From Dastarcus helophoroides (Eukaryota > Arthropoda > Insecta > Coleoptera > Bothrideridae), in assembly GCA_028583605.1 (NCBI GenBank), contig CM053334.1, positions 25,439,226-25,503,225 of the forward strand: a stretch of 64,000 bases of DNA. The letters run 5' to 3'. The notes below the pieces were generated by a model. That model searched no databases and was not told the DNA's origin. It saw only the letters and a program-made list of their open reading frames with translations. Numbering within the stretch: the first letter of the stretch is position 1; each line of letters starts with the position of its first letter. Shown one piece after another: positions 1-64,000 of the stretch. The position numbers were made by a program, and so were the translations under genes.

Positions 1-260
1 AATTTTTTTTAAACAAGCTGAAAAATTGCACAATTAAAAAAATCAGAAAATGTCAAGTTTCTAGAAATGGCAACGTTTCGGAAAAAACGACGAAATTTTA
101 AATAAAAATTTGAAATTCTGATCAAGTCATGTTTGATAGAAGTGGAATTTTATGAATAAATGCAAAATTTAAAAAAAAGACAAATTTTGTAAAAAAATAC
201 AAAATTTGAGAAACGAGTGAAAATTTCGAAAAAGTATTTTAGAAAAGAATGAACTTTGAA
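1..260. repeat. Skewed low-complexity AT array (purine-rich on +)
   Basis: Degenerate runs of the type GAAATTTTGAGAAAAAG follow each other with little other sequence, purine-rich on the + strand. No reading frame of interest. The array runs off the left window edge, so its boundary is unknown. It resembles the other arrays of this window. Confidence 0.6.
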
Positions 261-826
261 GCTGGAAAGAAAATATTTGGTACCTAGTTGAATACATAAA
301 TTGTCGGTTTGCTGCATGAACTAGAGCGCCCCACTCTGCTCTATTCTATCTACGCCTATGGTTAGCTAAGGGTAGGTAACAGAAATAAAATTTTACATAA
401 TCAACTATCCAAAGTTACAAACAGTTTATGCAATTTCATGGTTTGTTTAATTGAAAGAGTTAGATTTGTTTTGTTTTACATATAAATTCGGTAACAGCAA
501 AAACTTTAGTTTATTTTTGCAAGCTACTCATCCAAAACAAAAACAAACGAAAAATACAGGGCCCCACAAAATAACTCTAATCGGGCTCCGCACTTATTGG
601 ATCCGGGCCTGATGGGGTGATAAAGTTTGGAACAAAATTCATGACTCCGTAATGGACTCTTTTTAAGAAAAAAGCTCGGACAGGTCGGTTTAATTTTTTT
701 AAAAGCCAGCTTAGGAGGTAAGAATTTTATTTATGATGTCAACCATTTTTCCGCAATGACGTCCTTATCGGTTTTTTTATATGGCAGCCCCAATTAAATT
801 TTGCTGTTTTTTTTGACCTTTTTATT
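261..826. other. Anonymous AT-rich intergenic stretch
   Basis: No gene recognised. Short GC-richer patches near 320-355 and 557-611 (CAGGGCCCC ... CGGGCCTG) look like worn hAT-type transposon ends, but no target duplication could be matched, so no element is called. Confidence 0.5.
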
Positions 827-893
827 TTGGTGGAACCCTTGTTGTGTTTTCTAATCTTTCTTGGTTTCAGGGGACAAGATTTGTATACCAATT
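827..893 (-). mobile_element. Hairpin element, internally deleted copy
   Basis: On the minus strand this copy starts at TATACAAATCTTGTCCCC, runs through the GAAACCAAGAAAGATT arm and then jumps to the tail end GTTCCACCAAAA. The second stem arm and most of the tail are missing. It belongs to the same dispersed family as the copies at 4058, 22503, 34346, 43033, 43726, 46200 and 60407. Confidence 0.6.
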
Positions 894-1019
894 TTTTATA
901 CCATTTTATCACTGAAATGATGAAAAAATAATGGTGCCTTACATAACAATTTTTCAAAAAAAACGCAATAACTTTAAAAAATAAAAATGTATCTTTCATG
1001 GAAAAATTAAGTATTAGAC

Positions 1020-1490
1020 CTAAAAAATAAAATTGGGTTATCTTCTTTTAAATAATTTTAAAAAAGTCAATATTTTAGAGAGTCGAGATTTCCAAAATAT
1101 AAAATAAATTTTGAGAAAAAGCCAACATTTCGAGAAATGTGGAAACTTTTAATATATGTCAAAATTTTGAGAAAAACTTGAACTTTTGAAAAAGTGAAAA
1201 CCTAACAAAGCGTAAATTTTGAATAAATAGAAATTTTTAAATCTCGAAATTCCAAAAAAATCGAAATTTTAAGTAGAAACTAGAAATTGTTTGACACATT
1301 TTCTAGACACTGCTAAGACACATTTTCTAGAAACTTAATAATTCGAAATTTTCCAAAAAGGTAGAATCTTTCAAAAGGTCGGAATTTTTAAAAGTCCAAA
1401 TTTCAAAAATGGGCGAGATTTTCAATTAATCGAAAGGTTTAATAAAAGAAATCAGACCTATAAAAAGGTCGAGAATTTGTCAGTTTTGAA
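1020..1490. repeat. Skewed low-complexity AT array
   Basis: Purine-rich degenerate repeats with words such as GAAATTTT, TTTTGAGAAAAA and TCGAAATT. No protein-coding signal. The following 1491-1924 stretch holds nothing recognisable. Confidence 0.6.
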
Positions 1491-1924
1491 AAAAACCTGC
1501 GTCAATTACTGTTCACTTTAGCTTGGTGTAAACGAACAATATTAGATTTAATCGACAAATTTTGCATCGAGTACCAAGTGCGAAACTTCAAAGACCAATC
1601 TTTTATCGTAAAACCTTACATATCAAAGAGGTACAAGCCGCCAATTTGCGCCTGTATAGTAATATGATAAAACTGGATGAACGATAAGATAATAACCATC
1701 GCAATAAATAAAAAGTTTCTGAAATAAATCGACACGCCATTCAATGAATCTCTACAGAGAAATGTATATTTACTAAATGAGTTATAGTGTCCCTGAGTGC
1801 ATTGGAAGCCCATTATAAAATTCTCAAATTTAATATTCCTGACAAATATTTATAAAATTCAAAAAACAAACCTTATGTTGCTCTTTAATTTCAACTAAAA
1901 TTTCCTGATTTACCGCCTATATCC

Positions 1925-2528
1925 CAAGGTACTATTAGTAAAACCGAGAAGCATTTTCGCGAACATGGACATGTATGAAAGCTACAAAAAGAACCTGCCA
2001 ATGCATTAACTAATGATACCAAATTGAAAGTAAGAATGAGTTTTAAAAAAATTTAAATTCTTCAAGTCGACAAGTAGCTGCAGCAGTGAATGTTAGTCAT
2101 TCCTCGATTATTCGTGTACTGAAAGAAGATAAAATGCATCCCTATAAACTGACAGCATGTCAAGAGCTCAGTGATGACGATTTTGATAGAAGAACTCATT
2201 TTTTTGACCAAATGATGCAAAGATTAGATAATAATATCAACCCAATATAAATCATATTGTTTTGTGATTGGTTCACTCTTACTCTTTATGACCGTAAATC
2301 ATCAAAAGTGTCGCTATTGGGCTAGTGAAAATCTCCACTGGATGAGAGAACTGCATACACATAATCCTGAAAAAGTTAATGTTTGGGCAGGGATTATTAG
2401 AGATCATGTCATTGGTCCATTTTTCACTGATAAAAATTTAAATGGCGATAATTGTTTAGCATTGCCCCAAAACAACATTGTACCAACTTTGGTTAACTTA
2501 TATCCAGCTCAAGAAAATTCACACGTTC
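1925..2528 (+). pseudogene. Tc1/mariner-superfamily transposase relic (DDE_3 type), 3' truncated
   Basis: Seen: three pieces in changing frames. The first reads like the N-terminal helix-turn-helix region (QGTISKTEKHFREHG, then after a break QVAAAVNVSHSSIIRVLKED), the second gives a linker (DDDFDRRTHFFDQMMQRLD), and the third (from about 2290) reads NHQKCRYWASENLHWMRE and then KVNVWAGIIRDHVIGPFF. Known: this last block follows the first catalytic aspartate in an insect Tc1-like family; the aspartate is still visible near 2267 in FCDWF, where the usual DE has become DW. The rest of the catalytic core (second and third acidic residues) is absent because the sequence switches to a LINE relic at about 2528. 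At least two frameshifts and a stop make it non-functional. The exact Tc1 lineage is not determined. Confidence 0.75.
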
Positions 2529-3290
2529 GCTTGTAAAAAAGAGACAAGTCGGCAACCATTTGCCTGTACTTTAATGACTAAAGAGAAGATACTCTGTCAA
2601 AATATTATCATTATGATCGATCAGCCCAACTGCTCATTTTAGAATTAAAATCAAAAGAGTCCATCTATTTTTTTGACGCTGAAAACCAAACATGAAAACA
2701 TTACATTCGTTTTGGTCTAATTGGAGCTTTAAAGAAAGCTCACTTTCTAAGTGGAGGATTTGGCACATGGGACATTTACTTCTAAGTTCTAGGATATACA
2801 GATTAGATCTCTTAGGGAGAATTTTAGCGTCCATGAGGATGTTGATTGCATTATCTCTTGACGTTTTCTTAGAGAGAACAACAACCTGAAATTTTGTGGT
2901 ATTAAATTCGACCTAATTTTCCTTTTTTCATTCCCAATTTTGATTAATCATCAGTATATCTGCAGTTCCTTTAGTCTACCCGGAGCAACGAGGGATAATG
3001 GTGTGTCGAACAAAAGAGATGGCATTGGGCTAGTATCATCTGCAAAGTCATATCATATTACAACTTGGGGCTAAGAAAGACAAAAGGTTGCCTGCCAAGG
3101 CAAGATTTTATAGATGTATTGGAAAAAGAAATTTGGGTAGGCCAATAAAAAGATGGGTATCGTAACAGACAATAATACCTAAAACCTGAAGTGAAGAAGA
3201 AGAAGCACTTGAAGCTAAGATATCGTTAAACAGAAACAGGGTTTGAGACAGAGCAGACCTCTGGGGCATCCCCGAGAAATTTACGGGAAT
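2529..3290 (-). pseudogene. Jockey/CR1-like LINE reverse transcriptase relic
   Basis: The minus strand aligns by eye with the better preserved LINE at 52193-53330: for example the + strand word TTTCTTAGAGA, the GTAGTATCATCTGC-like site of the YADD box near 3030, and the GAAGCTAAGA word near 3210. Only scraps of protein are readable (such as EYCSHVW-like remnants), with many indels and a roughly 100-bp insertion near 3070-3190. It abuts the Tc1-like relic directly, so one inserted into, or was rearranged against, the other. A broken non-LTR retrotransposon copy. Confidence 0.7.
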
Positions 3291-4043
3291 ATTTAAATAT
3301 CTCAAGAGGAAAACATTGTTATTTATCTTTCAGTTTCTTTACAAATTAAAATAGAAATAGCTGAATTGAAGCCTTTGGATGCAGGGTCTCCTGCAAGAAT
3401 GTTAATAACATGCCAAGTAAACAATGTAAAAAGAAAAATGAGTTAAAGCACGACACAGGAAGAAAACATTTAAAGCTGTCAATGCCACTTGTCTAAAAAT
3501 ATTATCCAAATACTATTTAGGTGGTATATTAATAGAGCAAGCATCGTATCTCTTGCTGAAGTTATATGTAAAGTTCATGAAAATATCAAACTTGTAGACA
3601 TTCTAACCCCAACAAATAAAACTTTTCCAAAATGTAATCATTTATCCGGAATAATGTTCTGATATTGAATGAATAACGTTTTACATTCAATAAAAAAGTT
3701 TTTTAGATAAACCACTTCCGACTTACTAAAAAAACATTCAAAATATTCAAATGCTATCTGTTACAATACATAAGCTTATCGTGAGTATGTGAAAATACAA
3801 ATATTTTATTTATGTTACATATTTAAGGACAGAGCTTTTAATCTAATCATATGGTTACTTCCTGTAGAACCCTAGCGTCATCATCATTCTTGCATTTGAA
3901 ATATATCCTGTAAAAATAATTTATTTGGCACTTTCAATATAATATAATTATTATTTAAATGACTAAATATGATTTAATATTTTCATAGTCCTTCTAATTT
4001 CCAAAATTGTTGTCTTTTATATTAGCTGACGTCGGCGACTTTA
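3291..4043. other. Anonymous AT-rich stretch
   Basis: No gene, repeat or structured element recognised by eye. Confidence 0.4.
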
Positions 4044-4057
4044 TATGTGTATATATT

Positions 4058-4215
4058 TTTTTTTTCGTGGAACGGACTGGTCCTTGGTTATTTTCGAAAA
4101 TTGAAATACAAAAACCAAGAAAGACTAAAAAACACAACAAAGGTTGCTCTAATGCGTTTCGATAGCCAAGCTATCATTTTCAGAGAGAGTATCTCTCAAA
4201 ATTTGTATTTCAATT
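4058..4215 (-). mobile_element. Hairpin element copy with 14-bp flanking duplication
   Basis: Minus-strand copy. Its tail lies at the left (+ strand CGTGGAACGGACTGGTCC), followed by one stem arm (CCAAGAAAGACTAAAAAACA) and a central palindrome near GAGAGAGTATCTCTC. Direct repeats TATGTGTATATATT (4044-4057) and TATGTGTCTATATT (4216-4229) flank it, 13 of 14 matching. An A run (T on +) lies between tail and repeat. This is the signature expected of retroposition; the second arm is mostly deleted here. Confidence 0.7.
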
Positions 4216-4299
4216 TATGTGTCTATATTTTTAATAGTGGTCGAAGATTTCAGCCACGTATCCAGTCTACGCGCGATTTTTCTCAAAATTTTGATTTAT

Positions 4300-5270
4300 T
4301 TTAAAAAATTTTTACCTTTTTAAAAATCGCGGCCTCTCAAAATTTTATTTTCTGTTTTGAAAATATCAACACTTTAAAATTTTGACTTTTTCTCGAAGTC
4401 TATTTTCGAAAATTTCAAATTTTTTACCAACTTCTTAACTTTTTCTCAAAATTTTGATCTTTTTGGACTTTTTTGTAACTTATATACATTTTCCACAAAA
4501 TTTGTTATAAAATTTTTGATCTTTTTTCAAAGGTGGACTCTTTAATATTTCGATTTGTCCCTCGAAATGTAAGCTCTTTTTGAAAATTATTTTAACCTTT
4601 ACTGAAGAATTCGCCTTTTTTTAAAAAAAAATTCAACTTTTTTTTGGAACTTTGGACTTTTTAAAATTTTTGAATTTTTAAAACCTACGACCTTACGAAC
4701 ATTTTGTTATTTCAAAATTTCCAATAATTTTAAATTTCGACTTCAAAATTTCGACTCTTTTTTGAAATATTGATTTTTTTACAATCTCGATCTCTAACAA
4801 AATTTGAAAATTGAGAATTTCCACTGTTTGTTAAAATTTAGTTTTGAAAACTTTGAATTTGTCTCGAAATTGAGTTTTTTTTGTTTTAATGTTTTTTAAA
4901 ATAATCGATATTTCAGAACATAAACGTTTTACACATTTCCATTTTCATTAAAATTTTGACAACATTTTGAATTATCGAAACTTTTTTTGAAGATATCGCA
5001 TTTGAAAATTTTTACTTTTTTTTTCGAAATTTGGACTTTTTGTGAATTTGGTCGTGAAAAAATTCTTCTACTTTCTTAAAATTCAAACCTTTTTGGACAT
5101 TACTGACCCTGCTTGAAAATTTCAATTATTTCAAAATTTCCACTTTTTCCATTTTTGACTTTAAATATTGCGACATTTTCTAAAAATTTCGTTTTTACTT
5201 TAAAGCTAAGTGATTTTGAAAATTCAGACTATTGCAAATTGTGTTTTTTTATTTCGACTGAATATTTTAT
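4300..5270. repeat. Skewed low-complexity AT array (pyrimidine-rich on +)
   Basis: Degenerate repeat words such as TTTTTCTCAAAATTTTGA and AAATTTCGACTTTTT recur with an irregular spacing of roughly 20-25 bases. Orientation is opposite to the arrays at 1-1490 and 5640-8720. No coding signal. The 5271-5639 stretch after it is anonymous. Confidence 0.65.
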
Positions 5271-5639
5271 GTTTTTATAAATCGAAAGAATATGCTCTTT
5301 AATGCAGTTGATTTATCCTCAAATGTAAAAACTTATTAGAAAGATCAAATGATTCCTAAAATAGTGATTAATAGATAAGACTGAATAATATAAAATAAGG
5401 TAATGTTTAAAAAAGCTTCCAGGTGAACATGTCTTCGTTCGTTCGTCCTAATTTGGTAAACAAGTAAAAACAATCACAAAACCCTTTTTTAGAATACCTA
5501 CCTTTTTAACATAAATATCTTTTTGATGTACCTATCTTGGAGAAAAAAAAAATCCTTCTCTCAAAATATTCAAAAAGATTTTGAACTTAAGACAATCAAT
5601 GAAACTTGAGACAAAAGAGCAATCTCCATTTTCATGATT

Positions 5640-8600
5640 TCCACTATTTTGTTTGCATTTTGACATAATCTTGAAGGTTTCAAAAAAAAATGTTTTCGAA
5701 ATTTGCCAACAAAAAAGGTTTCTTTCGACAATTTTTCTTCTTTTATTGAAATTTCGAGCTAATATCGAGAAAATAACGGAAACAAAAAAAGCTAGGCATT
5801 TCCAAGAAAAGACGAATTTCGAGGAAAGAATTGATTTTTAGAGAAGCAGAATATGTCGAAATTTTCAAATGAAAGTCAACATTTCCAGAAAAATTCAAAT
5901 TTTGAGAATAATGAGCAAAAAATGCAAATTCTGAAAAAAATTGAAATTTTGATAAAAAGGTTAATATTTTGAAGAGGTGTCAGATTTTCCTACAGAAAAC
6001 TTAATTTTGAGAAAAACCGAGTTTTGAGAAAAGTCGAAATTTTGAAAAATAGAGCAAACACATCAGAATTTCTGGCAAGATTAAAATCGATTCTTAACAG
6101 TTCGACTTCTTTTAGAATTTAGGTCTTTCTTTCTGAATACATCTTTCTTTTTGGAAATATTGCCATTTTTCTTAATATTACCTAAAAAGATGATTTAAAA
6201 AAGAAAATTCTAATTTTCCAGAAAAGATCGAAAACCAAAGTTTAAAAAAAAAGATTTATTTTGAGAAAAATCGAAATCCTGAAAAGAAGAGAAAAATATA
6301 TCAACATTTAGAGAAAAAGGCCAATTAAAGAAGTAAGATCTTAAAAAAATCACAAAATTTCCGAAAGGAACACAAATTTAGAAAAAAAATTAAATCAAAA
6401 AACACAATTTAAGATGAAATTTTTCATAGAAACTCTTTTGAACAAGGAAATCGAACTTTGAAAATAAAATAAAACCTTCAAAAAAAAGCGAATTATAAGA
6501 AAAACAGTCGAATATTAGGTATTAAATTTCAAAATGTTGAAAAGATTACTTGTATAAAAGACGAATCAGAAATCGAGGTTTCTTCAAAGATCAATTTAAA
6601 AATAGTCGAATTTTAAGAAAAAATTATATAATTTTGGAAAAAGCCAGATCTAGAAAAGAAAACTCAAGATTTCTAGAAAACGAGCGAAGTTAAAAAATGC
6701 CCAAATTTTGAAAAGGTTACTTGTAAAAATGACGAATTCAGAAATCAAAGCTTTTGGAAAGATCAATTTAGAAATAATCGAATCTTGAAAAAAATTGTAT
6801 CATTTTGGAAAAAAAAGCCAGATCTAGAAGAGAAAACTCCAAATTTTCAAGAAAAGAGCAAACTTTGAAAAACACCCAAATTTAATAAAAAAGTTAAAAT
6901 TTTAAAAAGTCTGATTTTCCAATAGAAAGTCAAATCATAAGAAAATAAGATGAGTTTTAAAAATAATCAAAACTAAAAAAAAATACGAAAATAAATCGAA
7001 ATCGCTGAAAAGATCAACTTAAAGAAGAGTCAAATTTTGGGAAAGAAAACTCTAAATTTCCAGAATCTTTCGATCTTTTAACAACAAAGCCGAAGTTTCG
7101 GAAAAAAATACTAATTTCCAAAAAACAGCCGAAATTGTGAAATATAAGAAGAAAATAAATCGACATTTCGAAAAAACAGACCAGTCAAAAAAGTAAAATT
7201 GTAAGAAAATATGCCGACATTTCGGAATAAAGGCAAACGCAGAAAAAATTCTGAAGTAAAAAAAGACAGATTTAAAGACAAAATATTTCAAAGAAACTCA
7301 AATTTTGAACAACAAATTCGAATTTTGAGAATAAAATAGAGAATACAATGATAAATAAAATAGAGAACTTGCGAATAAATTGCCCTTCGAAAAAAAGGCG
7401 ACTTGTTTTCAAATTCTCTATTTTATTTATTATTATATTCTCTATTTTATTATCTATCTATTTATTATTTTTCGAAAAAAAGGCGAATTTTTAGTAAATT
7501 TTGTATTTCGGTATTAAATTTCGAAATTTTAAAAATATTACTTGAGTAAAAGATGCACATAAAGTATAATTGAAGTTTCTGGATAGATCAATTTAAAAAT
7601 AGTCGAATTTCGAGAAAAATGGCATTGTTTTGAAAATAAGGCAAATTTATAGAAAAAGAACGCGAAATTTTTTAGATCAAAGTCAAATTTTGAAAAATAT
7701 AGGCAAACTTTTAAGAATAAAGGACTTTAGGAAAAAAGACCAATTTTGATAAAAATAGTCACATTTTGAAAATTATCTCGAAATTTTGAAAAATATCCAC
7801 CTTAAGTCGACATTTCGAGATAAAAAATCGATTAGAAAAAATTAAAATATTAGATAAATAGTGACAATTGGGAAGAAAAGTCAAATTTGGAAAAAAAATA
7901 AATTTTTATAACAAAAGTCGAAGCTTAAGAATAAAATAGAACTTTGGAGAAGACGAATTTTGAGACAAAAATGCAGAATTTTGTGCTTCAATCTTAAAAT
8001 TTTTAACAAAAGGGGAAAATAAGAATTCTAACAGAGAAATTTCAATTAACGAAACGTCACATTTGGTTAGGTTAGGTTAGAACCAATTCAAAGAAAAACG
8101 AATTTGAAAAAGAAAACGCTAAAATTTCCAAAAAAATTCTCAAATTTAAGAAGGATAAAACTTTTAAGAGAAAAGTCAAATTTTAAAATGAAGGGGGATT
8201 TTAAGAATAGAATTAATAGAATTAATAGTATTAATAGAATTTTGGAAAAATATGGCGAATTTTGATGAAAAAGCTTAATTTGGAAAAATTTTAAAAAGAG
8301 ACGATAATAAAAAATCGAAACTTCTAGTAAAATCAACCATTTAAGAAAACTGACATTTCTAACCCTTACTTGGTGAAATTTTTTAATCGCTAGTAAAGTT
8401 TAATAGAATTAAAAAAAATATATTTCAAAAATTTCCAAAGAAAAAAGACGAATGTAGAAAAGAAGACACCAAACTCTCAGAAAAAACCGAACTCTAAAGA
8501 GGAACTTATTTACAGAGTCAAATTTTATGAAAAAAAGTCCAGCTTTAAAAATAATGTCGATTTAAAAAAAAACAAATTTCGGGGAACAAGCCGAAATTTA

Positions 8601-8720
8601 CAGAAAAGGGAATTTTGAAAAAAAAAATGTAGAAATTGTGAAAAAAGGAAATTTTAACAAGAAGTCGAAATTCGGATTTTTAATAGTCTATTTTTGGAAA
8701 AGCAGAAAACTTTAGAAAAA
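5640..8720. repeat. Long skewed low-complexity AT array (purine-rich on +) with an internal duplication
   Basis: About 3 kb of GAAAAAGTCGAAATTTTGA-like words. A tandem duplication of about 185 bp is visible: GATTACTTGTATAAAAGACG at about 6543 versus GGTTACTTGTAAAAATGACG at about 6714, each followed some 105-115 bases later by AGCCAGATCTAGAA; a third, weaker copy begins near 7530. No flanking transposon ends were identified. Confidence 0.65.
8063..8086. repeat. Short TTAGG-type tract inside a small palindrome
   Basis: GGTTAGGTTAGGTTAG gives three GGTTA units, the arthropod telomere repeat type. It lies between TTGGTT and AACCAA, which can pair as a 6-bp stem. Three units is near the limit of chance in AT-rich DNA. 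Confidence 0.4.
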
Positions 8721-10241
8721 TACCAAAAGTAAAATGGCCGAAAGAAAATTATACCGTCTTGGAGACTGCCGACAGAAGTGAAAATTTAAAACTAAATAAT
8801 AACTATGTCTATGTAGTGTAACTCCAACCCACAGTAGTAAACAAGTTAGAATATTGGAAATATTTAGTTAATGTTGTCAAACTGGTGCACCTTTTTATAT
8901 TTGTGGTTCGGATGCTTGTAGGCACTTGGCAACAAATCTAAAATTTATTGATAATAAAGTGGAACTATAAATTTTACTCTCTATTTATACCACGTAATGT
9001 TAAACATCTTATTAGTAGCAACATCTGTTATTTCTGGGGCACGATATACTTTTAAGATTAAAGCATATTGGGAACGTGTGACGGTAACTCGAAACCATAA
9101 ATTTCTCCCCTATCCAAAATCGCCCAACGCGCCTGAAGAAGTTTACATTTCAAAAATAAACAAGGCAAATTTTATAAAAAGTCGAAATATTCTGGAATTT
9201 TCGATTTTAAAACACGAAGTTTCCAGAAACCATCGTTTTGAGTCCCAAACTTTTTTCGACTTAGAACTCCAAAAAAATTCAAAGCGTTAACAAGGTACTG
9301 AATTTGATTAAACTAGTTGTAATCCCTTACAACACAAAGGCACTCGGAAGCTAAGACTATTTTATAGACTTTCCACAAAGTTTGGAATACGCTTTGAAAT
9401 TCCTCATTATTATCAATATATTTCATTAGATCAATAGACTGATAAGGAAAACAAAGCGACTGAAATTGGGTTTTTCTAGTTTTCTACTCGAGTAAGAGTA
9501 TATCAGTGGAGCAGTGAGTTCTGTGTTTATTCTAATTTTAAGTCTGCTAAGAACTCTTTAACCATTTGATTACCTTGCACATGACAGTAAATCTCGGATT
9601 CCATATTTACGTGATTTGCAGCATTTTCGATGCCATTCATGATCAAAGAGCACGTACATGTATGTATTATTGTTATCCTATACACCGGCAACTGGTATGT
9701 TGCAATATTACCTTCAAAATAATATTAGTCGCAATAAAAATACTTTGTTAGTGTTCCAAATAATATAAGGATCGTTATCAGGATTATTAATAATATTTAA
9801 ACCTATTGTTACAGAATTAGACAAAATATCGTAAAAGTTATCGATTACTATCATTGTGGATGATTTAAACATTTTATTACTTTTAATCCGATAGATAAGT
9901 TCATTTTTTCAGCCTATAAACACCTACAATTAGTATAGATTAAAAGTTTTAAATACTACTGAAACCCAAAAGCTGCATCTACATAAAAGTTTTAATCTCA
10001 AATCAGAATAACTTCCTTACTAGTAAACAATGAAATAGATTTTTTAACCATACATTTCCACAGCAGTTTAATATTTGTTTTTTAGAGTTTTCTTTTAATT
10101 CCCAAATCTTTTGACAAACTAAAAAATTATAAGTATTTATAAAGTAACCGAAGTTGTCTTTCGTATGGGAAAGTGACCACTTAAAAAGTTTCAAGTTAGA
10201 AGCTCCAGTTTGGAAACGTGTGGCGAGAATTCAGAAGGAAT
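8721..10241. other. Anonymous AT-rich stretch
   Basis: No recognisable gene or transposon. A 97-codon open frame at 8997-9290 has no family features. The stretch ends at the target duplication of the hAT element that starts at 10242. Confidence 0.4.
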
Positions 10242-10419
10242 CAGTGGCGGCTGGTGCTAATAAAATTTGGGGGTTGCAAAGAGACATTTGCAAAAATGTG
10301 CCGAAACTGGAAATTTTAAATTAAGCTGGATGAATTAAGAGATATTTAGGATTTTAAATTAATATATGTATATTGCTAAAATTCTCCTTTTTTTATATTT
10401 GTCAAAAACAGAAAGAAAA

Positions 10420-11137
10420 AGAAGAGGAAGTTCATACGACAGACGATCTTTGGCAGCTGCAAATTTATCAATAACTTTTTACTGAAGTCGAGTGTTCTTT
10501 AAATTAAGTTCTTTTCTTTGAAGACATCGTTAATGCGGACAACCTTTCCTGGCATAATGTATTTTTTTAAAAAGTATTCTTTCCAGACCAGAGAAGCACC
10601 ACTCTGCTTCAGCAGAAGCCATTGGAATAGTTATCAAGATTTTTAAAAGATTTAGAGTTTCACTAAGCTCACTGTTTTCTGAAATAATGTTATAGAGTAC
10701 AAGTAAACCAAAAGCCGATTAAAACTTTTCTATTTCGTAAATTACAGATAATTCAGCTCTTAGTTTTTGTAAATTAAAAAATTGATAAACCTTAGCGGTT
10801 TCTTTAAAATTCTTTTCGGGAAAAGTGATTTTATGTTGGTTAAACTTTTTAGAAAAAAATAAGGTTGCTGCAATTAAATGGCCAATGAAACTGAATCGTT
10901 CTTTAGCTTAGCGGATAACAATGTCACATAGGTACTTCTTTAGCTTCGCGAACTATTTCTGTTAAAACTTCGCTTTTTACAAAACACGGTCTACACAATA
11001 TAAGTCTGGAATAGGTCATCCACGTCGCTTAATTTCCAGTTTTTTCGACATAGTCGGTTACAGAATGGCTGTGCAATTAAACTTTGCACTGAATTCATTT
11101 TTATTTGTGTTTCAAGACTCGCAACATTGACCGATAA
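10420..11137 (-). pseudogene. hAT transposase relic, C-terminal dimerisation region
   Basis: Reading the minus strand from 11137 downward gives QIKMNSVQSLIAQPFCNRLC and KLSDVDDLFQ, and further on LLKILITIPMASAEAEWCFS followed by GLERILFKK and KVIDKFAAAKDRLSYELP. Known: the block with SAEAERxFSxLxxIK is the conserved C-terminal dimerisation motif of hAT transposases (ZMYM-type and related). Here the usual ER is EW, and frameshifts and stops separate the blocks. It lies inside the outer hAT element, which supports that element's identity. Non-functional. Confidence 0.75.
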
Positions 11138-11145
11138 CAGATTAT

Positions 11146-14100
11146 CAGTGGCGGCTCGCGTATGTGTACTGAGGAACTGCAGCACCTCCAGTTCAGCTTT
11201 CGAGTTTTTTCTCAAAATGTTGGTCTTTTTTGAAAACTTTTCCTTAACACTTTTTTATAGAAATTTTAAATTTTCTCTAATTTCTTTTACAAAAATTTCA
11301 TCTTTCTTTCTAAAATTTATTTTATTTCTAATGTTGATGAAAAACGCTTTTTCAAAAATTAATTTTTCTAAATCTTTTAATAAAGAAATTAATATTTCGA
11401 GAAAGAATTGAAATTTTGAAGAAAAAAGGTTAAATTTCTCTAAAAGTGTCAAAATTTTGAGAAACTAATGAAAATTTCAAGAAGCAATCTAAATTCAACT
11501 CTTCTCACATTTTGCTATTTCTCTGAAAAAAATAATACCAAATCTTCCCTTTTTTACCTGATTTTGCAATTTCTACTATATTGTAGAAAAATTTTTATTT
11601 TTTTCTAATATTTTGATTTTTTTTTTGTTGGAAAAATTTTTATTTTCCCAAATATATTTATACCAATAAATTTTCTCGAAACTACTTTTCTAGCCAATTT
11701 TGTTCTTAAAATTTTTCTGGAAATTTCAACTTCTAATTTTTTATGTTCCTCTAATTTGCTTTAAAAATGTTAGGTTTTCCACGGCATTTTGACTTTTTTA
11801 AGTTTATTTTATAATTTTGACTAACAACTTTTAGAAAAAAATCCCGACATTTCTGTGAAAATGTCAAAGTTTTGGAAAAAACCAAAAAATGTTAGGAAAA
11901 TTTTTCATTGCTACCGCATTTTGATATTTTTCTTTAAAAAAACTAATAACCGATGGATTATTTTCCTAAAATTTCGACTTTTTTGTACAGATATTTCAAA
12001 TTTTTTCTCGAAATTTCGATTTTCTTTCCACAAAAATTGGAATCTTTTAAAATTTTGACCTATTTCAGAATTTTAACTTCATTCGAAAATTTCCACTTTT
12101 GTTAAGAATTTCGTTCGTATGTTCCTAGAAATTTTGATATTTTGTGAGAATTTCGGCACTTCTGACATTTTCGATTTAATTGCAAAATGTCAACCTCAAA
12201 AACTTCCGCATTTTACAATTTATTTTTTGAAATTTAACCCTTTTTCAAATATTTGATTTGTTCTCCCAATTTTAACTTTTTTTGACAATTTATACATTTA
12301 CAAAAATATTACTGTTTTGAAAACCTACAGATTTATTAAATATTTACTTTTTGTAGAAATTTAAACATTTTTTAAGTGTTGAATTTTTCAAAATTTTGAC
12401 CTTTTTGAAAATTTTGATTTTTTCTGGTTAATTTCAAATATTCTAATGTGGCGTTTTTTCCAAATTTTGAAAAATTTCGATTTACCAAAATTTGGAAAAT
12501 TTCGATTTTCCAACATATGGAAAATTTTGATTTTTGATGATCTTCATTTTTATTAAAAATTCCAGTTATTTTTTAAATTTTCGATCTTTTCTCGAAGTTT
12601 TGATTTTTCTTTTGAAAGGACTTTTCTTTTGAAAGCTACAACTTATTTTCGAAATTTCGGCTCTTTTTTTAAATTTCGACCTTTATTTAAAAATTTTTTT
12701 TTAATTTTGATTTTTTTTTTAAATTTGGACCTTTTTTAAAATTTCGTCCTGATTTAAAAATTAAGACCCTTTTTAAAAATTTCGACTTTTTTAAAACATT
12801 TTACAGTTTTTTCAAAATGTTAACTATCGAAATTTTGAAATTTTTTTGAAAATTTCGACATTTCAAAATTTTGTCTTGTTGAGCCAAAATTATTTTAGAA
12901 AGTGCTGACATCTTTTAATATTCAATAATACCGTTTGTCATCCCCTTAGGACCTAAAAATGCGTCTTGTTTCGAAATTTTTTTTCAGGTTTTCGAAAATT
13001 TCCACTTTTTAAATGTTGCCTTGTTCGAACAAAATTGTTTTTCAAAACCCAATTTTTTGCTTGTAAAAGAAAATTTTAAATTTTAATGTTCAGTTAAATA
13101 TCCTTTTTCACCCTGCTTGGGGTTAACATTTTTAAAATCGATTAAATACGTGTTTAGTAATTGCTTTCATGAATTCGTTATATAGAAATTTTAACAAAAA
13201 ATGTTCAGAAAAAAACCATGAAGTTTCTCCAAAAATGTCAACATTTTGGGAAGAAACGAAGAAATTAAAAAAAAAAGTTATTTTCAATTTTGACAAAAAT
13301 ATTGAATTTTCAGAAAAATATTGAATTTTCAGAAAAATTTTTAATTTTGAGAAAAATATTAAATTGTGAGAAAAATATTGAATTTCAAAAAAAATAAACC
13401 TTCTAAATTTCAACTTTTTGCGATTTGATATTTCCCTAATAAAAACTTACCACTATTATAGAACCAAAGAAAATTCTGAATTGAAATTTCCAATTTTTCT
13501 AGAACTGTTATTTTTATTTGTTAAATTTATTCCCGGAATTATCAAGTCTGTCAAATTTCGTTAAAAAATAGATTAAGATTTAAAGATTAAGCTCAAAATT
13601 TGGAGAAAAAGCGGACAACATTTCAAGAAAAAAGTTGAAATTTGTTATTTTTACATAAATTTTTTGAAAAAATAGCAATGTCGGAATCAATGAAAAAAAA
13701 AACAATTTTTAAAAATAAATTAATTGTCAAAAATATTTTCGAAATTTCGACTTTTAAAGTAGGAATTATTGAAATTTTCAAAAATGAGTCAACATTTCTA
13801 GAAAAGTCGAAATTTCAAAATTAAAAATAGTAAAAATCAAAAATTAATTGACAATTTAATGTTCTAATTTAAATTTTTTCTAGTAATTTTGAAGCTGCCA
13901 GAGAAGCTTCAAAGATCAAATATCTCAGCTTGAAGTCGATCCTTCGTAATTAAAATTCACATTTTTGGAATTTAGTTGTAATTGAACTGCAAGTTCTTTT
14001 TCGAAATTTGTTTCAAAACTTTGAACAATTTTAAAAATAGAAATTTTTCTTACTATTTCTTTAATTTTGAGTTTGAATTCGACATTTTTCTTAAAAAGTT

Positions 14101-14385
14101 TATATTTAAAAAGAAAAAAATATCGTTTTAAAAAATATATATTTTAAGCTCAGGAAACTTTCTAAAAAACCAGTTAAAATTCATTATTTAATCACGAAAT
14201 TCCAATTTTTTCTCGAAATTTTGCATTTTCGACTTTTCCTAAAGTTGAGATATCTATTGGAGGTTCGTTGGGAAGCAACAGAGGTGGTTTATGTTATTAA
14301 CTTTTTGAACTCATCTGCTTTTACACAATTTTAACACAAACGCCGTCGCAGCACCCCCTCTAGTTTTAGCTACTAGCCGCCACTG
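11146..14385. mobile_element. Large non-autonomous hAT-like element filled with skewed AT array
   Basis: Left end CAGTGGCGGCTCGCGTA; right end read inward CAGTGGCGGCTAGTAGCTAA. Both are followed internally by GC-richer subterminal sequence (AGCACCTCC left, AGGGGGTGCTGC right). The 8-bp duplication CAGATTAT is perfect (11138-11145 and 14386-14393). The interior (about 11200-14250) carries no transposase, only the strand-skewed degenerate array with words such as GAAAATTTCGAC, pyrimidine-rich on + except around 13180-13860. It inserted into the outer hAT element, whose ends start with the same 11 bases, so one transposase family may have moved both. Confidence 0.85.
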
Positions 14386-14967
14386 CAGATTATAATAGCG
14401 AATCAATATTTGGTTTGCACCCACAAGTACAACCTAATGCTTGCTTATGGGCAAGTATTTTAGGCGAACAAAATATAAGTTAAGGCGCAGGTGCATATGT
14501 GTAAAGCAAAGTTTGCAGTCTAGCCTGTAAACTTTGCAAACCATGGACCCAATAATGTCGTCAAACCCTTACGAATCGGTGGAATCCGCTATGGTCAGCA
14601 GTATGTTTGGTAACCATAAATCTGTTATCAATAAATAAAATAAATAACATAAAGAACAATTTACTTTCTTTTTTCTCCCAGCGTTATTTTGGAGGTTGCG
14701 CAAACCTGCAAACCTTAGCACTGGCCGCCACTGGAAGGAATTAAATGAAGTATTTTTCACCCAATTCGTTGTTTATTTTTGATGAAAAGAATTGTTACAT
14801 GTGCGGCAACAGGTGAATGTCATTTAGAGAATTCGTTGTTGTGAATAAGTTTTTAAATAAATTATTAGTTTATTTAGTTTAAAACTAAAACAAATACATC
14901 CTTGTCAATTAACATACCATGCTTTTGCCAAACTGTTTGTAACTTTGGATAGTTGATCACATTAAGT

Positions 14968-15162
14968 CGGCGTTTCCCAAACTTTTTTTTGTGTTGGACC
15001 GGTTGTCTTTGATACTTCCTCTTTGGAACTCACGAAAACATCTTTTTAACTATTTTAGTGTATAAATATTGACCATTTGCGAGTATGAAGACAATTCTGT
15101 CACCCGGTATTTTATTTTCGTGGCCCGGTACCAAGTCGCGAACCACCACTTGGGAAATCCTA
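14968..15162. mobile_element. hAT-type MITE, copy in tandem unit 1
   Basis: 195 bp, starting CGGCGTTTCCCAAAC and ending CTTGGGAAATCCTA. Flanks CATTAAGT and CGTGAAGT are decayed versions of the duplication seen intact around copy 3. Confidence 0.7.
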
Positions 15163-15434
15163 CGTGAAGTAATTTTTCTGTTCATTTTTCATGATTGGTT
15201 AGCACTTGTTCTGACTTCACTGATATCGACAGTAATTTGGCTTAGGACCAAGAAATAAGAATATGTTTGCGGCAACAAGTGAATGTCATTCAGGAGAATT
15301 CGTTGTTGTGAATAAGTTTCTAAATAAATTATTAGTTTATATAGTTTAAAACTAAAACAAATACGTCCTCGTCAATTAACAGACTATGCTTTTGCCAAAC
15401 TGTTTGTAACTTTGGATAGTTTTTTACGTTAAGT

Positions 15435-15628
15435 CATCGTTTCCCAAACTTTTTTTGTGCTGGACCGGTTGTCTTTGATACTTCCTCTTTGGGACCCACG
15501 AAAACATCTTTTTAACTATTTTAGTGTATAAATATTGACCATTTGCGAGTATGAAGACAATTCTGTCACCCGGTATTTTATTTTCGTGCCCCGGTACCAA
15601 GTCGCGAACCACCACTTGGGAAATCCTA
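15435..15628. mobile_element. hAT-type MITE, copy in tandem unit 2
   Basis: 194 bp between CGTTAAGT (15427-15434) and CGTGAAGT (15629-15636). Very similar to the unit 1 copy, including the derived right end GGGAAATCCTA. Confidence 0.7.
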
Positions 15629-15853
15629 CGTGAAGTAATTTTTCTGTTCATTTTTCATGATTGGTTAGCACTTGTTCTGATTCACTGATATCGACAGTAA
15701 TTTGATTTAGGACCAAGAAATAAGAATATGTTTGCGGCAACAAGTGAATGTCATTCAGAGAATTCGTTGTTGTGAATAAGTTTATAAATAAATTATTACA
15801 GACTATGCTTTTGCCAAACTGCTTGTAACTTTGGATAGTTGATTACGTTAAGT

Positions 15854-16037
15854 CGGCGTTTACCAAACTTTTTCGTGCTGGACCGGTTGTCTTTGATACT
15901 TCCTCTTTACGACCCACTTTTTAACTATTTTAGTATATAAATATTGATCATTTGCGAGTATGAAAACAATTCCGCGACCCGGTTTTTTATTTTTGTGGCC
16001 CACTACTGGATCGCAAGCCACCACTTGGGAAACGCTG
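15854..16037. mobile_element. hAT-type MITE with intact target duplication, tandem unit 3
   Basis: 184 bp. Left end CGGCGTTTACCAAAC; right end read inward CAGCGTTTCCCAAGTGG. The 8-bp duplication CGTTAAGT is perfect at 15846-15853 and 16038-16045. No coding capacity. This copy keeps the ancestral right end, so unit 3 branched off before units 1 and 2 split. Confidence 0.8.
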
Positions 16038-16140
16038 CGTTAAGTTATTTTTCTGTTAATTTTTCATGACTAGTTAGCATTTGTTTTGATTCACCGATAT
16101 CGACAGTAGTTTGGCTTAGGACCAAGAAATAAGAATATGT

Positions 16141-16902
16141 TTTTAGAAATATAAGCCTTAAGGAAGTAAATGTAGGTGTTAAACCACCTGCATTAACGTC
16201 CATTATTTACCAAAATAACTAGTTTATAATAGAAGAATGAAAAATACTTATAATTGTTTAAAACTATGGTGCTTATCGACAAGTCGTTGCCGGAAAGAAT
16301 TCTAAAAGATGAATATAATGTGGGAAAAATCTTCCTTTATCAGCGTTGCTATTGTTCTAATATGATTAAAATATTTGTTCCTATGATAGTCGCGCTTGAT
16401 CACTTTTGTCCGAATTTTAAAATACATGGTTTACAGTTAATCTTTTTTTATACAGTTTTGACGCCGCCTCGTGAACACGAATTATATGGCAAAAGAATAA
16501 TAAAACTTCTTATCTAAATTCGCGAACAGCATATTCAACGTTTATCGCTTTGGGAAGATCACTTAATAAAATTAGCATAATTGTGTTTTCTATTCAGTTG
16601 TCTTGTGAGTACATTATTAGTCGTAAAGTGCTAATGGTACCTAGCACAAAAAAAGTGTTAAAGCTGTCGCTCCTAGATTATCTCTTGTTAAACAAGTTAA
16701 AGACTCATAACCATTTTATAATCATTACCACTTTCGCTTATATTATACGCAACGCCTGTATTTATTCTCTGAATAATTGTTATTACTTTGTTGCAGAATC
16801 CCCAATCAAAATAATGAATCAAATACAGAAAACGCATTTCGCGCTAACGTAATTTATTTTTGATTAAATTCAAGTGCCGTATTAGTTGATTAAGTGTTAA
16901 AA
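16141..16902 (+). promoter_or_regulatory. Upstream region of the GAS2-like gene with candidate 5' UTR exon
   Basis: No coding homology. A pyrimidine-rich tract ending TTACTTTGTTGCAG at 16796 is a plausible splice acceptor; if used, a 5' UTR exon would run 16797-17076 and contain a 12-codon upstream open frame (ATG 16814, TAA ending 16852). An in-frame TAA at 16891-16893 lies just before the gene's ATG. Neither the acceptor nor a transcription start can be proven here. Confidence 0.35.
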
Positions 16903-17076
16903 ATGAGCACCGTTTTATTGGAAGCAAGGCCGTTTAGGCCGTTTAAATCTAGCGAAGAGTATTTATACGCGATGAAGGAGGATCTGGCGGAGTGGCTTCA
17001 AATGCTCTATCCTCATCTGAACATCAACGTAGAAAATTTCATGGAGAAGTTGGAAACGGGAGTGGCTTTGTGTGAG
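16903..17076 (+). CDS. pigs: GAS2-like (pickled eggs) first coding exon
   Basis: 58 codons in phase 0, starting [20 protein letters not shown] and ending GVALCE. Known: GAS2-family proteins link actin filaments and microtubules through an N-terminal calponin-homology domain and a C-terminal GAR domain; the Drosophila member is pickled eggs (Pigs). The exon encodes the conserved N-terminal leader and the first part of the calponin-homology domain ([18 protein letters not shown], then [13 protein letters not shown]). ATG 16903 is chosen because an in-frame stop (16891-16893) directly precedes it and AAAATG is a good insect start context. The exon ends at GAG followed by GTAAGT. Without splicing the frame would stop after seven more codons. 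No later exon was recognised, so the rest of the gene lies beyond the window or was missed. GC content and codon use stand out from the AT-rich neighbourhood, as expected of a selected exon. Confidence 0.88.
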
Positions 17077-17082
17077 GTAAGT
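17077..17082 (+). other. Splice donor of GAS2-like exon
   Basis: GAG followed by GTAAGT is a consensus U1 donor site. The intron beginning here extends at least to the end of the window (about 46.9 kb). Confidence 0.85.
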
Positions 17083-18338
17083 TTCTTAATTTTTTAGAGA
17101 AATTTTAGCAAGCTAGGATTTTGACCATTTAGCAAAATTAATTGTAAAATGACTACAACTTTCAGGCACATATCAATATCAAGTGTCGATTGAGCCAATT
17201 TTTCAGTCACAGACAAGAAACCAAGTTAATAAAAAACGTGTAAATAAAATATAAAAGACAGTTTGCTACGATGCACTTAATTTAAACAAATAAAGCAGTT
17301 CGTTCATTTCTCTGCACGAAAGCATCACGTCGGATTACTTAATACAATAAAATGCAATTGGCTCACGCAAATCTCTGAATAAATAAAAACGAAATCCTAT
17401 TTGACATTCATTCCTGTCGAGTTACATTATGAAAGTACTTAACCGTTTATATTACGAATCTTGTCATTAGTGTGTTTTAAAACAGTTACTTTATTTATAT
17501 CAGCATTGTCGGTGAGTCATACCTGATGCTAAGACAGACTTGTCATGCCATTTTCGAAAAACCGTAGGCTAGTAAGATTTGCGTATCTGGATTTTATAAA
17601 AATGGCATGCGAAGGTTGTTTTAACTTATTCAACGACGTTGGTTTTGCAGATTAGATTGGGTGTACAAAACGATTTTACATCGCTGCTTTTGTTCTTGAC
17701 CTGCCTTAACAGATAACTGGTAACAAACTTTTTCCGGATAGAGGCGGTTTGTTATTATATATATTTATATATTAGACAAAAAGGCGTTACTTAATAAAGA
17801 AACAGAGCAAATTTCTCTTTGACTTATCAAGGGTACCAGATAATTTAATCGTACTGAACGTTTTTTGATAAAAATAATTTATAACATTTAAAACCACTGA
17901 AAGTTTCCAAAAAATTAAATATTATTTCTTGGAATATTTAAAGGCGCTTGGAAATTCGTACTTTTGGTATTTACTTTGTGGGAAATTGGTCTACTTATTA
18001 GAAGTTTCTAGTGACACACATACATTGTCCAAAAATAATTGATTTCGCGGTATTCCATTAAAAAAGTAACCACGTAAATCTGCGATATATCTAAGGTGTT
18101 GCTTTTTTGTCAGACTACGTTATAATACTTACTTTCGTTCAGTTTGCTCGAATGTCTAGTAATGTAAACAATAATACAGTTATAACTATGTAAGTGGAGC
18201 ACAACAGACAACACAAGCCGCTAAATATATATTTCCTGTTGGTATAATATAGGAGATAAATTAAATATTTCACAACTTTTTGTCACCTCTACTTCTTCTT
18301 CAAAATTATTTTTTTTCTGAAACTCCAGCTTTTCTAAT
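17083..18338 (+). other. Start of long first intron, mostly non-repetitive
   Basis: No transposon or array is recognisable. This is the longest array-free stretch next to the exon and a reasonable place for intronic regulatory sequence, but no specific element can be named. Confidence 0.4.
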
Positions 18339-18342
18339 ATAT

Positions 18343-18745
18343 TGTAACGCAATGTAAATACATGGAATAGAATTTAGAATGGAATTTTAGAATTTAGTAA
18401 ATAAAAGAAGTTTCTAGAAAAATCTGATAAGGGGAAAGCGGCCGTGATAACGAAACAAACGGCAGATAAGCGTTCCACTAATTTCGGCAAACGATAAGCC
18501 TTATCTGCCGAAAAGTTCTAGAAGCTGGGAGCCAAAACTATAAAAGGCGTTCAGTTTTCCCTCAAGTAAAGGCGTTCAGCTTTCCCTCAAGTAAGTCAGT
18601 TAGAATCAGTGTAATTAGTGAGTAAGTAGAAGTCAATAATAAGTGAGTTAATTAATTTCAATTGTGGTGATCCAAGTTGAGTTCAGTAATAAAGTGGGTA
18701 TAATCCATCACGTGTAATCAATTCGAACCGGATAAGCCCGTAACA
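18343..18745 (+). mobile_element. Solo LTR (probable Ty3/gypsy-type), copy 1
   Basis: 403 bp, starting TGTAACGCAATG and ending CCCGTAACA (TG...CA), between 4-bp repeats ATAT (18339-18342 and 18746-18749). Inside: TATAAAAGG as TATA box near 18540, AATAAA near 18690, and a 24-bp direct duplication around GGCGTTCAG and TTTCCCTCAAGTAA. Four-base duplications are usual for gypsy-group elements. No internal retrotransposon sequence adjoins, so it is a recombination remnant. A diverged second copy lies at 48978-49310. Confidence 0.75.
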
Positions 18746-18918
18746 ATATCTTATCTACAATACTGAAAAGTTTACTAATAAAACTGTATAAAAGTAATCA
18801 ACAGCTTTCACGAAAATTTAAAACAGGAATTCTAAAATATAACAAAAAATGACGCATCCACCAAGTTAATCTTAAGTGGTGGAACAGTCGAAATTATTTG
18901 GTTTCAGAGCACGATTTA

Positions 18919-21503
18919 CAGGGCCGTGCGGTAAATTTTTTCAGTATGATGCAACTCTTCGAAATGTCGATCTTCGATTTCAACTTTCAAAAATTTAAAC
19001 TTTTGAAAAACTTTACTTTTAAAAATTTCGACCTTTTTGAAATTTTTTACTTCTACTTTTATCAAAATTTTGTACTTTCTTAAAAATTTAACTTTTTAAA
19101 AAGGTTTAATAAATGTGTTTACTTTTTGTTTCAGATTCGATTTTTTTGAAAGATCGAATGTTTCAAATTTTGACCATTTTCAGGATTTTGAGTTGTTTTG
19201 CACATTTGAAATTTTCTTCAGAATTTTGATTTTCATAGTTTTATTTTTGGAGGAATTTCGTCTGTTCTAAAATTTTTGATTTTGTCGCAAAATCTCGACT
19301 TGTTAAAATCTCGCGATCTGTCATTTAGTAATCTTCAATTTTTTTTTAAATTTCGGTAGATTTTCAAACATTTGATTTGTTCTCTCAGTTTTCACTTTAC
19401 TTGAAGATTTTGACTTTCAAAAAATTTTTCTTTTTTGAAAACTTTTGACCTTATTAAAATATTTACTTTTTATGGACTTTTTAATAATTAAGTGTGTATC
19501 TTTCAAATATTTTTGTAGAATGATGTCTTTTTCTCAATAATCTTTTATTATTTTTCTCACAATTTTGATTTTTCTTCAGTATCATCTTTCAGTGCGAATA
19601 TTTCGGAAATATTTTTCGTGGTAAATTTTATGCAATTTTTTATTTTTTCAAAATAGTCGGCTTCGAATATTTTGTTCTCTTTCTTAGTTTTCACTTTTAT
19701 CGAAAAATTCCGTAACCTTTTTTAAATTTTCGATTGCTTCTTAAAGTTTAAACTGGTTTTTGAAAGTTATGTCTTATTTTCGAAATTTCGACCTTTTGTT
19801 CTAGATTTCTAAAAAGAAATTTTAATATTCCGGTTTTTTTTAAAGTTTGAAATCTTTTTAAAGTTTTGTCTTGGTTTCATAATTTGTCCCTTTTTGAAAA
19901 TAAGCCATTTCTTTAAACTTACTTTTTTTTTCAAAATTTTAACTTTCTTGAAGTTATTCAATTTTCTTTTTTCACCCTTCTAAAATTTTGTCTTACGGGA
20001 GCCAAAATTGCGTTCGAAAAACTTTATTATTAGCTTATAAAACAAAATTTAAAAATTTTTCAGTCGATCTCTTTATAAAAACCTTTTTTGACCGCAGTTC
20101 AAAATCAACCAGAATGTGAGTATTAAAGAGATCTTTGGACAGATATATTTCCATGGGTCATATATAAACACTTATATGTATACGATCCATATTAATCGAA
20201 CTAAAGGGTTTTTCTTAGTACATAGGCGTAGTCATAGTACGGCAGGAATGAACAATTGCCCTCCTCTGTCTTATGCACTCACGGCAAAAAACATGTATTC
20301 GGTCGGGAAGACTTTTTTTATCTAAAATTTCAACTTTGTTGTAAAACTCCTGCCGTTTTCTCGAAATTTCGACCATTTTTGCTCGTCTCCTATATTGGTC
20401 TTCCTTTTCAAAATATCAATTTCATTCTTAAAATTAGACTTTCTGCTCAAAATTTCAGTTTCTTTAGCAATTCTACTTTTTTCTAAAATGTGTTTTTTTT
20501 TCTTTTTTCTCAAAAATTGACTTTTTATTAATTTCTGTTTTATAATAGGAACTTTCATCTCAGAATGTTTCTCTTTTTTTTTCGAAATTAAAACGTATTC
20601 ACAAAATTTGACTTTTTTCAAAATTAACATTTTTCGATTTTGTTCTAAATTGTTCCTTTTTTTCTAGAAATGTCGTCGACTTTGTGTTCAAGATTCATCT
20701 CTTGAAAATTTCCCTAATTTTTCACAAATATTAGCTTTTACTGCAAATGTTTTAATTTTTAGTTTTTTGGCTTTTTTGACTTCTGGAAAATTTAACCTTT
20801 TTTAAAGTTAGACACATTTCTCAAAATTTGGAATTTTTTTAAACATTGTCTTTACGTTCGAAATTATTTTACTAATTATCTTGAAATTTAACTTTTTCTA
20901 AAAATAACAAAATCTAGCTTTTTTCTTTGGAAAATTTTACTTTTTTTAAGTTTTCGATGGTTTCTCGAAGCATTTTAAATTTGATTTTTCTTTCGTTTTA
21001 TGGTTTTTCTAAAAATTACAAATATATCTTGTTCTCTAAATTTCAGATTGTTCTCAAAGAAATGTATTTTCTCAAACTTTGACTTGCTTTGAGAACTTTC
21101 GACTTTCTTTAATGTAATTCAATTTTTTTCGAGATAGTTTCATTTTTTGCATACTTGGACTTTTCCTGAAAACTTCTGTTTCTGGAAATTTACATGTTTA
21201 CTAAAAATTAGTTAAAAATTGTAATAAAAATATTTCGTGGGAACATATGACTTTTTTTCAACTTTATATAAGGTCAGTAACTTTAAAAATTTAGGGTCTC
21301 TTTCAAATTGGTCATTTTTTGGAAATTTTATCGATCTTTGTCAATGCGGCAAATACAGCTCTTCAACCGCATTTGCCCACCCTTGACAGACCGATTTTGA
21401 AAAACGATGTTTTTAGTTATATTTTGATTTAGCTGCTTGTGCCGCCCCTTAAGGTGCCACCTGATGCGATTGCCTCCTTGCATCACAGCACGGCACGCCC
21501 CTG
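18919..21503. mobile_element. Large non-autonomous hAT-like element filled with skewed AT array
   Basis: Left end CAGGGCCGTGCGGTAAAT; right end read inward CAGGGGCGTGCCGTGCTGTG. Flanking 8-mers ACGATTTA (18911-18918) and ACTATTTG (21504-21511) match at 6 of 8. The 2.6-kb interior is the pyrimidine-rich degenerate array, with one GC-richer insert near 20222-20290 that may be another small element. No transposase. The ends differ from the CAGTGGCGG elements, so it is a separate family with the same kind of cargo. Confidence 0.6.
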
Positions 21504-21511
21504 ACTATTTG

Positions 21512-22502
21512 AATGAGATGTTTGTTTCTGAAAGCTATCCTAACACATCAACTTTAATGTTAAATGTTTATGGTAATTACTCTATACTTACAAAAATATT
21601 CACGTGCTTATTTTCCCTAGACCAATTCCGAACTACTTGAGATGAGGTCTATGAAGTAAAATAAGGATCCGTTGGTTGCCATGATTTATAAAATTCTCAT
21701 CGTCCTGGGCCATTTCCTTCATTCATAAAGCTCAAAATGTTTAATGATTCTCGGAAAATATCTCTTCACTCTTAGTTACGTTAGCACACTTGTATCCATT
21801 TTTTTTTAAATATTTTTCACTGTTCGCAATTTCAAATTAACTTGGGTCTACTTTTAAAGCAAATACAAAGATTTCAGGGCCCTCAGAGGCAAAATCGCTT
21901 CTTGATTATCCGCATTTTTCTATATTTTCTGTCTATTGACATTTTATACCTAAACAAGATTTTATTTCTGCATTAGAATTTGTTTATACTTTCTTATTCC
22001 CAATCCAAATCGAACTGTGGCCCATGTTGTATATGAAATTATAGGGTAATACGGTTGAATGGTAAAAAAAAATATATGGTTTGCATTCAAATCCGTTCAC
22101 GTAGTGTACATATCAATGATTTGATTTATTTATTATTAATTCCTTAAATATTATAAATATATTATTAACAAACATCTAAGAATAAACAACTTTAATATAG
22201 TTAGTATCATACGAAGTTTATTTCCAGTACTGAATCATTTCCTTTACACATTTGGATTTATTTTAATTCATTTTTACTCGCTCTTCGGATACCTAACAGA
22301 CATGAATATTAAGCGAAACTATAACTCAAGGTATCTTAATTATTTGAATGAAAAAAAATCCCATTCGAAAATAACGTATTAGATATCATCCAGTCTAAGC
22401 AATTTGATTCGTTTTTATTTTATTTCTTTTTTTCAAAATGAAACTTACAACCATGAGAAAAATTTGATATAGAATAACTAATTTGTTATTAGCAAAACTC
22501 GA
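21512..22502. other. Anonymous intronic stretch
   Basis: AT-rich, no gene, array or transposon recognised. Confidence 0.4.
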
Positions 22503-22652
22503 AATTAAAATACAAATCATGTGCCCTGAAACAAAGAAAGTTTAAAAAACACAACAAACCTTTGTTGTGTTTTTTAATCTTTTTTGGTTTCAGGGGACAA
22601 GATTGATATTTCAATTTTTGAAGATAACTAAGGATCAAGCCATTCCACCAAA
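22503..22652 (+). mobile_element. Hairpin element copy with near-complete stem
   Basis: Left arm CCCTGAAACAAAGAAAG and AAAAAACACAACAAACC is followed immediately by its complement TTTGTTGTGTTTTTTAATC and GGTTTCAGGGGACAAG. The hinge is at 22560/22561 with no loop. The tail GATAACTAAGGATC ... ATTCCACCAAA occurs only on the right. No clear flanking duplication. Confidence 0.75.
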
Positions 22653-22669
22653 GGCAAAGGTCGATTATG

Positions 22670-23960
22670 AAAATTTCAAAATTTCATCTTTTTAACATTT
22701 TAACTTACGAAACTGTTTGCATAATTGGGTTTAACATATTAACTGACTAAGAAGTCTGTCTAGTATTCAAATTCTAAAGAATTAATTTATTTTGTCGTAT
22801 TTTAAATTTTGGGCATTTTTCGAGTTTTTTAGAAAGCTTAGGTTTTTATTTTTATTATAATTTATTGAAAATTCCGACTTTTCCAAAACTTTTTTACTCA
22901 TAATTCGTCTTTTTCAAAGTTGTTACTTTAATCTTAAAATTTCTATTTTCTTCTTAAAATCGTACTTTTTCCTGGAATATTTGAATATTTTCTAGACAAT
23001 TCGATATTTTTCTCGAAATTTCAACAGTGTTATTCAATTATCTTGATTATTAAAGTCCATTTTGTTAATTACTAGAGTTTTTCTAGCTATTTAATTTGAT
23101 TTTCGAGTAATTTCAACTTGTTTGTCGAAATTCATTTTATTCTCTTAATTTTCTCTCCTACCTCAAAATTGGATATCCCCTACTTCTCGACATTTTCTCT
23201 TAAAATTGGACCTTTTCTCAAAATTTCGACTTTTTCATAAAAATTGTTTATTTTTCTAAAATGGGATAAACATTTTAATAAAAATCCAAAAATTATTAGA
23301 ATGATACTTTTAGGAAATTCTGAGCAGCAAATTTCTTGTAAATTTTAGGAATATGATAAAATTAAAAGAAAGGTAAAAATTCTAAAAGGAATATTTTTGA
23401 AAGTTGCATTTTTCTTTCTTTAAAGTCGAGTTTTTCACAAAAATCAACTTTCTCCAAAACATCTGAGAATGGTATTTTTAGGAACTTTAAGGAAACACAT
23501 TTCTTCTCAGTAAGTTAGGAATATGACAAAATTTAATTAATGTAAACATTCTGAGAGTATTATTTTTGAAAATGCAATCATTTTTCCTAAATTCGACTTG
23601 TTCTAAAAATCACTTTTTTACAAAAATCGACTTTTGGAAATTTCGACTTTTTGAAATTTCAATTTTTTAGAAAGACACTTCTTGAAGTCTGCGAAAAGCT
23701 TTTCTCAAGGTTTGGCTCTATTTCGCAATTTCGACTTTAATCTGATAATTCGATCTTACCCAGTTCATACGTAAATCAGCCGGAAAGGATTATTTTGTTC
23801 ATCAATTTTTCATAATGATTTTCTAAAGGAAATCCTCCCGACACTCAATGGCTGCAAAGAAGTGAATGCCATTTAAGTTCATTTAAATTCCAAAGAATTA
23901 ATTTTTTCTTGATTCGATTTTGAAAAACTTATCTGATTGCAGATTTGAATTCAACATGTC
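22670..23960. repeat. Skewed low-complexity AT array
   Basis: Mostly pyrimidine-rich words such as TTTCGACTTTTT. Two similar segments (near 23295-23400 and 23465-23580, each with GAATGATACTTTTAGGAA- or GAATGGTATTTTTAGGAA-like words) show a duplication of about 170 bp. No coding signal. Confidence 0.55.
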
Positions 23961-24099
23961 AAATTAATATACTCCTAAAAAGTAGCTTAAAGGATCTAAA
24001 TACTAAAGATCAAAAGGATTAACTTTTTGCTAGCACAATTTTCCAGTTCTTAAAATTTGAAATTCCATCTTTTCAGTTTTCAGATCTCAATTTTCGATT

Positions 24100-24475
24100 T
24101 ACAATTTCCATTTTCCATTTTTTAGTTTTCAATTATCATTTATCAGTTGTCAGTTTTTAATTTCCAATTTTCAGTTTTCAGTTTCAGCTTCCAGTTTTTA
24201 CTTTTCAATGTTCAGTTTTCAGTTTCAGTTTCCATTTTTCAGTTTTCAGTTTTCAGTTTTCAGTTTGCAGTTTGCAGTTTTCAGTTTGCAGTTTGCAGTT
24301 TGCAGTTTTCAGTTTTCAGTTTTCAGTTTTCAGTTTTCAGTTTTCAGTTTTCAGTTTTCAATTTTCACTTTTCACTTTTCACTTTTCACTTTTCACTTTT
24401 CACTTTTCACTTTTCACTTTTCACTTTTCACTTTTCAGTTTTCAGTTTTCAGTTTTCAGTTTTCAGCTTTAGATT
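24100..24475. repeat. Heptamer minisatellite (CAGTTTT)n and (CACTTTT)n
   Basis: Clean 7-bp repeats from about 24225: CAGTTTT units with some CAGTTTG variants, then a block of CACTTTT units (about 24364-24437), then CAGTTTT again. The flanks (24100-24225) are decayed versions. Because 7 is not a multiple of 3, all three + frames stay open and yield artefactual repetitive proteins. Confidence 0.9.
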
Positions 24476-24499
24476 TTGAAACTGAAATATAAAATGCAT

Positions 24500-25634
24500 T
24501 TTAAATTGCTATCTCAGATTTCAGTTCTAGATCCCATTTTCAGAATTAAGTTTCAGATCTCAATTTCAAAGCTTATTAGGGAAGTTAATTAAAAATTTCG
24601 AATTTACCCTGAAGATTTTGAGAAAAAAGTTGAAAATTATAATAACAATTTCGTTTTCAATCGGAGATTTACAAAAGAGATTGTGACTGAAATTATGGGG
24701 AAAAATGTCGACACCTTTGAATAATCTCAGATATTATAAAATATCGGTTGGAACCTCCAAATTTTAAAAAAGTCAATATTTTGAAAGTAACCTCGTTTAC
24801 GGAATAAAAACATACATTTGTAGAAACAGTAGAAATTTTTAATGTTTAATCGAACTTTCAGGAAAAAGTTTGGAACGAAACCACATACAAACCCTAATTT
24901 AAAAGCAAAATCGAAGTAAAAAAAATAACCATAATGTATATTTAACTAAAATGCTTCTAAATAGAAGAAAAAGAAGATCCTTAGTACAGTGGCGCACTCA
25001 AGGAAAAATTTTGGAAGCTTAAGTCTTCCATCCGCTTTTTCCTGCCTAGTTTAAGTCGCATATTTCAAACCAAAATGTTTGTGTCCAGATTTACTGTCAG
25101 GAGGACTAACAGAAGAAAGCAAATTGACAAATACTGCAGAAATAAAATGAAAATTTTTTAATATCCTAAATTTCGATTTTGGAGTGAAAGTTGTAAAGTA
25201 AAAATTTATGTTTTAAAATATTATCGGAAACAAAAACAATATGTTGAACAAGGAAAAATTGACTATAAAAAATTGACCATAAACTGGAACAAACTTAAAG
25301 TTTCCAGACAAAATATTTGCTTGGATTTAAACTCGCAATTTCGTTAAATTAGAAACCAAATTGAAACAAGAAAACTTCATCTCTAAATTTCAAGTCTTAA
25401 AGCCAAAATTCGTACTTCAAATCGAAATTATTTCGATGGTTGAGTCAAAATTTCGAGAAAATCTTCGACACTTTCAATAAAAAAAATCATTTTTTAGAAA
25501 TGGTGACATTTTTTTAAAAGCTTTACTTTAATTTAGAAATGTTCAATTTAAAATCAGAATTTCAAATTATCTTTAATATTAAAATTTTTGGAAAATAATT
25601 GAAATTTGGAAATAATTTAAATTTTCAGGAGAGA
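24500..25634. repeat. Weak low-complexity AT array and anonymous sequence
   Basis: Purine-rich array words at reduced density. CAGTGGCGCACTCAAGG at 24987 resembles one hAT-type end, but no partner end was found. No gene. Confidence 0.4.
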
Positions 25635-26486
25635 CTAGAGGGTTTGATCCCTGGATCCCGAAAATCGAGATCCCGGGATCCCGACCGTTTTTTCAATCCC
25701 GAAATTTTCGGGATTAAATTTTTCTGATCCCGGGATTTTCGGGATTGACATCGCCTAAAAAAAATGTAAAATAGATTGCACATATATTGCACAGTGTCAG
25801 TACTCTCAATAAAATTGCTTGTCCACCTTTCTTAATGTAAAATACGAAGTTTTATTCCAAGCAAATACAATAAATTAACCCACCGAGGGTGTTAAGCCTG
25901 CTTGAAATAAAACTTTTTTTTATTTTGAACTAAAAAGTTTGCTGATTGACGTATTGTTATTTCTTAGGTCGAATTTTTATAGCAATTCAAATTAAAATGC
26001 TTCTATTAACTTAGTTTTATTTATATTTAATAGAAATGTTACTGGGTAATATTATTTTTAAATAGTTTTTGCTTTTTGTTAGCTGCTGATGCCGACTAAG
26101 GAGTTACATGAAAGTCATCGGTTTATGTTAAGAGAATATTTTGTTAATTTTCAAAATTTATTTCCCTAGATACATAGATGCTTAAAGGTATTTTCCATTT
26201 ATAAAACTTTAAAGAGTTGTTGAAGAAGAATAACTTTATATAAAGAGTGAAATGACTTTAAAATTGAGGTTAGGCCAATACTTTTAGTCTGATTAGTTAG
26301 AAAAGAGGAAAATGCATTGATTTTTGTCTAAATTTTGATTTCTTTATTAAAAAGCTGATTTAAATATTTTTTTTTCTGTTTTATTCATAACTCTTAATAC
26401 CGAAACAATTCCGGAATCCCGGGATTAACCAAATATAATCCCGAAATCCTGGGATTAGGAATAAGGACCGGGATCGAATTTCCTAG
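25635..26486. mobile_element. hAT-like non-autonomous element with ATCCCGGGAT-rich ends
   Basis: Left end CTAGAGGGTTTGATCC; right end read inward CTAGGAAATTCGATCCC. Both sides carry subterminal clusters of ATCCCGGGATT and TCGGGATT in both orientations. Flanking 8-mers AGGAGAGA and ATGAGATA match at 6 of 8. The 650-bp centre has no transposase. Confidence 0.6.
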
Positions 26487-26987
26487 ATGAGATACGTATT
26501 GTCGAATTTTCGTCTTTAAAGTTGACTTTAAGTTAAGTTGAGATTTGGTTACCAGGCGGAAACAACTTTAAATGTTAAGATAAATTTCAGTAACATTTTG
26601 AAATGCGTAAATTAATGTTTAATAAAATAGAAATTCAAAATACTTTTTGAACATTTCGGACTTAAAATTAACATTCAGTTTTAAGTCGAAATGTAGAGAT
26701 AGCAGTCGAACGAAATGATAACATTTTGGAAATATACTTGCATTTTCGAGTTTTTCAAAATGGTTTTCCTTGAAATTTTGAGTTTGAAGTAAAGCTTTTC
26801 AGATTAAAAAACTTTGAGAACAGAAGTCAAAGTTGAAATTTTAAAAGTCGAAATTTCGAAATTAAAATCAATGCTTCGGAAAAAATGTAAATTACTTCAA
26901 ACCAAGTCGAAATTTCACGTAAAAAGTGGGAAAAATTTGAAATCGAATTTTCGAGATGAAAGATCGTTGGAAACATTTGGATTTCAG

Positions 26988-27265
26988 CAGGGCCGAATTT
27001 ATTCTTGATGATACCTTAAGGTTTAAGCTATTTAGTGTAGCCAAGTAAAGAAATATTAAATTTATTACGTTGCCAGAAACTTCTTAGTAAGTAAAAAAAA
27101 AAGGTCATCATCACACTGCCTCGAAAATTTTTGGTCACTTAAAAAAGGCTTTACCTTAACGTTTTCATGAAGCTCGAGATTTTTGGTGAACAAATAAAAG
27201 GTTCTTGACACAAAGCAATTATTTCGGCCCAAAATACGAGCTATATAGCCTTAAATCCGGCACTG
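26988..27265. mobile_element. Short hAT-type MITE
   Basis: Left end CAGGGCCGAATTTA; right end read inward CAGTGCCGGATTTAAGG. Length 278 bp, no coding capacity. The flanking 8-mers (GATTTCAG, GGTTTAAA) match only partly, so the boundaries are tentative. Confidence 0.5.
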
Positions 27266-28916
27266 GGTTTAAAGTGAAAAACTCGAAATACAGTCAAACC
27301 ATCCTAAAGCGAATTACAACAAAATATCGTTATAGAGAGGTTTTCGTTATTGGGAGGTAGCATTAAAAATGCATAGCATAAATCACATGTAAAGTTTCAT
27401 ATTACATATTTTGTTGAGGATTTGGTTGTTTTTATTTTAAAAAAGTTGTGAGGCCGAATTGTTTTATACCGAATATTTCGAATGCTGAGCCAGAAATCTG
27501 GATGTAGACAAATTAAATTTAATTAAAGGAAATCTGTTATTTCTGTTTGAAGAAAGAATTTAGAAAATATTTGCTGCTCAAACATTACTTCGCACTTATT
27601 TAAGGCATTGAAAATAAGTTCAGGTGTGTTCTTAAACTGTAAACCCCCTTTAAATTATTATGTAAACAAAGTCAATGGCGGTTTCTTTAAGATTGCCCCG
27701 AAAACTGATTGCAAAGGAGATACCTACAGGGAATAAAATGGAAACTTTGAAAAAAGATTTAAATTTTCGTATTTTCGTGTAATTTATGAATAAAACAATT
27801 AGGTATAAAACAATCTAAATGTAAAATAAAAATTTCGAAAAAACACTATACATAATTCGAAATTTCGCAAAAATATCAGAATATTAAAAGTGTTAATTAA
27901 AAAAAAGTTGAGATTTCGAAAAAATGTTAATTTGTAAAACTAATAAATTTTTAAAATTCTGAGGCGTTTCTTCAGTAAATTTAAGACGAAATTTAAAAAA
28001 TAATATTGTTTAACAAAAATGAATTTCCGGTAAATATTAATAAGAGAAATAGAACGGTAAACTACATTTTTTTCTATTAAAGCGTGGTGTAATTTAGAAT
28101 TTAATAATTACTAAACCGACAATTCAAAGGTCTTTGATATGCTCCATTACATAAAAGTTCAAGATTTCGTCGTTATCGCTAGCATAATAAAACAATGTAA
28201 AACGTTGCCTGTGTATCTAAAAAACCGCGGTTAAATGTCTATTTATCTATTGTTGATAAACCAAAGTCGTCGTTTCGCTACAATCTGAGCTCTAATGCGT
28301 GAATCTATTGTATTCCTTTTTATTTAGTTTTAAGTAAAGTGGCTTAAATTTCATACTTTATTACGATGTGTTTCCTTTCTTGCAGCAGTATGCAGAATTT
28401 AAATTTAGAATTTATGTATATTTACATGATAACAGCATTTTTATATTCTCGTTTGAATGCTTCTTCGAGGCGAACATTCTGGTCAGTTGTCATAAATTGC
28501 CATTTCTTTAAGTGAATGTCTCTATTAAAACGCCTTCATTACCATTTGCCCCTCTTATTTTTTATCTAAAAAAGGTTACGACCTTGGTAGTTCGGTTATA
28601 ATAGTCGTAGTCACATGGTTAATGGATATGTTTGGAGAAATGCATGTAATTTGCGAGTATAATTGTTCCGATCTCGTTTATATGTTAATAGATAGAATGA
28701 ATTAGATAAACAGGGTGTGTCAAGAAAACAAGTCCTTAACAATCTATAAATAGAGAGAATAACAGAAATAATAAACACCCTCAATTATCCAATAATTCAC
28801 TAGTTTTTGAAATTACTCTAATGCGTATTTCGAGCGTTCTTTAACGATGGAAGCAAAATGAAAAATTGGGAAACTTAAGATGTAATCTATTAAGTAATTC
28901 ATTATAATTGTAACAA
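27266..28916. other. Intronic stretch with a possible pogo-type end
   Basis: At 27291-27365 the sequence ATACAGTCAAACCATCC followed by an inverted TCGTTATAGAGAGGTTT resembles the terminus of a pogo/Tigger element; no second end was found. A short array patch lies at 27760-28000. The rest is anonymous. Confidence 0.35.
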
Positions 28917-29014
28917 TAATTGAAATACAAATCTTGTACCCTGAAACCAAGCAAGATTAAAAAACACAACAAAGGTTGCTCTAACGCGTTTCGGTAGCCA
29001 TCTTCAGAGAGAAA
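28917..29014 (+). mobile_element. Hairpin element, left-arm fragment
   Basis: ATTGAAATACAAATCTTGTA, then CCTGAAACCAAGCAAGATT, AACACAACAAAGGTTGCTC and CGCGTTTCGGTAGCC. It ends after CTTCAGAGAGA with neither second arm nor tail. It stops 41 bp before the hAT-like element at 29056. Confidence 0.65.
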
Positions 29015-29368
29015 CTTACGCATAGTCCTACAATTAACCTTTATATATTAAGAATCAGTGGCGGCTCGTAGCCAAAATGAATGGCCGTTTTATGTTTGAT
29101 CCAAAATGTCGATTTCTTCAAAATTTTAACTTTTTAAAATTTGACTAAAAATTTCGATATTTTCTAAATGTAACTTTTTAAAAATTCTAGATTTCTTAGA
29201 AAGCTTAACAATGAAAATTTTTGAATATTGTCGTGTTTTTTAAAAGACTGGATTTTTTCCAAATTTCGATTGTATTCCAAAATTTAGACTTTTTTCTTGT
29301 AACTTCAACTTTATTTCATTTTTAAGTATGACTTTTTTGAAAATCTATGTATACTCTTTTAAAAATAC

Positions 29369-31565
29369 AGTGGAAACCGGATATAACGACATCGTTTACA
29401 ACGACGGATCGGTTATTACGACGAAATGGCAAGGTCCCGGCTGAATCTCTATATAAACACTTACATAAATATACCGCCTCTAACAACATCGGATAAAACG
29501 TCATATCGCTTAAAACGACGAAATTTATCGAAATTGTCCGATTATAACGACCAACCACCATACATATTATCGCTTAAAGCAATGAAGCATTATTTTAAAC
29601 CTTATTATATTCTATGAACGATTGTTTTGTCTCTCGTTCGCGTCCCTTGACTTTTGAAATTGCCTATTTAGTGCGTCATTTGACCGTTCATACGTATCAT
29701 CGTGTCATTGTTTTTATTAATTTTAGTTTTGATCGTGCATTTTAACGTCACTATGTCGCAAAAAAAGAGGAAGGTGTTTAATATAAAAGAAAAATCACAC
29801 ATTATACGGAGATTAGAAAATGGCGAGTCTAATGGCGAAATTGCAAAAGAATGTGGGGTCTCACACTCCACTATATCAACAATTTGGAAGAATAAGGATA
29901 AAATAAAAGCTCTTTTTAAAAACAATTCTTTGAAAATTAAACTATTGAGGGCATCTGCGCATAAAGTTATAGAAGAAGCTTTATTTAAATGGTTTCAACA
30001 CCAGAGAGCAAACAACGTCCCAATAAGTGGTCCGATCTTGCAACAAAAAGCCAACGATTTCGCTCGGCTTATGGGAAAAGAAAATTTTGATTGCTCATCA
30101 TCTTGGATACCTACAACGTTTCCGTGCTTGTCATAATATTGTGGCAGGAAAAGTTTGTGGTTAAGCTGCTGCTGTTCCTGAAGGTGTGACGGACGAGTGG
30201 CTATCTCATAAGTGGCCTGCACTGTGCGAAGGATACAATCCAGAGGAAATTTTTAATGCGGATGAAACTGCACTGTTTTTTAACTTGACTCCTGATAAGA
30301 CGCTTCAATTCAAAGGGAAACAATGCAAGGGTGGGAAGTTGTCTAAAGCAAGAATTACAGTATTGGTTGCTACGAATATGACTGGATCGCGTAAACAAAA
30401 ACTTTTAGTAATCAGAAAAGCTACAAAACCGCGTTGGTTTAAGAACATTAATTCATTACCTGTAACATACGAAAACAATACTAGGTCTTGGATGACTTAA
30501 CAGATTTTTGAAAAATGGCTTCGATACTGGGATGCACAATTGAAATCAAAAGGTAACAAAATTTTTCTCTTAGTAGACAACTGTCCTGCTCACCCTGTCG
30601 TTCCCAATCTAAAATGCATAAAACTTGTCTTTTTGCCACCCAATGTCACCTCTGTATTAGAACCCATGGACTTAGGAGCGATAAAAGCTCTAAAAACACA
30701 GTATAGAAAACTTTAAGTGCTGCAAATGCTTCAGAAGGTTGAAAACGGCGAGAATACAAAAAGTATTAGCATTCTGGATGCAATTTTAATGATATCAGAA
30801 CCTTGGGAAAAGATAACACAGACCACTATAGTCAACTGCTTTCGCCATGCAGTTTCAAAGATCTTTCTGCATCAGCAGAAGAGGACGATGATGATATTCC
30901 GCTTGCAAGACGACTCCAGTCTCCAACAGATAAAGAGGACAACATACCTCTAGTTCAATTGGCTGCTTAGTTAGCCACAGAAACAGAAATTGAAATAGAG
31001 GAGCTCATAGGAAGAGATAATAATGTTGCCGTGTGTGCCTCAGTTACTGATAAAGAGATTTTAGCAAAAATCGAAAGTAATCACAACACTGACGAAGGGA
31101 ACGAAGACCAACTCGAGCAGTTTCAACCAACAACACTATGCGAGGCTATTAACGCTATCACAACTCTACAAAAATTTATCGCTTTTAACGAAGAGTTTAA
31201 TTCTGATGTTAACCAAGAAATTTTAATGAAAATGAAACGAAAAATGCAAAATACATTTAAAATTCAAATTTAGAAAAAACAGACCAAAATGACCGATTAC
31301 TTTAAAAACTAATTGTACGGAAGTAACGTATTTTTAAAATAAATTTCTTGTTCATTTTTTTTTTAAATTTTATTCGCATACCAGTTCTTACAGCGAATAC
31401 CTATTTATTACGTTTATTTAAATTAAATACATACCTAATATGCACATTCATATTGCATATTCAAATTTGTACATATATACTTATGTATATTGCTTATAAC
31501 AACTACCGCTTATAGCGTCCGTAATTTATGGTCCCTTCAGTGTCAGTTATATCCGGTTTCGACTG
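29369..31565 (+). mobile_element. Tigger/pogo DNA transposon
   Basis: 2197 bp between TA dinucleotides (29367-29368 and 31566-31567). Terminal inverted repeats: CAGTGGAAACCGGATATAAC at the left and CAGTCGAAACCGGATATAAC read inward at the right, one mismatch in 20. Subterminal copies of TATAACGAC-like words follow the left end. It carries a broken transposase gene and lies inside a large hAT-like element. Confidence 0.92.
29753..31273 (+). pseudogene. Tigger/pogo transposase, broken
   Basis: Order: N-terminal CENP-B-type helix-turn-helix (MSQKKRKVFNIKEKSHIIRR, then GEIAKECGVSHSTISTIWK), second CENP-B DNA-binding block (KWFQHQRANNVPISGPILQQ), then the DDE domain: NADETALFF (first D at 30261), FLLVDNCPAHP (second D at 30576), VLEPMDLGAIK (third D at 30669). 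About 30 residues separate the last two acidic residues, as in pogo/Tigger transposases. The C-terminal part ends at TAG 31273. Breaks: a frameshift near 30110, and in-frame stops near 30162, 30498, 30715 and 30970. In the intact state it would bind the transposon ends in the nucleus and cut and paste at TA. ATG 29753 begins the recognised domain; several of the stops fit C-to-T change, for example CAA to TAA at 30498. Confidence 0.9.
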
Positions 31566-31569
31566 TATT

Positions 31570-34100
31570 TCCATTTTGGAAAATATTTCAACTTTTCGGT
31601 GTTTGGTGTTTTTTGTATTTTTTTTGAAAACTAAGTACATTTTTTCAAAATTTTCACCCTCTGAAATTCTTACTTTTTTCGAAAATGTAAAATTTTTTAA
31701 TACTAGACTTTTGACTTTTTAAATTGTCGATCTTTTTCACAATTTCATTATTTAATTTTTGAAAAATTATAATATTTTTATTGAAAATTTCGATTCTTAA
31801 TAATTTCGACTGCTTTTGGTTTTTATTGATAATTTGGGTGAAAATTTTCCAATTATTTAAAATTTAAACTTTTTTAAAATTTTGAACTTATTCTAAAAAC
31901 CTTATAATAATTCTCAGATCTTTTGAATGTGTCTACTTTTTCGAAGTTTTGTTATTTTTTTTAATTTGGACTATAATATTTCAACCTATTTGTTTGAAAA
32001 CTTCTCCATTTTCAAAATTTTGACTTCTTTTGGAAATTTTAAAGTTTCTGGAAATGTTTGCCTTATCCTTAAATTTTTTATATATTTTGTATATTTCTCA
32101 AAATTTGAAAGAAAGTGTCAAAAAATTTCGACTATTTTTTGAAAATCTTAACCCTTTTTGAAATCTGAACTTTTCCAAAATTTTCGACCTTTTTTTAATT
32201 CCCACTTTGTTGAAAATTTCGGTTTTTCAAATGTTCAAATTTTTCAAAATTAAAAATTTTTGTAACACTTAAAAATTTCGACTATAGTTTTAATTTCAAC
32301 TATTTTCAAAATTTCGACATTCTTTGCAAACTGTCGATCCTTTATTTAAAAATTTTGATTGAGACATTTCTTAAAAAGCCATTTTGAAATTTTGGACCAA
32401 TTCGTAATATTTCGAATTTTTCTAAAAATTTAGACTCTATTTCAAAATGTCGAGTTTTTTTTTAAATTTCGACTCTATGAAAACTTGATTTTTCTTTAAA
32501 GGTTCTAACTTTTTGCCAAAATATTATTTATAATTTTTTTTGATCATTTCCAATTAAATCTTCAACTTAAAAAAAATGAGTTTTGTCTTAAATTTGAACT
32601 ACTCAAAATTTCGACATTTTCCAAAAATTTATCTTTTCTCAAAATTTCAACTTTTTTGATAATTACGAATTTTTTGATTATTTTGAGTTTTTTCCAATAT
32701 TCAAAAATTCAGCTTCTTTTAAAAATTTAATTAATAATTCTGCAATTTATTTTAAATGTCGATATTTTTCCAAACTTTTGCCTTTTTTCCGCTCGCAAAA
32801 TTATTAAAAATGTAGACTATTTTAAAAATTCAATTTTTTTTAAAATATTAACTTTTTTCACAATTCTTATTTTCTTTTGGAAATTTGACTCTTTATGAAA
32901 ATTTCGAAATTTTTAAAAATTCCACTTTTCTCCAAATTTTGGCTTTTCTGATAACTTTGGCTTTATTTTTTATAACTGGTAATTTTTTCTTTTTCAATTT
33001 AATTTTTTTGGTATTATTATTATGTTTATTATTTACTTATTAGTATTTTAAAATAAATATTACTCCTAGTAACAAAAATTTCGATTTATAAAACTATGCA
33101 ATGCTTTAAAACAAATTTCGAAAAATAAAACTTGCAGTTTATGTAGAAATAAATTGTCAAAATTTAAAATTTAATCTCAAAATATTGATTTCAAGCATTA
33201 AATTGTTGAATATTTTTTTTGCAACGTTTTGATTGTTTTTATTTTCCAAATTTTGAGACTTTTTCTCGAAAATTTCAATAATTCCCACTTTAAAAAGTCG
33301 AAATTTTAGGAATATTTTTGACAATTAATTTATTTTTAAAAATCTTTTTTTTCTTTGATTCCCAAATTGTTCTTTATTTCAAAAATTTTGTATACAAATA
33401 AGAAACTTAAATTTTTCCTAGAAATATTGTCTGGTTTTTCTTTAAAATTTGCTCTTATTCTTTAAATTCGAACTTGAGAATCTTAAGAATAAATTTTAGG
33501 GTGTTTTGCTAAACATTTTTATCAAAATTAGAAAATAAAATAAACTATGAAATGTCAAAGTGTAGTGAAAAAACTTGACATTTTTAAAGTAAATTAGAGG
33601 AACATAAAAAATCTGGAGAGGTTGAAATTTCAGAAGAAATTTTAAGAACAAATTTTTTAGAAAAAATAGGAATTTATAAAAAAAAATTGTTTTTATAAAA
33701 TATTTAGAGAAAATGGAAACTTCGCAGGAAAAATTAAAATTTTCCTAAATAAATCGAAATATCTAGAAGAAACTCAAATTTTTTATACAAAAAAGTTAAA
33801 ATTGAGATTTCAGGTAAAGACTGGAATATTCGCTATTAATTTTTTTTAGAGAAATATTAAAATGCAAAAAGAGTTGAATATAGATGTTATTTTGAAACTT
33901 TAATTATCTTTTCAAAATTTTTACAAAAATTAGAAAAAAAAAATTAAAATAGGTTTTAAAATCCCTTAACTTCGTAAAAGAAACTTGACATTTTTATAAA
34001 AAGTAATCAGAGAAAAATTAAAATCTCTACAAAAAATTGTTTAAGGAAAAGTCTTCGGAAAATTTTTAGAACAAACTCATTAGCGAAATTGGGGATGCTG
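31570..34100. repeat. Skewed low-complexity AT array inside hAT-like element
   Basis: Pyrimidine-rich words (TTTCGACTTTTT, CAAAATTTTGAC) from 31570 to about 33400, switching to purine-rich words from about 33500 to 34080. The switch point suggests two array halves in opposite orientation. No coding signal. Confidence 0.65.
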
Positions 34101-34345
34101 CAGTTCCACAGTGCCTATACGCGAACCGCCACTGCTAAGAATATTCACTTCGTTCATGATCGACCGCATTCGAACGCGCATGCACATTTAATAATACACG
34201 TCGTAGTGTCACAATTCCTTATTTATCAACCTTAACTATTTTTAACAGACATGACAGACCCAATGGCCCAGCGCAACCATTCATAAGGCTGTCCTCCAGC
34301 CTTATGGTTGACTAAGCTTTCACATGCATTTAATATAGAATTCTT

Positions 34346-34465
34346 TTTTGGTGAAATGGACTGGTCCTTGGTTATCTTCAAAAATTGAAATACAGAAATT
34401 GTCCAGAGCAACGTTGTGTGTTTTTTTAATCTTTCTTGGTTTCAGGGCACAAGTTCTGTATTTCA
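34346..34465 (-). mobile_element. Hairpin element copy with perfect 11-bp flanking duplication
   Basis: Direct repeats ATAGAATTCTT at 34335-34345 and 34466-34476 are identical. On the minus strand the copy runs TGAAATACAGAACTTG, CTGAAACCAAGAAAGATT, a largely deleted second arm, then the tail GATAACCAAGGACC and an A run before the duplication. This is the clearest evidence that the element ends at the stem base on one side and after the A-rich tail on the other. Confidence 0.85.
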
Positions 34466-34494
34466 ATAGAATTCTTATTTACTAATTCTTAACA

Positions 34495-34745
34495 GTTTAT
34501 TATTATTATCAACCCTATGATCTACTTCAAAATCATGTCGAGCCACACTTGACTTCTCAGTTCTTTCATACCTCAAATAAGCCCAATACTCCTTCAGTCG
34601 GATTTTAAGAGGTCGTCTAGTCTGCCCGACGTACTTTTAAGGACAATCCTCACAGCAAAGTTGGTAATTACCGGACTTGTCCGTTTTGCTCTACTTTATC
34701 CTTCAAACTAGCCAAAAGCGAATGGTAATTTGAGTATAAACTTTG
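34495..34745 (-). pseudogene. Penelope-like element fragment, GIY-YIG endonuclease region
   Basis: The minus strand reads LASLKDKVEQNGQ, then after a small frame change GNYQLCCEDCP, a stop, KYVGQTRRPLKIRLKEYWAY and LRYERTEKSSVARHDFEVDH. Known: Penelope-like retroelements encode a reverse transcriptase followed by a GIY-YIG nuclease; GxYQL-C-C then KYVGQTxR and RLKE are the conserved blocks of that nuclease in insect copies. Only this C-terminal domain is left here; the reverse transcriptase is missing upstream. It is broken by at least one stop and one indel. Confidence 0.8.
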
Positions 34746-34749
34746 TACC

Positions 34750-35520
34750 TTTCATAAAATAACGATTTTTTCCGAAATTGCTGTCATAAATTATCGAAAT
34801 TTAAAGTCAAGCGAAAAATTACAAAGTAGTCCCCCCACAACGATTTTTGGGTGCGCTTCTGTTCAGAATATGTGGTTCAAATTAATCATATTATTACTGA
34901 AGGACCCTGTATTGATGAAAGGTTTAAAATGATTACTGCCTTTATGTGACAAAAATTCATCGGTCTTCTATCTTTTTATCAGTATTCTCTCTCATTTGTG
35001 TAAATGTAATAAAACTAATTTAATATTATTAGTTTGTGAATCACGATTGAATTAATCGAATTATATTGTAAAAAATGAATAGTTATTTTTGTTTTGGAAG
35101 CGAACTGTTTAAACAATCTAGATATAAGCAGGTGTTCGATTGAGAATGGTAGATTTTAAATTTGATACTACCAGAAACAACAATGTTTTGGATTTTTGTT
35201 TACTGCTAATTGTTGATATGATTGTTAAATACTTTCACATATTAATTATTCAGTCAATAATTATTCAAATTATGTTTGATAATTGATACAACAGATAGAA
35301 AGTATACAAGCAGTCAAGGTGCAAGCATTTTTCAAGCAAAAAATAATACAGTTAATGAATCATAAATTTATAATTGCATCAAAACATTGCAAAACTCATT
35401 TCGTTATAAAGACGTTTTTTTGTTACGATGCCAATAAAATACTAATTTGATAGCTGGATGCCTGAAATTTTCTTCAGTTCGGGAGTTAATTTTAAAATGA
35501 TTCCCGAACTCTTCGAAATA
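34750..35520. other. Anonymous intronic stretch
   Basis: AT-rich, no gene or repeat recognised. Confidence 0.4.
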
Positions 35521-35527
35521 GTATAAT

Positions 35528-35690
35528 TTTTTTTACTGGAACGGACTTGTCCTCGGTTATCTTTAAAAATTGATATACAAATCTTGTTCCCTGAAACCAA
35601 GAATGATTAAAAAATAATTAAAAAATACATTGTATTTTTAAATCTTTCTTGGTTTCAGATTTTCAGTTTTTAGATTTGCATATCAAATTT
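35528..35690 (-). mobile_element. Hairpin element, diverged copy
   Basis: Tail at the left (+ strand CTGGAACGGACTTGTCC), left arm CCTGAAACCAAGAATGATT, then a short AT spacer and the complementary arm AATCTTTCTTGGTTTCAG. Ends near GATTTGCATATCAA. Flanking duplication unclear. Confidence 0.65.
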
Positions 35691-35846
35691 TAAAACAGTT
35701 TTACAAAATTTCTAGAACATACTATTCTCCACACAGAAATTATCTATATTTTGTAATATTTGTGAAATATTAAAATATCAATGATTAAATCATGGTACAA
35801 TCTCAATAAGTGTGATTTTCTGGGAACGACCAGAAGATGAGAGCAT

Positions 35847-35898
35847 TCTTCTTCTTCTTATCCTTCTTCTTCTTCTTCTTATCCTTATTCTTCTTCTT

Positions 35899-35929
<31 letters not shown>

Positions 35930-35961
35930 TCCTTATTCTTCTTCTTTTTCTTCTTCTTCTT
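35847..35961 (-). repeat. (CTT)n microsatellite forming the 3' tail of a LINE
   Basis: CTT repeats with TTATCC interruptions. On the minus strand they read (AAG)n and begin directly after the last codons of the RTE-like LINE that ends at 35967, so they are best explained as that element's tail, later expanded. Confidence 0.8.
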
Positions 35962-37305
35962 ATGTTGCATCTCCTATCGAAGGTTTGCTATTATCACAGC
36001 TTTATGCAGCTCGGAATAGTTGGTTCTTGCTGCAGTTGTACCAGTCTCTTAGGTTTTTGAGCCATGACGCACGTCTTCTGTCAACATTCCTCTTGTCACT
36101 AATTTTCCCTTGAACTATCGATTGAAGAAATGTGTATTTGGAGCCTCTCACTATGTGGCCCAAATATTGGAGCTTTCTTCACTTAATGGTATTAATGATT
36201 TCGTAATCTCTTCGCATTTTATTCAGAACTGTGACATTAGTGATCTTTTCTGTCCAGAGGATGCGCCACACTCTTCGGTAGCACTACATTTCAGAGGTTT
36301 ATAGTTTGTCCATATGGTTCTTCTTGAGGGTCCATGCTTCAACTCCGTATAAAAGCGTGGAGAATACGTAGCAGCGCAGCATTCCCTTTTTTAGTCTTAT
36401 ATTAAAGTCTCAACTGGTGGACAGTTTTTTCATTTTAAATATTACCGATCTGGCTGTTTCTATTCTTAACCTTAGTTCTTTTGTTTGATTCCCAGATTGA
36501 TCTATCCAAGTTCCTAGATATCTATTGTATATATCTGAACATTTTCCATGATTGTGTTGTCTATTGTTAGATATGTCAGGCTTTGATTGTGTAGTGATTT
36601 TGTGACCACCATTAGTTTGGTTTTATTAAAATTTATTTTTAGCCCATAATCATTACATCGATCTTTTAACTTTTCTAGAAGGAGTTCTATGTCTCTAAAG
36701 TTGCTTGTTAGTAGAACAATGTCATCAGCATACTATAATTTTTTCGATTTATAGTTATTCCTACTGATTCCTCTTCCAGGGTTTCAGTAAATATGGCTTC
36801 CCTGTAGAGGTTAAATAAGAGTGAAGATAAAATGGACCCTTGCCGCACTCCACATCTAATCTCCATTTCATCCGCTAGTTGTGTTTCTACTTTTGCATTA
36901 GCTCTTTGGCCCCAATATAGATTGCTGATTATTCTCACGTCATACGAGTCAATGCTGAGAAGCAATTGACTTAACTTATCATGTTTTACCCCAACAAAAG
37001 CCTTTTCAAAGTCAATGTAACATTCAAATGCATCCTGGTTTATATCTAGGCAGCGCTGGAATAGAACGTTAGGTCCAAACAGTGCCTCTCTGATCCCCAA
37101 TCCTCACCAAATCCAAACTGCGTTTTGCTTATGTTCTCTTCAGTTTTTCTATATATTCCTTTATGGATAATTTTCAGAAATAATTTTAGGGTGTGAGACA
37201 TAAACGCGATGGTTCGATAATCCGAGCATACCCTTGGGTTTATTTTTTGGGAAGGAGTACAAAGGTGAACAATAACCATTGTTTAGGAATTTTTCCTGTT
37301 ACATA

Positions 37306-38603
37306 ACAGTCCATTTAAAAAGTCCATAGGATGACACATATATGGCTTTACTAGATTTTTTTCCATATGATTTTTGTTTAGTACTAACCTTCAAACGATA
37401 CGTGTATAAATTTGACAGCAATCTCACTATTGATTCGTGAGTTATAGCATTTTGTCTTAAGCAACTTTTGTTATTGAAAAATAATGGAAAAACGTGAATT
37501 TCGAATTTTGATAAAGCATTACTTTGTGATGAAAAAAAATACAGTGGAAACCAAACAATGGCTTGATAAATATTATCCAAACTCTGCTTCATCGAGACAA
37601 ATGGTAGAGAAGTTGATTGCTGAATTTAAACGTGGTCGTACGAGCACAAATGATGCGGAGTGCAGTGGATGCCCAAATGAGGCTGTTATTCCAGAAAACA
37701 TCAAAAAAATCCTACAAATTGGTTATGAACGGATCGCAAATTGAAGGTGCACGAGCTAGTTAACATTGTAAAGATATCAGATGCTAGTGTTTTTACCATT
37801 TTACACGAACATTTGGGTATGCGAAAGCTCTGTGCAAAGTGGGTGCCGCATGAGCTCACAGTCGACCAAAAACAACAACGAATCGATGCTTCAGAGGAGT
37901 GTTTGACTGCTGTTAAACCGCAATAAAATAGAATTCTATCGTCGATATGTGACAATGGATGAGACATGGCTCCACTATTACACACCAGAATTCAAAAGAC
38001 AGTCAGCTGAGTGGACAGCAGTCGACGAACCTAATCCAAAGCGAGCAAAGACGCAACAGTCGCCCGGTAAGGTGATGGCTTCTGTATTTTGGGATGCGAA
38101 CGGAATAATATTCATCGACTATCTCCAAAAAGGAACCACCAGTCAACAACGACTATTACTGTGCACTTCTGTATCGATTGAACGCTGAAATCGCAAAGAA
38201 ACGGCCACATTTGCAAAAGAGAAAACGTGTTGTTTCACCAAGACAATGGCACCGTGTCACAAATCGATATAAACGATGGCAAAATTAAATGAATTGGGCT
38301 TCGAATTACTTACCCACCCACCGTATTCTCCAGATGTAGCCCCTAGCGACTTTTTCCTGTTTTCAGATCTCAAGAGAATGCTTGTTGAAAAGAAATTTAA
38401 GTCCAATGATGAAGTAGTCGCTGTAACGGAGGCCTATTTTGACGAGAAAGAGAAATCGTACTATAAAAGTGGTATCGAAAAGTTGGAAAATCGCTATACT
38501 CGTTGTATCGCCCTCGAAGGCAACTATGTTGAATAATAAAATCGAGTTTTGTCAAAATTTTGTTTTTTTGTTAGTTATCCTACGGAGTTATTGAATGAAC
38601 TAG
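37306..38603 (+). mobile_element. mariner element, full length, nested in LINE
   Basis: 1298 bp between TA dinucleotides at 37304-37305 and 38604-38605. The terminal inverted repeats of about 30 bp are imperfect; the best-matching core is TCCATAGGATGAC (left) against TCCGTAGGATAAC (right, read inward). Length and TA target are those of mariner elements. Removing the element and one TA rejoins the LINE frame exactly (NNIY then VTGK). Confidence 0.93.
37484..38536 (+). pseudogene. mariner transposase (DD34D), broken
   Basis: N-terminal paired helix-turn-helix region starts MEKREFRILIKHYFVMKKNT and includes RQMVEKLIAEFKRGRTST; later VFTILHEHLGMRKLCAKWVP with the conserved WVP linker. Catalytic triad: D in VTMDETWLHYY (37958), D in the HQDNA-type block near 38242 (frameshifted), D in PDVAPSDFFLF (38348). 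C-terminus CIALEGNYVE, with the stop at 38534-38536. ATG 37484 matches the family's usual start. Broken by frameshifts near 37725, 37915, 38130 and 38240-38270, so no transposase is made. In the intact form it would cut at the inverted repeats and insert at TA. The sequence is closest in feel to insect vertumnana/mellifera-type mariners, but the subfamily is not proven. Confidence 0.93.
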
Positions 38604-38784
38604 TAGATGTTGTTAAACAAGTCCAGAAGAATATCAATTTCATCGTCATCAAAGAGTATGATAAACTCTATCGGTATTTGATCAGGGCCAACAGCTTTAC
38701 CAGGTTTCATATTTTCTAAAGCATGGGACCATTGAGGTATCCCAATTAATAGGAGCCATGCAGCTCAACATATTTATTAAACAA

Positions 38785-39020
38785 TTACAAATTTCTCATC
38801 TTGCAGGTAATGTTTCGATTGCAAATAATCGAAGTAACTTTGGACTGGCAACGAAACATTAAGACCAGAAGATCTGGAAGGAATGAGTGTAGATTAGATG
38901 TTGAGCCTCGCTGCAAAGGCAGACTGAGACTTCGAACAAACTTGTGGAAGTTACAAATGATTTTGAATCTAGGTGACGCCCCCCACAAAAGAAAAAATAA
39001 ATAAATAAACGAAATAAAAG
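38785..39020 (+). other. Unrecognised segment with open frame and A-rich tail
   Basis: A 60-odd codon open frame (to TAA near 39002) contains NECRLDVEPRCKGRLRLRTN and GDAPHKRKNK and leads directly into an (AAATA)n-like tail. It lies just outside the truncated 5' side of the RTE-like LINE. It may be the 3' end of another retroposon; no family was recognised. Confidence 0.3.
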
Positions 39021-39210
39021 AGTAAGATGTCAAATCTTCAGTAGGTATTATTCTTTTTACTTATAAATAATAATAATTGATTCGAATACATAAATAACAC
39101 TATACATAGGATTTTGTTGTTATGGTTAAAATTTGAAAGTTAAGTTATCCTTAAAAAATCGTTAATATAAGAATTTTATATGGAGCTACATAGATGTAGT
39201 TAAAAATTAC

Positions 39211-39474
39211 TTAATCTTCGTTTTGTGATGGATGGCCCCAGAAATCGAATTTTCCACTTCTGCATACTAAAAAATCCGCCTTCTCAAAATATTTCCTATA
39301 GACTTTTTTCCGATCATTTGATTGGAGTATGTGCCGGTTTTCACGAAAACATCGATGGTTCGAAAGTGAAAGATTCCCACCTGAAAGTTTGCCATCATCC
39401 TTGAAACAGACGGAACACCTGTTGCACGCAGAGAATTTCTTTGAATGACAAGTCAGGAAAACATGACATAACAC
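39211..39474 (-). other. Unrecognised 86-codon open frame, cysteine-containing
   Basis: Balanced composition, unlike the surrounding AT DNA. The translation has several cysteines (VFLTCHSKKFSACNRCSVCF) and ends GKFDFWGHPSQNED-stop. A possible acceptor (GCAACAG followed by GTGTTCC) lies near its start. It could be a terminal exon of a minus-strand gene or a transposon scrap. No domain was identified. Confidence 0.3.
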
Positions 39475-39479
39475 AACAT

Positions 39480-41600
39480 ATTGTATTAAGTCCTTTTAAT
39501 TTGCACTAAATCTACCTATACCCATGCGGAATGCAAATTGTTCCGATTAAAATTCTCCTGTCTTTATGCAGATTTTCACGTAGGCTGATGGTATATTTTA
39601 TTTATATTTGTTTGCAAATTACGAAAACCGACGGTGTTTGGAAATATATAATGCCGTAAAATGTTAACTTTGTTTCACTTTCGTTGTGAAACACTTCTTT
39701 CCTTGCTAATTTTTATGTCTCACATTTACCATTGCTAATAATGTTACCGCAGGATAATTTCAAAAGCTTGCCTACACTAAACTTCGTTCAGCAATAATTA
39801 CTTTCATTTGTATATATTTTAAATATTGTTGCAAACCGAATAAGAAAAAATGTTTTCAAAGAGCTTTTGCTGCGAAACCATTCTATAAAATTTGATAAGA
39901 CAGTAATATATTATATCGGGTCATATTTTGACTGAAACAGTAACATATTAGGCACAGTTTTTGTCTAATCGTAATTTGAAATTACATCGCATGGAATCTC
40001 AATGTTTCATTCAGCACGTTAGGGAAACATCTTAAAGTAATAGCAATATAGCAGCTCTACTATCCTTTCTAAATGCCTTTGAATGAAGGCCCGTTGCGGA
40101 AGTTGTATCGCACAAACAGTGTAGTGTTGTCAGCTCCAAAAATCTACTGCAAAACTGCTTGGGGATTTGTAATTTTGGATCCACAATGCCAGTATTCGAG
40201 TAGTGGTAGTAGTGGTAGCGCTTACGCCTCGCTATACGCAGGGGAGATTTAACATTCCAAAAACTATTTGTTACTATTTACCACCGGTGAACTACCTTAA
40301 GGTATTATACGCTAACAACACAAAGCCAGCGTGGTCGATTCCTCCCAGAACCAAAGTTTTTTTTTTTCAGTAAAGACCTAATTGTGAATTTTTATTTTTC
40401 AGTTTCATTTCTATGCTTTCCACAGTCACTCTTACACATTCTATGATTAAGCATTCTAGGGTTAAAGAGTTTCAAACATTAACCTATTCAATAATGAGTT
40501 CTTGAAGAGTTAGTTAATAACTCGTTCGAGGCAACTAGACGAATAGCTTAAGCTCTCATATCAGTTTACAGATTATCTATTTGACTTAAATCTACTAGTT
40601 TTATCAAAACAGTTGCTAACTTCATAAGAAAATGGCGCAAAAACTCTACCTATCCCAAGCATTTATCAAATAAATCTGAATGATATATAGCGAGCGCAGA
40701 TTTGCAATTAATGGGAGCACTTCCTTAACAGATATTAAAATTACAGCACTCGGCAAATCATAATTATCTCTTATTTAGGCCAAAGAAAAACGCTTCGAAA
40801 AAATTGACTCACATCGCCTTAAAAGTGAGAACCTTGTAAGAAAAATTCAATGTAAAAAAAGTCGCCGTACAATCGTTTACGCAGTGACAAGTAATATAGG
40901 AAAATAGTAATGCACTTATTCTGGCTTCAATAACAACGACATATAGGGACAATATCCTTAGCGAAGAAAGGCCACCACTTTTATTTACGATGTTCATATG
41001 TTTCCAAGAGTGCATTATGCGGCGCCAACTTGATTTTTCTCTTCCTTTTAAAGAAGTCGTCCAACAACCTTGGTACCTGTTCACCTAACTCGGATAAAGG
41101 CCGACCAAATTACAAATCTCTTCTAAAATTGGTTTAAAGTAACAATACAATGTCATGGGCGTTAAAATGTGACTCATCTTTTGTTAAAACATCGAATAGC
41201 GTTCAGCATACATTATAACTTACCTGTATCTCCCATTCATTGAAAAAAGACACGAACTGACGTGATAACAAATCCTTTTGACACTAAAATAAGTGTTTTC
41301 TTTTATTAAAACTAGCTACTACTTGCTACTTTGTCTGCGGATTTAAGTGGTTTATTTCCTTTACAGTTAAATGGAAAAATTGTCCAAAATTAAAAAGAGT
41401 TTTCAATTTTTTGAACTGATGAATCAATTTGTTTTGTTTTAATGTTTAGATGGTGTTGTTGCTCAAACATACTCTCTAATTTATGAAATTAGTTTGAACA
41501 ATCCTAATAAAACCAACCCGCTCAGCTATACACTGCTTTAAAGGGTTGGTGCATATTGCAGAATAATATTTTGTTCGATTTCACTGACCCGATCATGTGT
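39480..41600. other. Anonymous intronic stretch with a possible tRNA-derived SINE
   Basis: No gene. At 40200-40385 a box-A-like GTGGTAGCGCTTACG and a box-B-like GTGGTCGATTCCTCCC, followed by a T run, hint at a tRNA-derived sequence, but the spacing between boxes (about 115 bp) is too long for a normal tRNA or SINE head. Confidence 0.3.
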
Positions 41601-41609
41601 AGATTTAAC

Positions 41610-42080
41610 TGCCTAGCGCAGGGATAGGCAAAACGCGGCCCGTCTAACATTTTTGTGCGGCTCTACTTGCTTTTCAATTTCAAAAAAGAAAATGTGAAAC
41701 AATTAGACCAAAAAAACAAAAGAACTTACCATTTGGAAGAAACATATGTTGCCAAAAAATACGAAACATTTTCCATTCATGAGAAAAGAATCTCATTCGG
41801 ACTAGACATAAATATGCCCATGAAATTCAAAACTTAGTAAACCAATTTGAATCGAGATTTAAAATATTTCGATCAGAAGAAAGTGCTCGTATTTTCCGAA
41901 CCGTTTTCATTTAATATAGAATATAAAAACAGTTCGAAAGGAGTACAAATGGAATGAGTAGATTTATCAAACAATTTCAGGATAACATTTTCATTAATGT
42001 GGACATTCAAGAATTCTGGAAAAATTACCTAACATGATTTTTAATAAATTTAAACGATTAATCAGGCATGCAGTGCAAAT
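41610..42080 (+). pseudogene. hAT element relic (Charlie/GTF2IRD2-like)
   Basis: The left end CAGGGATAGGCAAAACGCG and GGCCCG is a typical hAT terminus of the CAGGGGTCGGCAA type. Downstream the + strand reads LVNQFESRFKIFRSEESARI and, after frame changes, pieces fitting the FSxNIEY and VQMExVDL blocks found before the dimerisation domain of Charlie-like hAT transposases. The N-terminal and most catalytic parts are missing and no right end was identified. Strongly degraded. Confidence 0.5.
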
Positions 42081-42122
42081 CATGAATGCTCATGGACATG
42101 ACCGTAGACAGAATTGCCTCCT

Positions 42123-42140
42123 GGGGAGGGGGGAGGGGGG
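42123..42140 (+). other. G-run tract, possible G-quadruplex
   Basis: GGGGAGGGGGGAGGGGGG in otherwise AT-rich DNA. Three G runs, two of them six long, could supply four G triplets. Confidence 0.5.
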
Positions 42141-42229
42141 CAACAATGGTTCTGAAAAATTCATGGGCAAAAAAGAAGAGCTTCTGACTGAGTAATGTGT
42201 ATGTTCACTTAAAAACTACAGAACTGAGG

Positions 42230-43032
42230 AGATTGCATTCTCAAATTAAAGTCGAAATTTCGGAAAAAAATCCAATCTTCAGAAAATAGCTTTCGGAGAA
42301 CTTTAAGAAATGTCGAAATATCAAAAAAGTTTAAATATAAAAAAAACAAACTTTCCAAAGGTCGATTCTTGTGAAAAAAGTGGTAATTTCCAGAACAAGT
42401 CGAATTCAGTTAAAGAAAATTGCAACTTATAAAAATCATTTTTTCAAAATTTTTATTTTATTTCAATTTTGTTATATTCTTGAAATTTTTTAAGAAATCT
42501 TTTTGGTAAAATTTTAAGAAAGTATTGTTCACAGATTTTTAGGTTTCTATTAAAATTTCGATCCAATTTAAAAAAATAAACGCATTTTGTGAAAAAGTCT
42601 CAATCTTTAGCAAAAATTGAATTTTAAATGGAAATGTCCAGAAACAGATAATATCGAGTTTCGAGATTAAAGTCAAAATTTGGAGAATTAGATGAATTTT
42701 AGATAAGTTGAAATTACCGGAAATCAAATTTAAAAAATCAGAAGAAACAGGGACTTCGAAAAAAATTTACGATTTTTGAAAATTACGTTGGAATTTCCAG
42801 AAAAATATTGAACTTTCTAGAAAATATTCCAAATTTCCAAAAGAAAGTCCAATTTTAGAGGGAAAATTAAAAAAGTTGGAATTTTTAATAAGTCAATTTG
42901 AAAATAAAGACCCAGCTTTTTGTAAAAATTCGAGAAATGTCCAAATTCGAAAAATTTTCAAAGGTCTTATTTTGTAAAAAAAGCTATTTTCAGAAAAAGT
43001 TGAATTTAAAAAAAATCACAATTTTCAAAAAC
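42230..43032. repeat. Skewed low-complexity AT array (purine-rich on +)
   Basis: Words such as GTCGAAATTTCGGAAAAAA and TTCCAGAAAAA recur. No coding signal. It ends at the start of a hairpin element. Confidence 0.55.
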
Positions 43033-43303
43033 ATTATTGAAATACAAATCTTTTCCCCTGAAACCATGAAAGATTAAAAAACAGAACAAAGGTTGCTCTA
43101 ACGCGTTTCGATAGCCAAGATATGAGATACAGCATCTCTCTGAAGATGTAACTCGAGGAGCTTTGAATGGATCTCTCTGAAGATGATAGCTTGGTTATCC
43201 AGACGCGTTAGAGCAACCTATGCTGTGTTTTTTTATCCTTCTTGGTTTCAGGGGATAAGATTTGTATTTTAATTTTTGAAGATAACCAAGGACCACAAAA
43301 AAA
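43033..43303 (+). mobile_element. Hairpin element, longest copy
   Basis: About 270 bp. Left arm: GAAATACAAATCTTTTCCCC, GAAACCATGAAAGATT, CAAAGGTTGCTCTAACGCG, TTTCGATAGCC. Right arm: GATAGCTTGGTTATCC, ACGCGTTAGAGCAACC, CCTTCTTGGTTTCAGGGG, AAGATTTGTATTTTAA. Centre: two CTCTCTGAAGATG repeats. The tail TTTTTGAAGATAACCAAGG is right-sided and runs into an A run. This copy shows most of the inferred full hairpin. Confidence 0.8.
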
Positions 43304-43619
43304 AGAACAGAAACTATTTTCAAAATTTAAAATTGAGTTGAATTTACATATCTTTTTCTTCTCTAAATCATTATGAAATATTTTTGCCAAAATTTTTTTA
43401 ACACTTTGTCGTAATTTGTTAAAAAAAACAAATATTTAGAAAAATGAAAAAATTTTGCAGCAAATAAACGATTTTTGAAACAAAAGTCTAAAAATGGACT
43501 TTTGAGAATGAAATCGAAATTTCGGAAAGAACAAATTTTGAGGAACAGAAGAATTTTTGGAAAAATACTGTTTTAGGGGAAAATTTCGACATTTTGAGAA
43601 AAAAAAAACACGAATTTAC
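43304..43619. repeat. Low-complexity AT array segment
   Basis: Purine-rich array between two hairpin-element copies; no gene. Confidence 0.5.
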
Positions 43620-43712
43620 CAGGAAAAAAGAGATCCCTCCTTGCAAGTTACATCGATACCAATTTTCGTTAAATTTGCTTCAATAATTGAGCCACGAAAA
43701 AAGGACAAACAG
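43620..43712 (-). repeat. Dispersed repeat, copy related to 60967-61060
   Basis: On the minus strand: CTGTCTGTTTGTCC, AACGAAAATTGGTATCGATG, AACTTGCAAGGAGGGATCTC. The copy at 60967 shows the same order (CTGTCTGTTTGTTTCC, CCGAAAATTGGTACAGACG, AACCTTGTAAGAGGGTATC). The family is not identified. Confidence 0.6.
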
Positions 43713-43725
43713 ACAGACAAACACA

Positions 43726-43886
43726 CTGAAATACAAATCTTGTCCCCTGAAGCCAAGAAAGATTAAAAAATACAACAAAGGTTGCCCTAACGCGTTTCTA
43801 TAGCCAAACTATCATCTTCAGAGAAATTTTAGCATCTCTCAATTTTTGAAGATAACCAAGGACCAGTCCGTTCCACCAAAACAAAA
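43726..43886 (+). mobile_element. Hairpin element copy with 11-bp flanking duplication
   Basis: Direct repeats AGACAAACACA (43715-43725) and AGACTAACACA (43887-43897), 10 of 11 matching. Left arm is complete (CCCCTGAAGCCAAGAAAG to TAGCCAAACTATCATC); right arm mostly deleted; tail GAAGATAACCAAGGACCAG, TCCGTTCCACC, then an A-rich end. The insertion lies right next to the dispersed repeat at 43620-43712. Confidence 0.8.
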
Positions 43887-43897
43887 AGACTAACACA

Positions 43898-44660
43898 TTT
43901 TCGTATTTACATATTATTTAGGATATTTCAGTGCGACTTTTTGGAAATAAATTGTTTATTATGTATTGAAAACTAAAGACAACTGTTTGAAAAATTTCAG
44001 ACTCTGATCACGTCTGATATTGAAGAAAATTGATGATTTAGAAAATGCCCAATGTTCAAAATCGAAACTTGAAAAACTCAAAATCTATTAAAAAGCTTTC
44101 ACTGTAAACAGGAAATTTTGCAGAAATTTTTTTAGTATTTACACTAAAATAATATATATATCGATAAATAAATAAAATCATTAAACACAATAATTGTGTT
44201 TACAATCCAAATTTTAGAAAAAAAAAATAGAAAGTTAGAAAATGTAGTATTTTGAAAACGGCCCTTGCCGAAAAATGCAGAATTAACAAGAAATTGAAAT
44301 AACTAGACCTTTGAAAAATAAGTTTACCAAAAAAAAACGTCATTTTTCGTTTGTAATCTTTGTAATCGAATATTTAGGGAAAAAAGTGAAAATTGGGATT
44401 ACCAACCTAAAATTTTTGGAAACAAATTTGAAGCTAACCTCTGTTCAAAAACAATTTATTATTATAGCACATTTTATCGAACTTTCGTGTTAATAATCGA
44501 AATTTTGCAAAATAGCAATAGTTATGGTGAAATTATGAAAAAACGTCTAAATTTAGTGGTAGTTTTTAAAAGAAATTCGGAATGGTGCAGAATAAATAAC
44601 AATTTAAAAGATTTTTTTTTAAAATGTTGCTGTTAAAATCAGAATTTCGGAGCATTTTTT
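43898..44660. repeat. Low-complexity AT array segment
   Basis: Purine-rich array words at moderate density; no gene. Confidence 0.45.
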
Positions 44661-44735
44661 TTGTTTAATCCACTCGCAAAGGGCATCCCCATTATGCCTT
44701 TAAAGCACTGCAAGTAGGATGCGGAAACAGTTTAA
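44661..44735 (-). mobile_element. 5'-truncated LINE 3' end (jockey/CR1-like)
   Basis: On + : TTTTTTTTGTTTAATCCACT, CGCAAAGGGCATCCCCATTA, AGTAGGATGCGGAAACA. The same order occurs at 52203-52274 in the 3' end of the LINE. About 75 bp with an A tail on the minus strand: a severely 5'-truncated insertion of the same LINE family. Confidence 0.75.
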
Positions 44736-44739
44736 ACAA

Positions 44740-46199
44740 CAATTTAAATTATTTTCAAAAGTTCGAATTTTTTAAAAACTTTGATTTTGAAAATTTTAAC
44801 TTTTTCACAATTTTGACTTTTTTTAGACTTATTTTGTAAATTTCGACCTTTTCGAAAAATTCGTATTTTTTTGAAGAATTCTACTTGCTTTAAAAAATTT
44901 GAGTTTTTTAAAAAAAAATTCAAATTTCAACATTTTTGGGAAATGTTTACCTTTCAAAGATTCGACGTTTTCTGAAAATTTCGACTTCTGGTAAATTGTG
45001 GCTGGCTTAAATTGGACCTTGTAAAATTTAAACTTTCTAAAATTTAGGCTTGAAAGGTTGAAGATTTTCAGAAAATTTGGTACGTTTTTGGAAAAGTTCC
45101 ATTTTTTAAGTCTCGACCCTTTTTACAAATTTCGCCTTTTTTTGTATCATTCGATCTTTTTTTTTTTGAAAATTTTTACATTTCGGAGTTTTTGCTTTTT
45201 TCAGAACCTTGAATTTTTAATTTATTTTAAGGAAAAAAATGGGAACAAAAATCACTTCAAAATAAATGGAATAACATTTCAAAAGTATATTTTTGTTCTG
45301 CAATATTCGATTTCTTTTAAATGTTAGACTCCTATGAATATCTCAATTTATTTTTAAATGTCAAGCTTTAAACAGTTTCAGTTTTGAAATTATTTAATTT
45401 TTTTAAATTTCGAATTTTTTAAAATTTTGACTCTTTTCTTGAAATGTCTATTTGATTTGATTTATTTGAAAAACTTGGACACTTTTTGATAATTTCAACA
45501 AAAATTTTAAATAATTTTAAGATTTTGAATTTTTAAAAAGCTTTATATACATTTTTTAATAATTTGGTTTTTGAAAATTGCGATAATTTCGAATATCATT
45601 TTAAAAATTTCGAATAATATTTAAAAATTTAGACTTTACTTTAAAAAGTTTCAATGTTAGAATGTCCAAACATGTACACATTCAGTTTAAATGAAATTTT
45701 AGGCCGAAAAAAATTGTAGTTAAAATGAAAATTTGAATTACGAAATTAGACGTTGTTATATCGAATAACATAACTTAAATAAAATTATGAAAAACTATAA
45801 GACAAAGTAGAGAATAAGCGAAAATTTATGACCATTTTTTACTTGGCACATGTTTTCTTGTAAAAATAAAGTTGTCTGTCTTGCTCTTTTTTTCAAAAAA
45901 AATACTGTCATATCTGATTTGAAGTGGAAATATTTTGAAATCGAAACTAAGTTTTAACTTGGGAGGTCTATAGTCTCTAGAAAAGCTTTAAATTTTAGGA
46001 TTAGAGTTCATAATTTAATGTTTTTTCTATAAGAAAAATAAGAAATTTGAAAAAACTAAAAATAAAATTGGTACAACCAATTTCGAGATTTCGAGATTTT
46101 CGCCATCAAAATTGCCACTTCAATCATAAGCTTAATACCTGTGACTCGAATGTTCTACTTTTAAAATCGAAATTACATAAAAACAGAATTTTAAAAAAT
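44740..46199. repeat. Skewed low-complexity AT array
   Basis: Pyrimidine-rich from 44740 to about 45660, then mixed AT-rich sequence. Opposite skew to the segment left of the LINE fragment. No gene. Confidence 0.55.
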
Positions 46200-46380
46200 T
46201 AAAATACAAATCTTGTCTCCTGAAACCAAGAAAGATTAAAAGAGAGATACATATCTCTCTGAAGATAATAGCTTGGCTATCGAAACACGTTAGAGCAACC
46301 TTTGTTGTGTTTTTTAGTCCTTCTTGGTTTCGGTTGACAAGATTTGTGTTTCGATTTTTGAAGATAACCAACAAAAAAAA
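46200..46380 (+). mobile_element. Hairpin element with shortened left arm
   Basis: AAAATACAAATCTTGTCTCC, GAAACCAAGAAAGATT, then directly the central GAGAGATACATATCTCTC and the right arm GATAATAGCTTGGCTATCG, CGTTAGAGCAACCTTTG, CTTCTTGGTTTCGG. The tail AAGATAACCAAC is truncated and runs into an A run. Confidence 0.75.
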
Positions 46381-48055
46381 ATGGGGGGTTAATTTGATCT
46401 TCGAAAATTCAAGTTTTAGTTAATATATCATTTGAAGGAGCTACCTCTTTAAATGTTGTTTTTAATAATTTTCGGTCCAATTATCTTACAGATTAAAATG
46501 TGTCAGAAATAACCTTCCCCCTCCTGTTCTCCTAGGTTTCTAAAAATAAAATTTAGATTTTAATAGGGTAAGTTGGTATTGGGCCACAGATTTTTATCGA
46601 AAAACTACAGGCTTTTTAGATATCGTAATAGTTGTTGAAAAAAAAAAATTATGGAAAAATAGGTGCTGCATTCCAAGGTGTTTTGACCCATAAAGTAATA
46701 TTTTTTTCCTAATAAAAAAATTTGATTTGGCTGAAGAACAGAATGCAGATCAAATTTGTCTCATATTGTTTCATATAGATGAATATTTTCGGAGTTAGCA
46801 CTAGTTCACGCGACGCAATAATTGTGGTCGGAATCCAATATTTTAATGCGATCTGAGGTGACCTCATAAACAGATTTAATTATCGACTTATTCTAAATTG
46901 GGAATGAACGCTTTTAATTTAAGATATTATCAGTACAGTTATCAGTCACTTAAATATTTGGATTAATTGTAAAAAAAGTGTTTTATATCCAAAAATAAAC
47001 AATATTTTGATTTCTCAATTATAGCATAAGAAAATTTGGATAAAATTTTAAATTCATAAGTAAGGAAAATGACATAAAAATGATTTAATTCGATCTATTA
47101 ATAGTTCATACTAGTAATTGGTAATTGGTACGAAATCCTTATTGTAAATTTTGAAGAAAAAGTCGAAATTTCCAAATTAACCCGAAATTTTGTAAAAATG
47201 TCTAAACCTAAAGAAATTTAAATTTTAAAGTCAAAATTTTTAAAAATCTTAAAAAAATTGAAAATATTGATAAAAGATCGAAATTTGGAAAAAAAGCCGA
47301 AATTATCAAAAACGTTAAAATTTTCAAAAAATAAATCGAAATTTTCGAAATAATTTGAATTTGAAAAGTCAAAATTTTTAAAAAAGTCGTATGTTTCTGA
47401 AAAATTCGAAACTTAAAATCAAGTCTAGATTTAAAAAAAGTAGAAAATTTAAAAAGCAGCTAACCGAACTGAAAAACTTTTCAATACTGTAACCCTTTCG
47501 CTTAAGGTGCTTCAAATCGCATTTTCGATGAGCCACACTGTAGATTTTATTTCATGTAGACATTTCTTCATTTCGTTATTGGGGTTTACTGCTCTTATAC
47601 GCATGTTGTATCATTAATTTTTCCATACAATGTAGGTGTTTCTTTATCTACTTAAACCATTAGCCTCCGACAAGCGCTAATCACCTTTCCCCTCATATTT
47701 GCAAGATCGTATTTCTGTGATAGGATAACCAATCTGTCTCTCGTCAGATTGATTAATGCAATTAGGACTGGTCTACGATACAAATTCCTGGGAAGGCTGC
47801 GGTGAGATTTTTTTATAATTTGCATCCAGGCATTCAACTTCTCAGATAACAGACATAATAACGGAATATTAGCAACCTAATTACGCTGATTCATGGTTTG
47901 TGTATACTAAAATGTCTTTGTAATCATAGAGTAATTAATAATAGTGGAAACTACAAGGCTGTTGTTGATAAAAATACAGTAATTAGCCAAGCAACTACCA
48001 GTTTGTTGTGTCGAAATTGAACGCTTTTTATAAAAGCTGATTTGCGCAAACATAA
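46381..48055. other. Anonymous intronic stretch with a short array patch
   Basis: No gene recognised. 47140-47460 is a purine-rich array patch. An open frame at 47652-47837 (-) has no family features. Confidence 0.4.
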
Positions 48056-48060
48056 TTCAA

Positions 48061-48535
48061 TTTTGGCTAATCATAAGATTATTAAAAATAGGGGGCAAAA
48101 TCATCGACATATTGCATAGAATTAATTACTGAACATATTCTTATGTCCTATGTCTATATCCAAATATCAAATGTCCAAATATCCTATGTCTTGTATCTCA
48201 TTTTGGAACGGTTTTATGAACTCGTTTCCTTGTCTGTCGAGTACACGTCTTGCAATCGATTTTAAACTAACTACCCAATATTCTTGAAACTGTAAGGTTT
48301 TTTAAAGTTTTCAGTTTTGGCTAATCATAATATTATTAAAAATAGAAGGCAAAATCATTGACATATTGGACGGAATTAATTAGTGAACATATTCTTACTT
48401 AAACATCTATCTATATCTTACCTGTCTTACATCTCTCTATATCTCATTTTGCTACGGTTTTATTAACTCGTTTTCTTGTCTGTTGGGTACACGTTTTGCA
48501 ATCAATTTTAAACTAACTACCCGGCGAGTTTGAAA
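48061..48535. repeat. Tandem duplication, ~254-bp unit, two copies
   Basis: TTTTGGCTAATCATAA starts at 48061 and 48315. Both copies contain GAATTAATTA, GAACATATTCTTA, CGGTTTTAT and TTTTAAACTAACTACCC in the same order, with roughly 85 percent similarity by eye. Confidence 0.8.
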
Positions 48536-48644
48536 TTTGAAAGTTTAAAGAAAGTGCAATATACAACAAAATTATAATAAATATTGTTAACATTGATTTT
48601 AGAGAAGTAATAAAGTAATCACCCACTGCTCATGATGATGAACA

Positions 48645-48728
48645 GACTTGACATCCGATTGGTAAAAGTGGCGGATTCGTACAAGTTAAGTAACGTAAAG
48701 TCTGGATTCAAACCTCAACGGCAGCAAG
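48645..48728 (+). other. tRNA-like segment (possible SINE head)
   Basis: GATTGGTAAAAGTGGCGG and GGATTCAAACCTC resemble box A and box B of a Pol III promoter at a tRNA-like spacing (about 36 bp), followed by TTTTTTT. No full cloverleaf was derived by hand, so this is not called a tRNA gene. Confidence 0.3.
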
Positions 48729-48977
48729 ATGTTTTTTTTATTTGTTCTGAACAATTTCGTAGTTATTTTGTACTAATTTTCCGATGAGACAGAGATCTTG
48801 AATATCACACATAATTCGCAAATGGATGTCAATTATTATCTAGCTTTCTTGTTAGATATTGTGGATTGGAAAATTTCGCATACGTACATGAATAAAAGGC
48901 AAAAAATAATCATTTCAATAGAATATAATAGTTATAATTTGCGTCTTTAAAAAAGGAATAAAAATCATAAACAATAT

Positions 48978-49310
48978 TGTAGCAAAATGTAATTAGAAAG
49001 TTTAGTTGGAAATTTTCAAGAAAATTTGATAAGGGAAGCGGCTGCAATAATAAATCAAACAGCAGATAAGCGCTTCAGAAATTTCGGCAAACGATAAACC
49101 TCATTTGCTGGATTTTTCTAGAACCCGAAACTGGATCTATATATAGGGGGGTCCCGTCGGCTTTCCGCAAAGTTAGTGAGGGAGTTAGAAGTCAATGAAT
49201 AAGTTAGTTAATTAGACAGTGTTAGTGATTTACAATTGTAGTGTTCCAAGTTCACTTTAGAAATAAAGTTGTTACCAAGTGTTAATCATTCGAACCGATA
49301 ACGCGCAACA
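48978..49310 (+). mobile_element. Solo LTR (probable Ty3/gypsy-type), copy 2
   Basis: 333 bp, TGTAGCAAAATG ... GCGCAACA, between ATAT repeats (48974-48977, 49311-49314). Shares with copy 1 the words GCAGATAAGCG, TTTCGGCAAACGATAA, TTCTAGAA, AATAAAGT and ATTCGAACCG in order. TATATATAG serves as TATA-like box near 49138. Shorter and about 25 percent diverged from copy 1. Confidence 0.75.
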
Positions 49311-50109
49311 ATATCTTCTATCTTCATACATATTTGTAAAAGTCTTCATTTAAATACGATTCGATATAAAAACGGAAATCTCAAAGTTGCTGTGAAAATT
49401 TCTGGAGATTAAAGTTCACAACTTTAATCCCATCATTGCTGAGTTATGGAAATGAAAGTCAAGTTAATCACTCAACGAATCCTTTTTGACTCATTTATGT
49501 TGAAGACGTAATGTAAATATTGCAAAACTATGCACACTTAAGGTGTTTATGTATGCGAATGAATGAAAGGTTCGGACAATCGATTTGCATTTATGATGTA
49601 ATATTAAGAACTCCTGAATTTATTTCAGCGTAGGCGAACACACTGTATTAAGGAAACCATTCACGGTTGAATTGCTGAAAAAAGCCAAGAGCTTTTTTTG
49701 ATTTCGTCGAGTTGAGTTCATAGTCACTTCATTGCATTTTTTGCAATGTTAAATCGACCACGATAGCCAATCGGTGTGGGATTGTTTACTTTTGTTTAAT
49801 AAGGTAACGACTTGTTTTTAGATCAATTAACTATTCAGACTGGCTTAAGCGGTTATACATGTGTTGCACTTAAAAAGTAAAAGCCACGTTATTTCATAAC
49901 GATCATTATCTGATCTTAGGGGATATGAATGGGCTTACTTTGCGTTCATAGATAGATATCACAAACAAATCAGTGATCTTTGATGGAAAAGGAAGAGTTG
50001 GGGCAATTTTGCAATTAGGGGACCATTTATGGCTAACTGCAGTCGTTTGCGTTGATATTGAATACCGGAATATTTTTCGTTACCAATCATAATTTTGAAC
50101 GGTTTTAGC
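49311..50109. other. Anonymous intronic stretch
   Basis: No gene or repeat recognised. Confidence 0.4.
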
Positions 50110-52020
50110 CATTCTTCTTCTTGTTTAGCCCGTTTTCATCTACTCTTGAACATAGGCCTCCTCCACCACTCTCTATCTTGAGCATTCAAGATCCATTTTT
50201 GCCAACTCGCCTCTGAATATCGTTTCTCCATCTTGTTTGAGGGCGTTCGACACTTCGTTTAGTTTCTGTCGGTCTCCATTGTATTATCATCTTCGTCCAT
50301 TTAATATCATCTCTGGCGACGAGTCCTATTCAGCGCCATTTATTAGTAATTACACGTTCTATGTCATAGATGACTCTCGTTCTCTCTCTCATGGCTCGCT
50401 TGTGACTCGGTCTCTCAAAGTGATCCCCAACATTGCGTGCTCTATCATTCGTTGGCATCCCCTTAAAAAGATGCGCCCTGCTTTGTGTTATGGTTAATGT
50501 TTCGAGGCCGTATGTCATGACAGGCAATGTGCAAGACTCGAAGACTTTCCGTTTCAGGTTGATGGGAACGTTCGGTTTCCTGAGGATGTAGGCAAGTTTT
50601 CCAAATTCCGCCCATGTCTCGCCTGGTGATTTTTGCGGCCCGATTTTATTTGCCGAGCCTGATGTTGTGGCCAAGGTACACATATTCTTCAACCACTTCA
50701 AGTGTGTGATTGTCGAGCGTAACCTGAACGTTGTTTGGACCCATGACCTTGATTTTTTGAAGGTTCATCCTCAGTCCCACGGTCTCCGAAACTTTTTTCA
50801 GCTCTCTTAAGGTATCTTTAAGTTCATTCGCGTGGGTGCTCATTAGGACGATGTCATCAACGAAGCGTAGGTGACTTGAAAACTTTCCACCGATATTGAC
50901 TCTTTTCTGTTGCCATGTCAGATTTTTGAAGACATCTAGTAGTGCGAGCATAAGCAGCTTTGTCGCCTTTTCTGACTCCTCTTTTGATGGGTATCCTTTC
51001 GGTGACTAACTAAGTCTTCTTCAACTTTGATTTGGAGAGTGGCGTGTTCATAGATGTTTCTGATGAGGTTTGAGTATCTTGAGTCAATCTTTGCAGCGTT
51101 CATCGCATGCAAGATTGCCCAGATTTCTATCGAGTCGAAGGCTTTTTGGTAATCGATCAATGCCAATTGGAGTGGGACATTGCATTCAGTGCATTTCTCG
51201 ATCAGTGTGCGCGATCAGTGGATACGATCGATCGTGCTGTAACCCTTTCTGAATCCAGCTTGTCGCACAGGTTGGTAAAAATCGAGCTTTTTGTTGAGAC
51301 GGTTGGTGATTATTCTGGTTAAGAGCTTATATAGTACCGAGAGAGGACTGATAGGCTGGTAGTTTTCAATGTTCGTTGTATCGCCTTTTTTTGAAGAGGA
51401 TGGTGACCTCAGAATTTCTCCATGCATTGGAAATTCTTCCTTCTTCCAGGCATTTTTCGAGGAGAATAAGAAGCGCCTTTTCTAAAGCTTTTCTTTTAAT
51501 CTTGAGCATCTTATTTGTCACTTGGACTTCTCCGGGAGCCTTTCGGTTTCTCATCTTTTCAGTGCTAACCTCAGTTCTTGTTGGTTAATTTCGGGGATTT
51601 TCTCGGAGCCGACGTTTTGGATTACTCGGCCTTTATCCTCATGGAGACAGCATGGCTCTGATGTTGACTGGCTGTACAATCTCAAATAGAAGTTTTCGAT
51701 AATAGCAACCATTTCACCTTTCTCTGATACTACTATCAGTTCATTTTTCATCTTGAGCGCTTTCCCTTTAGCCATTTTGGATCGAAGGACTGTCGTGTTC
51801 ATATCATCTTCATTGGCTTCTTGGATTTTTCACGCGTTGTACCCCCTAAAATCTCTACAAATCGTCCTCTTTACTATTTTATTAAACTGGCGGCATTGAG
51901 GTGCGTCATGATCCTTAACTCTGCGCTCTTCTAATAGTCTTAATGTGTCAGGAGTAAGCTTCGTGTTTCTGTGTTCACCCGGATAATTTTGACTAATTTT
52001 TCTGTCAGCTTATTTAAGTC
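50110..52020 (-). pseudogene. RTE-like LINE reverse transcriptase relic (second RTE type)
   Basis: Minus-strand order: LEERRVKDHDAPQC (about 51900), MAKGKALKMKNELIVVSEKG, IPEINQQELRLALKRM then RNRKAPGEVQVTNKMLKIK, NIENYQPISPLSVLYKLLTR and QAGFRKGYSTIDRIH, ALIDYQKAFDSIE, LRFVDDIVLMSTHANEL (the usual FADD is FVDD here), VEEYVYLGHNI, and the C-terminal RKVFESCTLPVMTYGLETLT. Known: this series is the reverse transcriptase of RTE-clade LINEs. The N-terminal endonuclease is absent. Frameshifts occur near 50940, 51160, 51220, 51370 and 51560. It differs in sequence from the RTE-like relic at 35967-38765, so it is a separate lineage. Confidence 0.85.
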
Positions 52021-52192
52021 ATTAATAAAACCAAATTAAAAACCCATAAATCATTTTTTGTTAAAAAAAACCTATTTTACTATTGATTCATTGCAAGTTT
52101 GGCCCGTTATTTAGAAATTATCCTAAGTTCAAATAACACTAACAGTAAATTTGCAACTGTCACTTTTCCAGTTAATATTTTCGAAACCGTGA

Positions 52193-53330
52193 CTTTTTTT
52201 TTAAGTTTAATCCACTTGCAAAGGGTAAACCCATTATGCTTCCAAAGAACTGTGAGTAGTATGCGGAAACAAGGATAGATGGCGATGAACCGCCTTCTTA
52301 AACAAGGATAAGTTGTAATTTTTGGGGACAATTCCTCTCGGTAACAAGTTCCATAACTTAGAAGTTCTATAGAAAAAAGAGTCTCCATAGACAGAAGTCC
52401 TCACTGTTTCAAGCTAGACCGCACAGTAATTTGCTGCCTCTCACTCTCTAGTATGCCTCAAGAACCTTGCCCTTGGGGGAATCAATCCTATTAGTTCCAG
52501 CGAGCATCTTCCGTGATAGTACTTGTAGAAAAGTGACAAGTCACCAACAATACGCCTGTGCTCTAGTGTTTCAAGGGAATCAGTTAGCCTTTCGTGATCA
52601 ATTAGGCGAATCGCTCTTCTTTGAATTGAATCCAAAAGAGCTAAAGTGTGTTTTGGGGCTGAACTCCAAACATGAGAACAGTATTCTAGTGTTGGCCTAA
52701 TTTGAGCTTTGTACAGTGTTAATAGCTGATGAGATGTGAAGTACCTTTTAGCTCTAAAAAGAAAGCCTAGCTTCTGAGAGGCAGATTTGGCAATGGCGCG
52801 CACATGATCGTCCCAAGAGAAGTTAGTGCTTGCATTCACTCCTAGGATAGATTAGATCCCATCGGAAGGATTTTACCGTCCATTAGTATGTTTGTTGCAT
52901 TATACTTTGATGTTTTCTTAGAGAAAACCGCGGCCTGAGTTTTTGAAGCGTTGAAGTCGACCAAATTGTTTTTACATCATTTCAGAATAATCTCTAGATC
53001 CCGATTAATTGTCGGTATCTGCTGTTCCCTTAGGCAATCTGAAGCAGCGATAGATAATGGTTTGTCCGAGAAAAAAGATGACACAAGGTTACTATCATCT
53101 GCGTAGCTGTATATAGGATTGGAAGTTGAAGCTAAGAGATCGTTTATGTGTAGCAAAAATAGAATAGGTGACAGAAGAGACCCCTGAGGCACCCTTGCGT
53201 TAATCATAAAGGTCTCGGATGAGATGCCATCGTCGTGAAGAGATCTGTCAGCGAGAAAATTTGATATCAAATGACAGAGTCCAGGAGGAAGACCATAAGA
53301 TGTTAACTGCTGCTTACCAACATGTATGTA
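52193..53330 (-). pseudogene. Jockey/CR1-like LINE reverse transcriptase, C-terminal part
   Basis: Minus strand: YGLPPGLCHLISNFLADRSL, INARVPQGSLLSPILFLLHI, SYADDSNLVSSFFSDK (catalytic YADD at 53091-53105), then after a frame change FSWDDHVRAIAKSASQKLGF, KAQIRPTLEYCSHVWSSAPK, LDSIQRRAIRLIDHERLTDS, and finally FYRTSKLWNLLPRG-like sequence. Known: this is the usual end of jockey/CR1-type reverse transcriptases (annotated in insects as transposon BS-like). It is 5' truncated at about 53330 and has frameshifts near 52900 and 52400. The 3' end is GGATTAAAC followed by an A-rich tail (minus strand) at about 52193-52215. Confidence 0.85.
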
Positions 53331-54644
53331 CGCCTAGATCAAAAACAGATTTATTCGCGGTCGGATTTTGTGAATATTATTGCTATCGTAACTTTACTAT
53401 GATTTATGTCAGGTAATTGAGGTAAAATATTTTCTGAAACAGTTAAGGTACTAAATATAATTTTAACAACACCAATTACAACTACAGAATCAGAGTACTG
53501 CTTTTCGCCGTTAAAAAGATTAAAGGTCTCTTGAATAATACCATGAATATAGCCGTTTAAATACTTTAGAGATAATATTCATCAACAAAAATAAGGTGCA
53601 GAGTATCAATTTTGATGACAAAGTAATAGAATCCTTTATTTCTTTGAAATAATATAGAGCGGATTTCATTTATAAAAAATAAAGTTTGTGTGCTTTTGTG
53701 TACTTTAGATAAAAGATCGTAAACTTTCATCACCACAGATAATTTTCATGACAAAGTGACAGTTTATATCCCTGAGCATAGAAACAATTTTAATTTAAGA
53801 AACACATTTTGCGTGCATTTGTATAGCTCTACTATAATAATGTACTGAACTAGGGTAATATTCTATCTTTTGGAACTGACTCCCCCCTCCCCACTAGTCG
53901 TTGCTGGTCATAGATGACAAATTTATTTACTTTTGACCTTTTTCTATGTATCTGTCTAAGAAAAAACTGCGCTATTACTCGAAGATGTTCAAGGAACCTT
54001 TGGACATAATGCGCCTATATTGATTTTGTCACACTAACGTAATTAGGTTAATTATTTTAGAGTTTGAGTAAAATGCCATTTCTCGTACTCCAGTCAAATG
54101 TTAACTAGGTGCATAAAAGAAGATAATTATAGCATGAAAACTCACGACAACCAGACATAATTATTTCAAATTATATAATATGAAATTTCTTTTTAATAAC
54201 ACGAAGCGTGACTCAGTTGTAATTTTATTTGACTGAATTCCCCAAAAAAACTGTAGATAATGTCTAGATAGTGAGTAAGTTTTAAGGTCTGTCGAAATAT
54301 CCTCCGAACGTATCCATTAGTTGCAATATTTGAAAGTAGGAAGGTGATATTTAATGAATTTCCTAATAGATGCAATTGTCTTACTGCTCTCTTTGTAAAT
54401 CTTTGTTTTTTTTTATATCTCCAGCCTTTTGATTTCTACCAATATTTTGACTTTTCAATTTATTTAAGCTTCATCTATTCATTCGGATAAAGAAATAATT
54501 TATATGTTACGTCTTACATCCTATCTACAGTAATATTATAAAGACGACTGAAAAACCTAATCATCATTAAATAAATTAGAAACACGAAATGTGGAAAGTA
54601 GGTTCGTTTCACAGTAAAGATGAGCAGTAGAAGGGATTTTTGAA
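53331..54644. other. Anonymous intronic stretch
   Basis: AT-rich, no gene or repeat recognised. Confidence 0.4.
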
Positions 54645-55240
54645 AATTCGCACTCTATAGGGTAAAAGGGGGCTTCGAAATTAACATGGAACTAAGTTAA
54701 TAATGCATTCTATAATTTAAAATTTTGTGTAAACATTCTATGACGAAAATAATTGGACACGTGTTTGGCCTATTTTAACAATTCGATCCCAAAAGGGGTA
54801 AAAAGGTGTGAAATTGAATTTTGTAATTGGTGTGGAACACCAATAATGCCTTTTATGACGTAAAATTTTGTGCAGGCAGAAATAATTAAACACGTATTTG
54901 GCGAATCTTAAAAAATCAACCTCTAAGAGGGTAACGGTACAGTTGATATGGAGAAAAAACTAAAAAATTATTTCATAACTTTAATTTGTGTAAAATAAAT
55001 AATTCAGCAGATACTTGGACGATATTTATTAGATTAGATTTAAATAGATGAAATATATTAGATTAGAATTAATAATTTGACCTCTAAGATACGAAAAGGG
55101 GCATCAAAGTTTGATTGCAATAACATATAAATGGCATCCATAACCTAATGCTCTGTCTAAAAATATACGAAAGAAATGTCTAAACATTGGTCGATTTTAA
55201 AAATCTAAACCCCAAGGGAGTGAAAAATAATATTAATTAA
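54645..55240. repeat. Diverged tandem repeat, units of about 127-160 bp
   Basis: Each unit starts with a short palindromic block such as CCCAAAAGGGGT, CCTCTAAGAGGGT or CCCCAAGGGAGT (anchors near 54660, 54795, 54928, 55088 and 55215). Shared words AAAATTTTGTGTAAACATTC, AAAATAATTGGACACGTG and TTTGGC follow in the better copies. Confidence 0.65.
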
Positions 55241-55340
55241 TATTGAATAAAATACGATTTTCTTTATAAGACAAAAATTAACTTTTCACGAACGATGCTA
55301 GTCAAAAAAAGCAAAATTTTGCAAATTTGAAAACTTCGAG

Positions 55341-56499
55341 AATATGTCAAATTCTTGAAAAACAGGTCGAATTTTCGAAAAAGCTGGAACTTTAAAAAAG
55401 AATTTTGATTTTTCAAAAGAAGACGAAGATTTAAAAAAGGTTCAAGTTCTCAAAAAAATCAAATATTTCTGAATAGTCGAAATTTAGAAATGAGGACGAA
55501 ATTTTAAATATAAGATGTGACTCAATAAAAAATATTAAAACTCCAAGGAAAAGTCAAAATAATGCAAATTGGTTAAAATTTCCAAGACAAGATAAAATTA
55601 CGAAAAAGATCTATATTTTCAAAGTAAACAATAAAAAACATCAGCAATTTCAGCAAAACCTTAAATTGCAATATTAAGTCAAAACTTTGTGAAAAAACAA
55701 AATTTTGAAGAATGTTTGAAATTTCAATATGTCAAATTCTTGAAAAACAGTTCGAATTATCGAGATTGCTGGAACTATAAGAAAAAAATTTGATTTTTTT
55801 AAAGAAGACGAAGTTTTAAAAAAGGTTCAAGTTCTCAAAAAAATCAAATATTTCAGAATAGTCGAAATTTAGAAATGAGGACGAATTTTTAAGTATAAGA
55901 CGTGACTTTCAATAAAAAAATTAAAACTCCAAGGAAAAGTCAAAATAATGCAAATTGGTTAAAATTTCCAAGAAAAGGTAAAATTACGAAAAAGATCCAT
56001 ATTTTCAAAGTAAACAATAAAAAAACATCAGAAATTTCAGCAAAACCTTAAATTGCAATATTAAGTCAAAACTTTGTGAAAAAACAAAATTTTGAAGAAT
56101 GTTTGAAATTTCAATATGTCAAATTCTTGGAAAACAATTCGAATTATCGAAAAAGCTGGAACTTTAAGAAAAAATTCGATTTTTTAAAAGAAGACGAAGT
56201 TTTAAAAAAGGTTCAAGTTCTCAAAAAAATCAGATATTTCAAAATAGTCGAAATTTAGAAATGAGGACGAATTTTTAAATATAAGACGTGACTTTTAATA
56301 AAAAATTAAAACTCCAAGGAAAAGTCAAAATAATGCAAATTGGTTGAAATTTCGCAAGAAAAGGTAAATTTACGAAAGAGATCTATATTTTCAAAGTAAA
56401 CAATAAAAAAAACATCAGAAATTTCAGCAAAACCTTAAATTGCAATATTAAGTCAAAACTTTGTGAAAAAACAAAATTTTGAAGAATGTTTGAAATTTT
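55341..56499. repeat. Tandem satellite, three ~386-bp units
   Basis: AATATGTCAAATTCTTG occurs at 55341, 55726 and 56113 (spacing 385 and 387). Units share long near-identical blocks, for example GTTCAAGTTCTCAAAAAAAT and GCAAATTGGTT. Units 2 and 3 are the closest pair. The unit itself is built of the skewed array words seen elsewhere, so this is a young amplification of array DNA. Confidence 0.9.
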
Positions 56500-57240
56500 A
56501 GGGAGACTAAAAAAATATAAAATTTTTACAAAGAGTAAATATTTTTAAAAAGGTGGAAAGTTTAAAAAATATACTAAAATTTTCAAAAAGTCATGGTTCT
56601 AAAAAATTATTAAAATTATCAAAAAATAGCGAAAGTTCATAAAAAAAGTCCACTTTTTTAAAATCGAAATTCTGTAACAATATCACAAATTTCAGAATAA
56701 ACGAAATTTTCAAAAAGAAGGTATATTTTATGAAAAAAAACAAAATTCTGAACAAAAACCAAAAAAAAAGATCCTGAAAATGTTCAAAATTCTGAAGGTT
56801 TCAAAAGAGTACTTTGATAAAATCAGAATTTTCAAAAAATGGTAGACATTTTCAATAAAATCAATTTTTTTTAACTGAAAACTTCTTTGGGCGTGTTGAA
56901 CGATTTTGGATAGGAGACAAACTTGCGGTTTCGCGTGACCATCAGGCGTGCCATCACGCCTTACCAACATAAAAGTACCTATATTCTAGTGTTAACGTTA
57001 GAGCATATTAAAGTGTATTTCATTATCAGTAAGTATTAGATTCGTTTCCACACGATACAAGCATTCAAACCACAGATATGAAAAGGTAGATCAGTTGGCC
57101 AGAATTTATTTTCAATTATTTCCAATATTCTGACTTGTTTATTAGTGTAAAATCGAACTACACCACATATTTTGCACTTCTGTTGACTACCTGTTTTTTT
57201 ATTTATTTATTTTTAATAACAGCTTAAGAAAAAGTCAAGA
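56500..57240. other. AT-rich array remnants and anonymous sequence
   Basis: Array words to about 56870, then an anonymous stretch with no gene. Confidence 0.4.
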
Positions 57241-60200
57241 ATTTAAAGTAGATCCGATATTTTAAACGGAAAATTAATATTTTTAAAGCATTCACAATAT
57301 TCACAAAAAAATTCGAGAACAAGACGAAGTTCTGAAAAAAATCTAAATTTTCCAAGTCGAAATTTTGAAAAATAATTGTATTGAAATGTTCAAAAAATTT
57401 AAAATCTTCAAATGAAAGTATACATGAAAATCTTTAATGACGTCAAAATTTAAAAAAAAATTTCAAAAACCAAACTTACAAGGAATAAGAGAAAAAAATG
57501 AAAATTTCCAAAGGACTTAAAATTTAAAAGATAACATTTTGAGTAAAACCCAAAAATAAAAAATTTTGACATGTGCCATTTTCAAAATGAATAAAACATC
57601 TCTAAAAATACAAAATTTTCAAAAAGGATCAAATTAAAAAAAATAATATTTTGAGAAGAAAATTGAAATCTTAAAAAGTCCAAACTTCAAATAGGTAGAG
57701 ATTTCCAAAAAAGGTGCAAGTTTTCAAAAAACTGGCAATTATGAACAAAAGATAACATTTTTAAAAGAAGTAAACACGTGAAAGTTAAGCAAGGTTGATT
57801 TTTTTTTAAAATAAAACTTTTTAAAACTTGCAATTTTCAAAAAGTCAAATTTTCAAAAAAAAAAATTAAAACGGTCAAAAGGTCCAAAAAAAGGTTATAT
57901 TTTTCAGAAAAGTCAAAACTTTTAAAAGAACAAATGTTCAAAAGGGTCAGCGAAGTCGAAATTTTTAAAAAATCCACGTTTTCAGAAGTCGAGAGTTAAA
58001 AAAAATGTTAAAATTCTGAAAAGATTTTGAAAGAGTTAAAATAATCAGATAATTAAAATTTTTAGAAAAAAATCAGTATTTTGAAACAGTCAAAATTTTG
58101 AGAAAAAGACAAAACTAAAAAAATGAAATGTGATTTTCAAAATGAAGTCAAAATTTTCTAAAAAATTGGAAAATTTCAAACAAAATTGAAATCCTAAAAA
58201 GTCCATACTAAAAAACTAGCAATTTTGAACAAAAGATAAAATGTTTAAAAGAAATAAAATTTTCAAACACGTGACAGTTAAGCAAGGTCAATTTTTTAAA
58301 AAATAAGAATTTTGAAAGGCAATTTTCAAAAGGTCAAATTATTGAAAAAAATTAAAACTGTCGAAAGGCAGAAAAAAGGGTTCTATTTTTTAGAAAAGTC
58401 GAAATTTTTAAAAGAACGAATGTTTGAAAGGGGCAACAGGTTGAAATTGTCAAAAATTTAGAAGTCGAAATTTAAAACAATTTTAAAATTCTGAAAAGAT
58501 TTTCAAAGAGTAAAAAAAATCAGTATTTTGAAACAATTAAAATCTTAAAAGTCAAAATTTTGAGGAAAAGACAAAACTAAAAAAATGAAATGAGATTTTC
58601 AAAACGAAGTCGACATTTTCTAAAGAGTCGAAATTTTCACAAAAGGTCCAATTAAAAAAATCAAAATGAAAATTAAAATCTTGAAAAAGTCGAATATTTA
58701 AAAAAAATCAAAATCTTCAAATATGTAGAGATTTTTAAAAAAGGTTGAAATTTTCAAAAAACTGATAAAAAAGTTTAAACTTTTAAAAGAAGTTAAATTT
58801 TTAAAATGTTTAAAACACGCAGAAGCTTTAAAAAGTTCGATTTGAAAAAAGAAAATTTTGACATTCACAATATTCAAAACAGTCAAATTTCCAAAAATAG
58901 TTAAAACCGTCAAAAGGTCGAAATTTTAAAACAAAAAGGTTTATCAAAATTTTCAAACGGCGGATTGCTGAAAGGGGCCAAAATTTTTAAAAAAGTTGAA
59001 ATTTTCAATAATTATAATTGTCCAAAGCCGAGAGTTAAAATAAATTGAAAATAATAAATATTTTAAAAGCTTTAAAATATTAACGTAGTCAAAATTTTGA
59101 GAAAAAAATGAAAGTTTTGAAAGAATTAGAAGTTATCAGAATTTTCAAAATAAATTGAGATTTTTAAAAACGGTGGACATAAAAAATTTTAAAATTCTGA
59201 AATTTTTATATGAAAGTCGAAAATTGGGAGTGTAGTTAAAACTTGAATACAAAGTTAAAAAGTCCAAATTACAAAATCGGAGGTGAGTTTGTAAATAATA
59301 TGTCAAGGTAAAAGTGGAATTTTGAGAAAAAATCGTTGTAACTTCGAAAAAAACAATCAGAATTTCGTAAACCTGCAACCTTCAGAGAAAAAAGTGAAAG
59401 TTGGGAAAATAAAAAATATTTTTGACAGACAAGAAATTTTTCAATGGTGAGACATTTTCATACAGGCATATCTCTCTTTAAAAATTTTGAAGAAATGGGG
59501 GGTTTGAAAAAAGTGGGAATTTTAAAATGTCAACATTTTTAAAATAAGTCACATAGTCAAAATACTGAGGAAAAATTAAAATGTTGAAAAAATGAAGTTT
59601 TGAAAGAGTGGGAATTTTAAACTGTCAAAATGTTCAAAATATATCAAAATTTTTAAAAACGGTAGCCATAAAAAAATGAAAATTCTGAAATTTTAATATG
59701 AAAGTCGAAATTTGGAAATGTAGTTAAAACTTCCAGAAAAAATTTGAAGAATCCAAATTAAGCGAGAATTTTAAGAAATTAAAATTTTGAACAATTGCAA
59801 TATTTAAAACAATCAAATGTTTGAAAAAAGTTAAAACTGTCAAAAGGTCAAAATTAAGAAAAGGTTGTATTTTTCAAAAAAGTAGAAACTTTTAAAAGGA
59901 CGAATTTTCGGAAGGGTCGACATTTTCAAAAAGGTCGAAGTTTAAAAAAAATAACGCTCTCAGAAGTCGAGAGTTAAAAAAAATGTTAAAATTCTGAAAA
60001 GATTTTGAAAGAGTTAAAATATTCAGATAGCCAAAAAATTAGTATTTTGAAACGATTAAAATCTTAAAAGTCAAAATTTTGAGTAAAAGACGAAATTAAA
60101 AGAAACCACATGGTCAAAATTTCGAGAAAAGATCAAAATTTTAAAAAAATAAGAAGTTCTGAACAAGTGAGGATTTTAATTGTCCAAATTTTTAAAATAG

Positions 60201-60400
60201 GTCGAAATCTTCAAAAGCAGCAAATTAAAAAAAAATCGAAATTTTCAAATGCATTCGAAAGCTTCAAAAAGTCGAAATATTCAGGTGGTCGAAATTTAAA
60301 AAAAGTCGACAATTTGAAAAATGAAAAAATAAAGAAGTCAATTTTGTTTGATAAAAGTTCAAATTCAATATGTTAAAATTAATCAAAATTTATAAAATAT
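57241..60400. repeat. Skewed AT array with higher-order repeats
   Basis: Purine-rich words throughout. Longer shared blocks reveal duplications: CACGTGAAAGTTAAGCAAGG at 57774 versus CACGTGACAGTTAAGCAAGG at 58268 (about 490 bp apart), and CAGAAGTCGAGAGTTAAAAA at 57980 versus 59960 (about 1.98 kb, near four times 490). At least four diverged units are implied. Confidence 0.6.
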
Positions 60401-60406
60401 CTATGT

Positions 60407-60568
60407 TAAAATACAGAACTTGTCCCCTGAAACCAAGAAAGATTATAACACACAACAAAGGTTGCAAAGAGAGCAATTTTTGTTGTGTTTTTTAATCTTT
60501 CTTGGTTTCAGGGGACAAGTTCTGTATTTCAATTTTTGAAGATAACCAAGGACCTGTCCGTTCCACCA
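60407..60568 (+). mobile_element. Hairpin element copy with 13-bp flanking duplication
   Basis: Direct repeats AAAATATCTATGT (60394-60406) and AAAATATCCATGT (60569-60581), 12 of 13 matching. Arms: ATACAGAACTTGTCCCCTGA, AACCAAGAAAGATT and AATCTTTCTTGGTT, TCAGGGGACAAGTTCTGTAT pair almost perfectly. The tail GAAGATAACCAAGGACCTG, TCCGTTCCACC, A run is right-sided. One of the youngest-looking copies. Confidence 0.88.
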
Positions 60569-60829
60569 AAAATATCCATGTCTTTAAGAAAGTTGAAATT
60601 GTCAAAAAAATCTGTTTTTCTTTAAGTTGAAGGTAAAAAAAGAGAGATTGGCAACAAAAATTCACAATGTTCGAAAAAGAGTTGGAAGAAATATCAATAT
60701 TCTGAACAAAACAAATGAGATCTCCAAAAAATCGAGAACTTTGGAAAAATATGAAATTATCAATAAAGGTCGTAATTTTTAAACTCCTATCCCTTTCATT
60801 TTATCGTCGAAGTGAGAATAAGGGATTTG

Positions 60830-60885
60830 CATATAAATAAATAATAAATAAATAAAAATATATATATATAAATAAATACCAATTT
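60830..60885. repeat. (AAAT)n/(AT)n simple repeat
   Basis: Tetranucleotide ATAA/AAAT units around a short (AT)n core. Confidence 0.7.
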
Positions 60886-60966
60886 ATCATTGGAAAATCG
60901 TTTCATTTTTTACAGTTCCAGAGAATTTGGACTACAAGTTAATAACGTATAAATCCTAAAGTGTGC

Positions 60967-61060
60967 CTGCCTGTCTGTTTGTTTCCATGGCGTAATTACT
61001 GAATTGATTTTGCCGAAAATTGGTACAGACGAACCTTGTAAGAGGGTATCTTTAATAGGA
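60967..61060 (+). repeat. Dispersed repeat, copy related to 43620-43712
   Basis: CTGTCTGTTTGTTTCC, GCCGAAAATTGGTACAGACG, AACCTTGTAAGAGGGTATC. It is followed shortly by the (ATT)n microsatellite. The family is not identified. Confidence 0.6.
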
Positions 61061-61097
61061 TACATTTTATCTCGGGACACAGTTTCAGATACTCCCA

Positions 61098-61117
61098 AAT
61101 TATTATTATTATTATTA

Positions 61118-61203
<86 letters not shown>
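61098..61203. repeat. (ATT)n microsatellite
   Basis: About 35 nearly perfect ATT units with one GTT interruption. Open frames of poly-isoleucine or poly-leucine across it are artefacts. Confidence 0.95.
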
Positions 61204-61204
<1 letters not shown>

Positions 61205-62279
61205 CTCCAAGAAAAGTATATAATCTTTTGCCGTTTCCTGGGACCGACGACAGCTCCATCTAGCGATAGGGCACAACCTTACTTTAATTTTACCCCTAGA
61301 TTTCTGTTAACATAATGGCCTGACGCGTCATTTGATAGGGTACAACATTGCTACCCAAAATATATCTGGATATTTGTAGGTAGTTGAATCTACAAATGAC
61401 AGTGTCAACGAATTTGAACAAAATATCATTATGCAAACAGCACGAACTCTTTGAATCTGTGCATAGCTGATTTAATTTTATTAAGTTTATACAAAGGAAT
61501 TTTATAAATGAGAACATATATACAAAACTCGTTTTAGCTTCTTTGTGCTCAGTTTGGAAAATATTTTAATCATTATTTAAATTACGTCTGATCGACAACG
61601 CAATCTATTGCTATCTTATAGCGATCTACATATTTGGTTCTGAATTAAAACCAGAGACCTATTAAACAAATTGATTTATCACTTTAACAAAATTTTGTTG
61701 TTCAATTATTCATCTAATTCCGCAGATTAGTTCAAAACTTGAATGAATATAAAAGTAGAAATTGAACTAATAGAGAACCAAATTTATCTGGTGGATCATT
61801 TCTTTAGGTGAATACTGCAAATTCGTAGCTTTGTTAAGCTTTACTAAAGTATCACAAGTAATAGACGATTTGTGTTAAATTTAAATTAAAATCTCATTTG
61901 TTGAATTCTTTTAGCGCATTTTATGGAAAGTTGGTCAATATCATAGGCAGAATCTGTAATTCTGTGATGTAACAAATGCAAAACTATTAAAATGTCACGC
62001 TCTCTGCAGTTGTAAATTTTGTTATAGACAGAAAACAAAACGAAATAACAGGATTAGGTATGTGGTGATGCAATAATCTAGCACTTCTTAATCTTTGTGT
62101 ATCGGCCAACTTTAGCCAAACAATTATCACTTACCTTCAAAAGTAACGTTTTGCACTTCCTTGAAATCGCTTATATTTCATCTTTATAATACATACTTAA
62201 ACAAAATAAAGAAAATTGAAGAAGAATTTAAAGGTTTAAACCACTTCCACCCCATGACAATTTTTTTCTTCTTTTTTTT
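61204..62279. other. Anonymous intronic stretch
   Basis: No gene, array or transposon recognised. Confidence 0.4.
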
Positions 62280-62505
62280 AAAGATCTTTTTCATCTTCTT
62301 CTTCTCCATCTATTTCTCCTTCTCCTTCTCCTTCTCCATCTATTTCTCCTTCTCCTTCTCCTTCTCCTTCTCCTTCTCCTTCTCCTTCTCCTTCTCCTTC
62401 TCCTTCTCCTTCTCCTTCTCCTTCTGCTTCTCCTTCTCCTTCTCCTTCTTCTTCTCCTTCTACTTCTCCTTCTCCTTCTCTTTTTCCTTCTTCTTCTTCC
62501 TCATT
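62280..62505. repeat. (CTTCTC)n hexanucleotide repeat
   Basis: TCCTTC/CTTCTC units with occasional TATTTC and TGCTTC variants, strongly strand-asymmetric (polypyrimidine on +, polypurine on -). It directly precedes the roughly 338-bp satellite. Confidence 0.95.
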
Positions 62506-64000
62506 CTCTGAGGTAGGTTTCTCTGAAGTAGGTATCTCAATCTGTTCTGGTCTTCAAGCCTCTTGTTCTTCTGATGTCCAGCTTTCTTTCCATCTTTTCA
62601 TCAGTCTTCTTTGTGTGTGTTTTTTCCTGTTGGTTTCAGTATCTTCCCTTGTTTGACCATTCTGTTTTCATATATTCTTTCGATGTGATGGTTCCAGTAT
62701 TTTTTTTGTCTCTTGTGAATCTATATATGTCCTGTGTATCACTCAATCTCTGTATCTCTTTATTTCTACACCTATCTCTCAGTGTCTTCCCATGCATTGT
62801 TCTTAATGTTATGTTTTCATTTTCGTGCTTCTTCTTCTTCTTCATTCTCTGGGGTAGGTTTCGCTGAGGTAGGTATCTCAACCTGTTCTGGTCTTGAAAC
62901 CTCTTGTTCTTCTGATGTCCAACATTCTTTCCGTTTTTTCATCGGTCTTTCTTGTGTGTGTTTCTTCTGTTGGTTTCAGTATATTCGCTTATTTGACCAT
63001 TCTATGTTTATCCATTCTTTCGATATGCTGGTTTCAGTCGTTTCTCTTGTCTCTTATGAATCTATATATGTCCAGGATGTCACTCAATCCCTGTATCTCT
63101 TCATTTCTACACATATCTCTCAGTATCTTCCCATGTATCGTTCTTAATGTTTTCATTTTCGTGGTTCTTCTTCTTCTTTATTCTTTGAGGTAGCTTTCGC
63201 TGAAGTAGGTATCTCAACCTGTTCTGCTCTTCAAACCTCTTGTTCTTCTGATGTCCAGCATTATTTCCATCTTTTCGTCGGTCTTCCTTGTGTTTTTCCT
63301 GTTGGTTTCAGTATCTTCGCTTGTTTGACCATTCTATTTTCATCCATTCCTTCGATGTGATGGTTCCAGTATTTTTTTGTCTCTTGTGAGTCTATATATG
63401 TCCTGTATGTCACTCAATCTCTGTAGTATCTCTTTATTTCTACACATATCTCTCAGTATCTTTCAATGTATCGTTCTTAATGTTTTTATTTCCGTAGTTC
63501 TTCTTCCTCTTCTTCATTCCTTGAGGTAGGTTTCTCAGAAGTAGGTATTTCAACCTGTTTTGGTCTTCAAGTTTCTTGTTTTTCTGATGTCCAGCATTCT
63601 TTCCATATTTTCATCGGTCTTCCGTGTGTGTTTTTTTCTGTTGGTTTCAGTATCTTCGCTTGTTTGACCATTCTATTTTCATCCATTCCTTCGATGTGAT
63701 GGTTCCAGTATTTTTTTGTCTCTTGTGAGTCTATATATGTTCTGTATGTCACTCAATCTCTGTCTCTTTATTTCTACACATATCTCTCAGTATCTTTCCA
63801 TGTATCGTTCTTAATGTTTTTATTTCCGCAGTTCTTATTCTTATTCTTAATTTCCTGAGGTAGGTTTCTCTGAAGTAGGTATTTCAACCTGTTCTGGTCT
63901 TCAAGCCTCTTGTTCTTTTGATGTCCAGCATTCTTTCCATATTTTCATCGGTCTTCCTTGTGTGTGTTTTTTCCTGTTGGTTTCAGTATCTCCGCTTGTT
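62506..64000 (-). repeat. Tandem satellite, ~338-bp units, probably LINE 3'-end derived
   Basis: GGTAGG-type anchors at 62512, 62853, 63189, 63525 and 63859 (spacing 341, 336, 336, 334); the fifth unit runs off the window. Units are separated by short CTTCTTCTTC tracts. The minus strand of unit 4 reads GMDENRMVKQAKILKPTEKN and THGRPMKIWKECWTSEKQE, which resembles the C-terminal tail of RTE-type LINE proteins (RMVK ... GRPxKxW). Inference: a LINE 3' end with its AAG tail was amplified in tandem. Confidence 0.8.

What the first reader, a model, noticed from the sequence alone, without database searches (positions are those of the whole stretch)
4044..60581. A hairpin-forming interspersed element that looks retroposed
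At least ten copies (827, 4058, 22503, 28917, 34346, 35528, 43033, 43726, 46200, 60407) share one design: a long inverted repeat (arms with CCTGAAACCAAGAAAG and its complement, AACACAACAAAGGTTGC and its complement) and a single tail of about 45 nt (GAAGATAACCAAGGACC, GTCCGTTCCACC) ending in A residues. All nine tail-bearing copies have the tail on one side only. Four copies have flanking direct repeats of 11-14 bp (34335/34466 perfect; 4044/4216 13 of 14; 43715/43887 10 of 11; 60394/60569 12 of 13), lying right after the A-rich end. Variable 11-14 bp duplications plus an A tail fit target-primed reverse transcription, not a cut-and-paste foldback transposon. A SINE-like element whose RNA would be almost entirely double-stranded would be unusual and could be a Dicer substrate.
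Basis: partly seen in the sequence, partly recalled or inferred. Interest (0 to 1): 0.88.

Follow-up and report, generated by a model that had tools for sequence, protein, structure and literature searches.

The report
Penelope retrotransposon leaders inserted as hairpins
These scattered hairpins match the start of a Penelope-type jumping gene's predicted RNA, their end tag occurs at about 19,000 places in this likely insect genome, and each was likely made when the element's enzyme copied RNA onto both cut DNA strands, so together they would record how a poorly understood class of jumping genes inserts.

Summary
The ten loci are real and nine carry a one-sided tail, with variable target duplications, but only seven of the nine are true inverted repeats. 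Reverse transcription is supported; a SINE-like hairpin that spreads as a unit is not. Arms and tail match the pseudo-LTR (pLTR) that follows a Penelope-type RT plus GIY-YIG frame in the same genome. The window holds one such element (34725-34135 and 29055-28914, minus strand, split by a DNA transposon): the tailless "copy" at 28917 is its 3' end, and hairpin 34346 sits inside its endonuclease.

The 30-nt tail (up to 2 mismatches) occurs at 19,244 places, reversed control 0. In a sample from one chromosome, arms run from two start points, about +106 and +140, back towards +1, a start predicted from a TATA box and initiator: 31 of 84 right and 27 of 56 left arms end at -3 to +6, none ten or more upstream. 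Duplications are enriched, junctions recur only where flanks are shared too, and the two arms share variants.

Best explanation: internal, target-primed reverse transcription of a Penelope mRNA leader on both strands. Inverted pLTRs, tail and duplications are known for Penelope; leader-only hairpins in bulk look like a new variant. A hammerhead-cut end peak is only suggestive.

The parts
825..896 (-). copy 827: left arm (RNA +110 to +48) joined straight to a tail stub (+133 to +144), no inverted repeat; candidate duplication beside it
4062..4219 (-). hairpin copy 4058: left arm +111 to +89, right arm +5 to +144 with a 13-nt gap; duplication TATGTGTMTATATTTTT at 4044-4060 and 4216-4232 (16 of 17)
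22502..22652 (+). hairpin copy 22503: left arm +108 to +52, right arm +48 to +143
28914..29055 (-).
29056..34134 (.). insertion that splits the Penelope-like element: CAGTGGCGG at both ends (inverted), 8-bp duplication TTAAGAAT/CTAAGAAT (7 of 8)
   Evidence: read
34135..34218 (-). pLTR stretch upstream of the predicted start, just after the endonuclease stop codon
34225..34725 (-). GIY-YIG endonuclease end of the Penelope-like ORF (decayed), interrupted by hairpin copy 34346
   Evidence: tblastn with the L112 frame; alignment
34346..34465 (-). hairpin copy 34346: left arm +106 to +43 (ends at the predicted hammerhead cut), right arm +86 to +144, inserted inside the endonuclease
34335..34345 (.). 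target duplication of hairpin 34346, first copy
34466..34476 (.). target duplication of hairpin 34346, second copy
35531..35694 (-). hairpin copy 35528: left arm +113 to +56, right arm +61 to +144
43021..43302 (+). hairpin copy 43033: left arm +116 to +19, right arm +4 to +128 (tail cut short); extra repeated stretch in the loop
43727..43881 (+). copy 43726: left arm +104 to +4, right arm +102 to +144, arms overlap by 3 nt; candidate duplication AGACAAACACA/AGACTAACACA
46188..46380 (+). hairpin copy 46200: left arm +116 to +63, right arm +3 to +122 (tail cut short)
60406..60571 (+). hairpin copy 60407: left arm +105 to +46, right arm +43 to +144 (starts at the predicted hammerhead cut); duplication AAAATATCTATGT/AAAATATCCATGT

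Best explanation
Each hairpin consists of pieces from the first ~140 nucleotides of a Penelope-like element's predicted mRNA and was likely laid down when the element's RT used both cut strands of the target as primers on its RNA. Shown: arms and tail equal the pLTR that follows a Penelope-type RT plus GIY-YIG frame; arm ends lie at preferred outer points (about +106 without tail, about +140 with tail) and pile up at the predicted transcription start; insertions carry variable target duplications; junctions recur only between copies that share flanks; both arms of one insertion share variants. Inferred: the endonuclease makes a staggered break; the 3' end of one strand primes RNA copying at the inner start, the other at the outer start; both cDNAs run back towards the RNA 5' end or stop early; the two cDNA ends are joined, giving an inverted repeat with one tail. 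Because copying starts so near the mRNA's own 5' end, most products would be short, dead hairpins; longer copies (L112-L115) would come from downstream pLTRs of read-through RNA.
For: Penelope link: the L112 frame has RVT_1 and GIY-YIG above Pfam cut-offs; in L112, L113 and L115 the pLTR begins a few bases after the stop codon (to the tail in L112 and L115); L102, L108, L109 and L111 show EN then pLTR. Tail count 19,244, reversed control 0. Outer ends of left arms: 38 of 56 at +101 to +113, 6 at +144, 7 between, 5 shorter. Inner ends against a probe with 115 nt upstream of +1, duplicates removed: right arms 31 of 84 at -3 to +6, left arms 27 of 56, none ten or more upstream; TATA 31 nt before +1. 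Duplications: score 9 or more in 15 of 50 (16 of 51 before duplicates were removed) vs 2 of 302 shuffled pairs; empty site. Junctions. Arms share variants: 51 pairs, within 0.099 vs re-paired 0.119, 0 of 5000 shuffles as low. Published parallel: a purified Anolis Penelope enzyme cuts and extends both strands and starts RT at two adjacent internal sites that bound the tail (PMC11167929).
Against: The one-tail rule is not absolute: 6 of 51 left arms also carry a full tail, and of 17 pairs outside the sampled tails 13 have one, 3 two, 1 none. 24 of 90 sampled tails have no antisense match upstream and 32 have none adjacent, so single-strand priming or later loss also occurs. 35 of 50 insertions show no duplication at score 9 or more. 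In the window alone the arm-pairing test was not significant (p 0.10). No 5'-complete Penelope copy was found, so the frame was not shown to run on past the tail; its openness up to there is weak evidence (12% of shuffles). The sample is 90 exact-tail copies from the first 20 Mb of one contig. The transcription start is predicted, not measured.
Confidence: 0.8

Rival explanations
1. A non-autonomous hairpin element (SINE-like or MITE-like) that is transcribed and copied as a finished unit by the Penelope machinery.
For: Many copies share the overall design, and shared variants between arms would be expected here too.
Against: Among 58 junctions the recurring ones (L072/L076, L026/L039) belong to copies that share flanks; 24 of 90 tails have no antisense arm, several of them starting near +1; inner ends pile up at the predicted start of the Penelope mRNA; left, right and mixed arm distances are about equal in the window (0.149, 0.138, 0.146).
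Confidence: 0.08
2. One cDNA is made from the tail end and folds back on itself (self-priming at the palindrome), and later deletions trim the arms; the 2013 rotifer paper proposed self-priming on an antisense template for head-to-head pLTRs.
For: Some copies have a palindromic centre (GATACTGATCAGTATC in L028 and L080); perfect palindromes are known to be unstable (recalled), so later deletion is plausible.
Against: A fold-back copy of the tail-bearing strand should carry the tail on both sides; 45 of 51 left arms lack the full tail and 38 of 56 stop at +101 to +113. Of 56 pairs only 12 have both arms near full length, 29 have one, 15 neither, which fits two separately stopped cDNAs.
Confidence: 0.1
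3. A foldback DNA transposon moved by cut-and-paste.
For: Inverted repeat in most copies.
Against: Variable duplication length, one-sided tail, arms identical to a retrotransposon's pLTR.
Confidence: 0.02

Closest known systems
Penelope elements with inverted pLTRs and a tail (Adineta vaga Pen families, PMC3846280; passages seen)
   Same: Inverted pLTR beside a direct one, optional 31-bp tail on one pLTR, short target duplications, palindromes at the pLTR 5' end in some families, pLTR holding the first codons of the ORF, solo pLTRs noted
   Different: There the inverted pLTRs flank a body and copy numbers are low; here sampled copies are only the RNA leader, in the thousands, and many arms end at the predicted transcription start
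Anolis carolinensis Poseidon (PAc), in vitro (PMC11167929; parts 1-3 of 4 read)
   Same: Two adjacent internal RT start sites that bound a 30-40 bp tail, both target strands cut and extended, hammerhead at the start codon with the cut 26 bp past it (24 nt here); by eye the printed PAc template has the same order CUGA-N-G-AUG ... GAAAC ... GUC
   Different: In vitro no difference in start site between the strands was seen; here one end of an insertion usually uses the inner and the other the outer site. My search pattern, which asks for a spacer after GAAAC, matched ours and not PAc
Metazoan retrozymes (PMC7229834; passages seen)
   Same: Small non-coding units with hammerhead motifs, suggested to depend on Penelope-like elements
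   Different: Retrozymes are tandem repeats (circular RNAs of about 170-400 nt); these are inverted repeats with a tail

Membership tests
Penelope-like elements (PLE) | single ORF with RT and GIY-YIG endonuclease | tested here: met
   L112 frame: RVT_1 30.3 bits (cut-off 29.6), GIY-YIG 26.5 bits (22.6); homologues, many insect, with PF00078, PF26215 and in part PF01541; frame sits beside the same pLTR
Penelope-like elements (PLE) | pLTR, optionally inverted | tested here: met
   pLTR after EN in L112, L113, L115; in L114 an inverted pLTR reaching the tail end lies upstream of the frame and the pLTR pieces after it stop at about +112
Penelope-like elements (PLE) | 30-40 nt tail on one end | tested here: met
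   34 nt between +106 and +140; one-sided in most insertions
Penelope-like elements (PLE) | short target duplication | tested here: met
Penelope-like elements (PLE) | minimal hammerhead ribozyme in the pLTR | tested here: inconclusive
   The typed leader consensus fits the motif (1 of 20000 shuffles does), but no window copy does and 2 of 120 shuffled window strands do by chance; no Rfam match; cleavage not testable here
Penelope-like elements (PLE) | tandem or partial-tandem copies | not tested
   copies examined looked 5'-truncated
SINE | tRNA- or 5S-derived head | tested here: not met
   ARAGORN 0 tRNAs in the window; no Rfam match at gathering score
SINE | copied as a unit, 3' end shared with a LINE | tested here: not met
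   Junctions recur only with shared flanks in the sample; 3' end belongs to a PLE
Foldback transposon or MITE | constant-length duplication and symmetrical ends | tested here: not met
Retrozyme | tandem repeats with hammerhead, circular RNA | tested here: not met
   copies are head-to-head inverted, not tandem; circular RNA not testable

The most novel reading that the evidence does not exclude
One Penelope mRNA serves as template for both cut strands at once: the first RT starts at the inner site and leaves the outer site free for the second, which is why most insertions carry one tail and matching variants in both arms; the element floods its host with leader-only hairpins, and its hammerhead sometimes supplies a self-cut template (arm ends at +42 to +44 in 8 of 140 arms against 2.3 expected). 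Thousands of such insertions would be a natural readout of Penelope integration.
Probability: 0.35. Interest if true: 0.78.

Novelty: new variant of a known kind. Interest (0 to 1): 0.62.

Why it matters
How Penelope-like elements integrate is largely open: the in vitro study that I read calls its enzyme the first active one, and the rotifer paper explains inverted pLTRs by self-priming. If this reading holds, one genome offers thousands of short insertions whose ends record both RT start sites, the RNA 5' end, the target break and the joining step, so that two-strand priming and the role of the hammerhead become testable by counting. It also shows that a retroelement that starts copying near its own 5' end can fill a genome with hairpins that are easily taken for SINEs or MITEs.

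Tried and rejected
Rejected: SINE unit, foldback transposon, fold-back of one cDNA (see rivals). Hairpin as an Rfam RNA: no match at gathering score; looser searches of three stretches gave only matches below gathering scores. Open frame through the tail as proof of coding: 2422 of 20000 shuffles are also open, so not used. A 42-residue peptide of that frame found no protein. Exact patterns in viral contigs (none; 58: one hit, L001, not followed) and genome contigs (none). The hammerhead-cut peak is kept as suggestive only: another 3-nt window reaches 7 ends. Not measured: the ratio of long to short Penelope copies; the pattern search for it did not complete. Shared downstream sequence in L026/L039/L046/L061 and L014/L016 showed no conserved reading frame by eye and looks like shared flanking repeats. 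Papers not held.

Rows dropped: L034; L034 and L076; L034, L076, L039, L046, L061 and L016 (copies that share a flank with L033, L072, L026, L026, L026 and L014). One search used 51 of 90 (left arm within 60 nt, outer end at 105 or more in the old numbering), one search used 58 of 90. One search counts the pair of L033/L034 twice, once. L003-L009 were not used in the end counts. The 90 are the first 90 of 100 places listed.
Full report
What was claimed and what is there. All ten are found again. Read with the tail at the 3' end, a full copy is a left arm (antisense), a right arm (sense) and, after the right arm, a 34-nt tail ending in CCACC and a few A. Nine loci have the tail; at 827 only a stub (825-836) is left. 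In 827 there is no right arm beyond the stub and in 43726 the arms overlap by 3 nt, so seven of the nine are inverted repeats. The inner ends of the arms differ from copy to copy. Flanking repeats were scored with fixed rules: 5 of 9 copies reach 9 or more, against 0 of 72 mismatched flank pairs.

Genome-wide. The window lies in a 538.9-Mb genome whose species is not given; relatives of the element's protein include beetle, mosquito and other insect proteins, so an insect is likely. The 30-nt tail with up to 2 mismatches occurs 9,630 + 9,614 times; the reversed control pattern 0 times. I examined the first 90 of the 100 exact-tail places listed, all on contig C1 (loci L010-L099). 66 of 90 have an antisense match in the upstream stretch, 58 of them within 60 nt of the right arm.

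Which element it is. GIY-YIG endonuclease matches are numerous in this genome (91 reported; 150 of 1070 candidates scored). In one family the endonuclease frame is followed by the hairpin's arm and tail sequence: L102, L108, L109 and L111. Six further loci with long frames were taken: five are of this family (L112-L116), L117 is of another. L112 (392 residues, RVT_1 and GIY-YIG above Pfam cut-offs), L113 and L115 have the stop codon a few bases before the pLTR; L112 and L115 run to the tail, L113 stops earlier. In L114 an inverted pLTR that reaches the tail end lies upstream of the truncated frame, and the pLTR pieces after the frame stop at about +112; inverted pLTRs with one tail are described for Penelope elements in rotifers (PMC3846280, passages). 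In these copies the pLTR has about 115 nt that hairpins lack, with TATATAAG beginning 31 nt before the A of TTAGT in the probe. I call that A +1; it is a prediction.

The window's own Penelope element. A search with the L112 frame finds its endonuclease end at 34725-34225 on the minus strand, then the pLTR stretch to about 34135. Hairpin 34346 interrupts this endonuclease; seven relatives (L108-L113, L115) have the uninterrupted site with one copy of AAGAATTCTAT or a near match, so the 11-bp duplication and the limits of the insertion are shown directly. The element goes on at 29055-28914, from about -38 to +111: between the two parts lies a 5.1-kb insertion with CAGTGGCGG ends and an 8-bp duplication matching at 7 of 8. 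So the tailless 'copy' at 28917 is this element's 3' end. No frame of this Penelope family was found in the 90 sampled tail loci (tblastn).

Where the arms end. With the pLTR as probe, including the 115 nt before +1, right arms (n = 88) start at -3 to +6 in 35 and 10 or more upstream in none; left arms (n = 57) end at -3 to +6 in 27 and 10 or more upstream in 1. After removing six loci that share a flank with another, the counts are 31 of 84 and 27 of 56, none upstream; 18 and 13 lie exactly at +1. Part of the exactness at +1 comes from a C/T difference at -1 between hairpins and the probe; the wider count does not depend on it. Left outer ends: 38 of 56 at +101 to +113, 7 between +114 and +128, 6 at +144, 5 shorter. 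So many templates begin at the predicted mRNA start, and copying starts mostly at one of two points. The published Anolis enzyme has such a pair of start sites bounding the tail and extends both target strands (PMC11167929).

One tail, two cDNAs, one source. Of 17 head-to-head pairs that were not selected by their tail, 13 have one tail, 3 two and 1 none (one pair counted twice in 81). A full tail on the left arm, given one on the right, is seen in 6 of 51, against 19 of 34 free ends in those pairs (Fisher p 2e-5; selection differs between the two sets). Among 58 junctions two recur in the listing of the most similar pairs: L072/L076, which share left flanks, and L026/L039, which share right flanks. 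Without duplicates both arms are near full length in 12 of 56, one in 29 (left 20, right 9), neither in 15. In 51 pairs the two arms of one insertion are closer to each other than re-paired arms (0.099 vs 0.119; 0 of 5000 shuffles as low); at +30 they agree in 20 of 21 (expected 11.3) and at +93 in 37 of 44 (expected 22) (L076 and L034 dropped). In the window alone this test was not significant (p 0.10). This fits one RNA, or two RNAs of one source, for both arms; later conversion between arms would look alike. Target duplications score 9 or more in 15 of 50 insertions against 2 of 302 shuffled pairs.

Hammerhead. [quoted passage not shown] 1 of 20000 shuffles of the leader fits. No window copy fits, 2 of 120 shuffled window strands do, and Rfam shows none. 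The cut was predicted before the sample was drawn; ends at +42 to +44 number 8 of 140 arms against 2.27 expected (p 0.0024), and window copies 34346 (left) and 60407 (right) end at +43. The width of three bases was chosen afterwards and another 3-nt window reaches 7, so this is a lead.

Mechanism. Shown: identity with the Penelope pLTR, outer and inner ends, duplications, junctions, shared variants. Inferred: two-strand priming, inner site on one strand and outer site on the other, joining of the two cDNA ends. Known from papers: inverted pLTRs, tail, duplications, internal start, both strands extended. In the held library, searches listed no paper that by its title or listed abstract describes leader-only Penelope hairpins in bulk; several key Penelope papers are not held, so this is no proof that none is in print.

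Noticed in passing
29056-34134: 5.1-kb insertion with CAGTGGCGG ends and an 8-bp duplication, hAT-like by ends (recalled), inside the Penelope element; it holds a CENP-B/Tc5-type transposase frame at 29684-30136, a type that as recalled does not go with an 8-bp duplication, so it may itself be composite.
   Followed up: partly
L110, about 1950-2150 in the orientation: A Penelope pLTR breaks off near its start and runs into a TTAGG-type array, as if inserted in or repaired by telomere-like repeats.
   Followed up: no
L101, L103-L107, L117: A second Penelope-like family with its own GIY-YIG frame; its pLTR was not studied.
   Followed up: no
L014 and L016, downstream of 1531: A tandem array of about 151-bp units that contain pieces resembling the hairpin centre (CATCTTCAGAGAGCTACTGAAGATG).
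   Followed up: no
36708-37103, 50330-51005, 52441-53333 (minus strand): Frames that look like reverse transcriptases of other retrotransposons; 36708-37103 hits RVT_1, two of the others had no Pfam match.
   Followed up: partly
RNA +40 to +84 of the leader: A 45-nt stretch begins with GT and ends in TTTCTTGGTTTCAG, like a short intron that would keep the frame.
   Followed up: no
L071, left of the right arm: AGAGCAAC, the first bases after the predicted hammerhead cut, occurs twice at the 5' junction of one insertion.
   Followed up: no
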